64,000 nucleotides of DNA from Pyropia yezoensis (lineage: Eukaryota; Rhodophyta; Bangiophyceae; Bangiales; Bangiaceae). The number at the start of each line of letters is the position of its first letter. Position 1 is the stretch's first letter. The position numbers were made by a program, and so were the translations under genes. Of the stretch, positions 1 through 64,000 are shown piece by piece. The notes beneath the pieces were generated by a model. The model saw only the letters and a program-made list of their open reading frames with translations, was not told where the DNA came from and searched no databases. Where the stretch lies: NCBI GenBank assembly GCA_009829735.1, contig CM020620.1, positions 8,758,545-8,822,544 on the forward strand, read 5' to 3'.

Positions 1-2706
1 GGGGGGGGGGGGGGGGGGCGGGCGAGAGGGGGCGATCCCTGCTGTGCGGCACCCGCGGCCCGTGACCACGCCGTGCGGTGCTCTGCCCGACAAGATTGGC
101 CGCGTGTCGGTGGGAAAAAGGCGGAAGACACCCCCCGGGCCGCCCTTTCCCCTGTTCCTCTTGCGACGGTGGTCCACCAGCCCGACGGGGGGGGATGGGC
201 GGCCGATCGGCTTGGCGCCGTGCCGCCACTGCGGATGGCGGGGGCGGCCGCGCGCGGGCGGGCGATCGGCCGGCGGTCGGCCGGCGGTCGGCGGGTGGTC
301 GGCGGGTGGTCGGGCGGGGGGGCAAACGGGGACGAGGGCGGGGTGGGGAGGGCGGGGGGGCGGGGTGGGGGGGATCCCGGGCAGGACTGTCTCGCCGGCT
401 CTTCCTACCCAAAAGACGGAGCGACTGGGGGGGTGTGGAGGGACGGCTGCTGGCGCTCTTGTTTGGGTGTTTTGGATCTCTCTCTTGTGGGGGGGGGGGG
501 GGGGGGGGGCGGCTGGCGGGGTGGCTGGGCCGCGCGACGGCGCGACGGCGGGGCGCCGGGGATGAAGACGAGATTGGGGGCTGGCGCTGGTGGTGTCACA
601 GGGGCAGGCTGTAGGCGCGGTGGGGCGTGACCACGTTTCATGGCCCACTGACCGGCCGCCCCAGGCGCATGGATCACGAGTGAAGCGCGGGTGAGAGGCG
701 GGTTTGCCACGTCGAGGGTGTCCCGCCGCTGCGCACCGAAAAGCACTGGGAAGATGTATTTACCAAGATCCTTTTGCCAAAAGCCTCCACGCGGTATATA
801 ATTTCATTCATGAGACGATGCACTTGTCCGGATAGGGCTTGCCGGCCACGAAACCGCGTGGCGCTCTCGTACCGCGTTGTGAAGCAATACAGTATGTAGA
901 TGCATTGCATACGCCGGTCAGCCGCCACGTCAGAGGGACAGCACAGCATGCGAGATTCAGTGTGGTAATATCTTCCAGAACCATCCAACCGCGGGCCGCC
1001 TGCTGTGCGTGCGCCATTGGCACGTGCGATGCAAGAGCGCTGGGGAGGGGGCCCCGACCGGATCCGCCACCCCACCGGGACCGCCACCCGGCGGGCCAGC
1101 CAGCAGCACTAGAGTGCTGCAGCAGACCAAAGTCTTGGGCTGCTGCTGCACTCTTTCCACTCTGCCACAGTGGAAGCCCCGCCGCACCCACCCGCAGGAG
1201 GGCACGGCAGAGGTGCCCGCATCCGCCTCTGTGTCAGTACCAACGTGGGGGCTCGACACCAATGCCAATCCCCCTCCTCCCCTCTCCTCTTCCCCCCTTG
1301 CGGCGGGTATGTCCAATATGCACTGCATCGCTGTTCCGCTGGACTGCTGTTGGGTCGGGTCGCCGTGGACCCGCTTGTTGCTGTGCCAGCACGTCCTGTG
1401 AGATGGCTGAGCAAACGGACGCTCCTTGGGGGTCCCCCAACCCCCCCCCCCCCCCCCTGCAAGCGCCCTTCTTTGGCGGTTCCCCCCGCAACGCCACCCC
1501 AATCCGCAGCGGCCCCTGTGGCCCAGTGCAGGGCGCGGCGGGGTGGCAGGCGGCACGCTCCCCCCTTCCCGCCGGCGTGGCCGGGGGGCAACGGGGGCGT
1601 GTGCACGTGGATGTAGCGTAGGGGTGGGACCTACACACCTGCACGAGTGCGGCTGGAGGAAGGGGGGGGGGCGGGAGGGGGGGCAGGAGGGACGGCGGGG
1701 GGAGGAACGGCGGGCGTATGTAACTATCCTCGCATCCGGGGCCATTGGGAGGGTGGGAGCCTGCGTTGCGCCGGCGGGGGGTACCCCGCTCGTGACCGTG
1801 CCCAGCGACCGGTGGCCCCGCGCTTGGCTCTACTGCGCACCGGGTGTGGGGAGCACCCCTCGGCAGGGGAGGGAGTGATTCCCCACTGCCTGTGAAAATC
1901 GGGCATGTCATGGGGTGAGTGGGAGGGGGGTGTGGCCGAGACTCCGTAGCGCGTCTTGCCGTCTGGTCTGTGCCTAGCGTCGCGGGGTCGGGAGCAGAGT
2001 GGTAACAACCGCCGCCGTCACCACAGAGTCGCCGGGGCGGTTCTTCCCAGCGGCGGAGTGTTCAAGCAGCGCGTGTTCTTAGAGACAATGAGTGCAACGA
2101 CCAGCACCATAACGCGTGCGTATGGGCAAGAGCAAGATGAAAGGGAAATGATGTATCATGGGTTGAACTATGTACACTAGGCTGCTGTCCAAGCAGCCTG
2201 CTGAAAATACAAGACCAGCGCGATTGCCCACACAATAAGAAAATAGAAGACACTCACCAGCCGCGCCAACCCACGAAGGGTACGGCGCACGGACAGAACA
2301 CTACGAGAAGACGCCAGCGCAAGACAGCAGCACCACCGAGCACCACGAATACGGAAAAACATACGCACGCACAGAAGACGCGGCCGCCGACTCAAGTTCC
2401 ACCCCCGGCCCGGCCAAAGCGGGGCACCCGATGCCCGTCACCAACAGATGGGCACCACCCGTAACAGCCACAGCGGACACATCTCAACGTTGCCACGATG
2501 TCTAGGCAAGTCCAGTGCAAAGGCACACCTCCAGCGTCCGCGGGCCGACCACGGGACGACTACCGCGCCAGCAGAGGCGGACCCTCACGGTCCACAATCG
2601 ACTTCACCGTCTCCAGAGAGACGCGGTATGCAGGGTGGCCACAAGACCCCATGCTCACCGACCACATGCCGCCGCTATGCTGCTGACGTCCCCGGGCGTC
2701 CCATCC
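1..2706. other. No supported gene; G/C-rich low-complexity DNA
   Basis: The window opens in a G-run (bases 1-18) and carries a 21-nt G run (489-509) and a 17-nt C run (1441-1457). Many overlapping open frames exist on both strands, but they are composition-driven (Gly/Arg/Pro-rich in every frame) and show no domain. I see no gene here that I can defend. Confidence 0.5.
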
Positions 2707-3039
2707 TTATGCCTGGTCGAGCACCATCTTGGCCTGGAACTGCTTGACGCCGTGCACAAACAGCAGGCCGCCAATCGCCAGGGGTGCCACAATACCAAAC
2801 ACGCCCTCGGGGCAGCGAAGCGAGGCAGCTGCGAGTGCGGCGGCTACAGGGCTTGCCCGTGCCACCATCGAGCCCGACAGCATCCGGCCCACCCCGCGGG
2901 TCGCGCCGGCCGCCGCTGCAGGAGACCGGAGACTTGCCCAGCGGAAGGAGGGTGGCACCACCACAGCCGAGCTCGGCCGGGGGGATGACGCGGTGCGGCG
3001 CGACTGCCGGGAGACAAGGGCTGGCGGCGCAGCAGCCAT
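2707..3039 (-). CDS. Small putative organelle-targeted single-pass membrane protein
   Basis: A 110-residue frame. The N-terminal ~75 residues are rich in Ala, Ser and Arg with almost no acidic residues (MAAAPPALVSRQSRRTASS...), which is typical of a plastid or mitochondrial transit peptide. They are followed by an Ala-rich stretch and, near the C-terminus, one hydrophobic segment (GIVAPLAIGGLLFV) ending in a short charged tail (KQFQAKMVLDQA). This layout fits small thylakoid or inner-membrane subunits, but I cannot assign a family. The ATG at 3039 is the first Met of the frame. The evidence is compositional only: the same DNA is open in another minus-strand frame, so the gene needs transcript support. 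The DNA just upstream holds a 28-bp tandem duplication. Confidence 0.4.
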   Translation of the reverse strand: MAAAPPALVSRQSRRTASSPRPSSAVVVPPSFRWASLRSPAAAAGATRGVGRMLSGSMVARASPVAAALAAASLRCPEGVFGIVAPLAIGGLLFVHGVKQFQAKMVLDQA

Positions 3040-3202
3040 GGTCGTGCAATGAGGGGTGGCGGAGGACGGGAGGGTGTGGGTGGGAGGGGAGGGTGTGGGC
3101 GGGAGTCGGTCGGAGACGGGATGAGGTCGGGGCGAAGACGACGGTGAAGGCGATCGTGGTGAGAGGTGGTTGGAGCGGGTTGAAGGCCGAGGATGTTCAG
3201 GG

Positions 3203-3261
3203 CGGGTAAGAAGATGGGGTGGGTGACAAGCGGGTAAGAAGATGGGGTGGGTGACAAGCGG
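3203..3261. repeat. 28-bp tandem duplication
   Basis: The unit starting cgggtaagaagatgggg is present twice in a row with a partial third start (3203-3230, 3231-3258 and a few bases more). It lies about 160 bp upstream of the start codon of the minus-strand frame at 2707-3039, so it could sit in that gene's promoter. Confidence 0.8.
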
Positions 3262-4804
3262 TGAACGACAGTTCTGTACGTGGAGGAGAAAGCAGCCGAC
3301 CTACGAGCGTGAAGGTCAGCTCTTGTACCAGGCGGTGCCAGTGCCTGGTCGTGTGGGTCGTTGCCCCGAATGGACCCCTCTGGCTGTTGCTGGGTGGGGG
3401 GCCTGCAACAGGGGCACTGAATCCGCCTGACGGGTGGAATCATGCACCTCAGTGCAAGCACGCAGCTGATTGGTCCGGGGTCCTCGGCAAGCCGCCGCCG
3501 ACACCTGACCGCCCACCAACCCCCCCTCAGGCGGCCTGTCGCAGTGCGACGACCACGTCCCCAGGACGCTTGCGCAACCAGGTTCCCGTCGGCGGCGAAG
3601 CGACAATTGACGGCGGGGAGCCCGCGCGCGCACCCCATCGGACACGCTTTGCCACTGGACCGCAATATTCAGCCATTTGCGGAAGAAGTTCCCAATTCGG
3701 CAACCCCCCAATGGCAGGCTTGTGGTGCTGTCGCGCCCCCCCCGCGGCGGACCCGCCCCGTGCGGGAGCCACGCCGCCTCCCCTGCATCCGATGAAGCTG
3801 CTCTGTGGTGGCTTCGTGTCACCTTTGGGCGGGTTCGGCTCCCCCACTGACGCGTGTGGATCCGCCGCCTCGCCGCCCGTATTCAGTCTGTGGTTGGTCC
3901 TAGCCATGCCGTTACATACGCGACGACCAGTCGCGTGATACCACGTCGACGACGCTTGTGTCATTTCTTCACTATATGTTGGCCGAATTTAATTGGCGAG
4001 CTCCGTGCACCATTTGGCGTGTATGGGACCAGACTAGCGTGCGTGCGAGGACGGGTGTGCTGTCTCGTGAGTGCTCCGCGGTGGCCACGGTGGCAGCCGC
4101 GTGCATTCTACGCGCTCGACTAGCCCCTCTAGCTTGGCGATGTAGTGCCCCTCCTGGATCCTGGCGACCTCTTGAGGCCTTCTGAGGGGTCCCCTTCGGC
4201 GATACGGCGACATGTGGTGACGGCGCCTGGATCGGGCCATCACCCACACCACCATTGCCATCGTGCACGTGGCCCCGGTGGGAGAGGACTCTGGCGGCCG
4301 AGACGCCAGGCCCGCTCCCCCACAGGTACTTGCCCGCTCAACACCGTGCTGCCACACAAGTGCTGGCCACTGGCGCACGGCATCTCGACCAGTCGCATCC
4401 TGCCGGCGTGGCCACTTGTAGCGCTTGTCACACTTAAATACGGGGTGTCTGGTTGTGTCGGGCGTCTCGTTGCGGGTTTGGCTTGGCCCGCGGGAGCTGC
4501 GGCAGTGGTTATATGTACACGAATATCCGGATACCCCCCAGCAAATCCTCGTTACTCGGGGGGGGAGTTGGCAGCGAGGGGGGTGGCAGGACAGCTGCCG
4601 CCCTTGGCTGCGCACCTGAGCTCTCGCCCCTCCCCGCCGCAACTGCCCCTGAAATCCAACTGCCCCTGAGCTCTTCCCCCCACCACCCGCCATGGTGCCA
4701 GAGATCGAACTGTCTCAAGAGCTGGCGGCGGCGACGCCCCGGCAGCAGATGTACGACTATCGCAGCACCTGAGCACAGAAGAGCATCTGCAGTAGTCAAC
4801 CGTT
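3262..4804. other. No supported gene
   Basis: Frames up to 225 codons occur on both strands but overlap each other, are compositionally biased and match nothing I recognise. I see no RNA gene or repeat here. Confidence 0.4.
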
Positions 4805-5569
4805 CTAAACCTCGTCCCCGTTTCCCCCCCCGGCCTCATCCCCCTCCGCGTCAGCAATCATCTCTCGCACCTCGTCCAGCACGTCCCTCACCGCCTCCTC
4901 TGCTGTCGCCAGTGATCGCACAGCGCGGCTAATGCGGTCAGCATCCACCACAGGTGGCGGCGGCGAGGCAGCCGTCGCGTCCCCGTTCCCACTATTGACC
5001 CCCCCTCCGTCGTGCCCGTCGGCCTCGGCGGCGAGGGCCCCTGAGGCAGCCGCGGCAGCGACCATGGACCGCGGCAGCGGGGACCGAGACGCCCCCCCCC
5101 CCACCCCGTGGGCCGCAGCGCGACGGAGCACGTGGAGGGACACGGTGGCGACCAGCCGAGACGCCTCGGCACCCTGCAAGCGCTCTACCACTGCGGCGGC
5201 CGCGGCGTAAGGGGCGTCGTCGCGCGGGCGGGCCGTGAGGACCAGCGAGAGCGCTGTGAGAACCTCGGCAGAGACCTTGAGGTCCTCCGTTACGTTCGCG
5301 CAGGTGATGGCATACGCAGGGGGGCCACCAGGAGTCTCCATCGCGGCAGCGACGGCGGCCGCAGCGGAGATGCCGTCACCGCCCCTGCCGCCGCCACTGC
5401 CGCCCGCAGCTGGCGGCCGGCCCGTATCCGCTCGCAACGCAGCATCCAGCCTCTGGTAGGCCCCGTCGGTCGCCGCCGCCGCCGGCAGGAGTACCGTCGC
5501 CAGCAGGCGAGGCAGCGGCAGGTCGTCGGCAGCGGCCGTGACCGCAGCAGTTACGTTGTCAAGCTCCAT
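4805..5569 (-). CDS. Unrecognised Ala-rich, probably alpha-helical protein
   Basis: A 254-residue frame from an ATG at 5569 in good eukaryotic context (caccATGG). The frame is also open upstream, with in-frame Met codons at 5617 and 5824, so the start is a choice: I prefer the one where low-complexity upstream sequence gives way to MELDNVTAAVTA. The protein looks helical, with several amphipathic stretches (for example TEDLKVSAEVLTALSLVL, then AAVVERLQGAEASRLVATVS). A Gly/Ala linker follows, and the tail is acidic (ATAEEAVRDVLDEVREMIAD, then EGDEAGGGNGDEV). A helical-repeat scaffold subunit is possible, but I do not recognise a family. It is on the same strand as the RUS gene that begins further right. 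Confidence 0.5.
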   Translation of the reverse strand: MELDNVTAAVTAAADDLPLPRLLATVLLPAAAATDGAYQRLDAALRADTGRPPAAGGSGGGRGGDGISAAAAVAAAMETPGGPPAYAITCANVTEDLKVSAEVLTALSLVLTARPRDDAPYAAAAAVVERLQGAEASRLVATVSLHVLRRAAAHGVGGGASRSPLPRSMVAAAAASGALAAEADGHDGGGVNSGNGDATAASPPPPVVDADRISRAVRSLATAEEAVRDVLDEVREMIADAEGDEAGGGNGDEV

Positions 5570-6861
5570 GGTGAAGGTAGGGACAGGACGGTCACAAGGA
5601 GCCGTCGTTTGGACCATGGGAAGGCGGAGCTGGGGGGGGGTGCCACCGGGGAAGGGAGCACCAACGGGGGCGACGCTCGTGAAGCACGGTACGTGACGAC
5701 GAACAACCGCAGCACGACAACTGCGATTATTACGCTGACAGCGAGGCAGTGAGAACCGAAAGAACGTTTGTGAAAATATGTGTTTACAGTATTCTATCTT
5801 CAAGCTTTTCATGGGTTGTACCATACGTCACAGGGTATAGGCCACAGACAGCGTCCGGAGGAGCGGAAGGAGCTGGGGGGAGAGACAGGTCCCTCGACGA
5901 ACAGCAGGGTCGACATGGGAGCATCGGGTGGCCTGTGGGTAGGAGGGGAGAGAGGAGAACTGAAAAAAGACAGCTCTCATGAGATTGAGCTCAGTACACT
6001 GACGTGCGGGGGGACGCGTGCGGACGGACAACATCGACTGTCACAAGTGGGGGATCAATACTGTGCTTCCTGTAAAAGGTGGATGTTGAAGGGACGTGAG
6101 AGGTGGGATCCATTGGTCCAGACAGCGATTCTCATCACCTTCACGTACCGTCAACATCCATTTTTTAGAGGAAGCACTATCGACGTTGACTTGAGGAGGC
6201 GCATCGAGCACAGGAGCTGGGGGATATGTACATGAAGGGGGGGGGCGGTGGAAAAACACTCGTTGCGTGGCCTCGTCAGGCAAGAGGAGCGTCGTCCTCT
6301 CGCATATGTACATGCATGACTGAAGCTGCTCACAGAGATTGGCCGGCAGCAAAGAAGAGTGCTGGGCATGGTCTTCCCAGACACTTCGACGGCTACAAGT
6401 GCGACAGCTTACGCTTGTCTCCATGAGCTTCCAGAATCTTGAGTCTCACAGCTTGTCCTGGAGCTGATGCTCCTCTCCTTCTCTTCGCATTCGCTGTTCT
6501 TGCCAGGAATCAAGTCGTGCCTGACGGCGACGTGGGGACCCATATTGGGCGGCTCGCGATCACTTGGCAGTGCACAGATGCGCCGCCGCCGGCCCGTCGA
6601 ACCAGCCCGCAGCCCAGCAGGTCGCGGCGGTTGAGCTGTTCGCCGCTGCAGGTGCGCCTTCGGCCCCAACCCACCCGACGTGCGCTCTTTCCCGGCCCCA
6701 CCCTTGTTGTGTGGGCCCACGCCTGAACCTATGGAGCTCCTCACAAGAACAAGCGACAAGAATAGAAAAAAATGGAATCCGCCTGCGCGGCCGTGGACCT
6801 GGTCCCGTCCCCGCCCCCCTCCACCCAGCTCCTGGTCACTGCCCTCTTCCCCGCAGCCCCC
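5570..6861. other. Intergenic DNA holding one long hairpin
   Basis: The region separates two minus-strand genes and is less GC-rich than the coding DNA. Apart from the 115-nt inverted repeat at 6063-6177 I see no gene or RNA I can support. Confidence 0.4.
6063..6177. repeat. 115-nt inverted repeat forming a long hairpin
   Basis: The arm starting at 6063 (gtgcttcctgtaaaaggtgg) pairs with the arm ending at 6177 (reverse complement gtgcttcctctaaaaaatgg). Pairing continues through ggatgttga and acgtga and, after a one-base bulge, aggtg. The stem is about 43 bp with a handful of mismatches and a loop of roughly 30 nt. It could be a foldback/MITE remnant or a small-RNA precursor; no terminal duplication was identified. 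Confidence 0.7.
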
Positions 6862-8951
6862 TCATTCCACGTACCGCACGGAGCCAGTGGAAAACAGGAG
6901 CCGGCCGAGGTCCCACCCCCCCGCCTCCAACCCCGCCACGAGCGTCGGCCAGGTGGCGGCGGCAGTGGCGGCGGCGGTGGACAGTGCCGCCGCGGCAGAC
7001 GAGTTCGCGGCAGGAATGTGCCCCGCGGCCGCCGAGCCGGTCGACGCGACGGCGCCATTGCCTGCAGCGGCCGCCACCGGCACCGCTGCAGCTAAGGGGG
7101 GCATCCCCGCCTCTCCAGGCGGCATCGCCGCCACCACCAGCCGCGCCATCCACAGCCCCCGCACCACGTCAAGTGGGCGAGCGCCGTCCCGGAGCCAAAC
7201 GTGCACGGGGGGAGCACCAGCGGGTGCGGCTCCTAATGCAGCAGTGGCGGCGGCCGCACCAACGGCAATGCCGTGGGCCTCACCAGGAGGAAAAAAAGCG
7301 GCGGCAACGGACGCGCCCAGCGGGTGGGTGCCGACAGTGAGGCGGGCGGCGGCGGGTGGGAGGGCGCCGGTGAGGAAGGCCTCCCGCTCCGCAACGTCCG
7401 CGGGGGTAGGCACCACCAGGCGACTGGCAAGAGTGGCAGCGGCGGCGGCGTCGCCCCTAGCGGTGCACCCTCCGCTGCACTCCCACCCCACTTCCCCCCC
7501 CCCACAGCCCCCGCCGCCACCGACGCAGCTGCCCCTTCGAGCAGCCACATTAGACGGTCCCAGTTGAGCGTCCGCAGCTGTACACCTGCCATGGACTGGT
7601 ACGTACACCCAACGCGGGCGGCCACGAGTGCAAGGTAGACTGCCGCGAGGACCTTGTCGTGGGCACCGCCCGCGAGGCCGTTGAGAAGCGCCACGAGGCC
7701 GAGCCCGCCAGCGAGCCCGACAAGGTTACCCGATACCAACTGAGTTTCCGCACGGGCGCTCACGTCGCCGACATTGCTTTCTGCCGCCACGGACGTGAGG
7801 ACTACGCGGTAACTGGGACCTGTGGCTACGTCCGCTCCCTTCTTCAGTACCACGGCCATTGAGGCGAGCGGCAAGAAGGCCGCAGGGTAGACAGCCGTAG
7901 CGAGCTCGAAAAATGTGGCCCCAGACATGACCATGTCACCCAAAACCCGCCACCGTTTGGCCGAACCATCCACCCGCGGCGCCAGCCGGGACGCCAGCGC
8001 AATCTTGGCCACTGACCCGAGGCCGTCCTTAAGCACCCAGTTCGCCGCCGCCGACAGCGCGTGCGCTCCCCCAGCGGCGGCGGGGGTGCCTACGCCCAGC
8101 GCCGCCAGCATGGACGATGTGCCGAGGACGTCGAGGGTGGCGCGGATTGCCTGCCGGCAAGTGTTCCACACAGCAAAGCGGAGGTAGTCGGGGGTGACAG
8201 ACGCGGGGTAGCCCGTCGGCAGCAGCACCGACGCGACGGCACGGACCAGAGGCCCCCCCGCGAGCGGGGGGCGACGGTCTGCATCCGCACAGGGAGGGGG
8301 GGGGGGAGAGGTGCGCCACGGCGGCGCCACGTCCACGCCGCCACCAGCTGTGGGTGCCGTCAGGCCAGCGCCAGCGCCGACGGCGGGTGCCGTGCCGAGC
8401 AGCAGCCCATCCACGTCCACTTCCAGCACCGACGCCGCCACGCCGGCAGCCCCCCGTCCTCCCTCGGCGGCAACGGCAATCACCCGCCGGGCGGGGGATG
8501 GGACTGCCCGCCGCGGCCCGTCTGCCGCCGCCGCCGCCGTGTCGCCACCCGCCCCACCGTCAAGGCGTGCGGTCGGGCGGGCGGGCAGCGTGACCCCCCG
8601 GTGGAGTGTCGCCACCGCCGACCTCCCCCCAAGGGGCGACAAGACGCCACTGCCAAAGCGGCCGCCGCGGCCGCCGCTACCGCCGCCGCCGCTGCCGCCG
8701 ACGCCGCCGCCCACCCGCCGCGATGGGACACGCCGGCACTGCCACCGCGTGAGCGGCCGCGACGTCGCTCTCGCCACTGCCGTGGGGACCACCGTGGTGG
8801 CAGTGGCGGCGACGGCGGGGACCCCACTGCTGCCGCCGCCGTACCATCGAGCGCCAACGATGGTGGGGAGCGAGGCCGCAAAGGCAGCCTGGCAACCGGT
8901 ACGGGCGGGAGCGGCGGTGGAGGCTCCGCAGGTGGTAGCACGGAGTTCCAT
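6862..8951 (-). CDS. RUS-family (root UV-B sensitive, DUF647) protein, frame broken at a G10 run
   Basis: RUS proteins are plant/algal and wider eukaryotic membrane-associated proteins, many of them in plastids or mitochondria, linked to UV-B signalling, vitamin B6 and auxin. The family signature is clear: LLPTGYPASVTPDYLRFAVW, then AANWVLKDGLGSVAKI, KRWRVLGDMV, AAESNVGDVSARAETQ and LRTLNWDR, with hydrophobic helices between. The start is the ATG at 8951 (MELRATTCG), and about 190 residues of low-complexity, transit-peptide-like sequence precede the domain. After LRTLNWDRLMWLLEG the reading frame changes at a ten-base homopolymer (7494-7503). The C-terminal part (PADVAEREAFL ... VHVWLRDGARP ... 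LLFSTGSVRYVE) continues in another minus-strand frame to 6862. The shift equals one missing base, so a sequencing indel is likelier than a true mutation; a short intron cannot be excluded. Confidence 0.85.
7494..7503. other. Frame change in the RUS gene at a 10-base homopolymer
   Basis: The N-terminal RUS frame stays open only to 7233 as an unrelated Pro/Ser-rich tail, while the conserved C-terminal RUS sequence is in another frame that opens before this run. One added base in the run would restore continuity. Confidence 0.65.
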
Positions 8952-10288
8952 GGCAAGGGGAGGATGGAGGGAGGGCAGACCCGTGGTGGGGATGGCCGGC
9001 ATGATGGAAGAGCGTGGGGGGGTGGCGGCAAAACACAGGACAATGCCTGAGGAAGGTTGCGACAGAACAGGGTACAATGCAGGAGGAGCGCGACAGCAGG
9101 AGAGAGGATTGTGAGGGGAATGAGCAGGGATATGGAAAGAGCGGGGTGGTGCCCGTAGGCGTCGCTGCGGCAATGAAGGCCGATGCACTCCTTCCACACG
9201 CACTTGAGGGCGATCGTGTGTGCAAGCAAATTGTACTGCACTCTTCGAGGCACACGAGATGGTAGCCCCCGTAGAACCAGAAAGGCTGTGTTATATACTT
9301 CGAGGCGCACTGCTCCCTGCAAGTTCCGTAGCACCAGAAGGAAAGGCTTGCGAGAGGCCGGTCTGTATCCGAGAAGGTTCGACTGGAACCCATCCGCCTG
9401 GTCATCGCCGTCGCTTACATGTCCATGCTCGCTACGCATCCAATATCCGTGCCATGCCCTTTCGACTCTTTGTCAACTGTCGCGCAGGGCGCCAGTTATT
9501 ACCTCGCAATGAGAAACAATTTCATGCGCCAAGCTGACGCTCCTGCCCCCCCACCCCCCCACACATGCCAGGGGACGCAGACCACGGCTCACAACAGCGC
9601 GCGAGCGTCAACGGTCTACAGTCACGGCCAGAATTAACCCACACCCACGAAAATAGTGTGCCGACAACAGAAACAACAAAAATACAGCAAAATCGCACGC
9701 GACGAAGTACACAGCGGCGAGACCAGACAAGGCGCTCGAAAATAAAAAACAAGAGTGCAACGCATACACACACACTCGCGAACGAAGGTCGCCGTCCTGA
9801 AGTCCACAACAGACTCACAAACAGCTGCAGCCGCCTCCATCCGTTGCTGAAGTCCGCGTTGCGCACGTCCACGTACCCGCATCAGTTTGGCAACGTCAGC
9901 TACCAGTCGGTGGCCACGGCCGTGCGCAAAGCACGTACCTCGGCACCGCAGCCGCCGGTTCAGCACACTTTCCGCCAGAAAAGACCACACCACGTAGGCC
10001 ACCAGCACCTGGCAGCTACATCAAGTCGGTGGCGCGACAGACAGAGCCCAACCGAGGCAGTGGACATCCCACCGGTAGCAGGCAACCAGCGCCTCCAGGC
10101 AGACCAGGCCTCATCATGAGGGACCTATCAAGGCCCCCCGTGGACTCTGCAGTCTGGCGCGATCCGCCAGAAAGGGACAGGGCTCCATCACGTGCACACA
10201 TCCACAGCTTCTGCACCCCCTGGCGACCACCGCCGGTCAGCTCTTTCGCCCCCCCTTCCATCCGTTCCGTGAGGGCACACGGAGGGGC
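8952..10288. other. No supported gene
   Basis: This is the upstream region of the RUS gene and the downstream region of the CBM48 gene. It includes an A-rich stretch around 9640-9760 with CACA/AAAAT repeats. I see no defensible coding frame or RNA gene. Confidence 0.4.
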
Positions 10289-11200
10289 CTAGGAAATTGT
10301 GCAGCAGCCCGACTTTTGCTCTGGCAGAGGGGCCGGGGTCCTTGGGTCTGCCCCACCTGGCCGTGGCGAAGCCCCGTCAGCTGCCTGCGCCGACGCCTTG
10401 GGCGGACCTCGGATGACTCGCACGTTGTTCATCGTCTCCTCATCGTCGCCCACGGTCGGGTGACGAGTGCTGTGTTTCCACTCCCCGTCCACCACGAACT
10501 TGAACTCGTGGGTACCCGCGGGCACGGGAGTCACCACAGACCACATGCCGCCGCCCTCGTGGTACATTTGGACTGGAGACGAGAAAGGGATAAGGCACGC
10601 GCGGTACGCGGACCGCATGCATTGCCATCCGGAGAGACGAAGGCAGTAGTGCACAGGAAGAGTGTCAGTCAAGTTGCATTCTCACAGCTCGGCCCACTAC
10701 TCCACGACAATGGCAACGTAGCCAAATCGACAGGTTCTCCCCTCGCACATGCCCTGCCACACGTCCCACCCATCCCATAATTGTCTCACCCGCTGCTTTC
10801 CTCGTTGCACTCCTCCGGACGTACCTGGCATCCACCCATTCCACGCCCCCGACAGCTTCACATCATGCTCCGCGCCGTCGGCCCACACAAACTCCGTCTT
10901 GACCATAACCTCCTCCTCTTCCTCCTCTTCCGCCGCTTCGTACGTTCCATGAACAACCGGGCTCTTGGGCTGTACACTCCCCGTGTCAACGCCCCCCCCC
11001 ACCGCAGCCGGCGTGGCGCCGCCATCATCAACGGGCGCCGCCAGCTCCGCAGCGGCAACGGGGACGACAGGGACCTCGGGCGCGGCAACGCCGCCACCCA
11101 CGGCTGGCGGAGGAGGTGGCGGCGCGGTCACCCCACCGCCCGCCATCATGGACGGCGGCGGGGGGGGCGGGGGCGGGGGGGGTGGCATCGCGCTGGCCAT
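10289..11200 (-). CDS. CBM48 (AMPK-beta-type) glycogen-binding domain protein with C-terminal CaaX box
   Basis: Two exons, 11200-10825 and 10572-10289, are separated by a 252-nt intron (donor CAG|GTACGT, acceptor CTCCAG|TCC). Together they give 219 residues. The order is a poly-Pro N-terminus, an Ala/Val/Gly linker, a seven-Glu acidic run, then a carbohydrate-binding module 48 at about residues 100-175: TEFVWADGAEHDVKLSGAWN, WMP joined across the intron to VQMYHEGG, and GTHEFKFVVDGEWKHS. The conserved Trp/Asn/Gly and VDGEW positions that bind starch or glycogen in AMPK-beta, SEX4 and related proteins are present. The splice restores the domain exactly, which supports the model. No kinase-associated beta C-terminal domain is seen. 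The protein ends GCCTIS: CTIS fits a CaaX prenylation box and the adjacent Cys is a possible palmitoylation site. Confidence 0.85.
10573..10824 (-). other. Intron of the CBM48 gene
   Basis: A 252-nt GT-AG intron read on the minus strand: donor GTACGT after CCAG, acceptor tctcgtctccAG. Splicing joins the two halves of the CBM48 fold in phase 1. Confidence 0.85.
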
Positions 11201-12141
11201 GGCAGAGGCGTTCGTGCGAGCAGCTGCAGCGGCGCGGAAATGGTTCGAGTTGACGGAGGGGGGGGGCAGGCAGTGAGTAGTGAGGGCGGCGGAGCGATGA
11301 CGAGCAAGGTACCAGAGACTGTGTGCCGACGCTCGACGCGGGCAGCGCGCAGGCTGCGGCGGGAGGCGCGGCCACGCGCGCGCGACTTCGCGGGCGCCAC
11401 CGCCCACGCACCGGCGACAAGCGGCCTCTCAGCTGTAGCTAGGGGGGGGGGGCGGCCGCTGGCAGCAGGGTTTGGTGCGCGGCGCGCCCATCCCGCTCCC
11501 ACCGACCGCCTGCCGCGTGGCAGGGCGGGCGATCGGCCAGGATGGGCTGCGGACTGACAGGGTCGGACAGTCTGCCACTGTAACCAATACAGTACATACA
11601 TACTCCGGTAGAGGGACACATGAATGTGCAGGGCCCCAGACCAGTCCAAAGCGCAGTGCCAACGTCCTGAGAGTACAAACAGCGACGAAAATGGACCAGC
11701 TGGAGGCAAAAGTAAAATTGTTGGTAGCCGCTTGTCAAGTCAAGGCTATATTTGACTATTACAGGAGTTGGAAGAGCATGGCGTCAGCATGACATTATGT
11801 AATTAGAAGAGAGCTGCGCAGAGAGGCCAGCCACGTGGCTCCCCCCGCGCGCTTCTCTCAGGCAACAACCGCTTATCCCGGCGGATACCAGCACCATCGC
11901 TCCCCCCGCTGTGCTTCCCTCTCGGTGTGCCCGTCTTCCTACCAGCTACCATTTCCTGCAGTCCTCATTCGTTTATGTGCCAACTGCTGTTCTTGTGTCT
12001 CTTCACACGACCTGGGGGAGAACCCAGAACTCTGCGGAAGGGGTGCCGTACTGCCGCGGCCGCTGCAGCACCGCACACCTCTCCTGCCGGGCCTTCACGA
12101 GCTCCCCCTCATCCCCCACTCCCCGTTCTCTTACCTCAGCA
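11201..12141. other. Divergent intergenic region between CBM48 and BIN4-like genes
   Basis: The two flanking genes are transcribed away from each other, so this ~940 bp should hold both promoters. I cannot point to a specific TATA or operator. No supported gene lies inside. Confidence 0.45.
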
Positions 12142-13143
12142 ATGGCAGAACTGGAGGAGGAGGTACTGGACTTGGTAGGCGGGTATGGCAGTGACGATGG
12201 CGGCGGTGACGATGGGGACGGGGTCGGGGCCTATGTCTCGGACGGAGCCGACTATGACGATGCCGTCGAGGGCGCCGACGGGAGCGCCAACTATACGGAC
12301 GTGGATGGGTCTCAGCTGGGCGGCGTCGGCGACGGCAATGGCAATGACGGTGGGGGTGCCTCACCGTCGCTGGCTGCCGTTGCAGACGGCGGTAGCGGGA
12401 CGACGCCACCCCCAACCCCCCCCCCCGGCGGAGGGGCGGGCGCCAGTCTGCCGCTTGTCGCCCGCCTCGACAATAACGTGGCGCTCTTTGCGGCCGAAGA
12501 CACCAGCCTGGACCTGTCGGGCGACGTGGGCGCCGTTGGCCGGGTGCAGCTGCTGCCCCCCCCCGCGTCGCCACCGGCGTCACCGCTGCCCGGCGTGACC
12601 GGCCGGGGGGCACGCCCGCCCCGCGTGACCGCCGCCGCGGCGGCGGCGGCGATGGAAGCGGCGGGCGGGCTGCGACTGGACCTCAAGGGCGTTGTCTACA
12701 CCGCATCGCGGGTGCCTCTGGCGGGAACCGCCCTGGTCATTTCGGTGGTGGGCGGGGAGGCCCGCGCGACCGCCGCCCTCACCGACGTATACAGCCTACG
12801 GCGGGAGGGGGAGCCCGCGGGGGGGGACGTGGAGGGAGCGGAGGGGGGTGCGGCTGCCGGCCTCCACGGCTATCTCAGCGACGATGACGGGGAGGAACAG
12901 CTGTCCCACATGTACGACGGCGGCGGGGGTGGCGGAGGGGGGGGGGGGGGCGCCGCAGGCGGGGGGGGGGGCGCCGCGGGCGACGCAGACGCCGCGACGC
13001 CGGGGGGGGGCGCGGCCGCGGGCGAGGTAGCCGGGGAGGGCGGGGGGGGGGCGCGGCCGCGGGCGGGGGGGGGGCGGGGGGGGGGGGGGCGCGGCAGGGG
13101 CAGGGGGCGGGGGGGGGGGGTCAAGCGCAAGGCGGGTGAGTGA
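12142..13143 (+). CDS. BIN4: BIN4-like subunit of the topoisomerase VI complex
   Basis: A 333-residue protein starting at ATG 12142 (MAELEEEVLDLVGGYGSDDG). The first ~90 residues are acidic and Gly/Asp-rich. The diagnostic block is at about residues 176-222: GLRLDLKGVVYTASRVPLAG followed by ALVISVVGGEARATAALTDV. It matches the pattern of plant BIN4/MIDGET (LDLKG.IY....VP....F..V..G..EAKIEA..ND), a DNA-binding component of topoisomerase VI needed for endoreduplication. A long poly-Gly tract follows. The C-terminus is an RGG/GRGRGRG basic tail ending VKRKAGE, AT-hook-like in character and suited to nuclear DNA binding. The family call rests on the central block from memory of the plant protein; the rest is low complexity. 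An in-frame upstream ATG at 11911 exists, but the sequence between is not protein-like. Confidence 0.6.
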   Translation: MAELEEEVLDLVGGYGSDDGGGDDGDGVGAYVSDGADYDDAVEGADGSANYTDVDGSQLGGVGDGNGNDGGGASPSLAAVADGGSGTTPPPTPPPGGGAGASLPLVARLDNNVALFAAEDTSLDLSGDVGAVGRVQLLPPPASPPASPLPGVTGRGARPPRVTAAAAAAAMEAAGGLRLDLKGVVYTASRVPLAGTALVISVVGGEARATAALTDVYSLRREGEPAGGDVEGAEGGAAAGLHGYLSDDDGEEQLSHMYDGGGGGGGGGGGAAGGGGGAAGDADAATPGGGAAAGEVAGEGGGGARPRAGGGRGGGGRGRGRGRGGGVKRKAGE

Positions 13144-13702
13144 CGGGCTGGCCCGCTGCCGCCGCTCTGGGGTGGGGGAGAGGGGGCGAGGGGGGAAGAC
13201 GGCCGCCGCGCCGGCGACCTGCCCACCCCACCAGCGGGTGACAGAAAAGTGAAGGCGTGGGCGCCTCACTGGTAGATGGGCGCCCGCTGCAGCTGACACC
13301 ACCGCGCGCCGCCACCGCCGCCGCCACAACTGCCGCCGCCGCCACCACCGTCGCCACTTCCAATGCTCCCAGAGCCGCCGCCGCCGCCGCCACCACCACG
13401 ATCGCTGCAGCCAGTATTGCCGCGGCCGAAGCACATAAGGCGACGCGCGCCAGGCAGGTGGCCCCAGAGGCCACGCCGACCGCCACGCGGCGGCCGCCAC
13501 CGTCACGAAGGACACAACCGCGGACAGTGCGACGCCCCCCACCGCCGCGGCACAGCGCGGCACGCCCCACTCTCCCTTCCCGCCCACCCTTGCCCTGCCC
13601 ACCTGCCCCGTCAACACCCCCCATCCCCCACCACCTACCCCTCTCGCCCTCCAACCCTCACTTGGCCCGTGCGCGCCGCAACCGCCGCGCAACGGGTGGC
13701 GC
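13144..13702. other. Convergent intergenic region with GCC/GGC repeats
   Basis: The region separates the 3' ends of the BIN4-like and MFAP1-like genes. It contains (GCC)n-type repeats around 13312-13400 that are open in all minus-strand frames. A C-terminal exon of the MFAP1-like gene might lie here, but I could not identify one. Confidence 0.4.
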
Positions 13703-14671
13703 TCAGAAGAAGACGCCGTCCTTGGCACGCGCCGGTGGCGGGTCCACTCCCCCCGCGGCGTCCGTCGCAGCCATCGCGCTAGCGTTGGCGGCGCCGGGGG
13801 CGGCAGCGCTTTCCTCCCCCTCCCCCCCCTTTAGCGGCCCTCCACTCGGGGCCTCCCCCCCCACCCCTCCCACCACCCCCCCCGCCAGCCGCGCCTCCTC
13901 CTCTGCCCGGTCCCGCACCAGCCGCCGCACCTCCCGCACCCGCCACGCGGCGGCGGCTGCGGCTTCGCCCGCCCAGGTTCCCCCCTCTGCCCACGCCTCG
14001 TCCTGCGCCGCCACGTCGGGGGGCTCGGCGGCTGTGGCACCGTCGCCCCCAGCAGCCCACCGGGGGTCATCCCCCGCCGCCGTCGCCGCCGCGGCGGCAT
14101 CGTCGGCAGCTACAACGGCGGCAGCGGCCGCCGCCGCCGCCGCCCGACGCCGCGCCGCGTCGGCGGCCGCCCGGGAGGCGGCAGTGGCGGCGGCCGCAGC
14201 GGCGGCGGCGGCGGCCCGGCGGCCCGCGGTGGGGGTGTAGACGGGCTTGGCGGCCACCCCCCGGGGGGGGAGGGCGGCGGGGGGCGGGGAAGAGAATGCG
14301 GAGGATGACTCGTCCGAGTCGGAAGAGGAAGACGAGGACGTGGTGCTTGGGGGGGCGGCCGCTGCCGCCGTCGGAGGAGGCCTTGGCGCCGCGCCGACGC
14401 CACCGCTGGCCGCCCGCCCGCCCCCGGGCGTCACGGCCCCTGGCGGCACCTCCTCCGCGGGGAGCCAGCCGCGGCACACAGGGGCGAGAGCGCGGTCGCC
14501 GCCGCCCACCCCCACCCCCCCCCCTCCCCCTCCTACCCCTCGGCCGGCACGCCCAGACCTGTCCCCATCCGCGTCCGAGTCCGAGGAAGAGGAGGAGGAG
14601 GCTGCTGCGGCGGGGGCCTTGCCACGAAAATGACGGCGGACGGGGGGGGCGGGACGGCGTGGCGGCGGCAT
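13703..14671 (-). CDS. MFAP1-like spliceosomal protein, C-terminus uncertain
   Basis: A 322-residue frame from ATG 14671. Two features recall MFAP1, a tri-snRNP/B-complex splicing factor. The first is the N-terminal PPVRRHFRGKAP followed by Ser/Asp runs (SSSSSSDSDADG and later TTSSSSSSDSDESSS). The second is a helix at about residues 240-262, AAWRVREVRRLVRDRAEEEA, matching the family's WKVRELKRIKRDREERE. The KPVYTPTAGRR segment could correspond to the family's F-V-P-K region. The conserved MFAP1 tail (KYYHRGAF... and ...NFGRSGRTK) is missing: the frame ends DGVFF at 13703. The gene may continue through an intron, or this may be a shortened homologue. It converges on the BIN4-like gene. Confidence 0.5.
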   Translation of the reverse strand: MPPPRRPAPPVRRHFRGKAPAAAASSSSSSDSDADGDRSGRAGRGVGGGGGGVGVGGGDRALAPVCRGWLPAEEVPPGAVTPGGGRAASGGVGAAPRPPPTAAAAAPPSTTSSSSSSDSDESSSAFSSPPPAALPPRGVAAKPVYTPTAGRRAAAAAAAAAATAASRAAADAARRRAAAAAAAAAVVAADDAAAAATAAGDDPRWAAGGDGATAAEPPDVAAQDEAWAEGGTWAGEAAAAAAWRVREVRRLVRDRAEEEARLAGGVVGGVGGEAPSGGPLKGGEGEESAAAPGAANASAMAATDAAGGVDPPPARAKDGVFF

Positions 14672-15950
14672 GGCTGGGACGTGGGGCAGGAGAGGACGGG
14701 GCGGGCGGGGAGCGGGGTGAGGGGAGGGAAAGCGCCACGCCGCCGCCGGGGGAGGGGGAGGCGAGGGCAGGGGGTGGCAGCTATCCTACAGGGCGGCCGC
14801 GGAGGCAGCTGGGACCGCCGGGGGAGCAAGAGCAAGACGTCCGAGGCAGACGACGCTCAGCCCCAGGTCCGTCATTGATGTACATGTACTTCTTCCATGA
14901 AATGGTACTGAATACATTTAATGACACGGCATCCGGATTACCCGTGGACACTGGCTAGCCGGAAAGTGAAAGCCTCAGCACGGGAAAAAACGGGCAACAC
15001 CGTTCGGTGGCTGGCTCTCCAGCGCGGGTCCAGTGTCAATGGATCTCTTTACGTTGAGGGGCGGCATTAGCTCAGTGCATACGTATTGGCCATCTATGCA
15101 TATAGGGCGGTACGGCAGACAGAGAGATCTTTGGTACGCAAAAAAAAGAGGCGGCTGCAAGGCGGACGCCCCCTCCCCCCCCCGCCGCCCCACTCAAAGG
15201 TGGAAATTTCAGGTACATCCCAGAAGAGGATGGCCACAGTCAGCGCCAGTCTCGCGCCAGCCACTCGGCGCGCACGCGCGCACCACGGCGAAGCAATGGC
15301 AGATCCAGTCAAAGAACCGCCCGATGCAGCCGGAGCTGGGAAGCCCGACTTCGCGATCACAGTCTCGGGGACGTTGTTCAGCGTGTGGCCTGCAGTCATT
15401 GTACCGAAATGGAGATGAGAATGCTACATACAGAGGCACCCCGCTACAGCACAGGGTGCTCCGAACCATATAGCACGCCTATGTACTACAACAGGCATAG
15501 CAGTTCCCGGGCGCCCCCTCCCTCGTCTTTGCAGGCGGCGGTCACGTCAGGGGGCACGCCCCACTGGGGACTTGGAGGCGATGGGCTCCCTCTGCAGAGC
15601 CACTCCCCGGCCGAACAGCCCCGCCACGCCCCGCCCCGCGCAGTCACGCCTATCCGCCCCGCGGCAGCGTGCCGTTCCGCCAGGCGGTCCATCGACACCG
15701 CCTCTGCAGCTGCCGAGACCCCACACCTCCCCGCGCAGAACCGCCCCCCATGCCCGACGGGCGAGGAGGGCGACCGGCGACGCGACGCAGGCCCGCCGAA
15801 AATGCAGACCCCGCCTTGCGCGCCCCCGACCGTCCTTGACAATGGCCAGCGTCTCGGGTCCTCGGCTATGGCAGAAACTGATCCTCCTCCGCCCCTCCCG
15901 TCTCCTCCTTCCAACCCCCCCCCCCACTTCCGCCCCCCGCCTTCCTTCTT
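14672..15950. other. No supported gene
   Basis: The region contains the upstream DNA of the MFAP1-like gene and the downstream DNA of the SANT gene. A minus-strand frame at 15486-15914 is in the same frame as the SANT gene's last exon and could hold a further exon, but it shows no recognisable domain. Confidence 0.4.
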
Positions 15951-17235
15951 TCACCTGTAGCCCGCCATGTACCGCCTGTGGGCGTCGCGCAGCCGGGCGC
16001 TGCGGCGCTTCAACACGCTCACGCGTGTGACGAGCGCGTGGCGGGAGCGGCGCTTGGTGAGGGTGGCGGCGACACCCCCCCAGCGCCCCCACCCCACCGT
16101 CACCACCGCGTCAATGAGCGCCTCGTCGTCGGCGGGCGTCCACGGCACGCGGGTGGGGGGACGGGCCGTCTCGCGGCGGCGACCGTACGCGGCCGCCACC
16201 GCCGGGCACCCGTGGCGGAGGGTGGAGGCGAGCCCCCGGAGGCTCGCCACGGACCGCCGCGGGCCGGGCAGCGCCGCCGCGAGGGCGTCCCAGCGGCCCC
16301 AGCCGAGCTCCACCAGCAGCGCCCGCACCGCCGCGCGGTCGGCGGCAGAGTAGGGACGCCGCGTGGCGGGGGGGGGGTGCTGCCCCGCTGCCGAGGGCGA
16401 GGCGGGCTCCCCGCCGCCGCCGCTGCCAGAGGGCTCGGCGGTGTGGGCGGCGCCGGCGTCGGCGGCGGCGCTGGCCGCGCCGCCCGCCCCTTCACCAGCG
16501 GCGGGAGCCGAAAAGGGTGGACAGGGGAAGGCGTGGGGGGGGGGGGGGGGGGGGGGGACGGCGGGAGGGCAGCGGTCGCGACACCCATCGCATGGCGGCT
16601 GTCCCCACCTGCCACCGGCGCTGCCGTCAGCGATGCCAGGGGCGGCAGCGCATGCAGCGGCTGCAGCGGCTGCAGAGAGGACAGTGAGGACAAGGGTGGC
16701 AATGGCCCCCGCGGCGGCAGTGATGACACTGGTGGGTCCGGTGGGCCCAGCGACAGCGACGGCAGCGGTGGCAGCGACGGTGGCGCCGGCGACCACCGGC
16801 CGCCCTCCGAGCCGTCGTCGCCGCGGCCGGCACGGGAGCCCGCTGCCAAGACGGGGGCGGCCGACCCCGACCACCCCGATCGGACGTCCATACCCGCCGC
16901 CGCCGGGGCGGGGTAAGGCTGGGTGCCGACGGGGGCACCGTCGGCGACTACCGACGCTGCCAGCAGGCCCTGCCAGTCGGGCAATTGGGCGTCGACGACC
17001 CCGGGGGCGGCGCCGACGGCAACGTCTCTGGCGGCCGCCGCCGCGGGGCGGGCGCCGTCCCTGCTCCGTGCTTCGACGGCGGCCAGCAGGGCCGACACGG
17101 GCGGCAGGCGCCACCCATCAGACTTGGGCAGCGCCGCCGACGGCAGCGGTAACCGCGCCTGAGACGGCGGTGGTGGCCGCAGCGGCTGCAGCGGCAGCGG
17201 CTGCTGCATCGGTGGCGGTGGCGGCGGCGGCGGCG

Positions 17236-17268
<33 letters not shown>

Positions 17269-17455
17269 GGGGCGGCAGCAATGGCGGCCGGGGTGCGGGC
17301 CACGAAGAAGGAGCCCCGCGGGGCGCCCCCGCGGGTGCCGCTGGCAGCTGCGGCGGCGACCGCCGCGGAAGGGGGCGCGGCGGCCGCGCCGCGCTGCCGC
17401 CGCCCGCGCCAGCTGGTAGCGCACAGGACGACACCGGGGAGCCCATCTGCAGCAT
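15951..17455 (-). CDS. SANT/Myb-like DNA-binding protein, frame broken at a 23-nt homopolymer
   Basis: The N-terminal part runs from ATG 17455 (MLQMGSPVSS; an alternative Met lies at 17446) and is Pro/Ala-rich, with a poly-Pro block (PPLPPPPPPPPPMQQPLPLQ) and several Leu/Pro/Ser repeats. It reaches a 23-base C run (minus strand, 16557-16535), where the frame changes. The C-terminal part then carries two tandem SANT-like repeats. The first is YSAADRAAVRALLVELGWGR followed by WDALAAALPG. The second is VPWTPADDEALIDAVVTVGW followed by GRWGGVAATLTKRR. The regularly spaced Trp/helix pattern is that of Myb repeats, so a chromatin or transcription role is likely. The frame shift equals one missing base in the homopolymer. 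The frame stops at 15951, but the last codons read CTACAG|GTGAAAG, a plausible splice donor (exon end 15955), so a further exon is possible. Confidence 0.65.
16535..16557. repeat. 23-nt G/C homopolymer inside the SANT gene
   Basis: An uninterrupted run of 23 G on the plus strand (C on the coding strand, poly-Pro). The coding frame differs on either side of it. Confidence 0.9.
17215..17275. repeat. (GGC)n microsatellite coding poly-Pro in the SANT gene
   Basis: Near-perfect GGC trinucleotide repeats on the plus strand, read as Pro codons on the minus strand. They encode the poly-Pro block of the SANT/Myb-like protein. Confidence 0.8.
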
Positions 17456-20400
17456 GTCGCCGCCGCCGCCCGCCGCGCCCGCTGCCGCTGCGTCGCTGCC
17501 ACCCCTGTCCCGCACGCCACGGGCAACGGGGGGTGTCGGGGAGTGCGCGACGGCAACGCGGGGGGGGCGGGAAAGGTATGGGCAAGGGGTGCGTGAGGCG
17601 GCAGTGAAGGGACGAGGGCGGCTCCTCCGGCTCCCCCAAGGGCGTCCCTTCCCCCCCGAGACGTCCCGGCCCCCCCCAAGGCGGGGGAGTGCGGCCCCCG
17701 AGCGATAGCCCGCGGGGGGACGGGCGAGCGTGTGGGTGGGCGGGCGGGGGCGGTCCCGCGGGCGTGTGTCTGTTTGCGGTGAGGCGCGCCGTGGATGGAG
17801 CGCGCACGCGTATAGGGGGGTGCGTGGGGGCAACGCAAGCCGATCGTGGCCCCCACCCACGTCGCCCCCACGTACCCGACGGGTCCGAGGCGCGCGGGGC
17901 AGCGGCGTAGAAACTGCCGCCGCGGTCGGGTCGGGCCCTCCCTCACACTCGCATACCCCCCCGACCACCACCACCACCACCGGCACCAGGCACCTCAACG
18001 CCACCACCAGACTACCAGACCACCACCCCCACCGCGAAGGGGAAGGGTGTGAGCGGTGTGTGTGTGCGCGCCCCGTCCGCGAGGGGGGGGGGCGGAGAGT
18101 AGAGCGGGGAGGGTACCGTAGGTATCCTCGCGAAGGTTCCGCTGGGAGCGTGCTCGCACGGTGGGCCCAGCTCGGCCGGGAAGCAAACAGGAATGAAACG
18201 TCGTCAAAAAGAGGGTGGGGGGGGCTGAGACGGGTGCGAGTGCAATACCACACGGCCTATGGAGAGTGCACGCATGTGTGGACGCCAGCGACGAGGGGGG
18301 GGGGCGGGGGGCTTGGGGGGGCGGAGGGAGGGGGGACGGCGGCGGGCCACAGGGGGCGCGCCGCCGTAGAGCCGCGGGGGTGTGGCGGGGAGGGGGAGGG
18401 AGAAGAATGGGGTGGCATACGATGGGGCGGTCTGGAGAGAGCGCAAAAGCAAAGATGGGGCCGGCAAGGTGGGGCGGGTGGTCGCCCGCCCCCTCCCTGA
18501 GCAGTCCACGATACTCAGTCGCAGCAGTCTCGCACGCTGGGTGCTGTCGGTGCCGTGCGGCGTGGCTTTCGTCCCTCCATGGGGGACTCTCCCCTGGGGA
18601 CCCCACCCAGTGGCAAGGTCCGCGCTCTTACCGCGTGGAGTGTGGGTGGCATGCCGATGCGATGCGTACGCACTCTTCATGGAGCCCAGGAGGCCCCAGA
18701 AGGGCGGGCACGGCGGCTGTGGAGCTTCCCCCCTCGGGGGGGCGGTGTTGCCCTGGGACGCGCAGCAGCCAGCTGTCCGTCAGCCAACAAAACTTACAAA
18801 ACTTTGTAGGCTGCGAAAGGTGTGCAAGCCACAGACGCGCCCACGCCTCATGGCGAGGCGGGGGTGGTGGGGGGAGGGGAGGGTGTGCCGACCACGAGGC
18901 CACGCCCCCCCCCCCCCCCCCGATACTGTACACGGTGCACACGGCGGTGGCCCTGCTTTCCGCCGCAAAAAAAAAACGCCGGGCCCAAAACCACTCGGCT
19001 TACTCCTGGTGTGCAAGGGGCTCCTTCCAACAGACGGCCACAGCGTGGCGCGTCGGGGAGGGGCGGTAGTGCGCGCACGCAAGAAAAAACATACAACGAG
19101 CGGTTGGAGGTGCCCGCCCGTGGACGTTCCGACCGGCCCCGCTGCGGCGGGGGCGCTGTGTCCATATGTACTGGGACCTGCTGTGGACCACACACACCGA
19201 GCCGGGTGGGGAGGGGGGGGTAGGGGGTGCCGACACGAAGGTCGTCCTGCGCTGGATGGGCTGTGCTCGTGGTGGCGGCCTGCATCTGCGGTAAGAATAG
19301 AAAGAAATATATATGAGGTGGTGTTTCGTGTCGTCCTCTGAGCATCCCCTGTGCGTCATGTTGTCCACGGGCGACGGCCGTCGGCCCAATGATATATCGT
19401 TTTTAGGCCATCATCGCGTATGTACAGTACTACGCGCGAACCGCCAAAATCTTGGCGAAGGAGCGGTGTCTGGTGTGCCTCGGCGGGCGCCGCTGAGCGC
19501 AAGCCAGCTACGGCGCGACTTGCAGGCAGAGTACGCTGGGCCACCGATTCAGCAGCTGCCGTTGGAGCAGGTACTGCTGTACAGAGGCAGGGTCGAGGAC
19601 AGAAGTCAACACGTCGACGCTCCTCCGTCCGTGTGAATGCGACGCGAGGTCCACGGAGAAGTTTGACGGTCCACAAGGGGCAGCCGCACTTCTTTCGTCG
19701 CACGTGGCACTGGTTGTAGGACGGGGAGGAGGGGCAGGCAAGTAGCGGCCTTTTCACGAGGTGCTGATCGTGACGGTGCGCCATCGCAGCCTATGAGATG
19801 TAGACAAGAGAAGCAACTTGACGCATCTGAGCCTCGTTGCCGTGCGCGCAAAAAAAGCTTGCAGCAGAGAGCGGCTCACGACTGTGTGCCAACATGAAAG
19901 CCACTCGGGTGCGTGCAGACAGATGATGCCGGCCGCATTGTATATTTCCGTAGCCAGACGCGTGCGACGGGGACAGTAGGGACAACACAGCGAGCTGTAC
20001 AAAACAAGGGAATGATGTGCCTGCTCGAGGCAGGTGTCATTTGTTTAGCACGCCTTGCAGAAGGACCGCCAAAAGACGGCTATTCGTATCGTGGCTCGCA
20101 AGGGGGGATCCCCGCGAGAGCCGCGATGGATGACTCACGAACATACACAGTGTGCCCCCCCAAGGGGCCAGGCAACATATTGCGGGGGGGGGCACGTGGC
20201 TAGGAGGACGACGTTGGCTGTTGCCGTTGCTCCAAATCGTCCGCTCCCCCAGGAGGTGATCGCCAATGGAGAAAGCGGATGCCCCGGGGTGGCGCTCTAC
20301 GTTGTGAACACCCGTACCCCCCGCATGTTGGGCGCACGGGCGGTACGGGTCTGTCCTCTTGCGTGACAGAGGACGCAGACATAATCACGATGCCTAGAGT

Positions 20401-20800
20401 CGAGATGGCGACCGCCACAAGCGGAGAGTGGTGAAAGGGTAAAAACAGCAGCGATCTGCCGCCTGCCTGGCGGGTGGTGCCTCCCTTTGCAATGGGGTAG
20501 GCTCGCTGGTCCGACTCCAATACAACTGGTGCACAGAGCGACAAACAATAATATTAACACTCCCTGCCCCCTGGAGTGCTGGCCAGCACTGGATGGCTCT
20601 CGTCAGAGGTCGTCTCGACTTTTCGAGACGACGCATCGAGCAGCCACATGATGAAGTCTTGACATTGGCCACGGTGGTACTTTCCGCGAGTTCTAGAGAC
20701 AGACTTTAAACAAATTAGAAGAAATTGATTGCTAAGCATATGCATACGCTTGTTGAAGGTGCTTCGTGCCTTGCTCCCTCATCCCCCGCCTCGACCGAAC
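17456..20800. other. 3.3-kb region without a supported gene
   Basis: The left part (17.46-18.5 kb) is very G-rich promoter/leader-like DNA upstream of the SANT gene. A 17-nt C run sits at 18905-18921. From about 19.2 kb the composition becomes more balanced, with frames of up to ~140 codons on both strands, none with a recognisable domain. Confidence 0.4.
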
Positions 20801-22198
20801 TCAAAAAAAGAGACCTCCCAGCCCCACCGCGGCGGTGACCAGGCCAAGAAGAATTGCTCCACCCCCCACTGCCATGCGCGTCCACGCCGCCGTCTTACCC
20901 TCCCCTTCTCGCAGCTCGCTCCACCCCCGCATCGCCGACAGCCCGCCCGGCACGACAAACATAATGACCGCAATCGCCCCCCCCGCCACGTCATTGGCGG
21001 CCCCCAGGTCACGGAGCCCCCCGCTGACGGCGCCCACCCCCACACTTAACGCGGCGACCACGGCGACGCGGCGCCCGCCCGCGGGCTGGACGGCCCCCCA
21101 CACTCCTGCCTCCACCCGTCGCCGCAGCGGGATGACCAAAAGCGGGTAGGTGAGGACAAGGAGCGCCGCGATGGCCACACGCGCGACCGTAACAACGGGC
21201 GAGCCGTCGCCAACACCTGCCAGCACATTCAGCGGCACTCCCGTGCCGTGCGCGGTAAGCGCTCCCTCGGGGCCCGGGGTGGCGTAGAGGAGGAGGCCCG
21301 CCAGCCCAAACGGCACGTAGCAGGAAGTTAGCGTCACGACCGACCACCGAACCACAGCGTGGAGTCGCTGGCGGGTGGGCGAGGCCAACTCCCCCAGCGA
21401 GTCCGTGAGCACGTAATGAAAGGCGTATGGGAAGGCCACCAGCGGGAGCGTGGCCACCACGCCAACGGGGGAAACGCGGAGGGACGCCAGAGCCACCGCC
21501 ACCGACGCCACCGTCGGGTCGCCCACGACGCCCCCTTCTCCAGCCGCCAGCACGCTGACGAGCTGAACAACCAAAGCGGCGGCCAGCACGTAGCAGCCAC
21601 CCACTGCGATGGCCGACGTTGGCCCAAACGCAGCCAAGTCGCCCACCAGGCACGGCCCTGCCAGCGCCACGACTGTGCCAACCACCAGCCCCAACCGGGG
21701 CATCCACCCAAAGAGCGACGGCAAGAGCAGAGGCACCAGCTCCACCACCCCGCAGACGTAGCTCACCGCTGCCACGGCCAGTGCGCCACACACGGCCATA
21801 TCGGTGGCGGCGCCCGCCAGCAGCCCAAACGTGGCGCCAATGATGGAGCGCAGCGCGGGCGCGCCAGTCGCCCGCCCCGCGTCGGCCATCACCCCCGCCG
21901 ACCAGGCGGACGCCGCGGCCACAGCAACGAGAGTGGCAATACCCGCGGCGGGACCCCCGGCCGCGGCAAACGCGTGCGGGATGGAGAGGATGGATGCCCC
22001 AAAGGCGCACGCCGACAGGTTGAGCACCGACGCGGGGATGGTCGCGTGGGGGAGGGGCGTCCCCGCGCTGAGGGGCGTCCCCGTCCAGTCAACCGACAGG
22101 CGGTGGGCCGGGGGAAGGGGGGGCAGAGTGAATCCTTGGGCTTTGTGGGAGCCCCGGCCACCGTCGGTAGGCAGCAGCGGCGTGGAAGCCGACGCCAT
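20801..22198 (-). CDS. AAAP-family amino-acid/auxin permease-like transporter
   Basis: A 465-residue integral membrane protein from ATG 22198 (MASASTPLLPTDGG). A short hydrophilic N-terminus leads into about 11 hydrophobic segments along the whole length. The first segment carries the AAAP/SLC38-type signature (ATIPASVLNLSACAFGASIL followed by SIPHAFAAAGG), equivalent to the family's N-x-x-x-G-x-G-x-L-x-x-P-x-A motif in TM1. Later segments include LPLVAFPYAFHYVL and VARVAIAALLVLTYPLLVIP. Such carriers couple amino-acid uptake to proton or sodium gradients at the plasma or vacuolar membrane; substrate and location cannot be read from sequence. The frame is uninterrupted and ends GLGGLFF. In-frame upstream sequence is Pro-rich and probably leader. 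The thioesterase gene to the right is divergent. Confidence 0.85.
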   Translation of the reverse strand: MASASTPLLPTDGGRGSHKAQGFTLPPLPPAHRLSVDWTGTPLSAGTPLPHATIPASVLNLSACAFGASILSIPHAFAAAGGPAAGIATLVAVAAASAWSAGVMADAGRATGAPALRSIIGATFGLLAGAATDMAVCGALAVAAVSYVCGVVELVPLLLPSLFGWMPRLGLVVGTVVALAGPCLVGDLAAFGPTSAIAVGGCYVLAAALVVQLVSVLAAGEGGVVGDPTVASVAVALASLRVSPVGVVATLPLVAFPYAFHYVLTDSLGELASPTRQRLHAVVRWSVVTLTSCYVPFGLAGLLLYATPGPEGALTAHGTGVPLNVLAGVGDGSPVVTVARVAIAALLVLTYPLLVIPLRRRVEAGVWGAVQPAGGRRVAVVAALSVGVGAVSGGLRDLGAANDVAGGAIAVIMFVVPGGLSAMRGWSELREGEGKTAAWTRMAVGGGAILLGLVTAAVGLGGLFF

Positions 22199-23522
22199 GA
22201 CGCCGGCGCCGAGACGGGGCCAAGGGTTGGGGAATGGGGGGTGGGCGTGACGTGGAGAGGTGAAGGTAGGAGGGGAGTGGGTCGAGCGCGCCCTGGCAGC
22301 GGGAGCGAGCTGGGGATGCAATTTTGCGGGCGTAAGAGAGCTGTGGCGCGCGGGTCGACGAGACGGGGGGGGGAGTACCGCCCAAGCATGAGCAGTAGGA
22401 CCACCGTCGTCAGCGCGACCAGGCAGGGCAGGCGGGCGGCTACGCCTACCAGTCGGCCCCCAGACTGGGGACCTCAGCGGGGCAGACCACGCAGCCGGGT
22501 GGGGGTTCCGCTCGTCGAGACCGCCTCGCCGGGGGAGGAGGCGGGCGGGTAACGCCTGGACACGACCCCCATTCCCAGAGAAGGTGGGGTGCCCGTGCCT
22601 CGCGGGCGCGAGAGGCCACTCGCCTCCGCCGAGGCACAGCTCGGCCTCGTGCTTGCTCCTGTGACCCGTCTTTGACCCTCAAATCACCTGAATTAGTGGA
22701 GCGTTACTGGTCGTACTGCGCCCCTCTGTTAAAGTTGATCGCAAAGGTACCTGAAGTACGCCTGGAATGAGGGGGATGACGCATCACCAAAAGGCTACTG
22801 TACTACGACTACGTCGTCTTGACCGTGGGCGTTGTCAGTCGCTGCACAGACACTCACGTCGCTGTCCGCCCCTCCCACCCCCGCACAGCTCAGCAGAGCC
22901 ACAGCGATTATTCGCCTGTTGCGTCCGCCTGCCGGGCGCTGGCCATTCGGGGGCTCCTCTCGACGCTACGCCTCTCTCCGCCTCGCCCGCTCCTGGCGCG
23001 GCCGCGGAAGTTGCTCCTCCCCCCCTCGGGCATCGGTGCTATCCTCTACTACTAGCCCGTGGGTCGTAGCTGACCGATGGCGCTGTGTGGACGGCCTGTC
23101 GGCAAGCGCCGGAGCGCTGGCCCAACGGGCAGTGCCACTCGGTACGGCCTTCTCCTCCCATTCTCGGAGCTACATCCTCGTATGGGCGTGTCGCGACGCG
23201 GGCGAGTGGTGGCCGCAGCGACCAAGAAGGCCGCCGCGATGCGGAGCAGATACCGAGGCGGCGAGCGGGCGGTAGCAACGGGCAGTACCATTGGCAGCTC
23301 TCTCCTTCATTGAAAGGTTGGGGTGGGCTGCGGACGCGTAGCGCTCAGCTTGACAACCAGTCATCTGGAACACTGCACGCCCGCGCCCGCAACCGTGTAA
23401 GAGCTCTATACCCCGCTGCAGCCACGGTTCTTGTCGATGCGGACGGCGGTGGCTGTTTGCACCCGCGCTGGTGGCGAAGGGAGGGGGCAGCGTCGGCGCG
23501 TGTGGGTGAGCCGGCTTGTACC
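22199..23522. other. Divergent intergenic region between transporter and thioesterase genes
   Basis: About 1.3 kb that should contain the promoters of both flanking genes. Overlapping open frames without domain content occur on both strands; none is supported. Confidence 0.4.
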
Positions 23523-24904
23523 ATGACGGGCGCGTGTCCCTGTGCGACCGCAGCGGGTCGCGTGCGTCGGCCAGCAGCTGATTCACCAAGTCCGCAGCGG
23601 GCTGTGGGATTGGCGCGGGCGCTGCGGGCAGCGGCGGTGGCGGTAGCAGCACTGAATGTTGCCGCAGCCGCGGACTGCCACCTCCTGAGTGCCGGCGACG
23701 GCCTGGGAGTCTCTTTCCCCGCCAACAATCCCCCCTCCTTTGCCCCATCAGCTGTTCGGCGACTACCCATCAGCCTCCGCGGTGCTGGCGATGGCAATGG
23801 CGGTACCGGCGCTGTCATCAACCCGCTCCTCGTCCGTACCGCCTCTGCCTCGGTTGTCATTGTCCACGGGACGGGTGGCTCTGGTGACAACTGGTCGTAC
23901 CTGGCGCTCGCGCTCTCCTTTCTCCGCCTCAACGCGGTGCGGTGGGTGCTGCCCACGGCGGCCGAGCGCCCGACTGGCAGCTCGGGGGCACTACGGCCGT
24001 CTTGGTTTGACGTGTTTGGTGTCGACGAGTCATCGCCCGAGGATGAGCCTAACATCCTGGCCGCCGTGGACCGCATCAAGGGGCTCGTGGCCGCCGAGGT
24101 GGCCCGCGGCATGCCGGCGGAGCGGGTGTTTGTGATGGGGTTTAGCCAAGGCGGGGCTGTCGCCCTCACGCACGCCCTCCGCAGTCCTGTGCGGGTAGGG
24201 GGGACGGTCGTGCTCAGCGGATGGCTGCCGCTGCGTACAAGGTACCCGGTAGCGGTGAGCGAGGCCAATCGGGATTCCCCCATCCTCATGCTACATGTAA
24301 GTGGGGGGAGGGGGGGGAAGGGGGGGCGAGGGCAGAGGAGTGAGCGGCTGGTTTCGTCAACAGAGTTGAGGTTGGGGGATGGACCACCGCCGCGAGGCGG
24401 CCCGCATCGCATGTCTCCGAGGGGGAGGTAGGGGCGGGCACGTTCGTAGCGTGCCCCCGGTGGTGCTGTTCCACCGCACTTTCTCCGTGACACAACGCTA
24501 GACGGGGCTGGAGTCTAACGCACGGCTCGCGCTTGCTTCCGCTCTGCATGCTTTCAACCTCGTGTCATCCTTGTACCCTCCGATGACACTGTCTTGCTAT
24601 TCCTTGGTTGTGCCTACCCCACTCTGCTTGGCCTGCGCGGCCCACCTCTACCTCACTCCCCTCTGCACAGGGCGAGCTGGACGACCGCGTGCCCTTCGCC
24701 TCTGCCGAAAAGTCCGCCCGCCTTGTTGGCGGCTTCGGTGTCAATGTCACGTTTCTGGCCTACCCGACCAAGGGCCACGTGCTGGTGGATGAAAAAATTA
24801 TCACCATGGCCGAGGACTTCATCCTCCTGCACGCGCCTGGCCAAAAGGTGGACCTCTTGCGAAAGGGGGTGGACCGCTTCCTGGAAGTGGTAGCCAAGTT
24901 TTGA
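23523..24904 (+). CDS. Acyl-protein thioesterase/carboxylesterase-like alpha/beta hydrolase, secretory N-terminus
   Basis: Two exons, 23523-24296 and 24671-24904, give 335 residues. The intron is GT-AG (ACAT|GTAAGT ... TGCACAG|GGC). The C-terminal ~230 residues are an APT1/LYPLA-type hydrolase: VVIVHGTGGSGDNW (oxyanion region), VMGFSQGGAVAL with nucleophile Ser208, HGELDDRVPF with Asp262 (split across the intron and restored by splicing), and YPTKGHVL with His294. These enzymes cleave S-acyl groups or short esters. The chosen start, ATG 23523 (MTGACPCATA), gives a ~100-residue N-terminal extension with a signal-like hydrophobic core (LARALRAAAVAVAALNVAAA), unusual for the normally cytosolic family and suggesting entry to the secretory pathway or a plastid. 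The frame is open further upstream, so an earlier start is possible. Confidence 0.88.
24297..24670 (+). other. Intron of the thioesterase gene
   Basis: A 374-nt intron with donor GTAAGT and acceptor CTCTGCACAG. Splicing creates the catalytic HGELDD motif in frame. Confidence 0.9.
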
Positions 24905-25431
24905 CGCCCCGGCGTACTGGCATGGGGGGGGGGGGTGGAGAAAGGCGGGGGTGGATGGGGGGGCGTGCTGGGGTTGTGGGAGGCAAGTGTCTGGGAAGAG
25001 AGGGGATGTGATGGGAGGGTGGGGGGCTCCGACGTTTGGCGGTGTGCGCTGCGGTGACCCCCCGAGCCCTCCATGCCAGACGCGCGACCAGAGCAGATGC
25101 TTGCGGGGTTCCTGGAGCGGGACCCGCGTCAAAGCTGGGCCGCCGGATCACCAAGCACCCCCTTGGGCAGGCGCGCTGGGGGGGACGCACTTACCCCCTG
25201 AGAGGGGTCCTGGGGATGGTGCGTCAAACACGCTGCCGCGACCACTTGCGCAGCTGGGTGCGGATGCATCGCACATGCTTCCCCGGTTATCTCCATCGCG
25301 TGCGGTGCCCAACGTCCGTCCCTGCCATTCCAACGCGTGAGGTCTCCAGCGTCTGGCTCTACCGTTCTCCCCCCACACCCCCCGCCGCCCCTCGCGCCCC
25401 CCTGCCCCCCGCCTCTTTCGGGCTGACCAGC
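24905..25431. other. Intergenic region upstream of the amidase gene
   Basis: G-rich DNA between two plus-strand genes. It is open in frame with the amidase, but the translation is not family-like. No other gene is seen. Confidence 0.45.
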
Positions 25432-26757
25432 ATGGCAAGCTACCAGCCCAACACGCCCATCGACCTCATCTCTGTGGACCTTGGCGTGCCTCCCGCCGAG
25501 CAGGAGAAGCCGCTGCACAACCGGTGGCACCCCGCCATCCCGCCCGTCGCGACGGTCGCCACCGGCTGCCTCTTCCGCGCCGAAGCGATTGACTGGACGG
25601 GGGGCCAGATTGGCAACACGGACGACGCGACCGACGTGCGAGACGTGGACCTCAGCCGCTGCCACCACCTGTCGGGGCCGATCCGTGTCGAGGACGCGGC
25701 GGGCGCGCCCGCGGCGCCAGGGGACCTGCTGGTTGTGGAGGTGGCCGACATTGGGCCGCTGCGCGGGCACGAGTGGGGCTACACAGGCATCTTTGACGCC
25801 TCAAACGGGGGCGGCTTCCTCGCCGACCACTTCCCGGTCGCCGCCAAGGCGGTGTGGGGCTTTGAGGGGCGCTTCGCGTCATCCCGCCACATCCCCGGCG
25901 TTCGCTTCCCCGGCCTGATCCACACAGGGCTGATTGGGACGGCGCCCAGCGCAGAGCTGCTGGCCGAGTGGAACGAGCGCGAGGGTGCCCTCGTAGCGAC
26001 GGGGGAGGAGCGGCTGACGTTGCCCAAGCATCTCGCCACCCGCCCGTTGGCGTCTCTGCCCAACCCCAAGGGCGCACTGCTGGGCGCCATCCGCCCCAAC
26101 CACCCCGACCACGACCGAATCGCCGGGGAGGCGGCGCGCACCATCCCCGGCCGGGAGAATGGGGGCAATTGCGACATTAAGAACCTGACGGTGGGCGCCA
26201 AGGTGTATCTCCCAGTCTTCGTCGAGGGAGCCAACCTATCTTTCGGCGACATTCACTTCTCCCAAGGGGACGGCGAGGTGTCCTTTTGCGGCGCCATTGA
26301 GATGGCTGGCTACGTGGTGCTCAAGACGGACATCATCCGTGGGGGCGTCGCAAAGTACCTGACGCCCACCTGCCCGACGCGCCCTCTGTCCGTCTACCCC
26401 CTCTTCGAGGTGTCCCCCCTCGAACCCCGCTTCACTGAGTGGCTCGTCTTTGAGGGCCAGTCGGTGGACGAGGCGGGCGTTCAACACTTTCTTGACGCAT
26501 CCATCAGCTACAAGCAGTGTGTCCTGTCGGCGATTGCGTACCTGGCCAAGTTTGGGTACACCCGGGAGCAGGTGTACCTCCTCCTCAGCTGCTGCCCGTG
26601 CGAAGGCCGCATCAGCGGTATTGTGGATGCGCCCAACGCGTGCACGACGCTTGCCATTCCGACGCGCATCTTTGACCAGGACATCCGGCCGAGCCAGGAT
26701 GGGCCCCCGGTGGGACCCCGTCTGGTCACCCGGGGGGACTGCGCGCGGGTGGGGTGA
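25432..26757 (+). CDS. fmdA: Acetamidase/formamidase (FmdA/AmdA family)
   Basis: A 441-residue enzyme from ATG 25432 (MASYQPNTPIDLISVDLGVP), close to the usual family length. FmdA-type amidases hydrolyse formamide or acetamide to ammonia plus the acid, giving access to nitrogen. Family landmarks run in order: HNRWHPAIPPVATV, the GHEWGYTGIFDASNGGGFLA segment, the HTGLIGTAPS loop, then RENGGNCDIKNLTVGAKVYL and FGDIHFSQGDGEVSFCGAIE, which is the hallmark block containing the conserved Asp/His/Gln/Glu residues. The C-terminal domain includes FTEWLVFEGQSVDEAG and YTREQVYLLLS. There is no signal or transit peptide from this start, so a cytosolic location is likely. The frame is uninterrupted. The gene sits in tandem with the thioesterase gene and convergent with the LON-domain gene. 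Confidence 0.95.
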   Translation: MASYQPNTPIDLISVDLGVPPAEQEKPLHNRWHPAIPPVATVATGCLFRAEAIDWTGGQIGNTDDATDVRDVDLSRCHHLSGPIRVEDAAGAPAAPGDLLVVEVADIGPLRGHEWGYTGIFDASNGGGFLADHFPVAAKAVWGFEGRFASSRHIPGVRFPGLIHTGLIGTAPSAELLAEWNEREGALVATGEERLTLPKHLATRPLASLPNPKGALLGAIRPNHPDHDRIAGEAARTIPGRENGGNCDIKNLTVGAKVYLPVFVEGANLSFGDIHFSQGDGEVSFCGAIEMAGYVVLKTDIIRGGVAKYLTPTCPTRPLSVYPLFEVSPLEPRFTEWLVFEGQSVDEAGVQHFLDASISYKQCVLSAIAYLAKFGYTREQVYLLLSCCPCEGRISGIVDAPNACTTLAIPTRIFDQDIRPSQDGPPVGPRLVTRGDCARVG

Positions 26758-27245
26758 CGGGGGGGGGTTCCCCGCTGTGGCTGGCCAAACACGGGACCTG
26801 CGGGTGTGGCCCATTGTACTCTGAATGTTGGTTGTCCTCTCAGGGGGGGTCCTCTGGGCAAGGGCCTGTGCGGCGCGTGGACTGGTGGGAGCAGTGGAGT
26901 CGTACGTCGTGGACGTCAAGCTGAGTTGGCCTTTCAGCGAATCCTTTGCAGTGGCATGTAGTGTTTTCTTTCTGTCACCGCTGCTTGTCTTTTCGTCACC
27001 ACCGCTGCCTCCCACCGCTTGCCCGAGACACGTCGAGTTGCGTCGGCCATCGACCAACGGTATAAGGTACAGCGGCACGGGTTCCTTACGGGTAGCCTTC
27101 TGCCCCCAAGCAGGCGTTCAATACAGGCAGCACCTCCCCGTCCCCCCGGCCCCAGGCGCACGTCTCCATTCCGTCTCTCCTGCTCCTCCTTCCCGCGGCA
27201 CACGGCGCTGTTGGTGCACTGCCCCCCTGCCCGAAGCCGGGGCCC
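26758..27245. other. Convergent intergenic region
   Basis: This DNA lies between the 3' ends of the amidase and LON-domain genes. No supported gene. Confidence 0.5.
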
Positions 27246-28667
27246 TCACTCTCCTCCCCCCCCACCCTTGCCCCCCCCCCCCAGCGCCTCCTCCAGCGCC
27301 AGACGCGCCAGCAGCGCCCGCCGCCGCCGCTCCACCACCACCGCCGCCAGGTCCAGCCGCTGCCGCACGTCGGTGAGGGCCATGGCGGCGGCAACGTCCC
27401 CCCCCCCCGCGCCTGCCACGCGGAGCACGCCGAAGGAAAACGCCTCAACACGTGCCTGCCACGCAGACCGGACGGGGAGCGGGGTGGCGGCCCACTCGGC
27501 GGCCGACAGCTCCCGGTCGTACACGGGGGGGGCCCACACCCGCACCGCCACCTCGGCGGGGAGGGGGGAGGAGGCGGGGCCGCCCCGGGCAGCGTTGCCG
27601 GCCGCGACGGGGGGGGGAAGGGGGGGCACGCCCGGCTCGCTGGGCGGGGCGTCCCCGTCGCCGCCGCCTCCGCCACCTCCACCACCGCCACCGCCGGCAC
27701 CACCATTGCCATCAGGGGGCACCCCTCCCCCCGGCGTTGCGGCGGGCGTAGCGGCAGCGGCGGCGCCGCCGAGGCGGTCGGCCAAGCGGGAGAGCCCCTG
27801 CACGGCCGTCCACACGTCCCACTCAGCAGTGGCGATCGCCGCGCGGTCGGCGAGCGTCCACGCCGGCCAGTCGGTGAGAGACGCGAACGTTGCGGCCGTC
27901 GAGGCGGCGTCGTAGGCCAGAAGTCGCCCGCGTGTCGTGCAACGCACGTCCATCGTCACCACCGGCTGGGAGCCACCAGCGGGGGGCCCGCCGCCGCTGC
28001 CGCCGCCGCCGCCACTGCCACCACCCCCGCCGCCGCCACCCATATCCACCCGCACCAGGGACAGGATGGTGACGACGGCAGCAATGGCCATGGGCGACGG
28101 CACGGGGTGCGGGGGGCGGCCGCCCCCGCCGCCGCCACCACCACCGCCGTCGTCATCAACATCGTCCCCGCTGTCGACCGCCACCAGCTGCGCAAACGAG
28201 GTGGCGCCCGACGACAGCAGCCGAGTCAGCTCTGCGTACGGCACCCGGATGGAGCCGGTGGCGCCGGGCGACAGCTGCGAGCCGCGGGGCACAAACATTA
28301 CTGGCAGGTGGAGGGTGGAGCTGACCGGCGCCATCCCCTCCCGCTCCCCAGGGCGGCCCGGCCTCGACGCTCCCGTGCGGTCGTCGTCGTCGCCGCCCCC
28401 CTCACCGTCCCCGCGGCCGCCACCGCCGGCGTTGCTGTCGTCGCCGCCGGCGTCCCGGTCAGCGCCCCCACCAGTAGCATCGCCGGCGGTCATGCGAACC
28501 CGCCTCAGCGGCGAAACGGCAGCAAAGGTAGCGGACGAGGCAGCGGCGGCAACGGCGGCGGCGGCGGCGGCGGCAGCTGTGGTCGCATCAGCGGGCGACC
28601 GCAGACGGGTCAGCCGCCGCCGGCGGGACGGGCACACCAGCACCACCGGGACGGGGAGGAAGGCCAT
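27246..28667 (-). CDS. LON N-terminal substrate-binding-domain protein, probably plastid-targeted
   Basis: A 473-residue frame from ATG 28667 (MAFLPVPVVLVCPSRRRRLT). The first ~55 residues are Arg/Ala-rich without acidic residues, like a transit peptide, and an Asp/Gly-rich linker follows. From about residue 118 a LON N-domain pattern appears: TLHLPVMFVPRGSQLSPGAT, then VPYAELTRLLSS..SFAQLVAV, AAVVTILSLVRVD and VVTMDVRCTTRGRLLAYD. This beta-rich fold binds substrate in Lon protease and also stands alone in plant plastid proteins, where no ATPase or protease domain follows; here too none is seen. The domain is interrupted by poly-Gly and Asp/Gly loops. A helical C-terminal section (ATAEWDVWTAVQGLSRLADR; later LTDVRQRLDLAAVVVERRRR) resembles that of plastid LON-domain proteins. 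The stand-alone call is moderately secure. Confidence 0.65.
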   Translation of the reverse strand: MAFLPVPVVLVCPSRRRRLTRLRSPADATTAAAAAAAAVAAAASSATFAAVSPLRRVRMTAGDATGGGADRDAGGDDSNAGGGGRGDGEGGGDDDDRTGASRPGRPGEREGMAPVSSTLHLPVMFVPRGSQLSPGATGSIRVPYAELTRLLSSGATSFAQLVAVDSGDDVDDDGGGGGGGGGGRPPHPVPSPMAIAAVVTILSLVRVDMGGGGGGGGSGGGGGSGGGPPAGGSQPVVTMDVRCTTRGRLLAYDAASTAATFASLTDWPAWTLADRAAIATAEWDVWTAVQGLSRLADRLGGAAAAATPAATPGGGVPPDGNGGAGGGGGGGGGGGGDGDAPPSEPGVPPLPPPVAAGNAARGGPASSPLPAEVAVRVWAPPVYDRELSAAEWAATPLPVRSAWQARVEAFSFGVLRVAGAGGGDVAAAMALTDVRQRLDLAAVVVERRRRALLARLALEEALGGGGKGGGGGE

Positions 28668-30297
28668 GGCATATGGGCAGAGGGTCTGGTGGGGGCGGGG
28701 GTGAAAAGACAGTGACTGGCCAGCGGGGAGGGTGGGGGGGCGAGGGGGCGGACGGGCAGGGGCAGACGGCATCAGCAGCAGCCGGCGTGGTGAGGCGGCG
28801 GGAAGCGGGATGGGTCCGTCACTGAGGGCTGAGGGGGACGTATGTACGTGACGGGAAGGGAGCGGGAAGCGGTCAGTGGTGACTTCTCCCACACAGTGTC
28901 TAAAGTAGGCGGGAGGCGGAAGGGGAAGCGGGGCTTGCTACTGACCGCGCTGTGCCCGAGACCGAAGGGGGAGCGAGGTGGGGGTGGCAGCGGGGTGGGC
29001 ACCCCGGGCCTCCCAGTGCGTGGTGGCTGCGGCGGCGATCCCATTGGGCCGGCCCCCCCGCTCAATGGCATTCCTGGAATTGAGGGGGGGCCACACCGCG
29101 GTGTGCGGTACTGTACCGCCGTGGGTGGGACCCTCTCGCTATGTATCCGGATATCGATGGATACCTAAATGTCGCTGCGGAAGCACACCACCCCCACACA
29201 GCCACAGCCTAAAGAGCGCGTAGATCACAATCACTGTAGATACCTACATAGATACCAAAACCTTGCTCCTACGCATCTTGGCGCGTGTGATGGTGACCCT
29301 ACATATGCTTGGGCTGACGTCCTCTGCTCCGACAGCACGTCCACCGGGGGGGGCACCGGTGGGGGGTGCGGGGGTGACCCCACCGACGGACGGGACGCTC
29401 CCGGCGGCTCCGCCCTTGGCGACTTGGGACGGCTCGCCACAGGGTGGCGAGCGGTCCCTCTCTGCCACCCTCCCTCCCTCCCTCCCTCCCTCCCCCCTTC
29501 ATTACGCTGTACCTCAAAGTCCCCGCGACGGGCGGAGGCCGACGGCCAGCCCAGTGTGCTGGCTCTGCTGGAGGACCCGAGCCGACCGCCGCTGTAGCAT
29601 GCGGGCGTGTTTTCTTTTTTTTTTTTGTAGGTCGTGTGTCGCGGTGGCGGCGGCCGCGGCGGGGGGGGCGCCCCCACCGGACGGCGCGGCGTCGGGCCCC
29701 TTTGGGCGGCCGCTCCCGCCGCCGGCGGGGGGGACTGGGGGTGGCAGCCGGCGATGCTGCAGCGTCGGCGGCCAGCTGAGGCGGTGGGGGCGGTGGGTAA
29801 GGCGGCGGTGGCAATGGTGCTGGCGATGGCGGCGGCCACGGTGGCAGGCGACCCCGGCTACTCTGCACGATTGCGTGCTCTGCCTGTTGACCACCATTTG
29901 CTGCACAGTCGAGACGGTAGCAACGGGCACCACCCCGCTGTTGTCGCTGTTGGACGGGGAGCGAGCCGGCCGGTGGCCTGTCTGAGGCCGCCTTCAGCGG
30001 AAATGGCAGCGTCTTGGGAGCTGCCATCTGCCGCGACGCCGCCCGCAACAGAGCGTGCGGTTGTGGTGGGCGTTGGGGAGGGAGTCGGGGTGGGGGTTGC
30101 GGTGGGGTTGGGGGGTGGGGCTGGTAGTGGGGACGGAGCGGCGACTGGCGCTGGGGCTTGGGGCTGCGGCGGTGGTGGCGCCGTCGTGGTTTGATCTGTT
30201 GCGCAGCCCAAACGCCACTCTCACGGCACCCGCGGGGCTTCGCAGGCTAAAAAAGTATCGACAGCCTGCCGCCCGACGCCTCCCCCCCCCCCCCCCC
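28668..30297. other. Intergenic DNA with a CCCT microsatellite
   Basis: About 1.6 kb between two minus-strand genes. It holds a (CCCT)n microsatellite (29467-29497), a T-run near 29615-29625 and a 17-nt C run at 30282-30298 abutting the PAN gene stop. Plus-strand frames here are Gly/Pro-rich and not supported. Confidence 0.45.
29467..29497. repeat. (CCCT)n microsatellite
   Basis: About seven uninterrupted copies of the tetranucleotide, ending in a C run. Confidence 0.85.
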
Positions 30298-31052
30298 CTA
30301 CGTGTCAAAGCTCTCTAACAGGCGGTCTGGGATGGCCAACGACGATTCGCCCGCCTTGAGCGTCGACGGCAGCACTAGGGGCGGCGGCCGCGGGCAGGCC
30401 GCCCCCCCCTCCTCCCCTATCCCGTTGCCTGGCAGCGGCGGCGGTGGCTGCGGCAGCGGCGGCGCCACCGCCGCGGCGGCCGCTGCCGACCCGCCCTCTC
30501 CACCTGACGATGGCGCCGCGGACTGCCGCGCCGGCGTCACCGACGAGCAGCCTTCGAGGCTGCGCCGATCGCTCCCTGTGGCCGCATCCGAGCCGTGTCC
30601 CCCGCCCTCCCGCGATGATGGCGGCGCTGACGGCAGTGACGAGGGGGGGGAGACCGACGCCGCGCTTGACGGCCGGCCACCGCGCCCCCGCAGCTCCGCA
30701 TCGGCCGTCGTCCACAGCACGGACGGGGGGGACGGCGGCCGTTCGGGCGCCTGGGGGGAACCCGCCCCCCTGCCGCCGCCGCTGCCGCCGCCGCTGCCAC
30801 CGCCGCTGCCGCCGCCGCTGCCGATGTCGCCGCCGGCGTGGGCCGGAGGCGGTGGCCAAGCCGCCCGCGCGCCCCCGCCAGGCGGCGACGCCCACACGGC
30901 GCCGCCCCCCGCAGCCGACACGAAGCCCATCACAACCCCGCCCGCCCCGGCCGCGGCGCCCAGCGTCGGGCCCACCCCCGCGCCGGCGGGAAGCGGTGGA
31001 CCAGCTGCCCAGCCGCCGCTGCCAATGCCGCCGCCGCCGCCGCCGCCGCCGC

Positions 31053-31088
<36 letters not shown>

Positions 31089-32370
31089 CGTTGCCGACGC
31101 CGCCACCGCCACCGCCAACGCCAACGCCACCGCCACCACCACCGCCTCTGCCGTTCCCGCCGCCAGGGCCGCCGCCGCCACCCGCTACTTCGATGTTGGT
31201 GGCCAACCCCCAGGCGGCCGCCGCCTCGGCGTCATCGTCCGACCCGCTGGCGGCCGCCCGTCGCCGCTGTTGCCGCCGCCGCACAAACACCGCGGCCGCC
31301 ACACCCACCACCGCCGCTACCGCCACCGCCGCCGCCACGCCGCCGGCAATAGCGGGAGTGTTGCTGCTGCCGCCGCCGCCGCCGTCTCGCTGGCCGACGC
31401 CAGCCACCAGCACCCCACACACCGCCCCCTCCGAGGACGACGGCACCGCCTCGCCACGGCTGCGCGCGCCGCCGCGGTGGGCGCAGCGCCCCCCCTCCAG
31501 CGGGAACCACTCGTAGTGAGTGCAGCCGGGGAAGCGGACGCAGGCAGCGGCACACGCGGCGGCGGTGGGAGCGGACTCGACGGCCAGGTCGGGGGCGGCG
31601 TCCCAGGCGCAGCCGGCCGCCCAAGCTGTGGTGGGGCCCTCCCGCCACTCCAGAGCGGGGGTGGGAGATGGCGTCGGCGACACGGGCGTCCGCAGCAGCC
31701 CACATCGGGCGCCGATCCAATCGCTCGGATTCGCTTCGGCCCGCGTGCGGTGGCCAGACTTGAAGACGCATCGCTGCCCATTGGTGATGGACCAGTCAAA
31801 GTGGGTGCAGGAGGGGAACGCTCGACAGGCGTCGGGGCAGCCCTCCACCGTCGTTACCTTGAAGGTCAGGTCCTGGTCTGACGGCCACAGGCAGCCATCC
31901 GCCCACTCCTCCCCGGGCGCCTCCTGCCACTCGAGCGGCGCTGGCGACGCCGTCGGCGCTTCTTGCCTAATCAGCCCACACACCGCGTCCCTGTCGTCGG
32001 AGATCCAGGCGTTCTCCTTGGTGCGGTCGCCAGACTTGAGATGGCAGAGCTGCAACGTCCCGGACCAGCTAAAGTGGGTGCACCCGGGCGTGCGGCTGCA
32101 CGCGACGACGCACGCTTTCGCGGTCGCGGCTTCGCTGCTCCCCACATCTGGGCTGCCGGCAACCGAGCAGCCGACGGCCATGACCGCCACGGGGCCATCC
32201 TGCCACACAAGGGGGGGCTTGGCCTGGTGCCCGGCAGGATCCGGGGTACTGGCCGGGGGCGGGAGCGGGGGGGTCTGCGCAGCCGCCTCGGTAGCAACAC
32301 CCAGCACGGCGGCGGCGGCCACCGCGCTTTGGGAGAGCCGCCGCCACGATGCGGCCGCCCAGGGGATCAT
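30298..32370 (-). CDS. Type I membrane protein with three PAN/Apple domains and a long Gly-rich cytoplasmic tail
   Basis: A 690-residue protein from ATG 32370 (MIPWAAASWRRLSQSAVAAA), starting with a signal peptide (hydrophobic to ~residue 30, AAAQ cleavage-like). Three PAN/Apple repeats follow at about residues 55-135, 150-227 and 245-322, each with the pattern GC...C..AC...P.CTHF.W....C..K.G......CG. Disulfide-bonded Apple domains bind protein or carbohydrate outside the cell. Pro/Thr/Ser linkers separate them. A single transmembrane helix (residues ~338-363, TPAIAGGVAAAVAVAAVVGV then AAAVFV) is followed by a basic stop-transfer sequence RRRQQRRRAA. The remaining ~320 residues are Gly-, Pro- and Ser-rich and end LLESFDT. 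No kinase is present. A cell-surface adhesion or recognition role is plausible. An in-frame open stretch upstream of the signal peptide is probably leader. Confidence 0.85.
31024..31099. repeat. (GCC)n trinucleotide repeat coding poly-Gly
   Basis: Near-perfect CCG/GCC repeats, read as Gly codons on the minus strand in the cytoplasmic tail of the PAN-domain protein. A similar (CCGCCGCTG)n tract lies at about 30775-30825. Confidence 0.85.
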
Positions 32371-32785
32371 TGCAGCGCGGTCCACGCAAGGGGGCCGGGG
32401 GGGGGGCCCGAGGGGGGGGGTGGGAAGGAGACTTTGCCCGGGGCGGCTGCCACAGCGGGCAGTCTGTCTCCTCCTGTGACCGTGCAGAGGGCGGGGGCAG
32501 GCGGCTGGCGGGGGGGGTGTAGAGGGGGGGTGACGCCGGCGGTGAGGGAAAGGTAGCGGCCGCGGAAAACAGAAGCCGCGCCAGCGTGTGTGCGCGTGAG
32601 ACCGCTGTCGGCGATGCGAGCTGACACGCGCCAACCGCCGCCGATGTTGCCTGGGCGGCGGCGGCCAACGGGCCATCGCGGGGCTCCCCCGCGCTGACGC
32701 GCCTGGCGCAGTCTGAAGGTGGGCGCTTTCGCTGACCGCCCGGGCCACCCGGGGGAACGCTCTGCGGCAAACGTATGCACGACGT
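32371..32785. other. Upstream region of the PAN-domain gene
   Basis: About 415 bp between the PAN start codon and the MITE-like element. It should contain the promoter and leader; no specific element was identified. Confidence 0.45.
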
Positions 32786-33150
32786 ATCGTCACCTGGTGA
32801 GGTTTTGACAACGAGGGCCCCCTTTCGTTGACCCGCCGATCAGGCCACGATCGCCCTGTGAGGCCTCAACGAGGGCTGTGTTCGTTCGACATTGATGCCT
32901 TTTTTCGATGTCGTGTGTTCGGAGGCAACGAAGACAACGAGAACATCAGGTCAGACTTCGAGTGAGCGGTGTGATCGGAGACGCCAACTCGCGCGGGGGA
33001 TTGCCGCTCGAGAGAGTGGTCGGGCGTTGTGGTTTGAGGGTGTCTTCGAGCACCCTATCGAGGCCTGATCGAAGGCTGGCTTCGTTGCTCGACTACCCGA
33101 TCGAGGTCTTCGATCAGGCCTCGTTGTCAAAAACCTCTTAAGGTGACGAT
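32786..33150. mobile_element. 365-bp foldback/MITE-like element
   Basis: The ends are inverted repeats of about 30 bp. Left: ATCGTCACCT, 4 nt, AGGTTTT-GACAACGAGG. Right, reverse-complemented: ATCGTCACCT, 4 nt, AGGTTTTTGACAACGAGG. Only the 4-nt spacer and one inserted base differ. The interior is full of secondary inverted repeats based on cgaggcctgatcga / tcgatcaggcctcg and has no coding frame. Flanking bases (left gacgt, right ccacg) show no clear target-site duplication. It sits ~415 bp upstream of the PAN-domain gene start. Confidence 0.75.
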
Positions 33151-34700
33151 CCACGCCGCAGACGGGGCGGCTGCCTCAGTCAAGGCCGCCGCCGCGGCCG
33201 ACAGGCTGTCAAAAGACGCAGCGCATTGCTTGATGCGCCGTGGCGCGCGGGGGTCTGTCAACCGAACCGGGTGGCGGGCGCGCCCGCCGCCGGGGCTCTT
33301 CTCGCCCCCCAGGGAATGAGCAACAGCCACCGACAACAGGGCGGCGCTGTGGCCAAGAGCTCCCGACGGGAGAGGGGCAAGCCGTCACCCCGCCCGAGGG
33401 GGCCGGCATTCTTCCACGTAACGGCCTTCGAGGAGAGACCCACGGCCGCAGCGCTATCATACCTCAAAAGACCACGGTTGTGCTCTTGACGCAAAGCGTG
33501 CGCCAATGGCGTGATTTAAGCCGCGACACGAACCCACGCCACGCTACAGTCTTGACCCGGTTGTAAGCGTCCCAGTTACAGTGCGTACGCGATTATATCG
33601 GGCTCGTTTATATCCACCCTGGATATGAACGAGCCGAACAACGCACGAGAGAGCTCCTCACGCCCGTTCCAAGCACCTTTTCCTTAGTGTGACGCGGTAC
33701 TGTATCGTGTGACGGGCGTGGAAAGGACGTCTGCCAGTCGGCTTGTGTACCGTCCCAGGTCTGCACTTAATAATCTATTCGTCGCGTAAATACTCTACGT
33801 GACAAATCGAGAGCCGACCAATCCGCCGTTCCCGACTGGAAGCGTCCACCGTCGACGACCGCAAATGTTCGGACAGTCGCAGAGCGTGCCATCGCTGCAG
33901 GGGGCGATGGCGCCCTCGCGGTATCATCCGTATGCCGGGCGAGGAAGAGACAAAAATTAGAACAGAGACCGAGGAAAAACAAAAGCTGCACCGGACGCGC
34001 AGAGGGTAAGGAGGAGGGGGGGGGGGCAACGGGGGAGGAGCACCCGTGGGCCGTACACGGGCGAGGACGCTACCTTGCGTGGTGTGATCCGAACAATGAG
34101 GCGCGTACATGGTGCGCACTCAGACTGGCGGCAGGCGGTACCAAGGGGGGGGGGAGGGGCGGCGCACGTGGGTAGTGAGGAAAAGGGGTGAAGCAGCGCG
34201 ATGCCCGCAAGCTGAGGCCGGCTACGAAGGGCGCGGGCATGTGGGGGCGTGTGACGTCGCAGGCGGAGTGGCCACGTCCGCATTTCAGATCCGGACAATC
34301 GAGGGAGGGACGGTGCAGGAGTTTCACATTAGCGCTCGACAATGCACATTAAGCCCGTCAAGTAGCGCGATGTATCGCCGTACATCGTGATTAGACATAG
34401 CAGCGGCCGCTTAGTATGTCTGTACCGTTTGTGACGCCGTCACATGGTCCCACCAATGGGGGCAGCGTTACACGTACACGTACAGCAAGCGAGTGGACCT
34501 TGGAATGGGCGTCAGCACTGTACAGCAAGATTCCAATAGTGTATTTCTTCGAGCCCGAGCCCGTTCTGGAGCATTGCAAAAATGTACAGCACTTATCGAT
34601 TTCCTGTGCGCTGCGAACGCGCACCGCCTGCCAACTTCACTGTGCTACGGACGGGAAGTCGGCGACGCCACGGGTGTCACCCGCATCACCCGCTTCTCTC
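33151..34700. other. No supported gene; palindromes present
   Basis: The composition drops toward 50-60% GC. It holds two hairpins (33601-33635 and 33659-33720) and no defensible coding frame before the transposase relic. Confidence 0.4.
33601..33635. repeat. 35-nt near-perfect hairpin
   Basis: Arms GGCTCGTTTATATCC and GGATATGAACGAGCC pair with one mismatch around a 5-nt loop. A second hairpin follows, with arms CACGCCCGT (33659-33667) and ACGGGCGTG (33712-33720). Confidence 0.85.
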
Positions 34701-34742
34701 GTCTGGTACCGCTCTTTCGACGCTTCACCCTTTGAGAACGCC

Positions 34743-34925
34743 CATATGGACGTCTCAGCCGTCGTTGCCTTGATGGCCAACACGTCGCTGGCGGACGAGT
34801 TGATGGGGGTGGACACGCCAGACCGCGTGCACGCGGCGCAGCGGTGGATGGATGCTGAGAGCGACGTCGCTGCGATAGAAGAGACAATGGATATGGTTCT
34901 GGACGGGGAGGAGGACGACCTGTGA
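34743..34925 (+). pseudogene. Relic of a pogo-like transposase C-terminus
   Basis: The end of a 169-codon frame (DVSAVVALMAN ... then VHAAQRWMDAESDVAAIEET and MDMVLDGEEDDL) aligns with the tail of the complete pogo-like transposase 4 kb to the right (DVTSVATLMAG ... EIAVEDWLKREDDEGVRAAT, then VDAIVFEEGG). No catalytic core of this copy remains upstream, so it is a decayed or truncated relative rather than a gene. Confidence 0.55.
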
Positions 34926-35468
34926 GTGTTTTTCTACACACTTTCATTGTATTTGTTTTACGCTTGCCCCCACATCATTCACTTGTCCAGATACAACCTC
35001 CGTGCGTCGTACCGCCACCGTCTGCGTCACGTCACCTGCGTGCCCCTCCGTACCCTGCCGGTCCTCTTGTACTCCCCATCTGCGGCCATGAGTTTCGGTT
35101 GGGCTCCATTCTCGCGAGCCCCCCCCGCACTTTTCGGTTGAGCACCGTTCTCGCGCGCCCCCCCCTCATCGCCATCCCGCTCCACCGCCCCCCCCCCGCA
35201 TCTCTCCTCCTTCAAGACGATCCTCCCAGTCGCAGACGAGGTCAGCCTCCTCTGTACGCCCGTCCCCTTCACATTTTTCCTGGGCAAGTCAGAACAGGCA
35301 TTTTCGTACTTTGTAGGCTCGTTGTCGCGATTCCTCTCGCCACCTGACACATTACTGCACTTGGTGGTATATCAAGTCGGAACAGTACTGTTCCGACTCC
35401 AAATGGTGCGATACAGAAGTGGGCTACTTCCTCGGGAGACCCCTGGATATGATCGCGTACGCACTGTA
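34926..35468. other. No gene; perfect palindrome
   Basis: The region lies between the transposase relic and the pogo-like element. It contains a 24-bp perfect palindrome at 35375-35398. Confidence 0.5.
35375..35398. repeat. 24-bp perfect palindrome
   Basis: AGTCGGAACAGT followed immediately by its reverse complement, with no spacer and no mismatch. It lies about 70 bp left of the pogo-like element's left end. Confidence 0.95.
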
Positions 35469-35929
35469 TATGGCACCCTGCCATATAACTGGGAGCATCG
35501 CGACCTTCCTGCTTCAAGCCCGCGATCGCCAGTCTCTGCGATCGTTCGGCATACAGTGCAATCGAATGGAATGGAATTACGAGGAGAGCAAGGGGGCACG
35601 GAATCGGGGGCCACAGGTCCACCCGCCGTCGGACCCCAGCATCGTCGACCCCAGCGACGTCGACCCCAGCGGCCACCCCCACCATCCTCACCCTGGTGCT
35701 TCTCCTACCGTATGTATCGCACGCGCGGGCGCCGTTCGACGGTGCTGGGACAGGTTACATGCTTGGGGGGTGAATGCCGCGGGATCTGTCGTGTGCCTCA
35801 CGTGGTTTCTATTTTCCGTTGTATGTTGTGGGCTAGGGTCGCCGATCATTTGTAGGTACCCCGTTCCCGTCGCTTTTTTTCTTTTTGGCGGTGTTTCTCT
35901 TCGCAACGGATATTACATATATATTCGCA

Positions 35930-38900
35930 ATGGATATTGCCCTGTGCGCGTTTGTTTTTGAGTTTGTTCTCCTGTGTACTTGTGCTACCCTCTGCGCCTC
36001 TGTCGTAGTTGACCCCACCCCCCCCCCGGACCCTTCCCAGATCCTATCAGAATGGCAGCGTGTGGGCGATCTGGCCTCCGCGGCCGCGGCGGCCGCGGCA
36101 GAGGAGGTCTGCCCAAACCCGTCCCGTGAGACGGTGCGGGTCATCAAGATTGCCGCTCGCGCAGCAACAGCAGCCACCGCCACGGCTCTGGGGGGGGACC
36201 CCATGCACCTGTCGGACGTACCCTGGGGGGCAGGCCCCCTCAGGGAGCAGCGGACGGCGTCTGAGGCGCGAGCGGCCCCGGTCGGTCAACCTAGCTCCGG
36301 TGGGGTCGACCAGGGCAACACGCACTGTGGGCGGGGCGGCGGGGGAGCTGCTAGGACGGGTGACGGCGGAGGGGCAGAGCGGGGCAGCCAGGCGGCTGGG
36401 CGAGGCGATCCAGGGCTAGGGCGAGGTACTGAGCGCCCACGGTTGAGTCCTATCCGAAAAAGGCGGACGCCCATTTCTTTGAGTGACAAGCTCTCGCTGA
36501 TTCCGGTCAAGGACGCGGGTCACTCGTGGACCGAGACGCTCGCCATCTTTCCGCTCAACATTAGTCGGTCGGCCGCAAGAGGTATCTACGAAAAGCGGGC
36601 CGACTACAAGCGCCGGGCAGCTGCGGCTGAGGACCCATCGTCCTTTCGCTGGAGACGCTCATACTTTGAGCAGATCTTCAAGGGTCTGTGGGAGTGGTAC
36701 GCGACCCTCCAGCGGCTGGGCGCGCGGCACGTGCCGGTATCCGGCGCTCTTCTCGAGGCGAGGGCGAAGCGTATTGCGGCGGATCAGGGTGTGGCAGACA
36801 TTAAGGGCTCCCGCCACTTCGTGCAGAACTGGGCGAAGCGCAATAACCTGCGCAATATCGCGCCGTGGGGCCAGGGTGGGTCAGCGGATACGGAGGGAGC
36901 GGCTGAGCGCATCTCTGAGATACGCGAGGAACTCGAGGCCTACCCGGCGGAGCGGATATACAACATGGACGAGACTGGGCTCTTCTATCGGTGCATCCCC
37001 AACCGGTCTTACGTGCAGGCTGGCGGACGGCGGCAGGCACGCGGCACGAAGGCTATGAAGGCGAAAGATCGTGTAACTCTCGTCCTAGCGTGCAACGCGA
37101 CGGGGAGCCACAAGATCCCGGTTGCGATGATCGGCAAGGCAAAGCAACCTTTATGCTTCAAGCCGCCTCGCCGCCCATGCCCAATTCTGTACTTCTCGCA
37201 AAAGAGTGCGTGGATGGACGCGGTCATCTTCAAGTCTTGGTTTGAGACGGTCTTCCTCCCCGCTGTTCGGGCGCACACTACTCTTCCCGTGGCTTAATTG
37301 TCGGACAATTGCGGAGCCCACGACGACCTCGAGAGCGAGCAGGTCAAGTTCATCGCGCTCCCCCCCAACTGCACCTCCGTCTACCAGCCACTGGACCTGG
37401 GCATCATCGCGTGCCTAAAAAGGCAATACAAGAGAAGATTGTTAGACCTGGTTGTCGCTGCTTTCAACTTGGCAGCCGTCAACGAAGCGCCACCAGCGGC
37501 GGGCGCGGCGCCGGCCGCAGGTACCGCACGTGACCGGCCATCCGGTGTGGGCATCCAGCCGCCGCGCGCGGCCGCACTGTCTGAGACGGCGGCGGGTGGG
37601 GCTACTGGAGGCGCGGCGGGGCAAAACGGCCTCCCGGTGGCGGTTGCTGGCGTGGCGGGTGCAATCGGCGCGCCAGTGGCGGCGGCGGGGCGAGACGGCC
37701 TCCCGGTAACGGTTGCTGGCGTGGCGAGCGCGTTTGGTGCGGCAGTGGCGGCGGCGGATGCGGCCAACGGGGCAACACCGGGCGTGGCGGGCCCCCCCGT
37801 GGCGGTGGCAGGCCTGGCCGTTGCTCGCGTGGCGGGCCCAAGCGGCGCGCCATTGGCGGCGGCAGGTGTGGCCGACGCATCCGCGCCGGGCGTTGCGGCG
37901 CCAAGCAGGCCCCCTGTGGTGGGTGCGGGGCCGGCCAGTGCTAGCGTGGCGGGCCCAAGCGGCGCCCCAGTGGCGGCGGCGGTTGTGGAGTCCGGGCCAG
38001 CGGCGGGGGTCGATGGAACCCCAGTGGCGGGGGCGTCCCCAGCGACGGTGCCCCCAGCGGTGCCGCGCGACAGTCGGTGGCTCACGGCCAACGGTTTGTG
38101 GCCCACGACTGAAGCGGAACCATGCGAGGAACCGCCGCCCGCACCGGTCACGGCGGCGGAAATGAGTGTGCTGCGGGCCACGGTCCGGCACGCTTCTCGT
38201 CTGGCTGTCCGGCGGGCGGCGCGTGGCGGGATACGGCGCGCCGCCGGCCGAGACGGTGGCCCGGCGGCCACCACTTCTAACGCCACCCCGATTGCACCCG
38301 TGGGAGCCGGAGCGACCGCGGCGGGCACGGCTGACAGAGGCGGGGAGGATACGGTGGCGGTGGGGCTGCCTCTTGCGGATCAAAATTCTGCTGTGGCAGC
38401 TGCGAGTGACGGCGCTTCCAGATCTGATTCCGTTGCGGCCGGACCGGGAATTCGGGGTTGGCCGTCCGACTGGCCCACTGCGACGGCCCCAGATTCTGAT
38501 CTACCGAGTGGCCGGCGCTCTCGCCCCCGTGCCCCGCCGGCTGAGATCCGTGGTGTCCGGGATGGGGCGGCGGCGCATCTACAAGACGCGGCAGAGATTG
38601 TGCTGACGCAGTGGAATGCCGTCGAGCCATCTACGATTGCCCACTGCTGGCTCAAGTCGACCATTTTGCCAGCTGCAGTTTCAATGGACGTCGCCGCAGT
38701 CCACAGGGAGTACCGCACCTCCTCGAGATCGCTGCACTCGGACGTGACATCGGTAGCCACTTTGATGGCCGGCTGTCGGTTTGGGGAGCGAGCTTTTGGG
38801 GACGCCCCTGGGCCTGAGAGGGAAATTGCCGTGGAGGACTGGCTGAAAAGAGAGGACGATGAGGGCGTTAGGGCTGCTACTGTGGACGCGATTGTGTTTG

Positions 38901-38968
38901 AGGAGGGGGGGACGGACGCCTTGGAGGGCATGGACGACGGCGCATCGTCCACCGGCGACAGTCAATGA
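35930..38968 (+). pseudogene. pogo-like transposase with CENP-B DNA-binding domains and DDD core, one in-frame TAA
   Basis: From ATG 35930 the frame runs to 38968 with a single TAA at 37295-37297. Domains in order: an Ala/Gly-rich N-terminus; a CENP-B N-type helix-turn-helix at ~residues 178-230 (RRTPISLSDKLSLIPVKDAG); a Tc5/CENP-B second HTH (PVSGALLEARAKRIAADQGV then ADIKGSRHFVQNWAK); and a DDE_1 catalytic core with Asp347 (YNMDETGLFY), a second Asp in LSDNCGAHDD directly after the stop (position 459, counting the stop as a codon) and a third Asp in QPLDLGIIACLKRQYKRR (489), giving the pogo DD~30D spacing. A long Ala/Val/Gly repeat region follows, then a conserved tail (EIVLTQWNAVEPSTIAHCWL). 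Everything except the one stop is open, so decay is very recent or the stop is a base error. Confidence 0.85.
37610..38045 (+). repeat. Degenerate Ala/Val/Gly tandem repeats in the transposase
   Basis: Imperfect repeats of roughly 60-90 nt encode variants of LPVAVAGVAGAIGAPVAAAG and AGPSGAPVAAA. They are inserted between the catalytic core and the conserved C-terminal tail. Confidence 0.7.
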
Positions 38969-39444
38969 CCGGCTTTTTTTTCATTTACGGACGTGTTCCC
39001 TGTGTGCGCCACTTCCATCAGAGGGGGGGAGTCGGGGTAGGGGCGGCAATGGTTTGGGGGGGTGGAGGGGGGCGGGCGGCACAGGTTGCAAAGGTTGGGG
39101 GTGGTGGAGGGGGGGGGGGCTGGTCGGACACAGTCACCGCTAAGTCGAATGGCCCGCTGCACGGATCCGCCCTGACTCGGAGTTGCCCCGGCTCGCGGCA
39201 GCAAATGTGACGTCATCCACAAACAAGTCAAGTACAGAATTGGGCCCTGCTGCATGCGGTCGACCGAACGCATGTAATCGAGCTCGGCCTCAGAATCACG
39301 CGATCGACAATGACTTTGGGCTTGAATTCACAGTGATCGCAGTGGAAGGGGGAACGATCGCCAGCGAGCCGGCGACGTCTGGGAGCTGACGCCACGACAC
39401 TGCATCGCTGGAACGGGGGCTACAAAGAGCGCAAGGGTGCCATA

Positions 39445-39886
39445 TAACCGGGTCATGACTGTATTCGCGGCGCAAACTACTGCGTGATCCGCAGTCTATC
39501 ACGTACTTAGGTAGGCGTCGATTCATTTAGTACTTATCGATCTATCGAGATAGGTATCTGTGGCGGTTCACAATAGAAGACTCATTCTTTTGCGCGACCA
39601 AGTTTCGTATTTTCTCATAACTGTCGATGCAGCTTGACGAGCTCTTTCTGCTCATGCTCTTTGCACTCCACTTCAGGGTTGAGAGGTAACAATTATCATG
39701 TCAAACTTATAGAGTAAATTATTGCGAAAAGAAACGATCACGAGGCTGCGCGTTCATAATTATCAAAAGGTCGACTACGTGTCCCTGGATCCGTGTGAGC
39801 CCTCCGTTGAGCCATAGTGCTCGACGGGAAAGACGCAATAGCCATGAACGCGACCACCGTGGCGGCAACAGTCACCAGTGACAGTC
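39445..39886. other. Left flank of the LTR element; no gene
   Basis: AT-richer DNA with small hairpins (ACTGCGtgatcCGCAGT near 39479; CTATcgaGATAG near 39542). It ends in the target-site duplication. No coding frame is supported. Confidence 0.5.
39882..39886. repeat. Target-site duplication, left copy (CAGTC)
   Basis: Five bases abutting the leftmost LTR, identical to 61340-61344 abutting the rightmost LTR. Five bp is the normal Ty3/gypsy duplication length. The middle LTR is not flanked by this sequence. Confidence 0.85.
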
Positions 39887-40249
39887 TGTAGCACAATAGG
39901 GATCCGTCGCACGTCCACTCTCAGGGAACACTCACCAAGGGGGATCGGCACCAACGTCACCGGGAGGCCAAGGTTGCTGTCCTTGGAGCGCAAGCCACGG
40001 GACCAAGATGGGAGCCCAAATGGGAGGGGTTTGTTGTTCTACCTTGGCCGGCGGTGGATTCGCCGCCGGCCCCCACGTTATAAACCCTCGGAGACACTAC
40101 TAACTACCCTCCACCCCAAGATGCAAGTCCCTCTGGTCATACGTAACTTATAGATACCGTGACCAGTACGAACTATCAAATTGGAAGTTAAGGGTTAGAA
40201 GTAGCCCCCCTAATATTAGGGTTACAGTACGGCCAACCATATTGCTACA
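39887..40249 (-). repeat. LTR, left copy (363 bp)
   Basis: Bounded by TGTAGCA/TGCTACA. It contains the perfect 12-mer palindrome CCTAATATTAGG (40209-40220), the hairpin GCCGGCGG/CCGCCGGC (40047-40070) and a TTATAAA box on the plus strand (40078-40084). On the minus strand the same site reads TTTATAA, and CTATAAG occurs elsewhere. Confidence 0.95.
40078..40084 (+). promoter_or_regulatory. TATA-like box in the LTR reading toward the antisense ORF
   Basis: TTATAAA on the plus strand, about 757 bp upstream of the antisense ORF's ATG. The core TTATAA is symmetric, so the same site could also serve minus-strand (gag-pol) transcription from the opposite LTR. This is inferred from the motif and its position only. 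Confidence 0.35.
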
Positions 40250-40840
40250 TATCCCCCCCTTAGATTCGGCCCGTCCTCGGGTCGAGTTGCATTCGGGTTA
40301 CCGAATGTAAGTGGGTCGCGTGACCGTTTACCAGTCGGGTGGGGCTTTGCGCCCCGTCGCGACAGACACCCCTTTTCGAGGTTGTCTGAGGGGGGTGCCC
40401 CCCTTTGTGTGGTACACACACGATCCGTTTTCCGGACGGTTAAATTCCCGATGCGGGTTCTGTTCACGACCCCCCTTTCCGAGGGGTGGTGCAAGCGGAT
40501 CCGCCACCAGGTGTCTGGTGGTAGGGGAGCCCCTCTCGTGTTACCGAGTGAATGGGGGCGGCCGCTCCCGCTTTTCGCGGGGGCGGTTTCGGGGTGAACC
40601 CCTCTTGGTTGCCCCGTACGGGGGTGTGGCCCCTTCCCGCCCAGGTGCCTGGGTGGAGCCCGTTCGTAGCCTCGTGGGGCGCGGGTTGACCCGCGCGCCT
40701 GAGGCGCTTCTTGTGGCCGTTTGTGGTCATAAGCGCGGGCGCCCGCGCTTCCCTGGCTCGTCCGCGCGAGCGTTCCTCGTACCGGGTCGAGCCGGCCTCG
40801 GCTTTTCTGCAAGGGGCGCCCCTGCCACCCCGGTTGCACC
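40250..40840. other. Palindrome-dense leader between LTR and antisense ORF
   Basis: About 590 bp with no coding sign, packed with short hairpins such as ggggtgcccc, tgtgtggtacacaca, ccaccaggtgtctggtgg, gaggggagcccctc, ggggtgaacccc, gcgcctgaggcgc and gcgcgggcgcccgcgc. It may be the 5' UTR of the antisense ORF or a structured RNA region near the element's 3' end. Confidence 0.6.
40251..40262 (-). other. Polypurine tract
   Basis: On the minus strand TAAGGGGGGGAT lies one base before the LTR start TGTAGCA. This is the expected position for plus-strand DNA priming in a retrotransposon whose coding strand is minus. Confidence 0.75.
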
Positions 40841-43209
40841 ATGTCGGACCCCCAGGTACCCGGGGGCGAGGACGACCTCCTGCCTGAAGAGGGGGAAGAG
40901 GTGATGGTGGACGACGTTCCCGTCTCCGCCACCGCCGCCGAGTGCTTCCTAGCGAGCTCGTCGGAGGACGAGGACGACCGGGTGACCGTTCGTGTGGCCC
41001 CGGACGGCGCGTCGGGCGGGTTGTCGTCCGTGTGTAGCGGCACGACGGCTCCGTCGGGTGGCGGACAACCGCGTGCAGCGGTGGCTTCTACCGCTTCTCC
41101 TCCGGCGGCCCGGATGGCTTCTGTCGCCGGTACCGGCGTGGCTCTACCTCAAGACAGTGTCGCCGGCGTGGCGGATGGTGGTGGCGGCACCCCGGCCAGC
41201 CCGGCGGGTCAAGACGGCGCGGGTGCCCGCCCGGTTGGTGTGTCCGCTGCGGCGGGTAGCGGGTCTACCCGTGCTGTCCCCGTGGTACCTACGTCGGGTC
41301 CGGGTGGCGGCGATGCTCTGCCCGCGGTGCCGCGGGCGTCTGGTGGTCAAGGTGGGTCTACCCCGATGGCTGTGGACTCCGGTAGTTACTCCGGGCGGGC
41401 GCCCGTCCTTCTTCTTCCTCCTCGGCCGCGTGCGACTCCGGCGCCGGCCCCTCTTCCGGTGGGGCATCCCCCGGCGCCCCCTATTCTTCCTGGTCCTGCC
41501 CGGGTTGCCCCGTTGGGTGGCGGCGTCGCCGTGGCGGCGGGTCAACCCGCCATGTCGATGTTCGACTTGGTGGCTCGGGTTCGAGGCCTGACTGTGCAAG
41601 AGTCAATGGAGTCCGATGGGCGGATGCGGGTGGACTTCCACCTGCCCCATCCCCGTGGAGAGTCCTCCCGGCGCGTCAAGGTGGACCCGAGTTGGGAGCG
41701 GGAGTTGGTGCGGCTGGTCAACCAGCCGAACGCGGTGCGAGTGGAACACCATTGGATCCTGAGTCAGCCGGACGACCGGCATGCGCAGCTCTGGCGTACT
41801 CGGGTGGGACGGGGTGAGGTCTACCTCGACCCCGCCTTCGGGGTATGCGACTTGATTGCTCCCGCGTTGCCGCGGGAGATTGACTACCCGGCTAGTGCTC
41901 GGGGGATTGCGGCGGCGGCGGAGCCGGTTGCGTTTGGGGAGACGGTGGGCAGTACCGGTCGGTATCCCGACTTTGATTACTACCCGGGGGTATCCCCGTA
42001 TCTGTCGTTGACGGCTCCCTACCTGCCTATGGCGGGGTTGAAGTCGGCGTCGAGCTGGCGACGTAACCATGGTGTCATGGCGGATGCGTTTCGCACGGAT
42101 ATAACGTGTGCGTTGCAGACCGGCAACGGTCGTGCGCCGGTACACACTCCCGTGCGCCCGCCGCTATGGCAGGAGGGGTGGGAACCCGCCCCTGCTTTGC
42201 GGTTTGACACCGGCTCCTGTCTCCGATACTTCGGGAGTGTGTTGGCCTCCCGGCCGGTCCACCCGTTGCAGGGTACCTTCACCCTTGAGGTTACCCTCGG
42301 GCAGGCGTCCTCCTTCTTGCTGTCCGTCCGCCGCCAGGGGCGCCTGTTTCATCTTCCGACGGGTGTCCGTCGGCACATCGCGCAGTTGGGCGTGGACCTG
42401 ATAGCTGCCAAGACCGGGTTGGCCCGGGAGTTCGAGGCCCTGCTGGCTGTTCACGATGCCGTGAACTGGGTTGGGGTGTTGGCCCTTCCCCCGTACCGGG
42501 ACCCGCAGGCTGGGGCTACCCCCTTGCCTCGTCACTCGTTGCGTATCCGGCGTACTCAGCCGGGTGAGCCTAGTTGCCATGGGTGGGCGTCCACCGAGGC
42601 CGTTCCTGACCTGGGTATTCCCATGGTTATCCATGACCCTCTTCAGGTCCTTGCCCCGTGGTTCGGTAACCCGATACCGGCGGCGGTTGGCCGTCATCCC
42701 CGAGAGTGGGGCTCTGCGGGTGGGGAGCGTGAGGTGTCCCGTCGTCGGGCCGAGCCCCGCCGGGGTTACGGTGGAGCCCCTTCGGTAGGGTCCTACCGAG
42801 CCTCGTATCAGGTGCCACCGGCTCCGGTGGTAGCCGTGTCGGCTCCTCTGGCTCCTCTGGCTGCGCCAGTGTCCGCTCCCGCCCCTGTCATACAAGACGG
42901 GGGTCCCCGTCTCTGGTATGAGGGCGTTGACGCCCTTGTTGCCCGCGCAATGCGGGAGGGTCTCTCTGTTAGCTGGGGGATATCCCCCCAGGTGCTGCGC
43001 TAGTTGGGTCAGCGCGTTGCTTCGGTGGCGTGCTGGACCGCCTCCAGAAAGCTCTGGAGGACGTGGAGGCTGGCCGCAGCACCCTCGTCCAGCTATGCAC
43101 CGAGGTAACTCGGGTGATTGACCGTCGTGAGATTGCCGACCGGTGGAGCACGGAGGTATACGCGCTTACGCGTGAGTGGCCTCCCTCGGGCAGTGGGTCT
43201 ACCCACTGA
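40841..43209 (+). CDS. Antisense ORF of the retrotransposon (left copy), one frameshift near its end
   Basis: This frame lies opposite to gag-pol, between pol and the 3' LTR. ATG 40841 is in good context (caccATGT). The left copy is open to 43003 (720 codons), then shifted by one missing G in a run near 42976; the right copy is intact there and ends at the stop equivalent to 43207-43209, so the full protein would be about 789 residues. Layout: an acidic N-terminus (GGEDDLLPEEGEEVMVDDVP); a ~170-residue Ala/Gly/Pro/Ser-rich region; then a compact, mixed-composition domain (MFDLVARVRGLTVQESMESD ... LPHPRGESSRRVKVDPSWER ... PDFDYYPGVSPYLSLTAPYL ... VRRHIAQLGVDLIAAK); a Pro/Ala linker; and a helical tail (in the right copy, RLQKALEDVEAGRSTLVQLC). 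I recognise no family. It is not an envelope: no signal peptide or transmembrane segment is seen. A nucleic-acid or coat-like structural role is only a guess. Confidence 0.7.
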
Positions 43210-43460
43210 GGAGCGCTATTGTTAGTGCGGGAGAGGGCCCCGGTGACCCTTATGGTGGCCGGGTAGTAGTGAGTATAAACTCATCCCCTTTGGGGGCATT
43301 GCTTGCCTCTGTTTGCTGCCCTGGGGAGTACCCTTTCTGGCTCAGTGGTGCCTTGCCTCCCGCTTAACTTCTTCCGGTTGGTTCATGCTTGGGGAGGTCA
43401 TCCTCCCTCACTTTGTGTCTTGGCTAGGGGAGGTCATCCTCCCGTGTAAGCCCTCTAGTT

Positions 43461-43608
43461 ACTTCGATATTATCGAAGTTAGCCTTTACCTTTAAGTTAA
43501 CTTATGAAGGTTCGGGTTTTGCTTAGTTACCTAAGCTTGACTCTACTTAGTTACCTAAGCTTGGTTCGACTTAGAAACCTAAGTCTGATTTGACTTAGAA
43601 ACCTAAGT
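43461..43608. terminator. Hairpin array between convergent pol and antisense ORF (left copy)
   Basis: ACTTCGATattATCGAAGT (43461-43479) is followed by four hairpins in a row: GCTTAG-ttac-CTAAGC (43521-43536), CTTAG-ttac-CTAAG (43546-43559), and ACTTAG-aaac-CTAAGT twice (43569-43584, 43593-43608). Two GGAGGtcatCCTCC hairpins precede them. The array lies where transcripts from the two strands would end, so a termination or processing role is plausible but inferred. The same array recurs in the right copy near 54166-54313. Confidence 0.55.
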
Positions 43609-43687
43609 CTGCCGTAACCATGTCACACCCTACTTAGTAGGTATAAGCCTCACCCCCCAACAGCCGAAGTCGGTGTCGGTTGGGTTG

Positions 43688-46600
43688 TTACAGTAGGCGT
43701 CGTCGCCTCATGTAAGGCATGAGGAGTTGGCGGGGTATATTCGCCGCCTGTGTCCAGGTGGGTGAGTCGTATCCGGCCCACATAACCTTCACGTACCAGG
43801 GTCCTGGTAGGTTCGGGTCGGTGTGTCCGACCACGCTCTCTACTTGGTATGGAATCCCATCCGGTCCCACCGGGTCATCTGACCGGTGGGTTGTAAGAGC
43901 TTCATGCAGCAACCCAGCCGGTACCGGCTGAGGCTGTTCCGGCTTCGGAGCAGGTGTGACATCATTCACACTGATGCGTTGGATCTCCGTATCGGAGTGT
44001 AAGATAACAGAGTGGTCATCTCTGTGGAGAATCTGGTACGGTCCCTTGACCGGTTGCATGAGCTTGTTCCCCCGGAACTTCTGGTGTCTGATGTAGACCC
44101 AGTCACCTGTCATCATGGTTGCGTTGCGCACCCGTAACCGGGCGTCGAAGTTCTTCTTATATCGAAGTTGTGTTCTGTCAAGGGCACCCTTGAGCTTAGG
44201 AATCATCCACGATAGCTTGGCCAACCAAGCTAGGTGGATACGTTCGGCCGGTCGGCCTTTCGGTGTATCATACCGAGTGCACCTGCCTGGTGGCAGCGTC
44301 AGGTTACTGACGCCTAGAGGCATGACCCACTCCAGCGGAGCGATGTTTGTGCTCCGATGTGGCCTGGCATTGTATGCCAGGGTGAGTACGGACAGAAGCC
44401 TGTCCCAAGTGTTCGTGTGCTCGGCCACGTAGCACTGTAGCATCTTGACGATGGTGCGGTTGAACCGCTCCACCTGCCCGTTGGTTTGCGGGTGGTAGTC
44501 GGATGCCCGACGTGGTTCGATGCCGAACATGCCCAGGACCTTAGTGCAGAATGCTGACGTAAGGTTTGCTCCGTTGTCGGAGAGGAGTTGCTTCATGACT
44601 CCATATGCACTGATCCAGTGGTCAACCACTGCGTTCATGATGGTGTATGCCGTATCATTCGGGATGGCTGCCGCTCGTGAAAGCTTAGTGAAGCGGTCAG
44701 ACATGACCAGGATGTACCTGTTCCCTTCTTCCGTTACCGGAAGTGGCCCGAGTATGTCGATAGCGACTTGCTCGTTGGGCCCATCGGGTGGGAATAGCTT
44801 CGTGGCAGACGCCTGCCTATGTAGACTCATGCGGTTACGCGCACAGGGGTGGCATCCCCTTACGTGGTCGACCACGTCGACGGCCATTGCTGGCCAGTAG
44901 AAGAACCTTCGCATTGCTGCGAACATACGTGAACCCCCGGGTGTCCGGCTGTGGGGTTCTCGTGTTCTCGTTCCATGACGGCTTGCCGTAAGGACACGGG
45001 AACCACGACTTGATGTCGTCCATCGGCGGGTGCCCGCCGGTATATGAGTCCGTCCTCGTTCTCGGAGAAGATGCCGGCCGTACCGGCCAGGAGGTTAGCG
45101 CGATGACGTCTACAGTCGTCGTCATTGGCTTGTGCCTCGCGGAAGTCCGCGAGGGTTAGTGGGCATGCTCGGTGTGCCATGGTATGGTCAACCATACCTT
45201 GGGTAGCGTTACCCACCATGCAGACCGGTACCACCGGGATGTCCTCGTCCACCGGGCGGGTATCCCCGCTCGGGGTGTCGAGTCGAGACAATGCGTCTCC
45301 GAGATGGTGGGTTGACCCAGCCTTATACACGGTACGGTAGTCGTGCTCGGCCATTTTTAGCCTCCATCGGGCTAGCCTCCCATGGCTATCGGAATCCTTG
45401 TCACCAAGGTTGAGGAGCCATCGTAGGGGTTCGTGGTCGGACCTCACGATGAACCTGGAGCCCTCCAGGTATGGACGGAGCAGTTGCACTGCCCATATAA
45501 CTCCGAGGCATTCACGCTCGGTGGCACTATAGTTACGCTCAGCCGGGTTGAGTGTCCGGCTGAAGTATCCTACCGGACGTAGGTCCGGGATAACGTTATC
45601 GGTAGCGGTCAACGTCTCCCCCTGTAGCAGGGTGCATCCCACTTGGGTGTCGCACGCATCGACATCGATGACGAAGGTACCCCGTCGGTGCGGTAACGCA
45701 AGGACGGGTGGGGATAGTAGGGCTCGCTTCAGCGACTCGAATGCCTCCTCTTCGCTAGGCGAAGGGGGTTGGAGTACCTTGGGCAGGGTACTGCTCGTAA
45801 GAACCGTTAACGGTTTAGCTATCCGAGCGAAGTCCTTGACGAACCGTCGGTATACATTGCACATTCCCAGGAAGCTCTTGAGCTGCGTCTGGGTGTTAGG
45901 GAACCGGGCATCCCGGAGTGCCCGGATATTGGCTTCGAGTACCCCTAGTTTACCAGGGGTTATCTGGTGGCCCAGATACTCGACCGTCTGTTGGAAGAAG
46001 GCGCACTTCTTCAGACGCAGGGTTACCCCGGCGTTCCTCAAGAGGGTGAGTACCTCGTCAACATGTTGCACATGGTCATCCATGTTACGCGAGAAGACGA
46101 TGACGTCATCGAGGTACACTAGGCAGTTACGCCACTTCACCCCCGACAGTATAATGTCGATAGCCCGCTGGAATGTAGCGGGGGCGTTGGACAATCCGAA
46201 GGGCATCCTTAGGAACTCGTACACTCCACTGTGACAGACGAATGCCGTCTTGGGGATATCCTCGTCCGCCACCGGGATCTGCCAGTATCCGGCACTGCAG
46301 TCGATGGTGGTAAACACCGTAGCTTCCCCCAGGGAGTCGATGCATTCATCCATCCTTGGTAAAGGGTAGGAGTCCTTCTTGGTAACCAAGTTCAGGCGTC
46401 GATAATCGATGCAAAACCGAGGGGTTTGATCCATCTTCGGTACGATAACGACTGGGGCACCCCACTCCGACATCGAAGGTCGTATCACCTTCGCTTCACT
46501 CATCCTCTTCACTTCTCCATCAAAGATCTCTCGTTGCATAGGTCCCGCTCGGTGCGGTTGTGACCGGGCGGGGCGTGCGCCTGGTACCAGGTCAATACGA

Positions 46601-47851
46601 TGTTGGGTTGCCCCAATGGTACCCAGGGCTCCGCCTGTCCACATGACGTCATGCTTTCTTAACATCCGTCGTACCCCTTCGGCTACGGAAGGGGGAAGGT
46701 GGTCGAGGTCAGCCTCGGCCAGTGCCTTCAATGCTTCTTGGTCCTTCGGCGGAATATCCGCCGGTAATGATGGTCGACTAGGCTTCCCGTCATCGGGTTG
46801 CTGTCGCTCGGTGGTCTCGGCGACCGCCAGCACCTCAAGTGGGTCCACTTGACCTTCCTTGTCAGGGGTAAGGATATCTCCTTCGTAGAGCTCGGCAATC
46901 GCGAGGATAGTTCCCTTCGGGAGGGTGACTGCCTTGCGGCGATAGTTCGCCATCACTAGGAGGGACGACCCTCCTGATGGGAGGTCTATGAGACCGTTGG
47001 CCATGGTCAACCCATGGCGCTTGTACGTCCGCAAGTTGGACTTGACTCTGCAGATGCCTGCGAGGTCACAGTTAACCGGGAGGACTGTCTCCGACAACGG
47101 CTCAAAGCGAGTTCGCTTGGCCAACCGAAGTGTCTTCGGCTCGACACTTGCGTACACCTCAGCCACGTTAACGTGGCTCCCTTGTAGCGTCAGGTCCCTG
47201 ACGATAGCCGTGTGTCCTCGCTTCGTCCCGTCGGCTTCTTGAAGCTCGACGGTCCTCCGGCCTGGCCGGATTGCATCAACGTGAACGTTGATGAAGGTGC
47301 ACCCCAGTATGCAGGGCACCGATAGGGTCTCACACACCAGGAAGTCGACTTCCGTGGTGAGTTCCCCGATGGTAACCCGCAGCGACATCGCTGCGGTCGT
47401 ACGAATGAGGCGACCATTCGCGTCCTTGATGGTGGGTCCCCGAGTCACTCTGACTCGCGGAAGCCACTTGTCCGGGAGGGTATCCTTCCGGATAAGGTTG
47501 GGTCCAGCCCCTGTATCCAGTACAGGGTAGTACGATCGTGTCGACTGGGGGTCAACCCCAGTGTGGCTGATACCTTGAAGTTCTCCAAGGTAAACAGCAC
47601 GTGGCCTACACCGATATCCGGTGTAGCTCGGGCATCCTGAACAGGGCCCTTGTCTGGTTCCATGTGACGGGGCTTCCCGTCCTCTCCTCCCAACCTTGGT
47701 GGTTGATCATCAATCCCCTGACGCCGTGTCGTCGGGGCCGGAAGGTGTACCCGGGGGTTGATGCGGCGTCGGCTCAACCGCGCTCTCCGTGGGGCTTTCC
47801 CCGCGGTACTCCGGGTGGCTTGCTTGGGTTACCCCAGCGCCCCCCGGTCAT
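43688..47851 (-). pseudogene. pol, left copy, broken by single-base indels
   Basis: Same PR-RT-RH-IN-chromodomain polyprotein as the right copy, but cut into three frames. One C is missing near 44935, within the integrase HHCC region. One C is missing near 47553, upstream of the protease. One G is missing near 47812. Each is in a short homopolymer and each is absent in the right copy. Long intact segments (44860-47448 and 43688-44926) read without stops. The breaks look like consensus errors near the assembly gap rather than decay. Confidence 0.85.
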
Positions 47852-47859
47852 CCTTCCTC

Positions 47860-50046
47860 TTACTCGTTTCCCGCCCTTGGTAGGGTGCTGTCCGCCGGGA
47901 CATCCGGCTGAGGCGGTGCCTCCTCGACGGCCAGTACTCCACCTGGAGCTGGCTGCCTACCCGGTGCGGGTCCGGGTGCTCTGGCGGGATACCCCCCGGT
48001 GGATGCCTTGCGGTGCGCCGCTGCCCGCGGAGACTCCTCGGGGATGAGTGAGCAGGAAGACACCCAGTGCTGGGGATCCCCACACAACATACATCCGGAC
48101 GTGCCGGTCCCTCCTTGAGTTCGCATCGGGGTAGCCCCGTAGGTGCGGTTGCCTCCCTCGGGCGCCCGAGTTCCTGCTCCCTGGTAGGCCTTGGGTCCTT
48201 GGGTCAACCGGAACATGGACTTCCCCAACCGGTTGGGTCGGCCCGCAATCTGCGGAGGTGCCTCCGTACGTACTGCCCATGTAGGCAGGGGCTGGTGGGG
48301 GTTACCCGTAACCGGGGCATACCCCGTCGTCCGCACATACGGGACGCGCCGTCCCGCTCCTTCGTTGACCTGGAACTGGGTTCCAGCCGGGGCGATGTAC
48401 GCTACCGTACCATGCTCATCAATCACCGGCGTCGCCGGTAGCAACAGGTGGCCCTGTTGGTCGACTAGAGGGTCATCCTCACCAATAGGGGGATGTTCGG
48501 TCGCCACCAGTACTGGTGCGGCCTTACGTTCCACCTTCTCTGGCCTCGGTACCGGGGGTAAGACTGGGCTTGCCTCCCTCACCCTTGGGCTTCGGGGCCA
48601 AGGCACACTCCGGGTGTAGAACCCGGTAGGCGTCCCCTAGGGACTTGCACATATGCATCAGTCGACTGAAGTTGGTCCGTGCCGTATTGGCTCCCCGAGC
48701 GGATATCCGCACGTAGTTGGGTACTCCTGCGAACAGGATGGCCCGTAGCTCCCCTTCTCCGAGGAGCTTCCCCAGCTCGTAGTCGAGCTCTTGGATCCGG
48801 CGTCCAAACATCTCCTCATCCTCCCAGCTCTGGGCGGTGGCAGTGCGCAGAGCCCAGTAGTGGTCCTCGCACTTGTCCTCACTGAGGTAACTGCTCAGCA
48901 GCTCCTTGAGGATCCCACGGTAATCCATGGGGGTGGCCGCGACCCTCATTCCCGGCATCGGGGATGCCTGGCGAGAATGCCTCGCACCCGTTCATCAACA
49001 AAGAAAGGGAGGATCTCCAGGGCCAGCCCCTCGTTGACGAGCGCCTTGTCTGTGGCTGCCTTGAAGCTAGTCAAGAAGCCGATGACTGCCAACGGACGTC
49101 CGCTGGGGCCCCCGAACATTGGGACCCCTTCATAAGGGTCTGCATAGAGCGGATCGCTCGGTGCGACGTATTACGCATCGATTCCGATACGGTGGTAGAT
49201 TGGTCTTCCAAGCGATGGACGATCGGGAGTCAGTACCGACCTGAAGACTTCGTTGGCGATCTCCGTGTCGGCGTCCTGGATATCCAGTCGCTTAGCCAGT
49301 TGATGAGCAAACTCATCGGACTCCATCCGCTTCAGTAGGCTCGCAGTTACCTGCGCGGTCATAGCTTCCACCACTGAAGATGGTACTTCAGGCGTCGGCA
49401 CCTCGGGAACCCGAGTTGCCTGGCCTCCTTCGTCGTGGGGGTACAGTGAGAGGGTACCCCCTCCCCCAATAACCGACTCTCCACCGGCGTAAGTATCCGC
49501 CGGGTCGTGTCCGTGGAGTCCGCTTCGGGTGCTCCGAGCGTATCGCTCCGTGTGGCTACGTTCCAACTCAGCCGACGAGTCGGATCCATACCCCATTGTG
49601 TCCGGGGGTTGTCCAGGAGTAGCAACACCGGGGTTGACCCTGGTGGACTCCGAAAGTAGTCCGGCCGGTTCGAACCGTACTGGTGTGGGAGGAACACGTC
49701 GGGGTCCCGTCGTGTGGCGTGTTGACATCAACACTGCCATTGCGTCCTCCGTCCGATCTTGACGGGCGTCGAGCCCGGAAAACCGGGCCTCGATGCGGGC
49801 CAATGATGCCATCAGGGAATCTCCTGGTGAAGGAGGCGGCGGAGTGGGGTCGGTCGATGACAGTTGAGGCGGACCCCCGCCTCCTGCCGTCCGAGCCGTG
49901 CCAAACGTCGATCCGGCACCGGAAAGCATTTGGCGTCTCCAATGTTGTCGATCGGGTTCCCGATCCCAGTTCCCGTAGTCACCTCCGGGGTCGGCGTCGA
50001 CCGCCGATCCGTCATCTGAACGTTCCCCGTCTCTTGGGGTAGACAT
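47860..50046 (-). pseudogene. gag, left copy, broken by several indels
   Basis: Matches the right-copy gag from its ATG (50046) to the stop, but with many single-base differences (for example near 48557, 48973, 49133, 49218, around 49930 and around 50000-50035) that split it into three frames. The CCHC zinc knuckle and the GGGAAAC slippery site (47872-47866 on the minus strand) are intact. Damage is far denser here than in the left-copy pol, that is, it increases toward the gap. Confidence 0.85.
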
Positions 50047-50273
50047 CGTCACAGTCAGTCGACCGACGTAACAATCACCACGAATAAGAGAGCGAGGGGG
50101 TAGATTGGGGAGGAGTAACAGTAGATCACCGTCACAGGTAAAAAACTCAACACAATCGATCAGGTCGCAACACCACGAGTACAAGAAAAGGACCGGATCC
50201 CTATCCGTGTGCCAGGGCCGAAGACGGCGTCACCACAAGGGTGACGGAAACCCGTCCCCTGCTGCTCCACCAA

Positions 50274-50517
50274 TGTAGCACAATAGGGATCCGTCGCACG
50301 TCCACTATCAGGGAACACTCACCAAGGGGGATCGGCACCAACGTCACCGGGAGGCCAAGGTTGCTGTCCTTGGAGCGCAAGCCACGGGACCAAGATGGGA
50401 GCCCAAATGGGAGGGGTTTGTTGTTCTACCTTGGCCGGCGGTGGATTCGCCGCCGGCCCCCACGTTATAAACCCTCGGAGACACTACTAACTACCCTCCA
50501 CCCCAAGATGCAAGTCC
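50274..50517 (-). repeat. Middle LTR, truncated by the assembly gap
   Basis: Identical over 244 bp to the start (plus-strand sense) of the right LTR, then lost in Ns. It is bordered on the left by the primer-binding region of the left copy, not by the target-site duplication. Confidence 0.95.
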
Positions 50518-51017
50518 NNNNNNNNNNNNNNNNNNNNNNNNNNNNNNNNNNNNNNNNNNNNNNNNNNNNNNNNNNNNNNNNNNNNNNNNNNNNNNNNNNN
50601 NNNNNNNNNNNNNNNNNNNNNNNNNNNNNNNNNNNNNNNNNNNNNNNNNNNNNNNNNNNNNNNNNNNNNNNNNNNNNNNNNNNNNNNNNNNNNNNNNNNN
50701 NNNNNNNNNNNNNNNNNNNNNNNNNNNNNNNNNNNNNNNNNNNNNNNNNNNNNNNNNNNNNNNNNNNNNNNNNNNNNNNNNNNNNNNNNNNNNNNNNNNN
50801 NNNNNNNNNNNNNNNNNNNNNNNNNNNNNNNNNNNNNNNNNNNNNNNNNNNNNNNNNNNNNNNNNNNNNNNNNNNNNNNNNNNNNNNNNNNNNNNNNNNN
50901 NNNNNNNNNNNNNNNNNNNNNNNNNNNNNNNNNNNNNNNNNNNNNNNNNNNNNNNNNNNNNNNNNNNNNNNNNNNNNNNNNNNNNNNNNNNNNNNNNNNN
51001 NNNNNNNNNNNNNNNNN
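50518..51017. other. Assembly gap, exactly 500 N
   Basis: A round-number placeholder. If the tandem were real, only ~175 bp (the rest of the LTR plus ~56 bp of internal sequence) should be missing here, so 500 is not a measured size. Confidence 0.95.
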
Positions 51018-51544
51018 TGTAAGTGGGTCGCGTGACCGTTTACCAGTCGGGTGGGGCTTTGCGCCCCGTCGCGACAGACACCCCTTTTCGAGGTTGTCTG
51101 AGGGGGTGCCCCCTTTGTGTGGTACACACACGATCCGTTTTCCGGACGGTTAAATTCCCGATGCGGGTTCTGTTCACGACCCCCTTTCCGAGGGGTGGTG
51201 CAAGCGATCCGCCACCAGGTGTCTGGTGGTAGGGGAGCCCCTCTCGTGTTACCGAGTGAATGGGGGCGGCGCTCCCGCTTTTCGCGGGGGCGGTTTCGGG
51301 GTGAACCCCTCTTGGTTGCCCCGTACGGGGGGTGGCCCCTTCCCGCCAGGTGCCTGGGTGGAGCCCGTTCGTAGCCTCGTGGGGCGCGGGTTGACCCGCG
51401 CGCCTGAGGCGCTTCTTGTGGCCGTTTGTGGTCATAAGCGCGGGCGCCCGCGCTTCCCCTGGCTCGTCCGCGCGAGCGTTCCTCGTACCGGGTCGAGCCG
51501 CCTCGGCTTTTCTGCAAGGGGCGCCCTGCCACCCCGGTTGCACC

Positions 51545-53914
51545 ATGTCGGACCCCCAGGTACCCGGGGGCGAGGACGACCTCCTGCCTGAAGAGGGGAA
51601 GAGGTGATGGTGGACGAACGTTCCCGTCTCCGCCACCGCCGCCGAGTGCTTCCTAGCGAGCTCGTCGGAGGACGAGGACGACCGGGTGACCGTTCGTGTG
51701 GCCCCGGACGGCGCGTCGGGCGGGTTGTCGTCCGTGTGTAGCGGCACGACGGCTCCGTCGGGTGGCGGACAACCGCGTGCAGCGGTGGCTTCTACCGCTT
51801 CTCCTCCGGCGGCCCGGATGGCTTCTGTCGCCGGTACCGGGCGTGGCTCTACCTCAAGACAGTGTCGCCGGCGTGGCGGATGGTGGTGGCGGCACCCCGG
51901 CCAGCCCGGCGGGTCAAGACGGCGCGGGTGCCCGCCCGGTTGGTGTGTCCGCTGCGGCGGGTAGCGGGTCTACCCGTGCTGTCCCCGTGGTACCTACGTC
52001 GGGTCCGGGTGGCGGCGATGCTCTGCCCGCGGTGCCGCGGGCGTCTGGTGGTCAAGGTGGGTCTACCCCGATGGCTGTGGACTCCGGTAGTTACTCCGGG
52101 CGGGCGCCCGTCCTTCTTCTTCCTCCTCGGCCGCGTGCGACTCCGGCGCCGGCCCCTCTTCCGGTGGGGCATCCCCCGGCGCCCCCTATTCTTCCTGGTC
52201 CTGCCCGGGTTGCCCCGTTGGGTGGCGGCGTCGCCGTGGCGGCGGGTCAACCCGCCATGTCGATGTTCGACTTGGTGGCTCGGGTTCGAGGCCTGACTGT
52301 GCAAGAGTCAATGGAGTCCGATGGGCGGATGCGGGTGGACTTCCACCTGCCCCATCCCCGTGGAGAGTCCTCCCGGCGCGTCAAGGTGGACCCGAGTTGG
52401 GAGCGGGAGTTGGTGCGGCTGGTCAACCAGCCGAACGCGGTGCGAGTGGAACACCATTGGATCCTGAGTCAGCCGGACGACCGGCATGCGCAGCTCTGGC
52501 GTACTCGGGTGGGACGGGGTGAGGTCTACCTCGACCCCGCCTTCGGGGTATGCGACTTGATTGCTCCCGCGTTGCCGCGGGAGATTGACTACCCGGCTAG
52601 TGCTCGGGGGATTGCGGCGGCGGCGGAGCCGGTTGCGTTTGGGGAGACGGTGGGCAGTACCGGTCGGTATCCCGACTTTGATTACTACCCGGGGGTATCC
52701 CCGTATCTGTCGTTGACGGCTCCCTACCTGCCTATGGCGGGGTTGAAGTCGGCGTCGAGCTGGCGACGTAACCATGGTGTCATGGCGGATGCGTTTCGCA
52801 CGGATATAACGTGTGCGTTGCAGACCGGCAACGGTCGTGCGCCGGTACACACTCCCGTGCGCCCGCCGCTATGGCAGGAGGGGTGGGAACCCGCCCCTGC
52901 TTTGCGGTTTGACACCGGCTCCTGTCTCCGATACTTCGGGAGTGTGTTGGCCTCCCGGCCGGTCCACCCGTTGCAGGGTACCTTCACCCTTGAGGTTACC
53001 CTCGGCAGGCGTCCTCCTTCTTGCTGTCCGTCCGCCGCCAGGGGCGCCTGTTTCATCTTCCGACGGGTGTCCGTCGGCACATCGCGCAGTTGGGCGTGGA
53101 CCTGATAGCTGCCAAGACCGGGTTGGCCCGGGAGTTCGAGGCCCTGCTGGCTGTTCACGATGCCGTGAACTGGGTTGGGGTGTTGGCCCTTCCCCCGTAC
53201 CGGGACCCGCAGGCTGGGGCTACCCCCTTGCCTCGTCACTCGTTGCGTATCCGGCGTACTCAGCCGGGTGAGCCTAGTTGCCATGGGTGGGCGTCCACCG
53301 AGGCCGTTCCTGACCTGGGTATTCCCATGGTTATCCATGACCCTCTTCAGGTCCTTGCCCCGTGGTTCGGTAACCCGATACCGGCGGCGGTTGGCCGTCA
53401 TCCCCGAGAGTGGGGCTCTGCGGGTGGGGAGCGTGAGGTGTCCCGTCGTCGGGCCGAGCCCCGCCGGGGTTACGGTGGAGCCCCTTCGGTAGGGTCCTAC
53501 CGAGCCTCGTATCAGGTGCCACCGGCTCCGGTGGTAGCCGTGTCGGCTCCTCTGGCTCCTCTGGCTGCGCCAGTGTCCGCTCCCGCCCCTGTCATACAAG
53601 ACGGGGGTCCCCGTCTCTGGTATGAGGGCGTTGACGCCCTTGTTGCCCGCGCAATGCGGGAGGGTCTCTCTGTTAGCTGGGGGGATATCCCCCCAGGTGC
53701 TGCGCTAGTTGGGTCAGCGCGTTGCTTCGGTGGCGTGCTGGACCGCCTCCAGAAAGCTCTGGAGGACGTGGAGGCTGGCCGCAGCACCCTCGTCCAGCTA
53801 TGCACCGAGGTAACTCGGGTGATTGACCGTCGTGAGATTGCCGACCGGTGGAGCACGGAGGTATACGCGCTTACGCGTGAGTGGCCTCCCTCGGGCAGTG
53901 GGTCTACCCACTGA
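51545..53914 (+). CDS. Antisense ORF, right copy, frame disturbed by four indels
   Basis: Same ORF as 40841-43209, and exactly 2370 nt from ATG to TGA. Relative to the left copy it lacks a G near 51597, has an extra A near 51616, an extra G near 51840 and lacks a G near 53005. These cancel in length but break the frame over 51.6-51.84 kb and again at 53.0 kb. From 53.02 kb to the stop it is intact and supplies the C-terminal ~80 residues missing in the left copy (IPPGAALVGSARCFGG ... ITRE-like helical tail ending SGSGSTH). Confidence 0.7.
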
Positions 53915-54165
53915 GGAGCGCTATTGTTAGTGCGGGAGAGGGCCCCGGTGACCCTTATGGTGGCCGGGTAGTAGTGAGTATAAACTCATCCCCTTTGGGG
54001 GCATTGCTTGCCTCTGTTTGCTGCCCTGGGGAGTACCCTTTCTGGCTCAGTGGTGCCTTGCCTCCCGCTTAACTTCTTCCGGTTGGTTCATGCTTGGGGA
54101 GGTCATCCTCCCTCACTTTGTGTCTTGGCTAGGGGAGGTCATCCTCCCGTGTAAGCCCTCTAGTT

Positions 54166-54313
54166 ACTTCGATATTATCGAAGTTAGCCTTTACCTTTAA
54201 GTTAACTTATGAAGGTTCGGGTTTTGCTTAGTTACCTAAGCTTGACTCTACTTAGTTACCTAAGCTTGGTTCGACTTAGAAACCTAAGTCTGATTTGACT
54301 TAGAAACCTAAGT
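54166..54313. terminator. Hairpin array between convergent pol and antisense ORF (right copy)
   Basis: Same series of hairpins as at 43461-43608: an ACTTCGAT stem, then two CTTAG-ttac-CTAAG and two ACTTAG-aaac-CTAAGT stems. Confidence 0.55.
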
Positions 54314-54392
54314 CTGCCGTAACCATGTCACACCCTACTTAGTAGGTATAAGCCTCACCCCCCAACAGCCGAAGTCGGTGTCGGTTGGGTTG

Positions 54393-57300
54393 TTACAGTA
54401 GGCGTCGTCGCCTCATGTAAGGCATGAGGAGTTGGCGGGGTATATTCGCCGCCTGTGTCCAGGTGGGTGAGTCGTATCCGGCCCACATAACCTTCACGTA
54501 CCAGGGTCCTGGTAGGTTCGGGTCGGTGTGTCCGACCACGCTCTCTACTTGGTATGGAATCCCATCCGGTCCCACCGGGTCATCTGACCGGTGGGTTGTA
54601 AGAGCTTCATGCAGCAACCCAGCCGGTACCGGCTGAGGCTGTTCCGGCTTCGGAGCAGGTGTGACATCATTCACACTGATGCGTTGGATCTCCGTATCGG
54701 AGTGTAAGATAACAGAGTGGTCATCTCTGTGGAGAATCTGGTACGGTCCCTTGACCGGTTGCATGAGCTTGTTCCCCCGGAACTTCTGGTGTCTGATGTA
54801 GACCCAGTCACCTGTCATCATGGTTGCGTTGCGCACCCGTAACCGGGCGTCGAAGTTCTTCTTATATCGAAGTTGTGTTCTGTCAAGGGCACCCTTGAGC
54901 TTAGGAATCATCCACGATAGCTTGGCCAACCAAGCTAGGTGGATACGTTCGGCCGGTCGGCCTTTCGGTGTATCATACCGAGTGCACCTGCCTGGTGGCA
55001 GCGTCAGGTTACTGACGCCTAGAGGCATGACCCACTCCAGCGGAGCGATGTTTGTGCTCCGATGTGGCCTGGCATTGTATGCCAGGGTGAGTACGGACAG
55101 AAGCCTGTCCCAAGTGTTCGTGTGCTCGGCCACGTAGCACTGTAGCATCTTGACGATGGTGCGGTTGAACCGCTCCACCTGCCCGTTGGTTTGCGGGTGG
55201 TAGTCGGATGCCCGACGTGGTTCGATGCCGAACATGCCCAGGACCTTAGTGCAGAATGCTGACGTAAGGTTTGCTCCGTTGTCGGAGAGGAGTTGCTTCA
55301 TGACTCCATATGCACTGATCCAGTGGTCAACCACTGCGTTCATGATGGTGTATGCCGTATCATTCGGGATGGCTGCCGCTCGTGAAAGCTTAGTGAAGCG
55401 GTCAGACATGACCAGGATGTACCTGTTCCCTTCTTCCGTTACCGGAAGTGGCCCGAGTATGTCGATAGCGACTTGCTCGTTGGGCCCATCGGGTGGGAAT
55501 AGCTTCGTGGCAGACGCCTGCCTATGTAGACTCATGCGGTTACGCGCACAGGGGTGGCATCCCCTTACGTGGTCGACCACGTCGACGGCCATTGCTGGCC
55601 AGTAGAAGAACCTTCGCATTGCTGCGAACATACGTGAACCCCCCGGGTGTCCGGCTGTGGGGTTCTCGTGTTCTCGTTCCATGACGGCTTGCCGTAAGGA
55701 CACGGGAACCACGACTTGATGTCGTCCATCGGCGGGTGCCCGCCGGTATATGAGTCCGTCCTCGTTCTCGGAGAAGATGCCGGCCGTACCGGCCAGGAGG
55801 TTAGCGCGATGACGTCTACAGTCGTCGTCATTGGCTTGTGCCTCGCGGAAGTCCGCGAGGGTTAGTGGGCATGCTCGGTGTGCCATGGTATGGTCAACCA
55901 TACCTTGGGTAGCGTTACCCACCATGCAGACCGGTACCACCGGGATGTCCTCGTCCACCGGGCGGGTATCCCCGCTCGGGGTGTCGAGTCGAGACAATGC
56001 GTCTCCGAGATGGTGGGTTGACCCAGCCTTATACACGGTACGGTAGTCGTGCTCGGCCATTTTTAGCCTCCATCGGGCTAGCCTCCCATGGCTATCGGAA
56101 TCCTTGTCACCAAGGTTGAGGAGCCATCGTAGGGGTTCGTGGTCGGACCTCACGATGAACCTGGAGCCCTCCAGGTATGGACGGAGCAGTTGCACTGCCC
56201 ATATAACTCCGAGGCATTCACGCTCGGTGGCACTATAGTTACGCTCAGCCGGGTTGAGTGTCCGGCTGAAGTATCCTACCGGACGTAGGTCCGGGATAAC
56301 GTTATCGGTAGCGGTCAACGTCTCCCCCTGTAGCAGGGTGCATCCCACTTGGGTGTCGCACGCATCGACATCGATGACGAAGGTACCCCGTCGGTGCGGT
56401 AACGCAAGGACGGGTGGGGATAGTAGGGCTCGCTTCAGCGACTCGAATGCCTCCTCTTCGCTAGGCGAAGGGGGTTGGAGTACCTTGGGCAGGGTACTGC
56501 TCGTAAGAACCGTTAACGGTTTAGCTATCCGAGCGAAGTCCTTGACGAACCGTCGGTATACATTGCACATTCCCAGGAAGCTCTTGAGCTGCGTCTGGGT
56601 GTTAGGGAACCGGGCATCCCGGAGTGCCCGGATATTGGCTTCGAGTACCCCTAGTTTACCAGGGGTTATCTGGTGGCCCAGATACTCGACCGTCTGTTGG
56701 AAGAAGGCGCACTTCTTCAGACGCAGGGTTACCCCGGCGTTCCTCAAGAGGGTGAGTACCTCGTCAACATGTTGCACATGGTCATCCATGTTACGCGAGA
56801 AGACGATGACGTCATCGAGGTACACTAGGCAGTTACGCCACTTCACCCCCGACAGTATAATGTCGATAGCCCGCTGGAATGTAGCGGGGGCGTTGGACAA
56901 TCCGAAGGGCATCCTTAGGAACTCGTACACTCCACTGTGACAGACGAATGCCGTCTTGGGGATATCCTCGTCCGCCACCGGGATCTGCCAGTATCCGGCA
57001 CTGCAGTCGATGGTGGTAAACACCGTAGCTTCCCCCAGGGAGTCGATGCATTCATCCATCCTTGGTAAAGGGTAGGAGTCCTTCTTGGTAACCAAGTTCA
57101 GGCGTCGATAATCGATGCAAAACCGAGGGGTTTGATCCATCTTCGGTACGATAACGACTGGGGCACCCCACTCCGACATCGAAGGTCGTATCACCTTCGC
57201 TTCACTCATCCTCTTCACTTCTCCATCAAAGATCTCTCGTTGCATAGGTCCCGCTCGGTGCGGTTGTGACCGGGCGGGGCGTGCGCCTGGTACCAGGTCA

Positions 57301-58559
57301 ATACGATGTTGGGTTGCCCCAATGGTACCCAGGGCTCCGCCTGTCCACATGACGTCATGCTTTCTTAACATCCGTCGTACCCCTTCGGCTACGGAAGGGG
57401 GAAGGTGGTCGAGGTCAGCCTCGGCCAGTGCCTTCAATGCTTCTTGGTCCTTCGGCGGAATATCCGCCGGTAATGATGGTCGACTAGGCTTCCCGTCATC
57501 GGGTTGCTGTCGCTCGGTGGTCTCGGCGACCGCCAGCACCTCAAGTGGGTCCACTTGACCTTCCTTGTCAGGGGTAAGGATATCTCCTTCGTAGAGCTCG
57601 GCAATCGCGAGGATAGTTCCCTTCGGGAGGGTGACTGCCTTGCGGCGATAGTTCGCCATCACTAGGAGGGACGACCCTCCTGATGGGAGGTCTATGAGAC
57701 CGTTGGCCATGGTCAACCCATGGCGCTTGTACGTCCGCAAGTTGGACTTGACTCTGCAGATGCCTGCGAGGTCACAGTTAACCGGGAGGACTGTCTCCGA
57801 CAACGGCTCAAAGCGAGTTCGCTTGGCCAACCGAAGTGTCTTCGGCTCGACACTTGCGTACACCTCAGCCACGTTAACGTGGCTCCCTTGTAGCGTCAGG
57901 TCCCTGACGATAGCCGTGTGTCCTCGCTTCGTCCCGTCGGCTTCTTGAAGCTCGACGGTCCTCCGGCCTGGCCGGATTGCATCAACGTGAACGTTGATGA
58001 AGGTGCACCCCAGTATGCAGGGCACCGATAGGGTCTCACACACCAGGAAGTCGACTTCCGTGGTGAGTTCCCCGATGGTAACCCGCAGCGACATCGCTGC
58101 GGTCGTACGAATGAGGCGACCATTCGCGTCCTTGATGGTGGGTCCCCGAGTCACTCTGACTCGCGGAAGCCACTTGTCCGGGAGGGTATCCTTCCGGATA
58201 AGGTTGGGTCCAGCCCCTGTATCCAGTACAGGGTAGTACGATCGTGTCGACTGGGGGTCAACCCCCAGTGTGGCTGATACCTTGAAGTTCTCCAAGGTAA
58301 ACAGCACGTGGCCTACACCGATATCCGGTGTAGCTCGGGCATCCTGAACAGGGCCCTTGTCTGGTTCCATGTGACGGGGCTTCCCGTCCTCTCCTCCCAA
58401 CCTTGGTGGTTGATCATCAATCCCCTGACGCCGTGTCGTCGGGGCCGGAAGGTGTACCCGGGGGTTGATGCGGCGTCGGCTCAACCGCGCTCTCCGTGGG
58501 GCTTTCCCCGCGGTACTCCGGGGTGGCTTGCTTGGGTTACCCCAGCGCCCCCCGGTCAT
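54393..58559 (-). CDS. pol: pol polyprotein (PR-RT-RNase H-integrase-chromodomain), intact right copy
   Basis: 1388 residues with no stop. Domains in order: retropepsin with VLDTGAGPNL (active Asp113); reverse transcriptase with FCIDYRRLN, LRMPFGLSNAPATFQR and YLDD at 580-583; RNase H from about 725 (VIDVDACDTQVG ... YSATERECLGVIWAVQLLR ... HHLGDALSRL); and integrase with an HHCC zinc finger (HENPTAGHPG ... CHPCARN) and a D-D-E triad at about 1033, 1093 and 1129 (AIDILG, LSDNGAN, NGQVERF), giving the standard D,D35E spacing. The last ~53 residues (YQVESVVGHTD ... WYVKVMWAGYDSPTWTQAAN ... MPYMRRR) form a chromodomain, so this is a chromovirus of the Ty3/gypsy group. The order PR-RT-RH-IN is diagnostic. 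The ATG at 58559 lies 8 nt after the gag stop. The pol frame is also open upstream through the slippery site, so expression by -1 frameshifting is likelier than a separate start. Confidence 0.95.
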   Translation of the reverse strand: MTGGRWGNPSKPPRSTAGKAPRRARLSRRRINPRVHLPAPTTRRQGIDDQPPRLGGEDGKPRHMEPDKGPVQDARATPDIGVGHVLFTLENFKVSATLGVDPQSTRSYYPVLDTGAGPNLIRKDTLPDKWLPRVRVTRGPTIKDANGRLIRTTAAMSLRVTIGELTTEVDFLVCETLSVPCILGCTFINVHVDAIRPGRRTVELQEADGTKRGHTAIVRDLTLQGSHVNVAEVYASVEPKTLRLAKRTRFEPLSETVLPVNCDLAGICRVKSNLRTYKRHGLTMANGLIDLPSGGSSLLVMANYRRKAVTLPKGTILAIAELYEGDILTPDKEGQVDPLEVLAVAETTERQQPDDGKPSRPSLPADIPPKDQEALKALAEADLDHLPPSVAEGVRRMLRKHDVMWTGGALGTIGATQHRIDLVPGARPARSQPHRAGPMQREIFDGEVKRMSEAKVIRPSMSEWGAPVVIVPKMDQTPRFCIDYRRLNLVTKKDSYPLPRMDECIDSLGEATVFTTIDCSAGYWQIPVADEDIPKTAFVCHSGVYEFLRMPFGLSNAPATFQRAIDIILSGVKWRNCLVYLDDVIVFSRNMDDHVQHVDEVLTLLRNAGVTLRLKKCAFFQQTVEYLGHQITPGKLGVLEANIRALRDARFPNTQTQLKSFLGMCNVYRRFVKDFARIAKPLTVLTSSTLPKVLQPPSPSEEEAFESLKRALLSPPVLALPHRRGTFVIDVDACDTQVGCTLLQGETLTATDNVIPDLRPVGYFSRTLNPAERNYSATERECLGVIWAVQLLRPYLEGSRFIVRSDHEPLRWLLNLGDKDSDSHGRLARWRLKMAEHDYRTVYKAGSTHHLGDALSRLDTPSGDTRPVDEDIPVVPVCMVGNATQGMVDHTMAHRACPLTLADFREAQANDDDCRRHRANLLAGTAGIFSENEDGLIYRRAPADGRHQVVVPVSLRQAVMEREHENPTAGHPGGSRMFAAMRRFFYWPAMAVDVVDHVRGCHPCARNRMSLHRQASATKLFPPDGPNEQVAIDILGPLPVTEEGNRYILVMSDRFTKLSRAAAIPNDTAYTIMNAVVDHWISAYGVMKQLLSDNGANLTSAFCTKVLGMFGIEPRRASDYHPQTNGQVERFNRTIVKMLQCYVAEHTNTWDRLLSVLTLAYNARPHRSTNIAPLEWVMPLGVSNLTLPPGRCTRYDTPKGRPAERIHLAWLAKLSWMIPKLKGALDRTQLRYKKNFDARLRVRNATMMTGDWVYIRHQKFRGNKLMQPVKGPYQILHRDDHSVILHSDTEIQRISVNDVTPAPKPEQPQPVPAGLLHEALTTHRSDDPVGPDGIPYQVESVVGHTDPNLPGPWYVKVMWAGYDSPTWTQAANIPRQLLMPYMRRRRLL

Positions 58560-58567
58560 CCTTCCTC

Positions 58568-60751
58568 TTACTCGTTTCCCGCCCTTGGTAGGGTGCTGTC
58601 CGCCGGGACATCCGGCTGAGGCGGTGCCTCCTCGACGGCCAGTACTCCACCTGGAGCTGGCTGCCTACCCGGTGCGGGTCCGGGTGCTCTGGCGGGATAC
58701 CCCCCGGTGGATGCCTTGCGGTGCGCCGCTGCCCGCGGAGACTCCTCGGGGATGAGTGAGCAGGAAGACACCCAGTGCTGGGGATCCCCACACAACATAC
58801 ATCCGGACGTGCCGGTCCCTCCTTGAGTTCGCATCGGGGTAGCCCCGTAGGTGCGGTTGCCTCCCTCGGGCGCCCGAGTTCCTGCTCCCTGGTAGGCCTT
58901 GGGTCCTTGGGTCAACCGGAACATGGACTTCCCCAACCGGTTGGGTCGGCCCGCAATCTGCGGAGGTGCCTCCGTACGTACTGCCCATGTAGGCAGGGGC
59001 TGGTGGGGGTTACCCGTAACCGGGGCATACCCCGTCGTCCGCACATACGGGACGCGCCGTCCCGCTCCTTCGTTGACCTGGAACTGGGTTCCAGCCGGGG
59101 CGATGTACGCTACCGTACCATGCTCATCAATCACCGGCGTCGCCGGTAGCAACAGGTGGCCCTGTTGGTCGACTAGAGGGTCATCCTCACCAATAGGGGG
59201 ATGTTCGGTCGCCACCAGTACTGGTGCGGCCTTACGTTCCACCTTCTCTGGCCTCGGTACCGGGGTAAGACTGGGCTTGCCTCCCTCACCCTTGGGCTTC
59301 GGGGCCAAGGCACACTCCGGGTGTAGAACCCGGTAGGCGTCCCCTAGGGACTTGCACATATGCATCAGTCGACTGAAGTTGGTCCGTGCCGTATTGGCTC
59401 CCCGAGCGGATATCCGCACGTAGTTGGGTACTCCTGCGAACAGGATGGCCCGTAGCTCCCCTTCTCCGAGGAGCTTCCCCAGCTCGTAGTCGAGCTCTTG
59501 GATCCGGCGTCCAAACATCTCCTCATCCTCCCAGCTCTGGGCGGTGGCAGTGCGCAGAGCCCAGTAGTGGTCCTCGCACTTGTCCTCACTGAGGTAACTG
59601 CTCAGCAGCTCCTTGAGGATCCCACGGTAATCCATGGGGGTGGCCGCGACCCTCATTCCCGGCATCGGGGATGCCTGGCGAAGAATGCCTCGCACCCGTT
59701 CATCAACAAAGAAAGGGAGGATCTCCAGGGCCAGCCCCTCGTTGACGAGCGCCTTGTCTGTGGCTGCCTTGAAGCTAGTCAAGAAGCCGATGACTGCCAA
59801 CGGACGTCCGCTGGGGCCCCCGAACATTGGGACCCCCTTCATAAGGGTCTGCATAGAGCGGATCGCTCGGTGCGACGTATTACGCATCGATTCCGATACG
59901 GTGGTAGATTGGTCTTCCAAGCGATGACGATCGGGAGTCAGTACCGACCTGAAGACTTCGTTGGCGATCTCCGTGTCGGCGTCCTGGATATCCAGTCGCT
60001 TAGCCAGTTGATGAGCAAACTCATCGGACTCCATCCGCTTCAGTAGGCTCGCAGTTACCTGCGCGGTCATAGCTTCCACCACTGAAGATGGTACTTCAGG
60101 CGTCGGCACCTCGGGAACCCGAGTTGCCTGGCCTCCTTCGTCGTGGGGGTACAGTGAGAGGGTACCCCCTCCCCCAATAACCGACTCTCCACCGGCGTAA
60201 GTATCCGCCGGGTCGTGTCCGTGGAGTCCGCTTCGGGTGCTCCGAGCGTATCGCTCCGTGTGGCTACGTTCCAACTCAGCCGACGAGTCGGATCCATACC
60301 CCATTGTGTCCGGGGGTTGTCCAGGAGTAGCAACACCGGGGTTGACCCTGGTGGACTCCGAAAGTAGTCCGGCCGGTTCGAACCGTACTGGTGTGGGAGG
60401 AACACGTCGGGGTCCCGTCGTGTGGCGTGTTGACATCAACACTGCCATTGCGTCCTCCGTCCGATCTTGACGGGCGTCGAGCCCGGAAAACCGGGCCTCG
60501 ATGCGGGCCAATGATGCCATCAGGGAATCTCCTGGTGAAGGAGGCGGCGGAGTGGGGTCGGTCGATGACAGTTGAGGCGGACCCCCGCCTCCTGCCGTCC
60601 GAGCCGTGCCAAACGTCGATCCGGCACCGGAAAGCATTGGCGTCTCAATGTTGTCGATCGGGTTCCCGATCCCAGTTCCCGTAGTCACCTCCGGGGTCGG
60701 CGTCGACGCCGATCCGTCATCTTGAACGTTCCCCGTCTCTTGGGTAGACAT
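58568..60751 (-). CDS. gag: gag-like nucleocapsid polyprotein with CCHC zinc knuckle, intact right copy
   Basis: 727 residues from ATG 60751 (MSTQETGN). The N-terminal third is Pro/Thr/Ser-rich and probably disordered. The central part (EVPSSVVEAMTAQVTASLLK, then a helical capsid-like region PMDYRGILKELLSSYLSEDK ... FGRRIQELDYELGKLLGEGE) resembles the retrotransposon gag capsid fold. Near residue 650 a zinc knuckle CMLCGDPQHWVSSC (CX2CX4HX4C) would bind the RNA genome. The C-terminus is Pro-rich and ends RAGNE. The last sense codons contain the slippery heptamer for gag-pol fusion. The ~225 nt between the LTR and this ATG hold the primer-binding site and packaging leader. Confidence 0.9.
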   Translation of the reverse strand: MSTQETGNVQDDGSASTPTPEVTTGTGIGNPIDNIETPMLSGAGSTFGTARTAGGGGPPQLSSTDPTPPPPSPGDSLMASLARIEARFSGLDARQDRTEDAMAVLMSTRHTTGPRRVPPTPVRFEPAGLLSESTRVNPGVATPGQPPDTMGYGSDSSAELERSHTERYARSTRSGLHGHDPADTYAGGESVIGGGGTLSLYPHDEGGQATRVPEVPTPEVPSSVVEAMTAQVTASLLKRMESDEFAHQLAKRLDIQDADTEIANEVFRSVLTPDRHRLEDQSTTVSESMRNTSHRAIRSMQTLMKGVPMFGGPSGRPLAVIGFLTSFKAATDKALVNEGLALEILPFFVDERVRGILRQASPMPGMRVAATPMDYRGILKELLSSYLSEDKCEDHYWALRTATAQSWEDEEMFGRRIQELDYELGKLLGEGELRAILFAGVPNYVRISARGANTARTNFSRLMHMCKSLGDAYRVLHPECALAPKPKGEGGKPSLTPVPRPEKVERKAAPVLVATEHPPIGEDDPLVDQQGHLLLPATPVIDEHGTVAYIAPAGTQFQVNEGAGRRVPYVRTTGYAPVTGNPHQPLPTWAVRTEAPPQIAGRPNRLGKSMFRLTQGPKAYQGAGTRAPEGGNRTYGATPMRTQGGTGTSGCMLCGDPQHWVSSCSLIPEESPRAAAHRKASTGGYPARAPGPAPGRQPAPGGVLAVEEAPPQPDVPADSTLPRAGNE
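58574..58580 (-). promoter_or_regulatory. -1 ribosomal frameshift slippery heptamer GGGAAAC at the gag/pol junction
   Basis: Read on the minus strand in the gag frame as G GGA AAC, followed by GAG TAA. A -1 slip gives GGG AAA CGA GTA AGA and runs directly into the pol frame, exactly as needed. About 18 nt downstream CCGGGG can pair with CCCCGG around an inner GGG/CCC stem. The heptamer is conserved in the left copy (47866-47872). Confidence 0.7.
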
Positions 60752-60976
60752 CGTCACAGTCAGTCGACCGACGTAACAATCACCACGAATAAGAGAGCGA
60801 GGGGGTAGATTGGGGAGAGTAACAGTAGATCACCGTCACAGGTAAAAACTCAACACAATCGATCAGGTCGCAACACCACGAGTACAAGAAAAGGACCGGA
60901 TCCCTATCCGTGTGCCAGGGCCGAAGACGGCGTCACCACAAGGGTGACGGAAACCCGTCCCCTGCTGCTCCACCAA
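60752..60976 (-). other. 5' leader with candidate primer-binding site
   Basis: One base inside the 5' LTR end the minus strand reads TGGTGGAGCAGCAGGGGA (60975-60958). It starts with the TGG that pairs with a tRNA 3' CCA. I could not identify the tRNA. The leader then runs to the gag ATG. Confidence 0.55.
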
Positions 60977-61339
60977 TGTAGCACAATAGGGATCCGTCGC
61001 ACGTCCACTATCAGGGAACACTCACCAAGGGGGATCGGCACCAACGTCACCGGGAGGCCAAGGTTGCTGTCCTTGGAGCGCAAGCCACGGGACCAAGATG
61101 GGAGCCCAAATGGGAGGGGTTTGTTGTTCTACCTTGGCCGGCGGTGGATTCGCCGCCGGCCCCCACGTTATAAACCCTCGGAGACACTACTAACTACCCT
61201 CCACCCCAAGATGCAAGTCCCTCTGGTCATACGTAACTTATAGATACCGTGACCAGTACGAACTATCAAATTGGAAGTTAAGGGTTAGAAGTAGCCCCCC
61301 TAATATTAGGGTTACAGTACGGCCAACCATATTGCTACA
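60977..61339 (-). repeat. LTR, right copy (363 bp; 5' LTR of the element)
   Basis: Same length and ends as the left LTR; one substitution noticed (equivalent of 39920). It includes the TTATAA core at 61168-61174 that could place the gag-pol promoter. Confidence 0.95.
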
Positions 61340-61344
61340 CAGTC
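61340..61344. repeat. Target-site duplication, right copy (CAGTC)
   Basis: Matches 39882-39886 exactly. Confidence 0.85.
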
Positions 61345-64000
61345 CTGTCCCCCACTCGAAGGCACTTTGCAGAGAAGGCGAGGAGGTGCCTTTTAGCTAC
61401 ATGGTCGCCACCGATGTTGGCGTCCTTTCCACCGCCGACGTTGTCCCGCGCATCGACAGCCACATCGGCGAACAGGCTGCACTCCGCGCGAGGACGAGGA
61501 GGCCCGACGCCGTGCGCGTGACAACCTCCCTGAAAACGATGCGCCCTTCATCGGCTGGGAAAAACGGCGGTACGTTGGTGCGAATGTCGGGAGGGCGGTC
61601 CCAGTCACCATCAGGCGGATCATCCTCGTCACCACGGACAAGGTCAGCCATCTCCAGTCGGCCTGTGCTTCAACATGGAACACGTGTCAAGAAACAAGGC
61701 GATAGTTATCATTTCATAGTTTTGATCATTATCGCATAAGTTTACTAACGATCGATGGTTTCTTGAAATATAACAACCCTGCTCCACTTCCTCATCTTGG
61801 CTGTCTCTCACTGCCGCTTCTGTGAAAAGGATATGTCACGTACGTTCCAACGGACATGAGGAAAGTGTCCAGTTCTATAGGGTTCAGGAAGGCAATGAAC
61901 TTCCCAGGACAATGGGTGAATTCACGGTACTGGCGAGCGCGCCGTACGGATCCGTCTACAAATTGGTACGCCTGCTGCACTTTTTATTAGACGACTTGCA
62001 TTGTTCCGCTTCCAATCCTTGAGTTTTCTGTCGAGCGAGGGTATCTAACTTCCCAACAGAGACCAGGTCGCAAAACAAGCGGTACTCGTTTCGCTGGTGA
62101 TGGAGGCTACTCTGGTCCCGAGTACTATATCTGGCAGCGGCCCACAAGGTGGCTCTAAGGGCCCTGGCGGACACCCTCGCGTCGTACTCGCGTCGTCGAG
62201 TGCTCGACCTGGATTTTTCAGACCCCCGCCACTCGGCCATTGTTTAATCTAACAGGTGTCCAGTGAATTTGAAAGGGGTCACTTCACTCCGCTTTCGACG
62301 AGAGGGTGCTCCACAACGTGCTTGAGGGCGACTTCGCTGATCTGAAGTGGACGAATCCTGCACAACGGTGCCTCTCGAATTATTTGCTGTGTTAGTCTTT
62401 GTAGGCTCTCCCGCTCGTGCCTTCGGTGCTCTGGACGTGCGGCAAAGAGACCGAACACAGATCAATGCACCTCCCCTGGTGCGCACGCGCTCAGAGGACA
62501 AACGACTCCATGTTATCCAGAAAGCCCAGGGCATGTGCGGGATCCGTGGTGCACTCCCACCGCGCGCCGCGCCGCGTCACGCACCCGCCGGTTCCCTGGC
62601 TACCCCCCGCCCCCGCCCCCGCCCCCTACTCCCCTCCTCGCGGTCACCCTGTTGAGGCTGCTTTGTTTGCGCCTCACTCCTTTACCAGAAGCCACTCCGA
62701 TAATGGGAGGTTCTCTTTGCTGCTTTTCGCAAGAGACAGCCTTCGTGGCCCATCCAGTATCCATGTGCCCGCCCTCCAGCAACACTTCGCCACATGCCAC
62801 TCCCCTCCGTCCACGCCCAGGGCTGTTGAAATGAATATCCGTGAAGCTGGGGACCATACCGTGGAGTGGGGTCGGGTAGGCGTTCTCAGGGTGGGGTTGG
62901 GTGAGGCCGCACCACATCGCACGAGAGCGCAGCCAATAGCTGGCCACAGTTCTTCCAGGCCACCGCCTGGTGTATACGCGGCGAGGATGGGGTTGGGATA
63001 GAGCGGGACTCACAACTGTGGTAGTTCCATGTACAGCTGCGAACTTGGACGGACCAGAACAGGGGGGCGCCAGAAAGAAGAGCGCGCGCGCGCGCCAAAA
63101 AAAGCGCGCACCCGGCCAGCCAAAAAAACCCAGGGCGCACCCACCCCACATGCCCACCCACCCCCCCCCCCCCCCCCCGCAATCCACCGTCGTCGTCACC
63201 CTCCCCACCGCACCGTCGTCTTCGTCACGCTCCCCCCCACCGTCGTCGTCACGCTCCCCCCCACTGTCGTCGTCACCCCCCCCCGCGCTGTCCGTCGTCG
63301 TGGCCACCCCCCCCCGACCATCCGTCGTACGCATCGCCCTCCGGCCGTCGTCGCCACCTCCCCCGTCCATCCATTGTGTGCGTCGTCCTTTCTTCTGTTT
63401 TTGTTGACACCCCCCCCCCCCCCCCCACCGCTGTCGCCCCCGCCCCCTCTGGCATCCATTGCCGGCATCGGCGCCCCCGCTTGATTCTGTCGTCATCTCC
63501 CCTCCGCCCCACTTTTCTCACCTCGCTGTCTTCGATGCTACTGCTGTCCCCGCGCCTCCCTCATCGCTCTTGGCTCCCGCGAGCGTCGCATCCCCCCCTG
63601 CAGTGGTGCTCTCCCCTTCTTGTGTTACTTCTCCCTGCCGCTTTCCTTCTGCGCTGCTGTTTGTCGCGTGTGGGATTCTATCCTGTCGTTTCCACCACCC
63701 AGCGCGCCCATCTTTGGACGATTTTTCTCCTTTTTTTGTTGTTGCTATTGCTGTTGTCGCTGTCTCCCGGTGTGGGCGCTTGCCTATGCCATGTTTTGGT
63801 CGACTCAGCAACCCTCGCACTTGGTGTTGTTTCTTCTTGGCTCCTCCTTGCCCTCTTTCTCCGCGATAGCGCTCCTGGCGCCGTCGTCCTATCAGGTTCA
63901 TGTCCGTTTTTGTCGTGCTCTTTCCTTCGATAAACTTCGTTGATGGACGTTTTTGTCCGTCTCATCCTGTGTCTCGCGTATCATCGATAACCCCCGCTGT
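61345..64000. other. Right flank; no supported gene, C-rich low-complexity end
   Basis: Short protein-like frames exist at 61397-61651 (minus; MADLVRGDEDDPPDGDWDRP) and 61822-62022 (plus), but neither is recognisable nor long. 62160-62240 has a plausible coding tail on either strand. From 62.5 kb the DNA is C/T-rich with C runs of 17-18 nt at 63161-63178 and 63410-63426, and (CCGTCGTCGTCA)-like repeats around 63180-63300. Confidence 0.4.

Follow-up and report, generated by a model that had tools for sequence, protein, structure and literature searches.

Structure that runs along entire viral RNA genomes (GORS) has been described for years, its working being still presented as open (PMC3950689). 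It is marked by a whole-genome folding excess that includes coding sequence, by MFED well above 3% and by a patchy distribution among relatives, and it has been linked with persistence and innate sensing. Dispersed packaging signals, as described for ssRNA viruses such as MS2 (PMC6281560), are many stem-loops with a common loop motif. In the case of LTR retrotransposons, Ty1 RNA is described as carrying at its 5' end two hairpins with 7-nt motifs, whose complementary loops lead to dimerisation and packaging (PMC5454406). SHAPE maps of the Ty1 and Ty3 genomic RNAs depict structure over the whole element (PMC9503155, PMC11381356), and a term search of the text of PMC11381356 found neither shuffled controls nor covariation mentioned. 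The likeness of these maps to the present locus is one of description. To our knowledge, no loop rule is known from them.

Here we describe a pair of retrotransposons within a 64,000-nucleotide stretch (the window) of contig CM020620.1 of the red alga Pyropia yezoensis. As in GORS, they show a folding excess throughout, coding sequence included; unlike GORS, they are red-algal LTR retrotransposons with perfect hairpins, one preferred loop type per family and nearly equal folding of both strands. They share with MS2-type packaging signals (PMC6281560) the many stem-loops with a common loop motif, but here the motif shows reverse-complement symmetry, Gag is a putative binder, and the polarity of such signals on the packaged strand has no counterpart, as no significant strand asymmetry was found (P = 0.39). 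In contrast to the kissing loops of Ty1 (PMC5454406), some hundred small loops are spread throughout. Our searches of an open-access collection of papers brought up no retroelement family defined by such hairpins, as an earlier description made from the letters alone (the sequence-only reading) had supposed.

The locus offers a direct test of what such structure is for, since its perfect hairpins can be counted, and an internal control is available in the many near-identical copies, the young subfamilies and the mutations that arose neutrally after insertion. It brings structure of viral strength into an LTR retrotransposon. The loop rule changes from one family to another within one genome, which also houses families without hairpin excess. 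About a hundred short perfect hairpins through genes and spacers, apparently maintained by selection and with a loop form particular to the family, suggest a structural code that may act on the elements' own copies.

Two Ty3/gypsy elements in tandem

The span 39887..61339, previously taken for one retrotransposon, contains two near-identical elements in tandem, with the middle LTR common to both and a gap of 500 N at 50518-51017 (Table 1). The gag and pol genes lie on the minus strand, opposite to the antisense ORF (plus strand), which corrects the earlier assignment. The element is a Ty3/gypsy LTR retrotransposon, with PR-RT-RNaseH-INT order, TG..CA LTRs, a putative PBS, a PPT and a TSD within 4-6 bp. 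The domains of the element 2 pol follow in the order RVT_1 (471-631), RNase H (726-836), H2C2 (951-1008) and rve (1025-1122), preceded by a protease at 111-189 that scores under the cut-off (24 vs 28.2 bits). Its gag ORF has no Pfam match and shows, by eye, one CCHC zinc knuckle, CMLCGDPQHWVSSC. LTRs, PBS, PPT, gag, domain order and a 5-bp TSD are shared with the Ty3/gypsy chromoviruses; unlike these, the element has a long antisense ORF downstream of pol and is saturated with hairpins. The chromodomain PF00385, which many relatives carry, gave no Pfam call in the pol of element 2 at E 0.001. Relatives of the antisense ORF are present in Pyropia vietnamensis. None of 4227 Rfam families matches 39800-61400 at gathering score, and two pattern scans of viral contigs confirmed no relative. 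The units of the tandem 24-bp repeats hold a hairpin with a 4-nt loop, e.g. CTTAG TTAC CTAAG.

Table 1. Positions of the features of the tandem pair and of example hairpins in the window
Feature	Position	Strand	Remarks
5' LTR of element 2	60977..61339	-	363 bp, TGTAGC...GCTACA; repeat detection, ends read
LTR common to both elements	50274..50517	-	visible part; remainder inside N gap
3' LTR of element 1	39887..40249	-	363 bp
Target-site duplication	39882..39886; 61340-61344		GACTG, 5 bp, two copies
Presumed primer binding site	60967..60976	-	TTGGTGGAGC; adjoins 5' LTR; by position alone, no tRNA matched
Polypurine tract	40250..40263	-	AAGGGGGGGA; precedes 3' LTR; by eye
gag ORF of element 2	58568..60757	-	729 aa
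pol ORF of element 2	54393..58559	-	1388 aa; protease, RT, RNase H, integrase
pol of element 1	43688..47448	-	two overlapping frames, 862 + 412 aa
Antisense ORF of element 1	40841..43003	+	720 aa
Antisense ORF counterpart in element 2	51696-53105; 53021-53914		broken
Tandem 24-bp repeats	43522..43611; 54227-54316	+ (first copy)	two copies
Example hairpin	41859..41878		arm 8, loop 4
Example hairpin	42356..42373		arm 7, loop 4
Example hairpin	42449..42466		arm 7, loop 4
Example hairpin in pol	54918..54937		arm 8, loop 4
Example hairpin in pol	55001..55018		arm 7, loop 4

Hairpin density and folding

The 13 hairpins listed in the sequence-only reading are all perfect inverted repeats at their coordinates, with arms of 6-8 bp and loops of 2-9 nt. 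Counting arms of at least 6 and loops of 2-10 in 2-kb segments, with dinucleotide shuffles as the null, the 11 segments of 40001-62000 hold 249 hairpins vs 51.7 expected (131 vs 14.2 for arms of at least 7), although these segments are not independent, because the two near-identical elements lie inside them. A single element holds 129 vs 24.7 (67 vs 6.45 for arms of at least 7). In the 20 segments of 1-40000, mostly host, 193 were counted vs 148.6 expected, 1.3x overall (64 vs 42.7 for arms of at least 7), those from 14001, 20001, 32001 and 34001 reaching 2.0-2.6x. Against synonymous-codon shuffles of the ORFs (200 each), pol has 58 hairpins vs 10.5 (sd 3.3, z = 14.5), gag 25 vs 6.9 and the antisense ORF 23 vs 7.4. 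Arms of at least 8 are likewise in excess in pol (13 vs 0.7) and the antisense ORF (5 vs 0.6), and show no excess in gag (1 vs 0.55).

Both shuffle controls, which the sequence-only reading had proposed, thus give densities far below the element's. Its figure of about ten 7-bp hairpins in the antisense ORF compares with 12 counted for arms of at least 7 (1.4 expected), and its statement that coding and non-coding DNA are affected alike holds: the spacer 43004-43680 has 9 hairpins vs 0.8, a density of 13.3 per kb as against 13.9 in pol. The spacing is wider than the 30-60 bp it gave (mean 84 bp, median 65, for arms of at least 6). Its dismissal of a codon effect stands as to cause, but the stems in ORFs sit within synonymous freedom: 12 of 94 tetraloop hairpins with arms of at least 5 oppose wobble to wobble position, where about 29% are expected (P = 0.0002). 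The share of sequence taken up by perfect hairpins with arms of at least 5 and loops of 3-8 nt is 32% in the element, compared with 9.6% in its shuffles and 14% in the host part.

MFED of the focal element is 12.6% on the sense and 11.6% on the antisense strand (computed from 35 fragments 300 nt long, with 15 dinucleotide shuffles per fragment), above the 3% along the genome that marks GORS, although the control method differs from that of the literature. By strand it is 16.1/15.7% in the related P0002 family, and 2.0% in host DNA. Elsewhere it runs from -0.1% (L082) through 0.7% (L009), 5.1% (L122) and 8.0% (L012) to 11.7% (L123), a lack of conservation among relatives that is also typical of GORS. 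For strongly structured RNA viruses the values given are 16.0 for CaCV, 13.6 for PLRV and 12.0 for HPgV (PMC3950689), and the 11.6-16.1% found here is in that range, with shuffling methods that differ. Folding z-scores average -1.6 on the plus and -1.8 on the minus strand of the element (host -0.45 and -0.25), singling out neither strand, and the predicted pairing of the hairpins is 0.71 in sense and 0.64 in antisense, vs 0.27 for 98 chance hairpins of the host part. Wobble pairs in the stems, counted as a test of strand, give uneven results. G.T exceeds A.C by 18:5 in single-mismatch stems of the focal element on the plus strand and by 22:11 in 7-bp tetraloop windows, but the chance expectation is shifted because the sense strand is A-rich. 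Among polymorphic stem pairs the ratio is 9:2 in variants common to at least three copies vs 14:13 in rarer ones (P = 0.14), and the counts in the P0002 family disagree, 8:3 (L079) and 4:0 (L072) in one and 6:10 in another.

Loop geometry in related families

The specificity of the loops and its change by family is the most informative part of the analysis. Hairpins of the focal element are most strongly in excess where the loop has 4 nt, with 5'G-C3' as the closing pair and Y-R at the centre (motif G-DYRH-C): with arms of at least 5, there are 114 loops of 4 nt vs about 15 expected, 92 of the 114 being closed by G-C and 8 by C-G. Loops of 3 and 5 nt are also raised about threefold (44 each vs 13-15), so the rule is a preference. 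The outer loop positions 1-4 are complementary in 45 cases vs 33.3 expected if independent, and the inner positions 2-3 in 34 vs 34.9; complementarity fades at the loop, and these are therefore hairpins and not duplex palindromes.

The relative P0002 (L079) prefers 5-nt loops (45 vs 10, C-AASTT-G) and contig L123 3-nt loops (27 vs 4, RNY). The loop motifs are reverse-complement symmetric, without significant strand polarity in any of the three families (permutation P 0.39, 0.11, 0.19). When the focal element is compared with the P0002 family, not one hairpin centre of the first falls within 1.6 nt of one in the second, where chance would give 1.4, which leaves a common ancestry of their hairpins unsupported. 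That the loops are specific in length, closing pair and motif, and that this specificity shifts between families, had gone unremarked in the sequence-only reading. Among 30 other RT loci of the genome, hairpins stand at 0.8-1.4x in 13 and at 1.7-2.8x in 17, so that the trait is graded. L082 and L083 are at chance (12 vs 9.8 and 11 vs 11.1), and L122, a related contig 41% identical, has 25 vs 16.8, with the excess confined to its last 2 kb.

Stem conservation and competing explanations

Between two subfamilies, stems of pol and the antisense ORF carry 8 differences vs 27.6 expected. In pol 5 of 84 fixed differences fall in stems vs 15.4 (6 vs 17.2 with the other reference), and in the antisense ORF 3 of 109 vs 12.2 (3 vs 13.3). 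Tetraloop hairpins are kept across subfamilies in 46 of 48 cases in pol and 23 of 24 in the antisense ORF, and that at 41859..41878 persists in the subfamily-B copy L064 save for one outer base. In the P0002 family, pentaloop stems have 7 differences vs 15.7 (6 vs 15.2), and 30 of 37 hairpins are kept over 5 copies. Private mutations, on the other hand, hit stems nearly as expected (35 vs 40.8). A truncated copy (L042) was left out of the variation counts and an intermediate between subfamilies (L051) out of the fixed-difference count; L059, all N, was removed from a random sample, leaving 19 of 20. As subfamily differences avoid stems and private mutations hardly do, the stems are apparently under purifying selection and not a mutational by-product, although proof by covariation is absent, because none of the 8-9 stem differences between subfamilies is a double Watson-Crick (compensatory) change.

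The counts establish an excess over the nulls, a preferred family-specific loop, stems depleted of fixed differences, and another geometry and other positions in a related family. The reading that we favour, with a probability of roughly 0.45, is that short Watson-Crick hairpins have been selected along the whole element as one programme; they would form wherever its nucleic acid is single-stranded (in genomic RNA and probably in antisense RNA or cDNA as well), and their loops would be read by a family-specific partner. This partner is most likely of the element's own making, the candidates being Gag, with its zinc knuckle, or other hairpins through loop-loop (kissing) contacts. Some hundred weak sites might then fold, condense or package the nucleic acid of their own family and not another's, with hairpin density and loop type counting and the location of any single hairpin not. 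Symmetric, polarity-free motifs would, however, not be needed by a protein that reads the packaged sense RNA alone, and kissing is weakened because the inner loop positions lack excess self-complementarity, although the motif profile is near its own reverse complement. The raised odd loops, the missing covariation, the graded trait and L122, nearly without excess, also count against it. An extension that we hold only tentatively is that red-algal Ty3/gypsy families may each have their own loop dialect (3-nt RNY, 4-nt G-DYRH-C, 5-nt C-AASTT-G), repeated at scores of sites through all of their genes: an element-wide, family-identifying structural code, symmetric for sense and antisense and overlaid on the protein code, with loop-loop pairing or a co-evolving protein as putative readers.

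The main rival, possible though we consider it rather unlikely, is shielding: the hairpins would make the transcripts of both strands (or RNA and cDNA) fold back on themselves, and these would then neither anneal into long dsRNA nor be sensed. The near-equal folding excess of both strands in the focal and P0002 families, the symmetric motifs and, as in GORS (PMC3950689), the patchiness among relatives fit it. An antisense mRNA may be indicated by the long antisense ORF, whose relatives occur in a second Pyropia species. The host genome has a single Piwi-domain match and two frames with RNase III matches, one of 643 aa with two such domains and the other with one; yet shielding does not predict that each family should favour a loop length, a closing pair or a motif of its own. 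Of the two causes offered in the sequence-only reading, selection for structure is supported by the stem differences, but its wording as a compact genomic RNA is too narrow, as both strands fold nearly equally and the motifs are symmetric. The other, template switching by RT that copies arm onto arm and perfects imperfect hairpins, is disfavoured and in our view improbable. It would act in the active lineage only and on both cDNA strands, which would fit symmetric motifs and RT-specific loop lengths, and it would fit the absent stem depletion among private mutations. However, it should leave double Watson-Crick changes, and none is among the 8-9 stem differences counted, about 28-30 stem hits having been expected, even if coding constraint would remove part of the double changes; the depletion of subfamily differences and the equal densities of pol and spacer also speak against it.

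Less probable still, and largely refuted, is a feature of the DNA itself, with palindromes bound as duplex, extruded as cruciforms or favoured as integration targets. The symmetry of the motifs would suit it, as would the weak preference of LTR elements for palindromic targets described in PMC6911290. Eleven target sites (10 pairs of LTR pieces plus that of the window) were picked by eye because both flanks were available and matched in 5 bases; counted outward from the centre, positions 2-4 are complementary in 6-7 of these 11. Complementarity in the element fades at the 4-nt loop, however, arms of such length are short for cruciforms, and only 1 of the 11 empty sites has a perfect arm of 6 near its centre (3-5 in the others), so that loops as integration target sites are unsupported. 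Of the 38 LTR pieces examined, L092 and L111 had no recognisable end, the solitary LTR L118, flanked on either side, lacks a 5-base flank repeat, and the remaining ones had one flank each or no pairing. An artefact of composition or codon use is refuted here: high GC raises chance palindromes and the host segments stand at 1.3x overall, but the hairpins exceed both the dinucleotide and the synonymous-codon null, and 13 of 30 RT loci in the same genome stand at about 1x.

Hairpin excess in a tandem pair of elements

In the 11 windows between 40001 and 62000, hairpins with arms of at least 6 and loops of 2–10 nt are 4.8 times as dense as dinucleotide shuffles predict, and those with arms of at least 7 are 9 times as dense, as against 1.3 and 1.5 times in the 20 windows preceding position 40001. 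The tandem elements being near-identical, the count for a single element is 129 hairpins, with 24.7 expected. All 13 example hairpins listed in the sequence-only reading were found, and the excess that it claimed holds against both dinucleotide shuffles and protein-preserving codon shuffles (z = 14.5 in pol, 7.0 in gag and 6.2 in the antisense ORF). Coding and non-coding DNA are alike in this respect, as it had proposed (13.9 per kb in pol and 13.3 in the spacer). Its description of the region as one whole retrotransposon is right as to the hairpin-rich span, but the span consists of two elements, with a period of 10.7 kb and three LTRs.

A single target-site duplication, GACTG, lies outside the pair; the two elements share a middle LTR, and this LTR runs into a 500-N gap. 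The antisense ORF, in which no Pfam domain above cut-off was found, has nine database relatives, six of them from Pyropia vietnamensis, and may represent an antisense gene that these elements have conserved. It is open in element 1, where gag and pol are broken, and element 2 shows the opposite state. The 24-bp repeat looks as if hairpins had been multiplied in the spacer. Outside the elements, the hairpin-rich stretch from 32000 to 36000 gave no BLAST match to ten transposable-element loci, and is possibly an old or unknown element. The genome searched comprises 107.5 Mb in 11 contigs, the three large ones being of 43.59, 34.33 and 29.39 Mb.

Location of the features described in the text
Feature	Position	Strand	Remarks
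Two Ty3/gypsy elements	window 39887-61339		tandem
gag and pol		minus	both tandem elements
Antisense ORF, 720 aa	window 40841-43003	+	downstream of pol
Tandem 24-bp repeat	window 43522-43611 and 54227-54316		each unit with a 4-nt-loop hairpin
Hairpin-rich stretch	window 32000-36000		23 hairpins, about 9 expected; some long-armed (35375, arm at least 10)
Row of three LTRs, same genome	C1:13162958-13184182		loci L106 and L107 with identical 3' flank
One Piwi-domain match; a 643-aa reading frame containing two RNase III domains	G000:C3:5004889-5005788 and G000:C1:5448574-5449464
Hairpin-rich 3' part of a related element (Moorena MAG contig)	L122 6301-7938		many near-identical hairpins, core gcgcc-TNC-ggcgc

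Loop rule and probable constraint on the stems

When loop lengths are tallied separately (arms of at least 5), the focal element peaks at 4 nt, with 114 hairpins against about 15; the counts for 2 nt (79) and 6 nt (70) are mostly recounts of these tetraloop hairpins, and odd loops are also raised about threefold (44, 44, 40 and 37 for 3, 5, 7 and 9 nt, against 13–15). The tetraloops prefer D-Y-R-H and are closed by 5'G-C3' in 92 of 114 cases and by C-G in 8. Their inner positions lack excess pairing (34 against 34.9 under independence) and the outer ones are somewhat enriched (45 against 33.3), which identifies the units as true loop-bearing hairpins rather than duplex palindromes. In P0002, a related family with 5-nt loops, positions 1–5 pair in 13 cases (13.4 expected) and positions 2–4 in 28 (23.6). 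The focal tetraloop stems, folded with 70 nt of flank on each side, have a predicted mean pair probability of 0.71 in the sense and 0.64 in the antisense strand; 98 tetraloop hairpins that occur by chance in the host part average 0.27.

Most of the twenty added pol copies (L039-L058) belong to one or the other of two subfamilies, which differ by about 4%. Among 84 fixed differences between them, counted without L042 and L051, 5 lie in stems against 15.4 expected, and none of 300 matched random placements gave so few; for tetraloop stems the figures are 2 and 8.8 (P = 0.007). Taking the other subfamily as reference gives 6 against 17.2 and 2 against 8.9. Private differences (n = 230), which presumably postdate insertion, come close to expectation, with 35 in stems (40.8 expected) and 21 in tetraloop stems (22.9). 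In the antisense ORF and adjacent spacer of L064, a single subfamily-B copy, 3 of 109 differing sites are in stems, where their share of sites predicts 12.2; pooled with pol, this makes 8 against 27.6 (Poisson P ~1e-5). Tetraloop hairpins are retained in 46 of 48 and 23 of 24 cases, and 8 of 48 tetraloops have changed, mostly preserving the motif. In the ORFs, the hairpins occupy codon registers that leave the work to wobble positions. P0002 points in the same direction, with 7 stem differences against 15.7 (P = 0.012, fixed and private pooled), 5 against 7.8 in the even-loop control, and 30 of 37 hairpins retained. No strict covariation was seen among the stem differences, because they are too few. 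Maintenance of the hairpin programme by selection is well supported, to judge from sequence, with a probability of roughly 0.85.

Hairpins in other families

A protein search with the RT-integrase region retrieved relatives at about 50% identity, and the family comparison covers two families of this genome and one short contig. P0002, with at least 35 copies at 99% in the same genome, is 52% identical to the focal family over the RT-integrase region and 42% over aligned pol; its pol holds 25 hairpins (8.6 in codon shuffles), and its preferred loop is of 5 nt (45 against 10), in the form C-AASTT-G. The short contig, L123, eukaryotic-looking and from a Robiginitomaculum MAG, is 37% identical over part of pol and prefers 3-nt loops (27 against 4). 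Of 19 usable random 2-kb genome samples, 5 match the P0002 family and 2 the focal one; pooled, the 19 contain 263 hairpins against 136. No excess was found in loci L082 and L083 (12 against 9.8 and 11 against 11.1) or in the pol of L122. Thirty further RT loci (L009-L038) range from 0.8 to 1.4 times expectation in 13 cases and from 1.7 to 2.8 times in 17, with few long arms. The folding-energy excess over shuffles (MFED) is 16.1% in P0002, 12.6% in the focal family, 11.7% in L123, 8.0% in L012, 5.1% in L122, 2.0% in the host, 0.7% in L009 and -0.1% in L082. L012 and similar loci (GC 0.52) are distant, with pol about 32% identical, and have perfect hairpins at only about twice expectation; they appear to carry structure of a different style. 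As no hairpin positions common to focal and P0002 pol were found, and families without excess exist, each family seems to have acquired or rebuilt the trait independently.

What the hairpins may serve

Loop length, closing pair and motif change by family, which points to a specific partner; the hairpins would be recognised by Gag or by the loops themselves. Loop motifs show no significant strand asymmetry in any of three families, and their reverse-complement symmetry suggests a rule that works in either polarity, or else a need for loops to match one another. Part of this symmetry is trivial, stemming from longer palindromes; yet the Y-R centre persists in those 48 focal loops that have no inner pair (Y in 35, R in 30). 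Close behind recognition by a partner comes the shielding of sense and antisense transcripts, whereby hairpins would keep both self-folded and out of long dsRNA. Wobble-pair counts in the stems indicated no clear strand. Shielding is kept in contention by an MFED nearly equal between strands, by the existence of the antisense ORF and by RNAi-type genes in the host, where the Piwi match and the double-RNase III frame are likely to represent the RNAi core.
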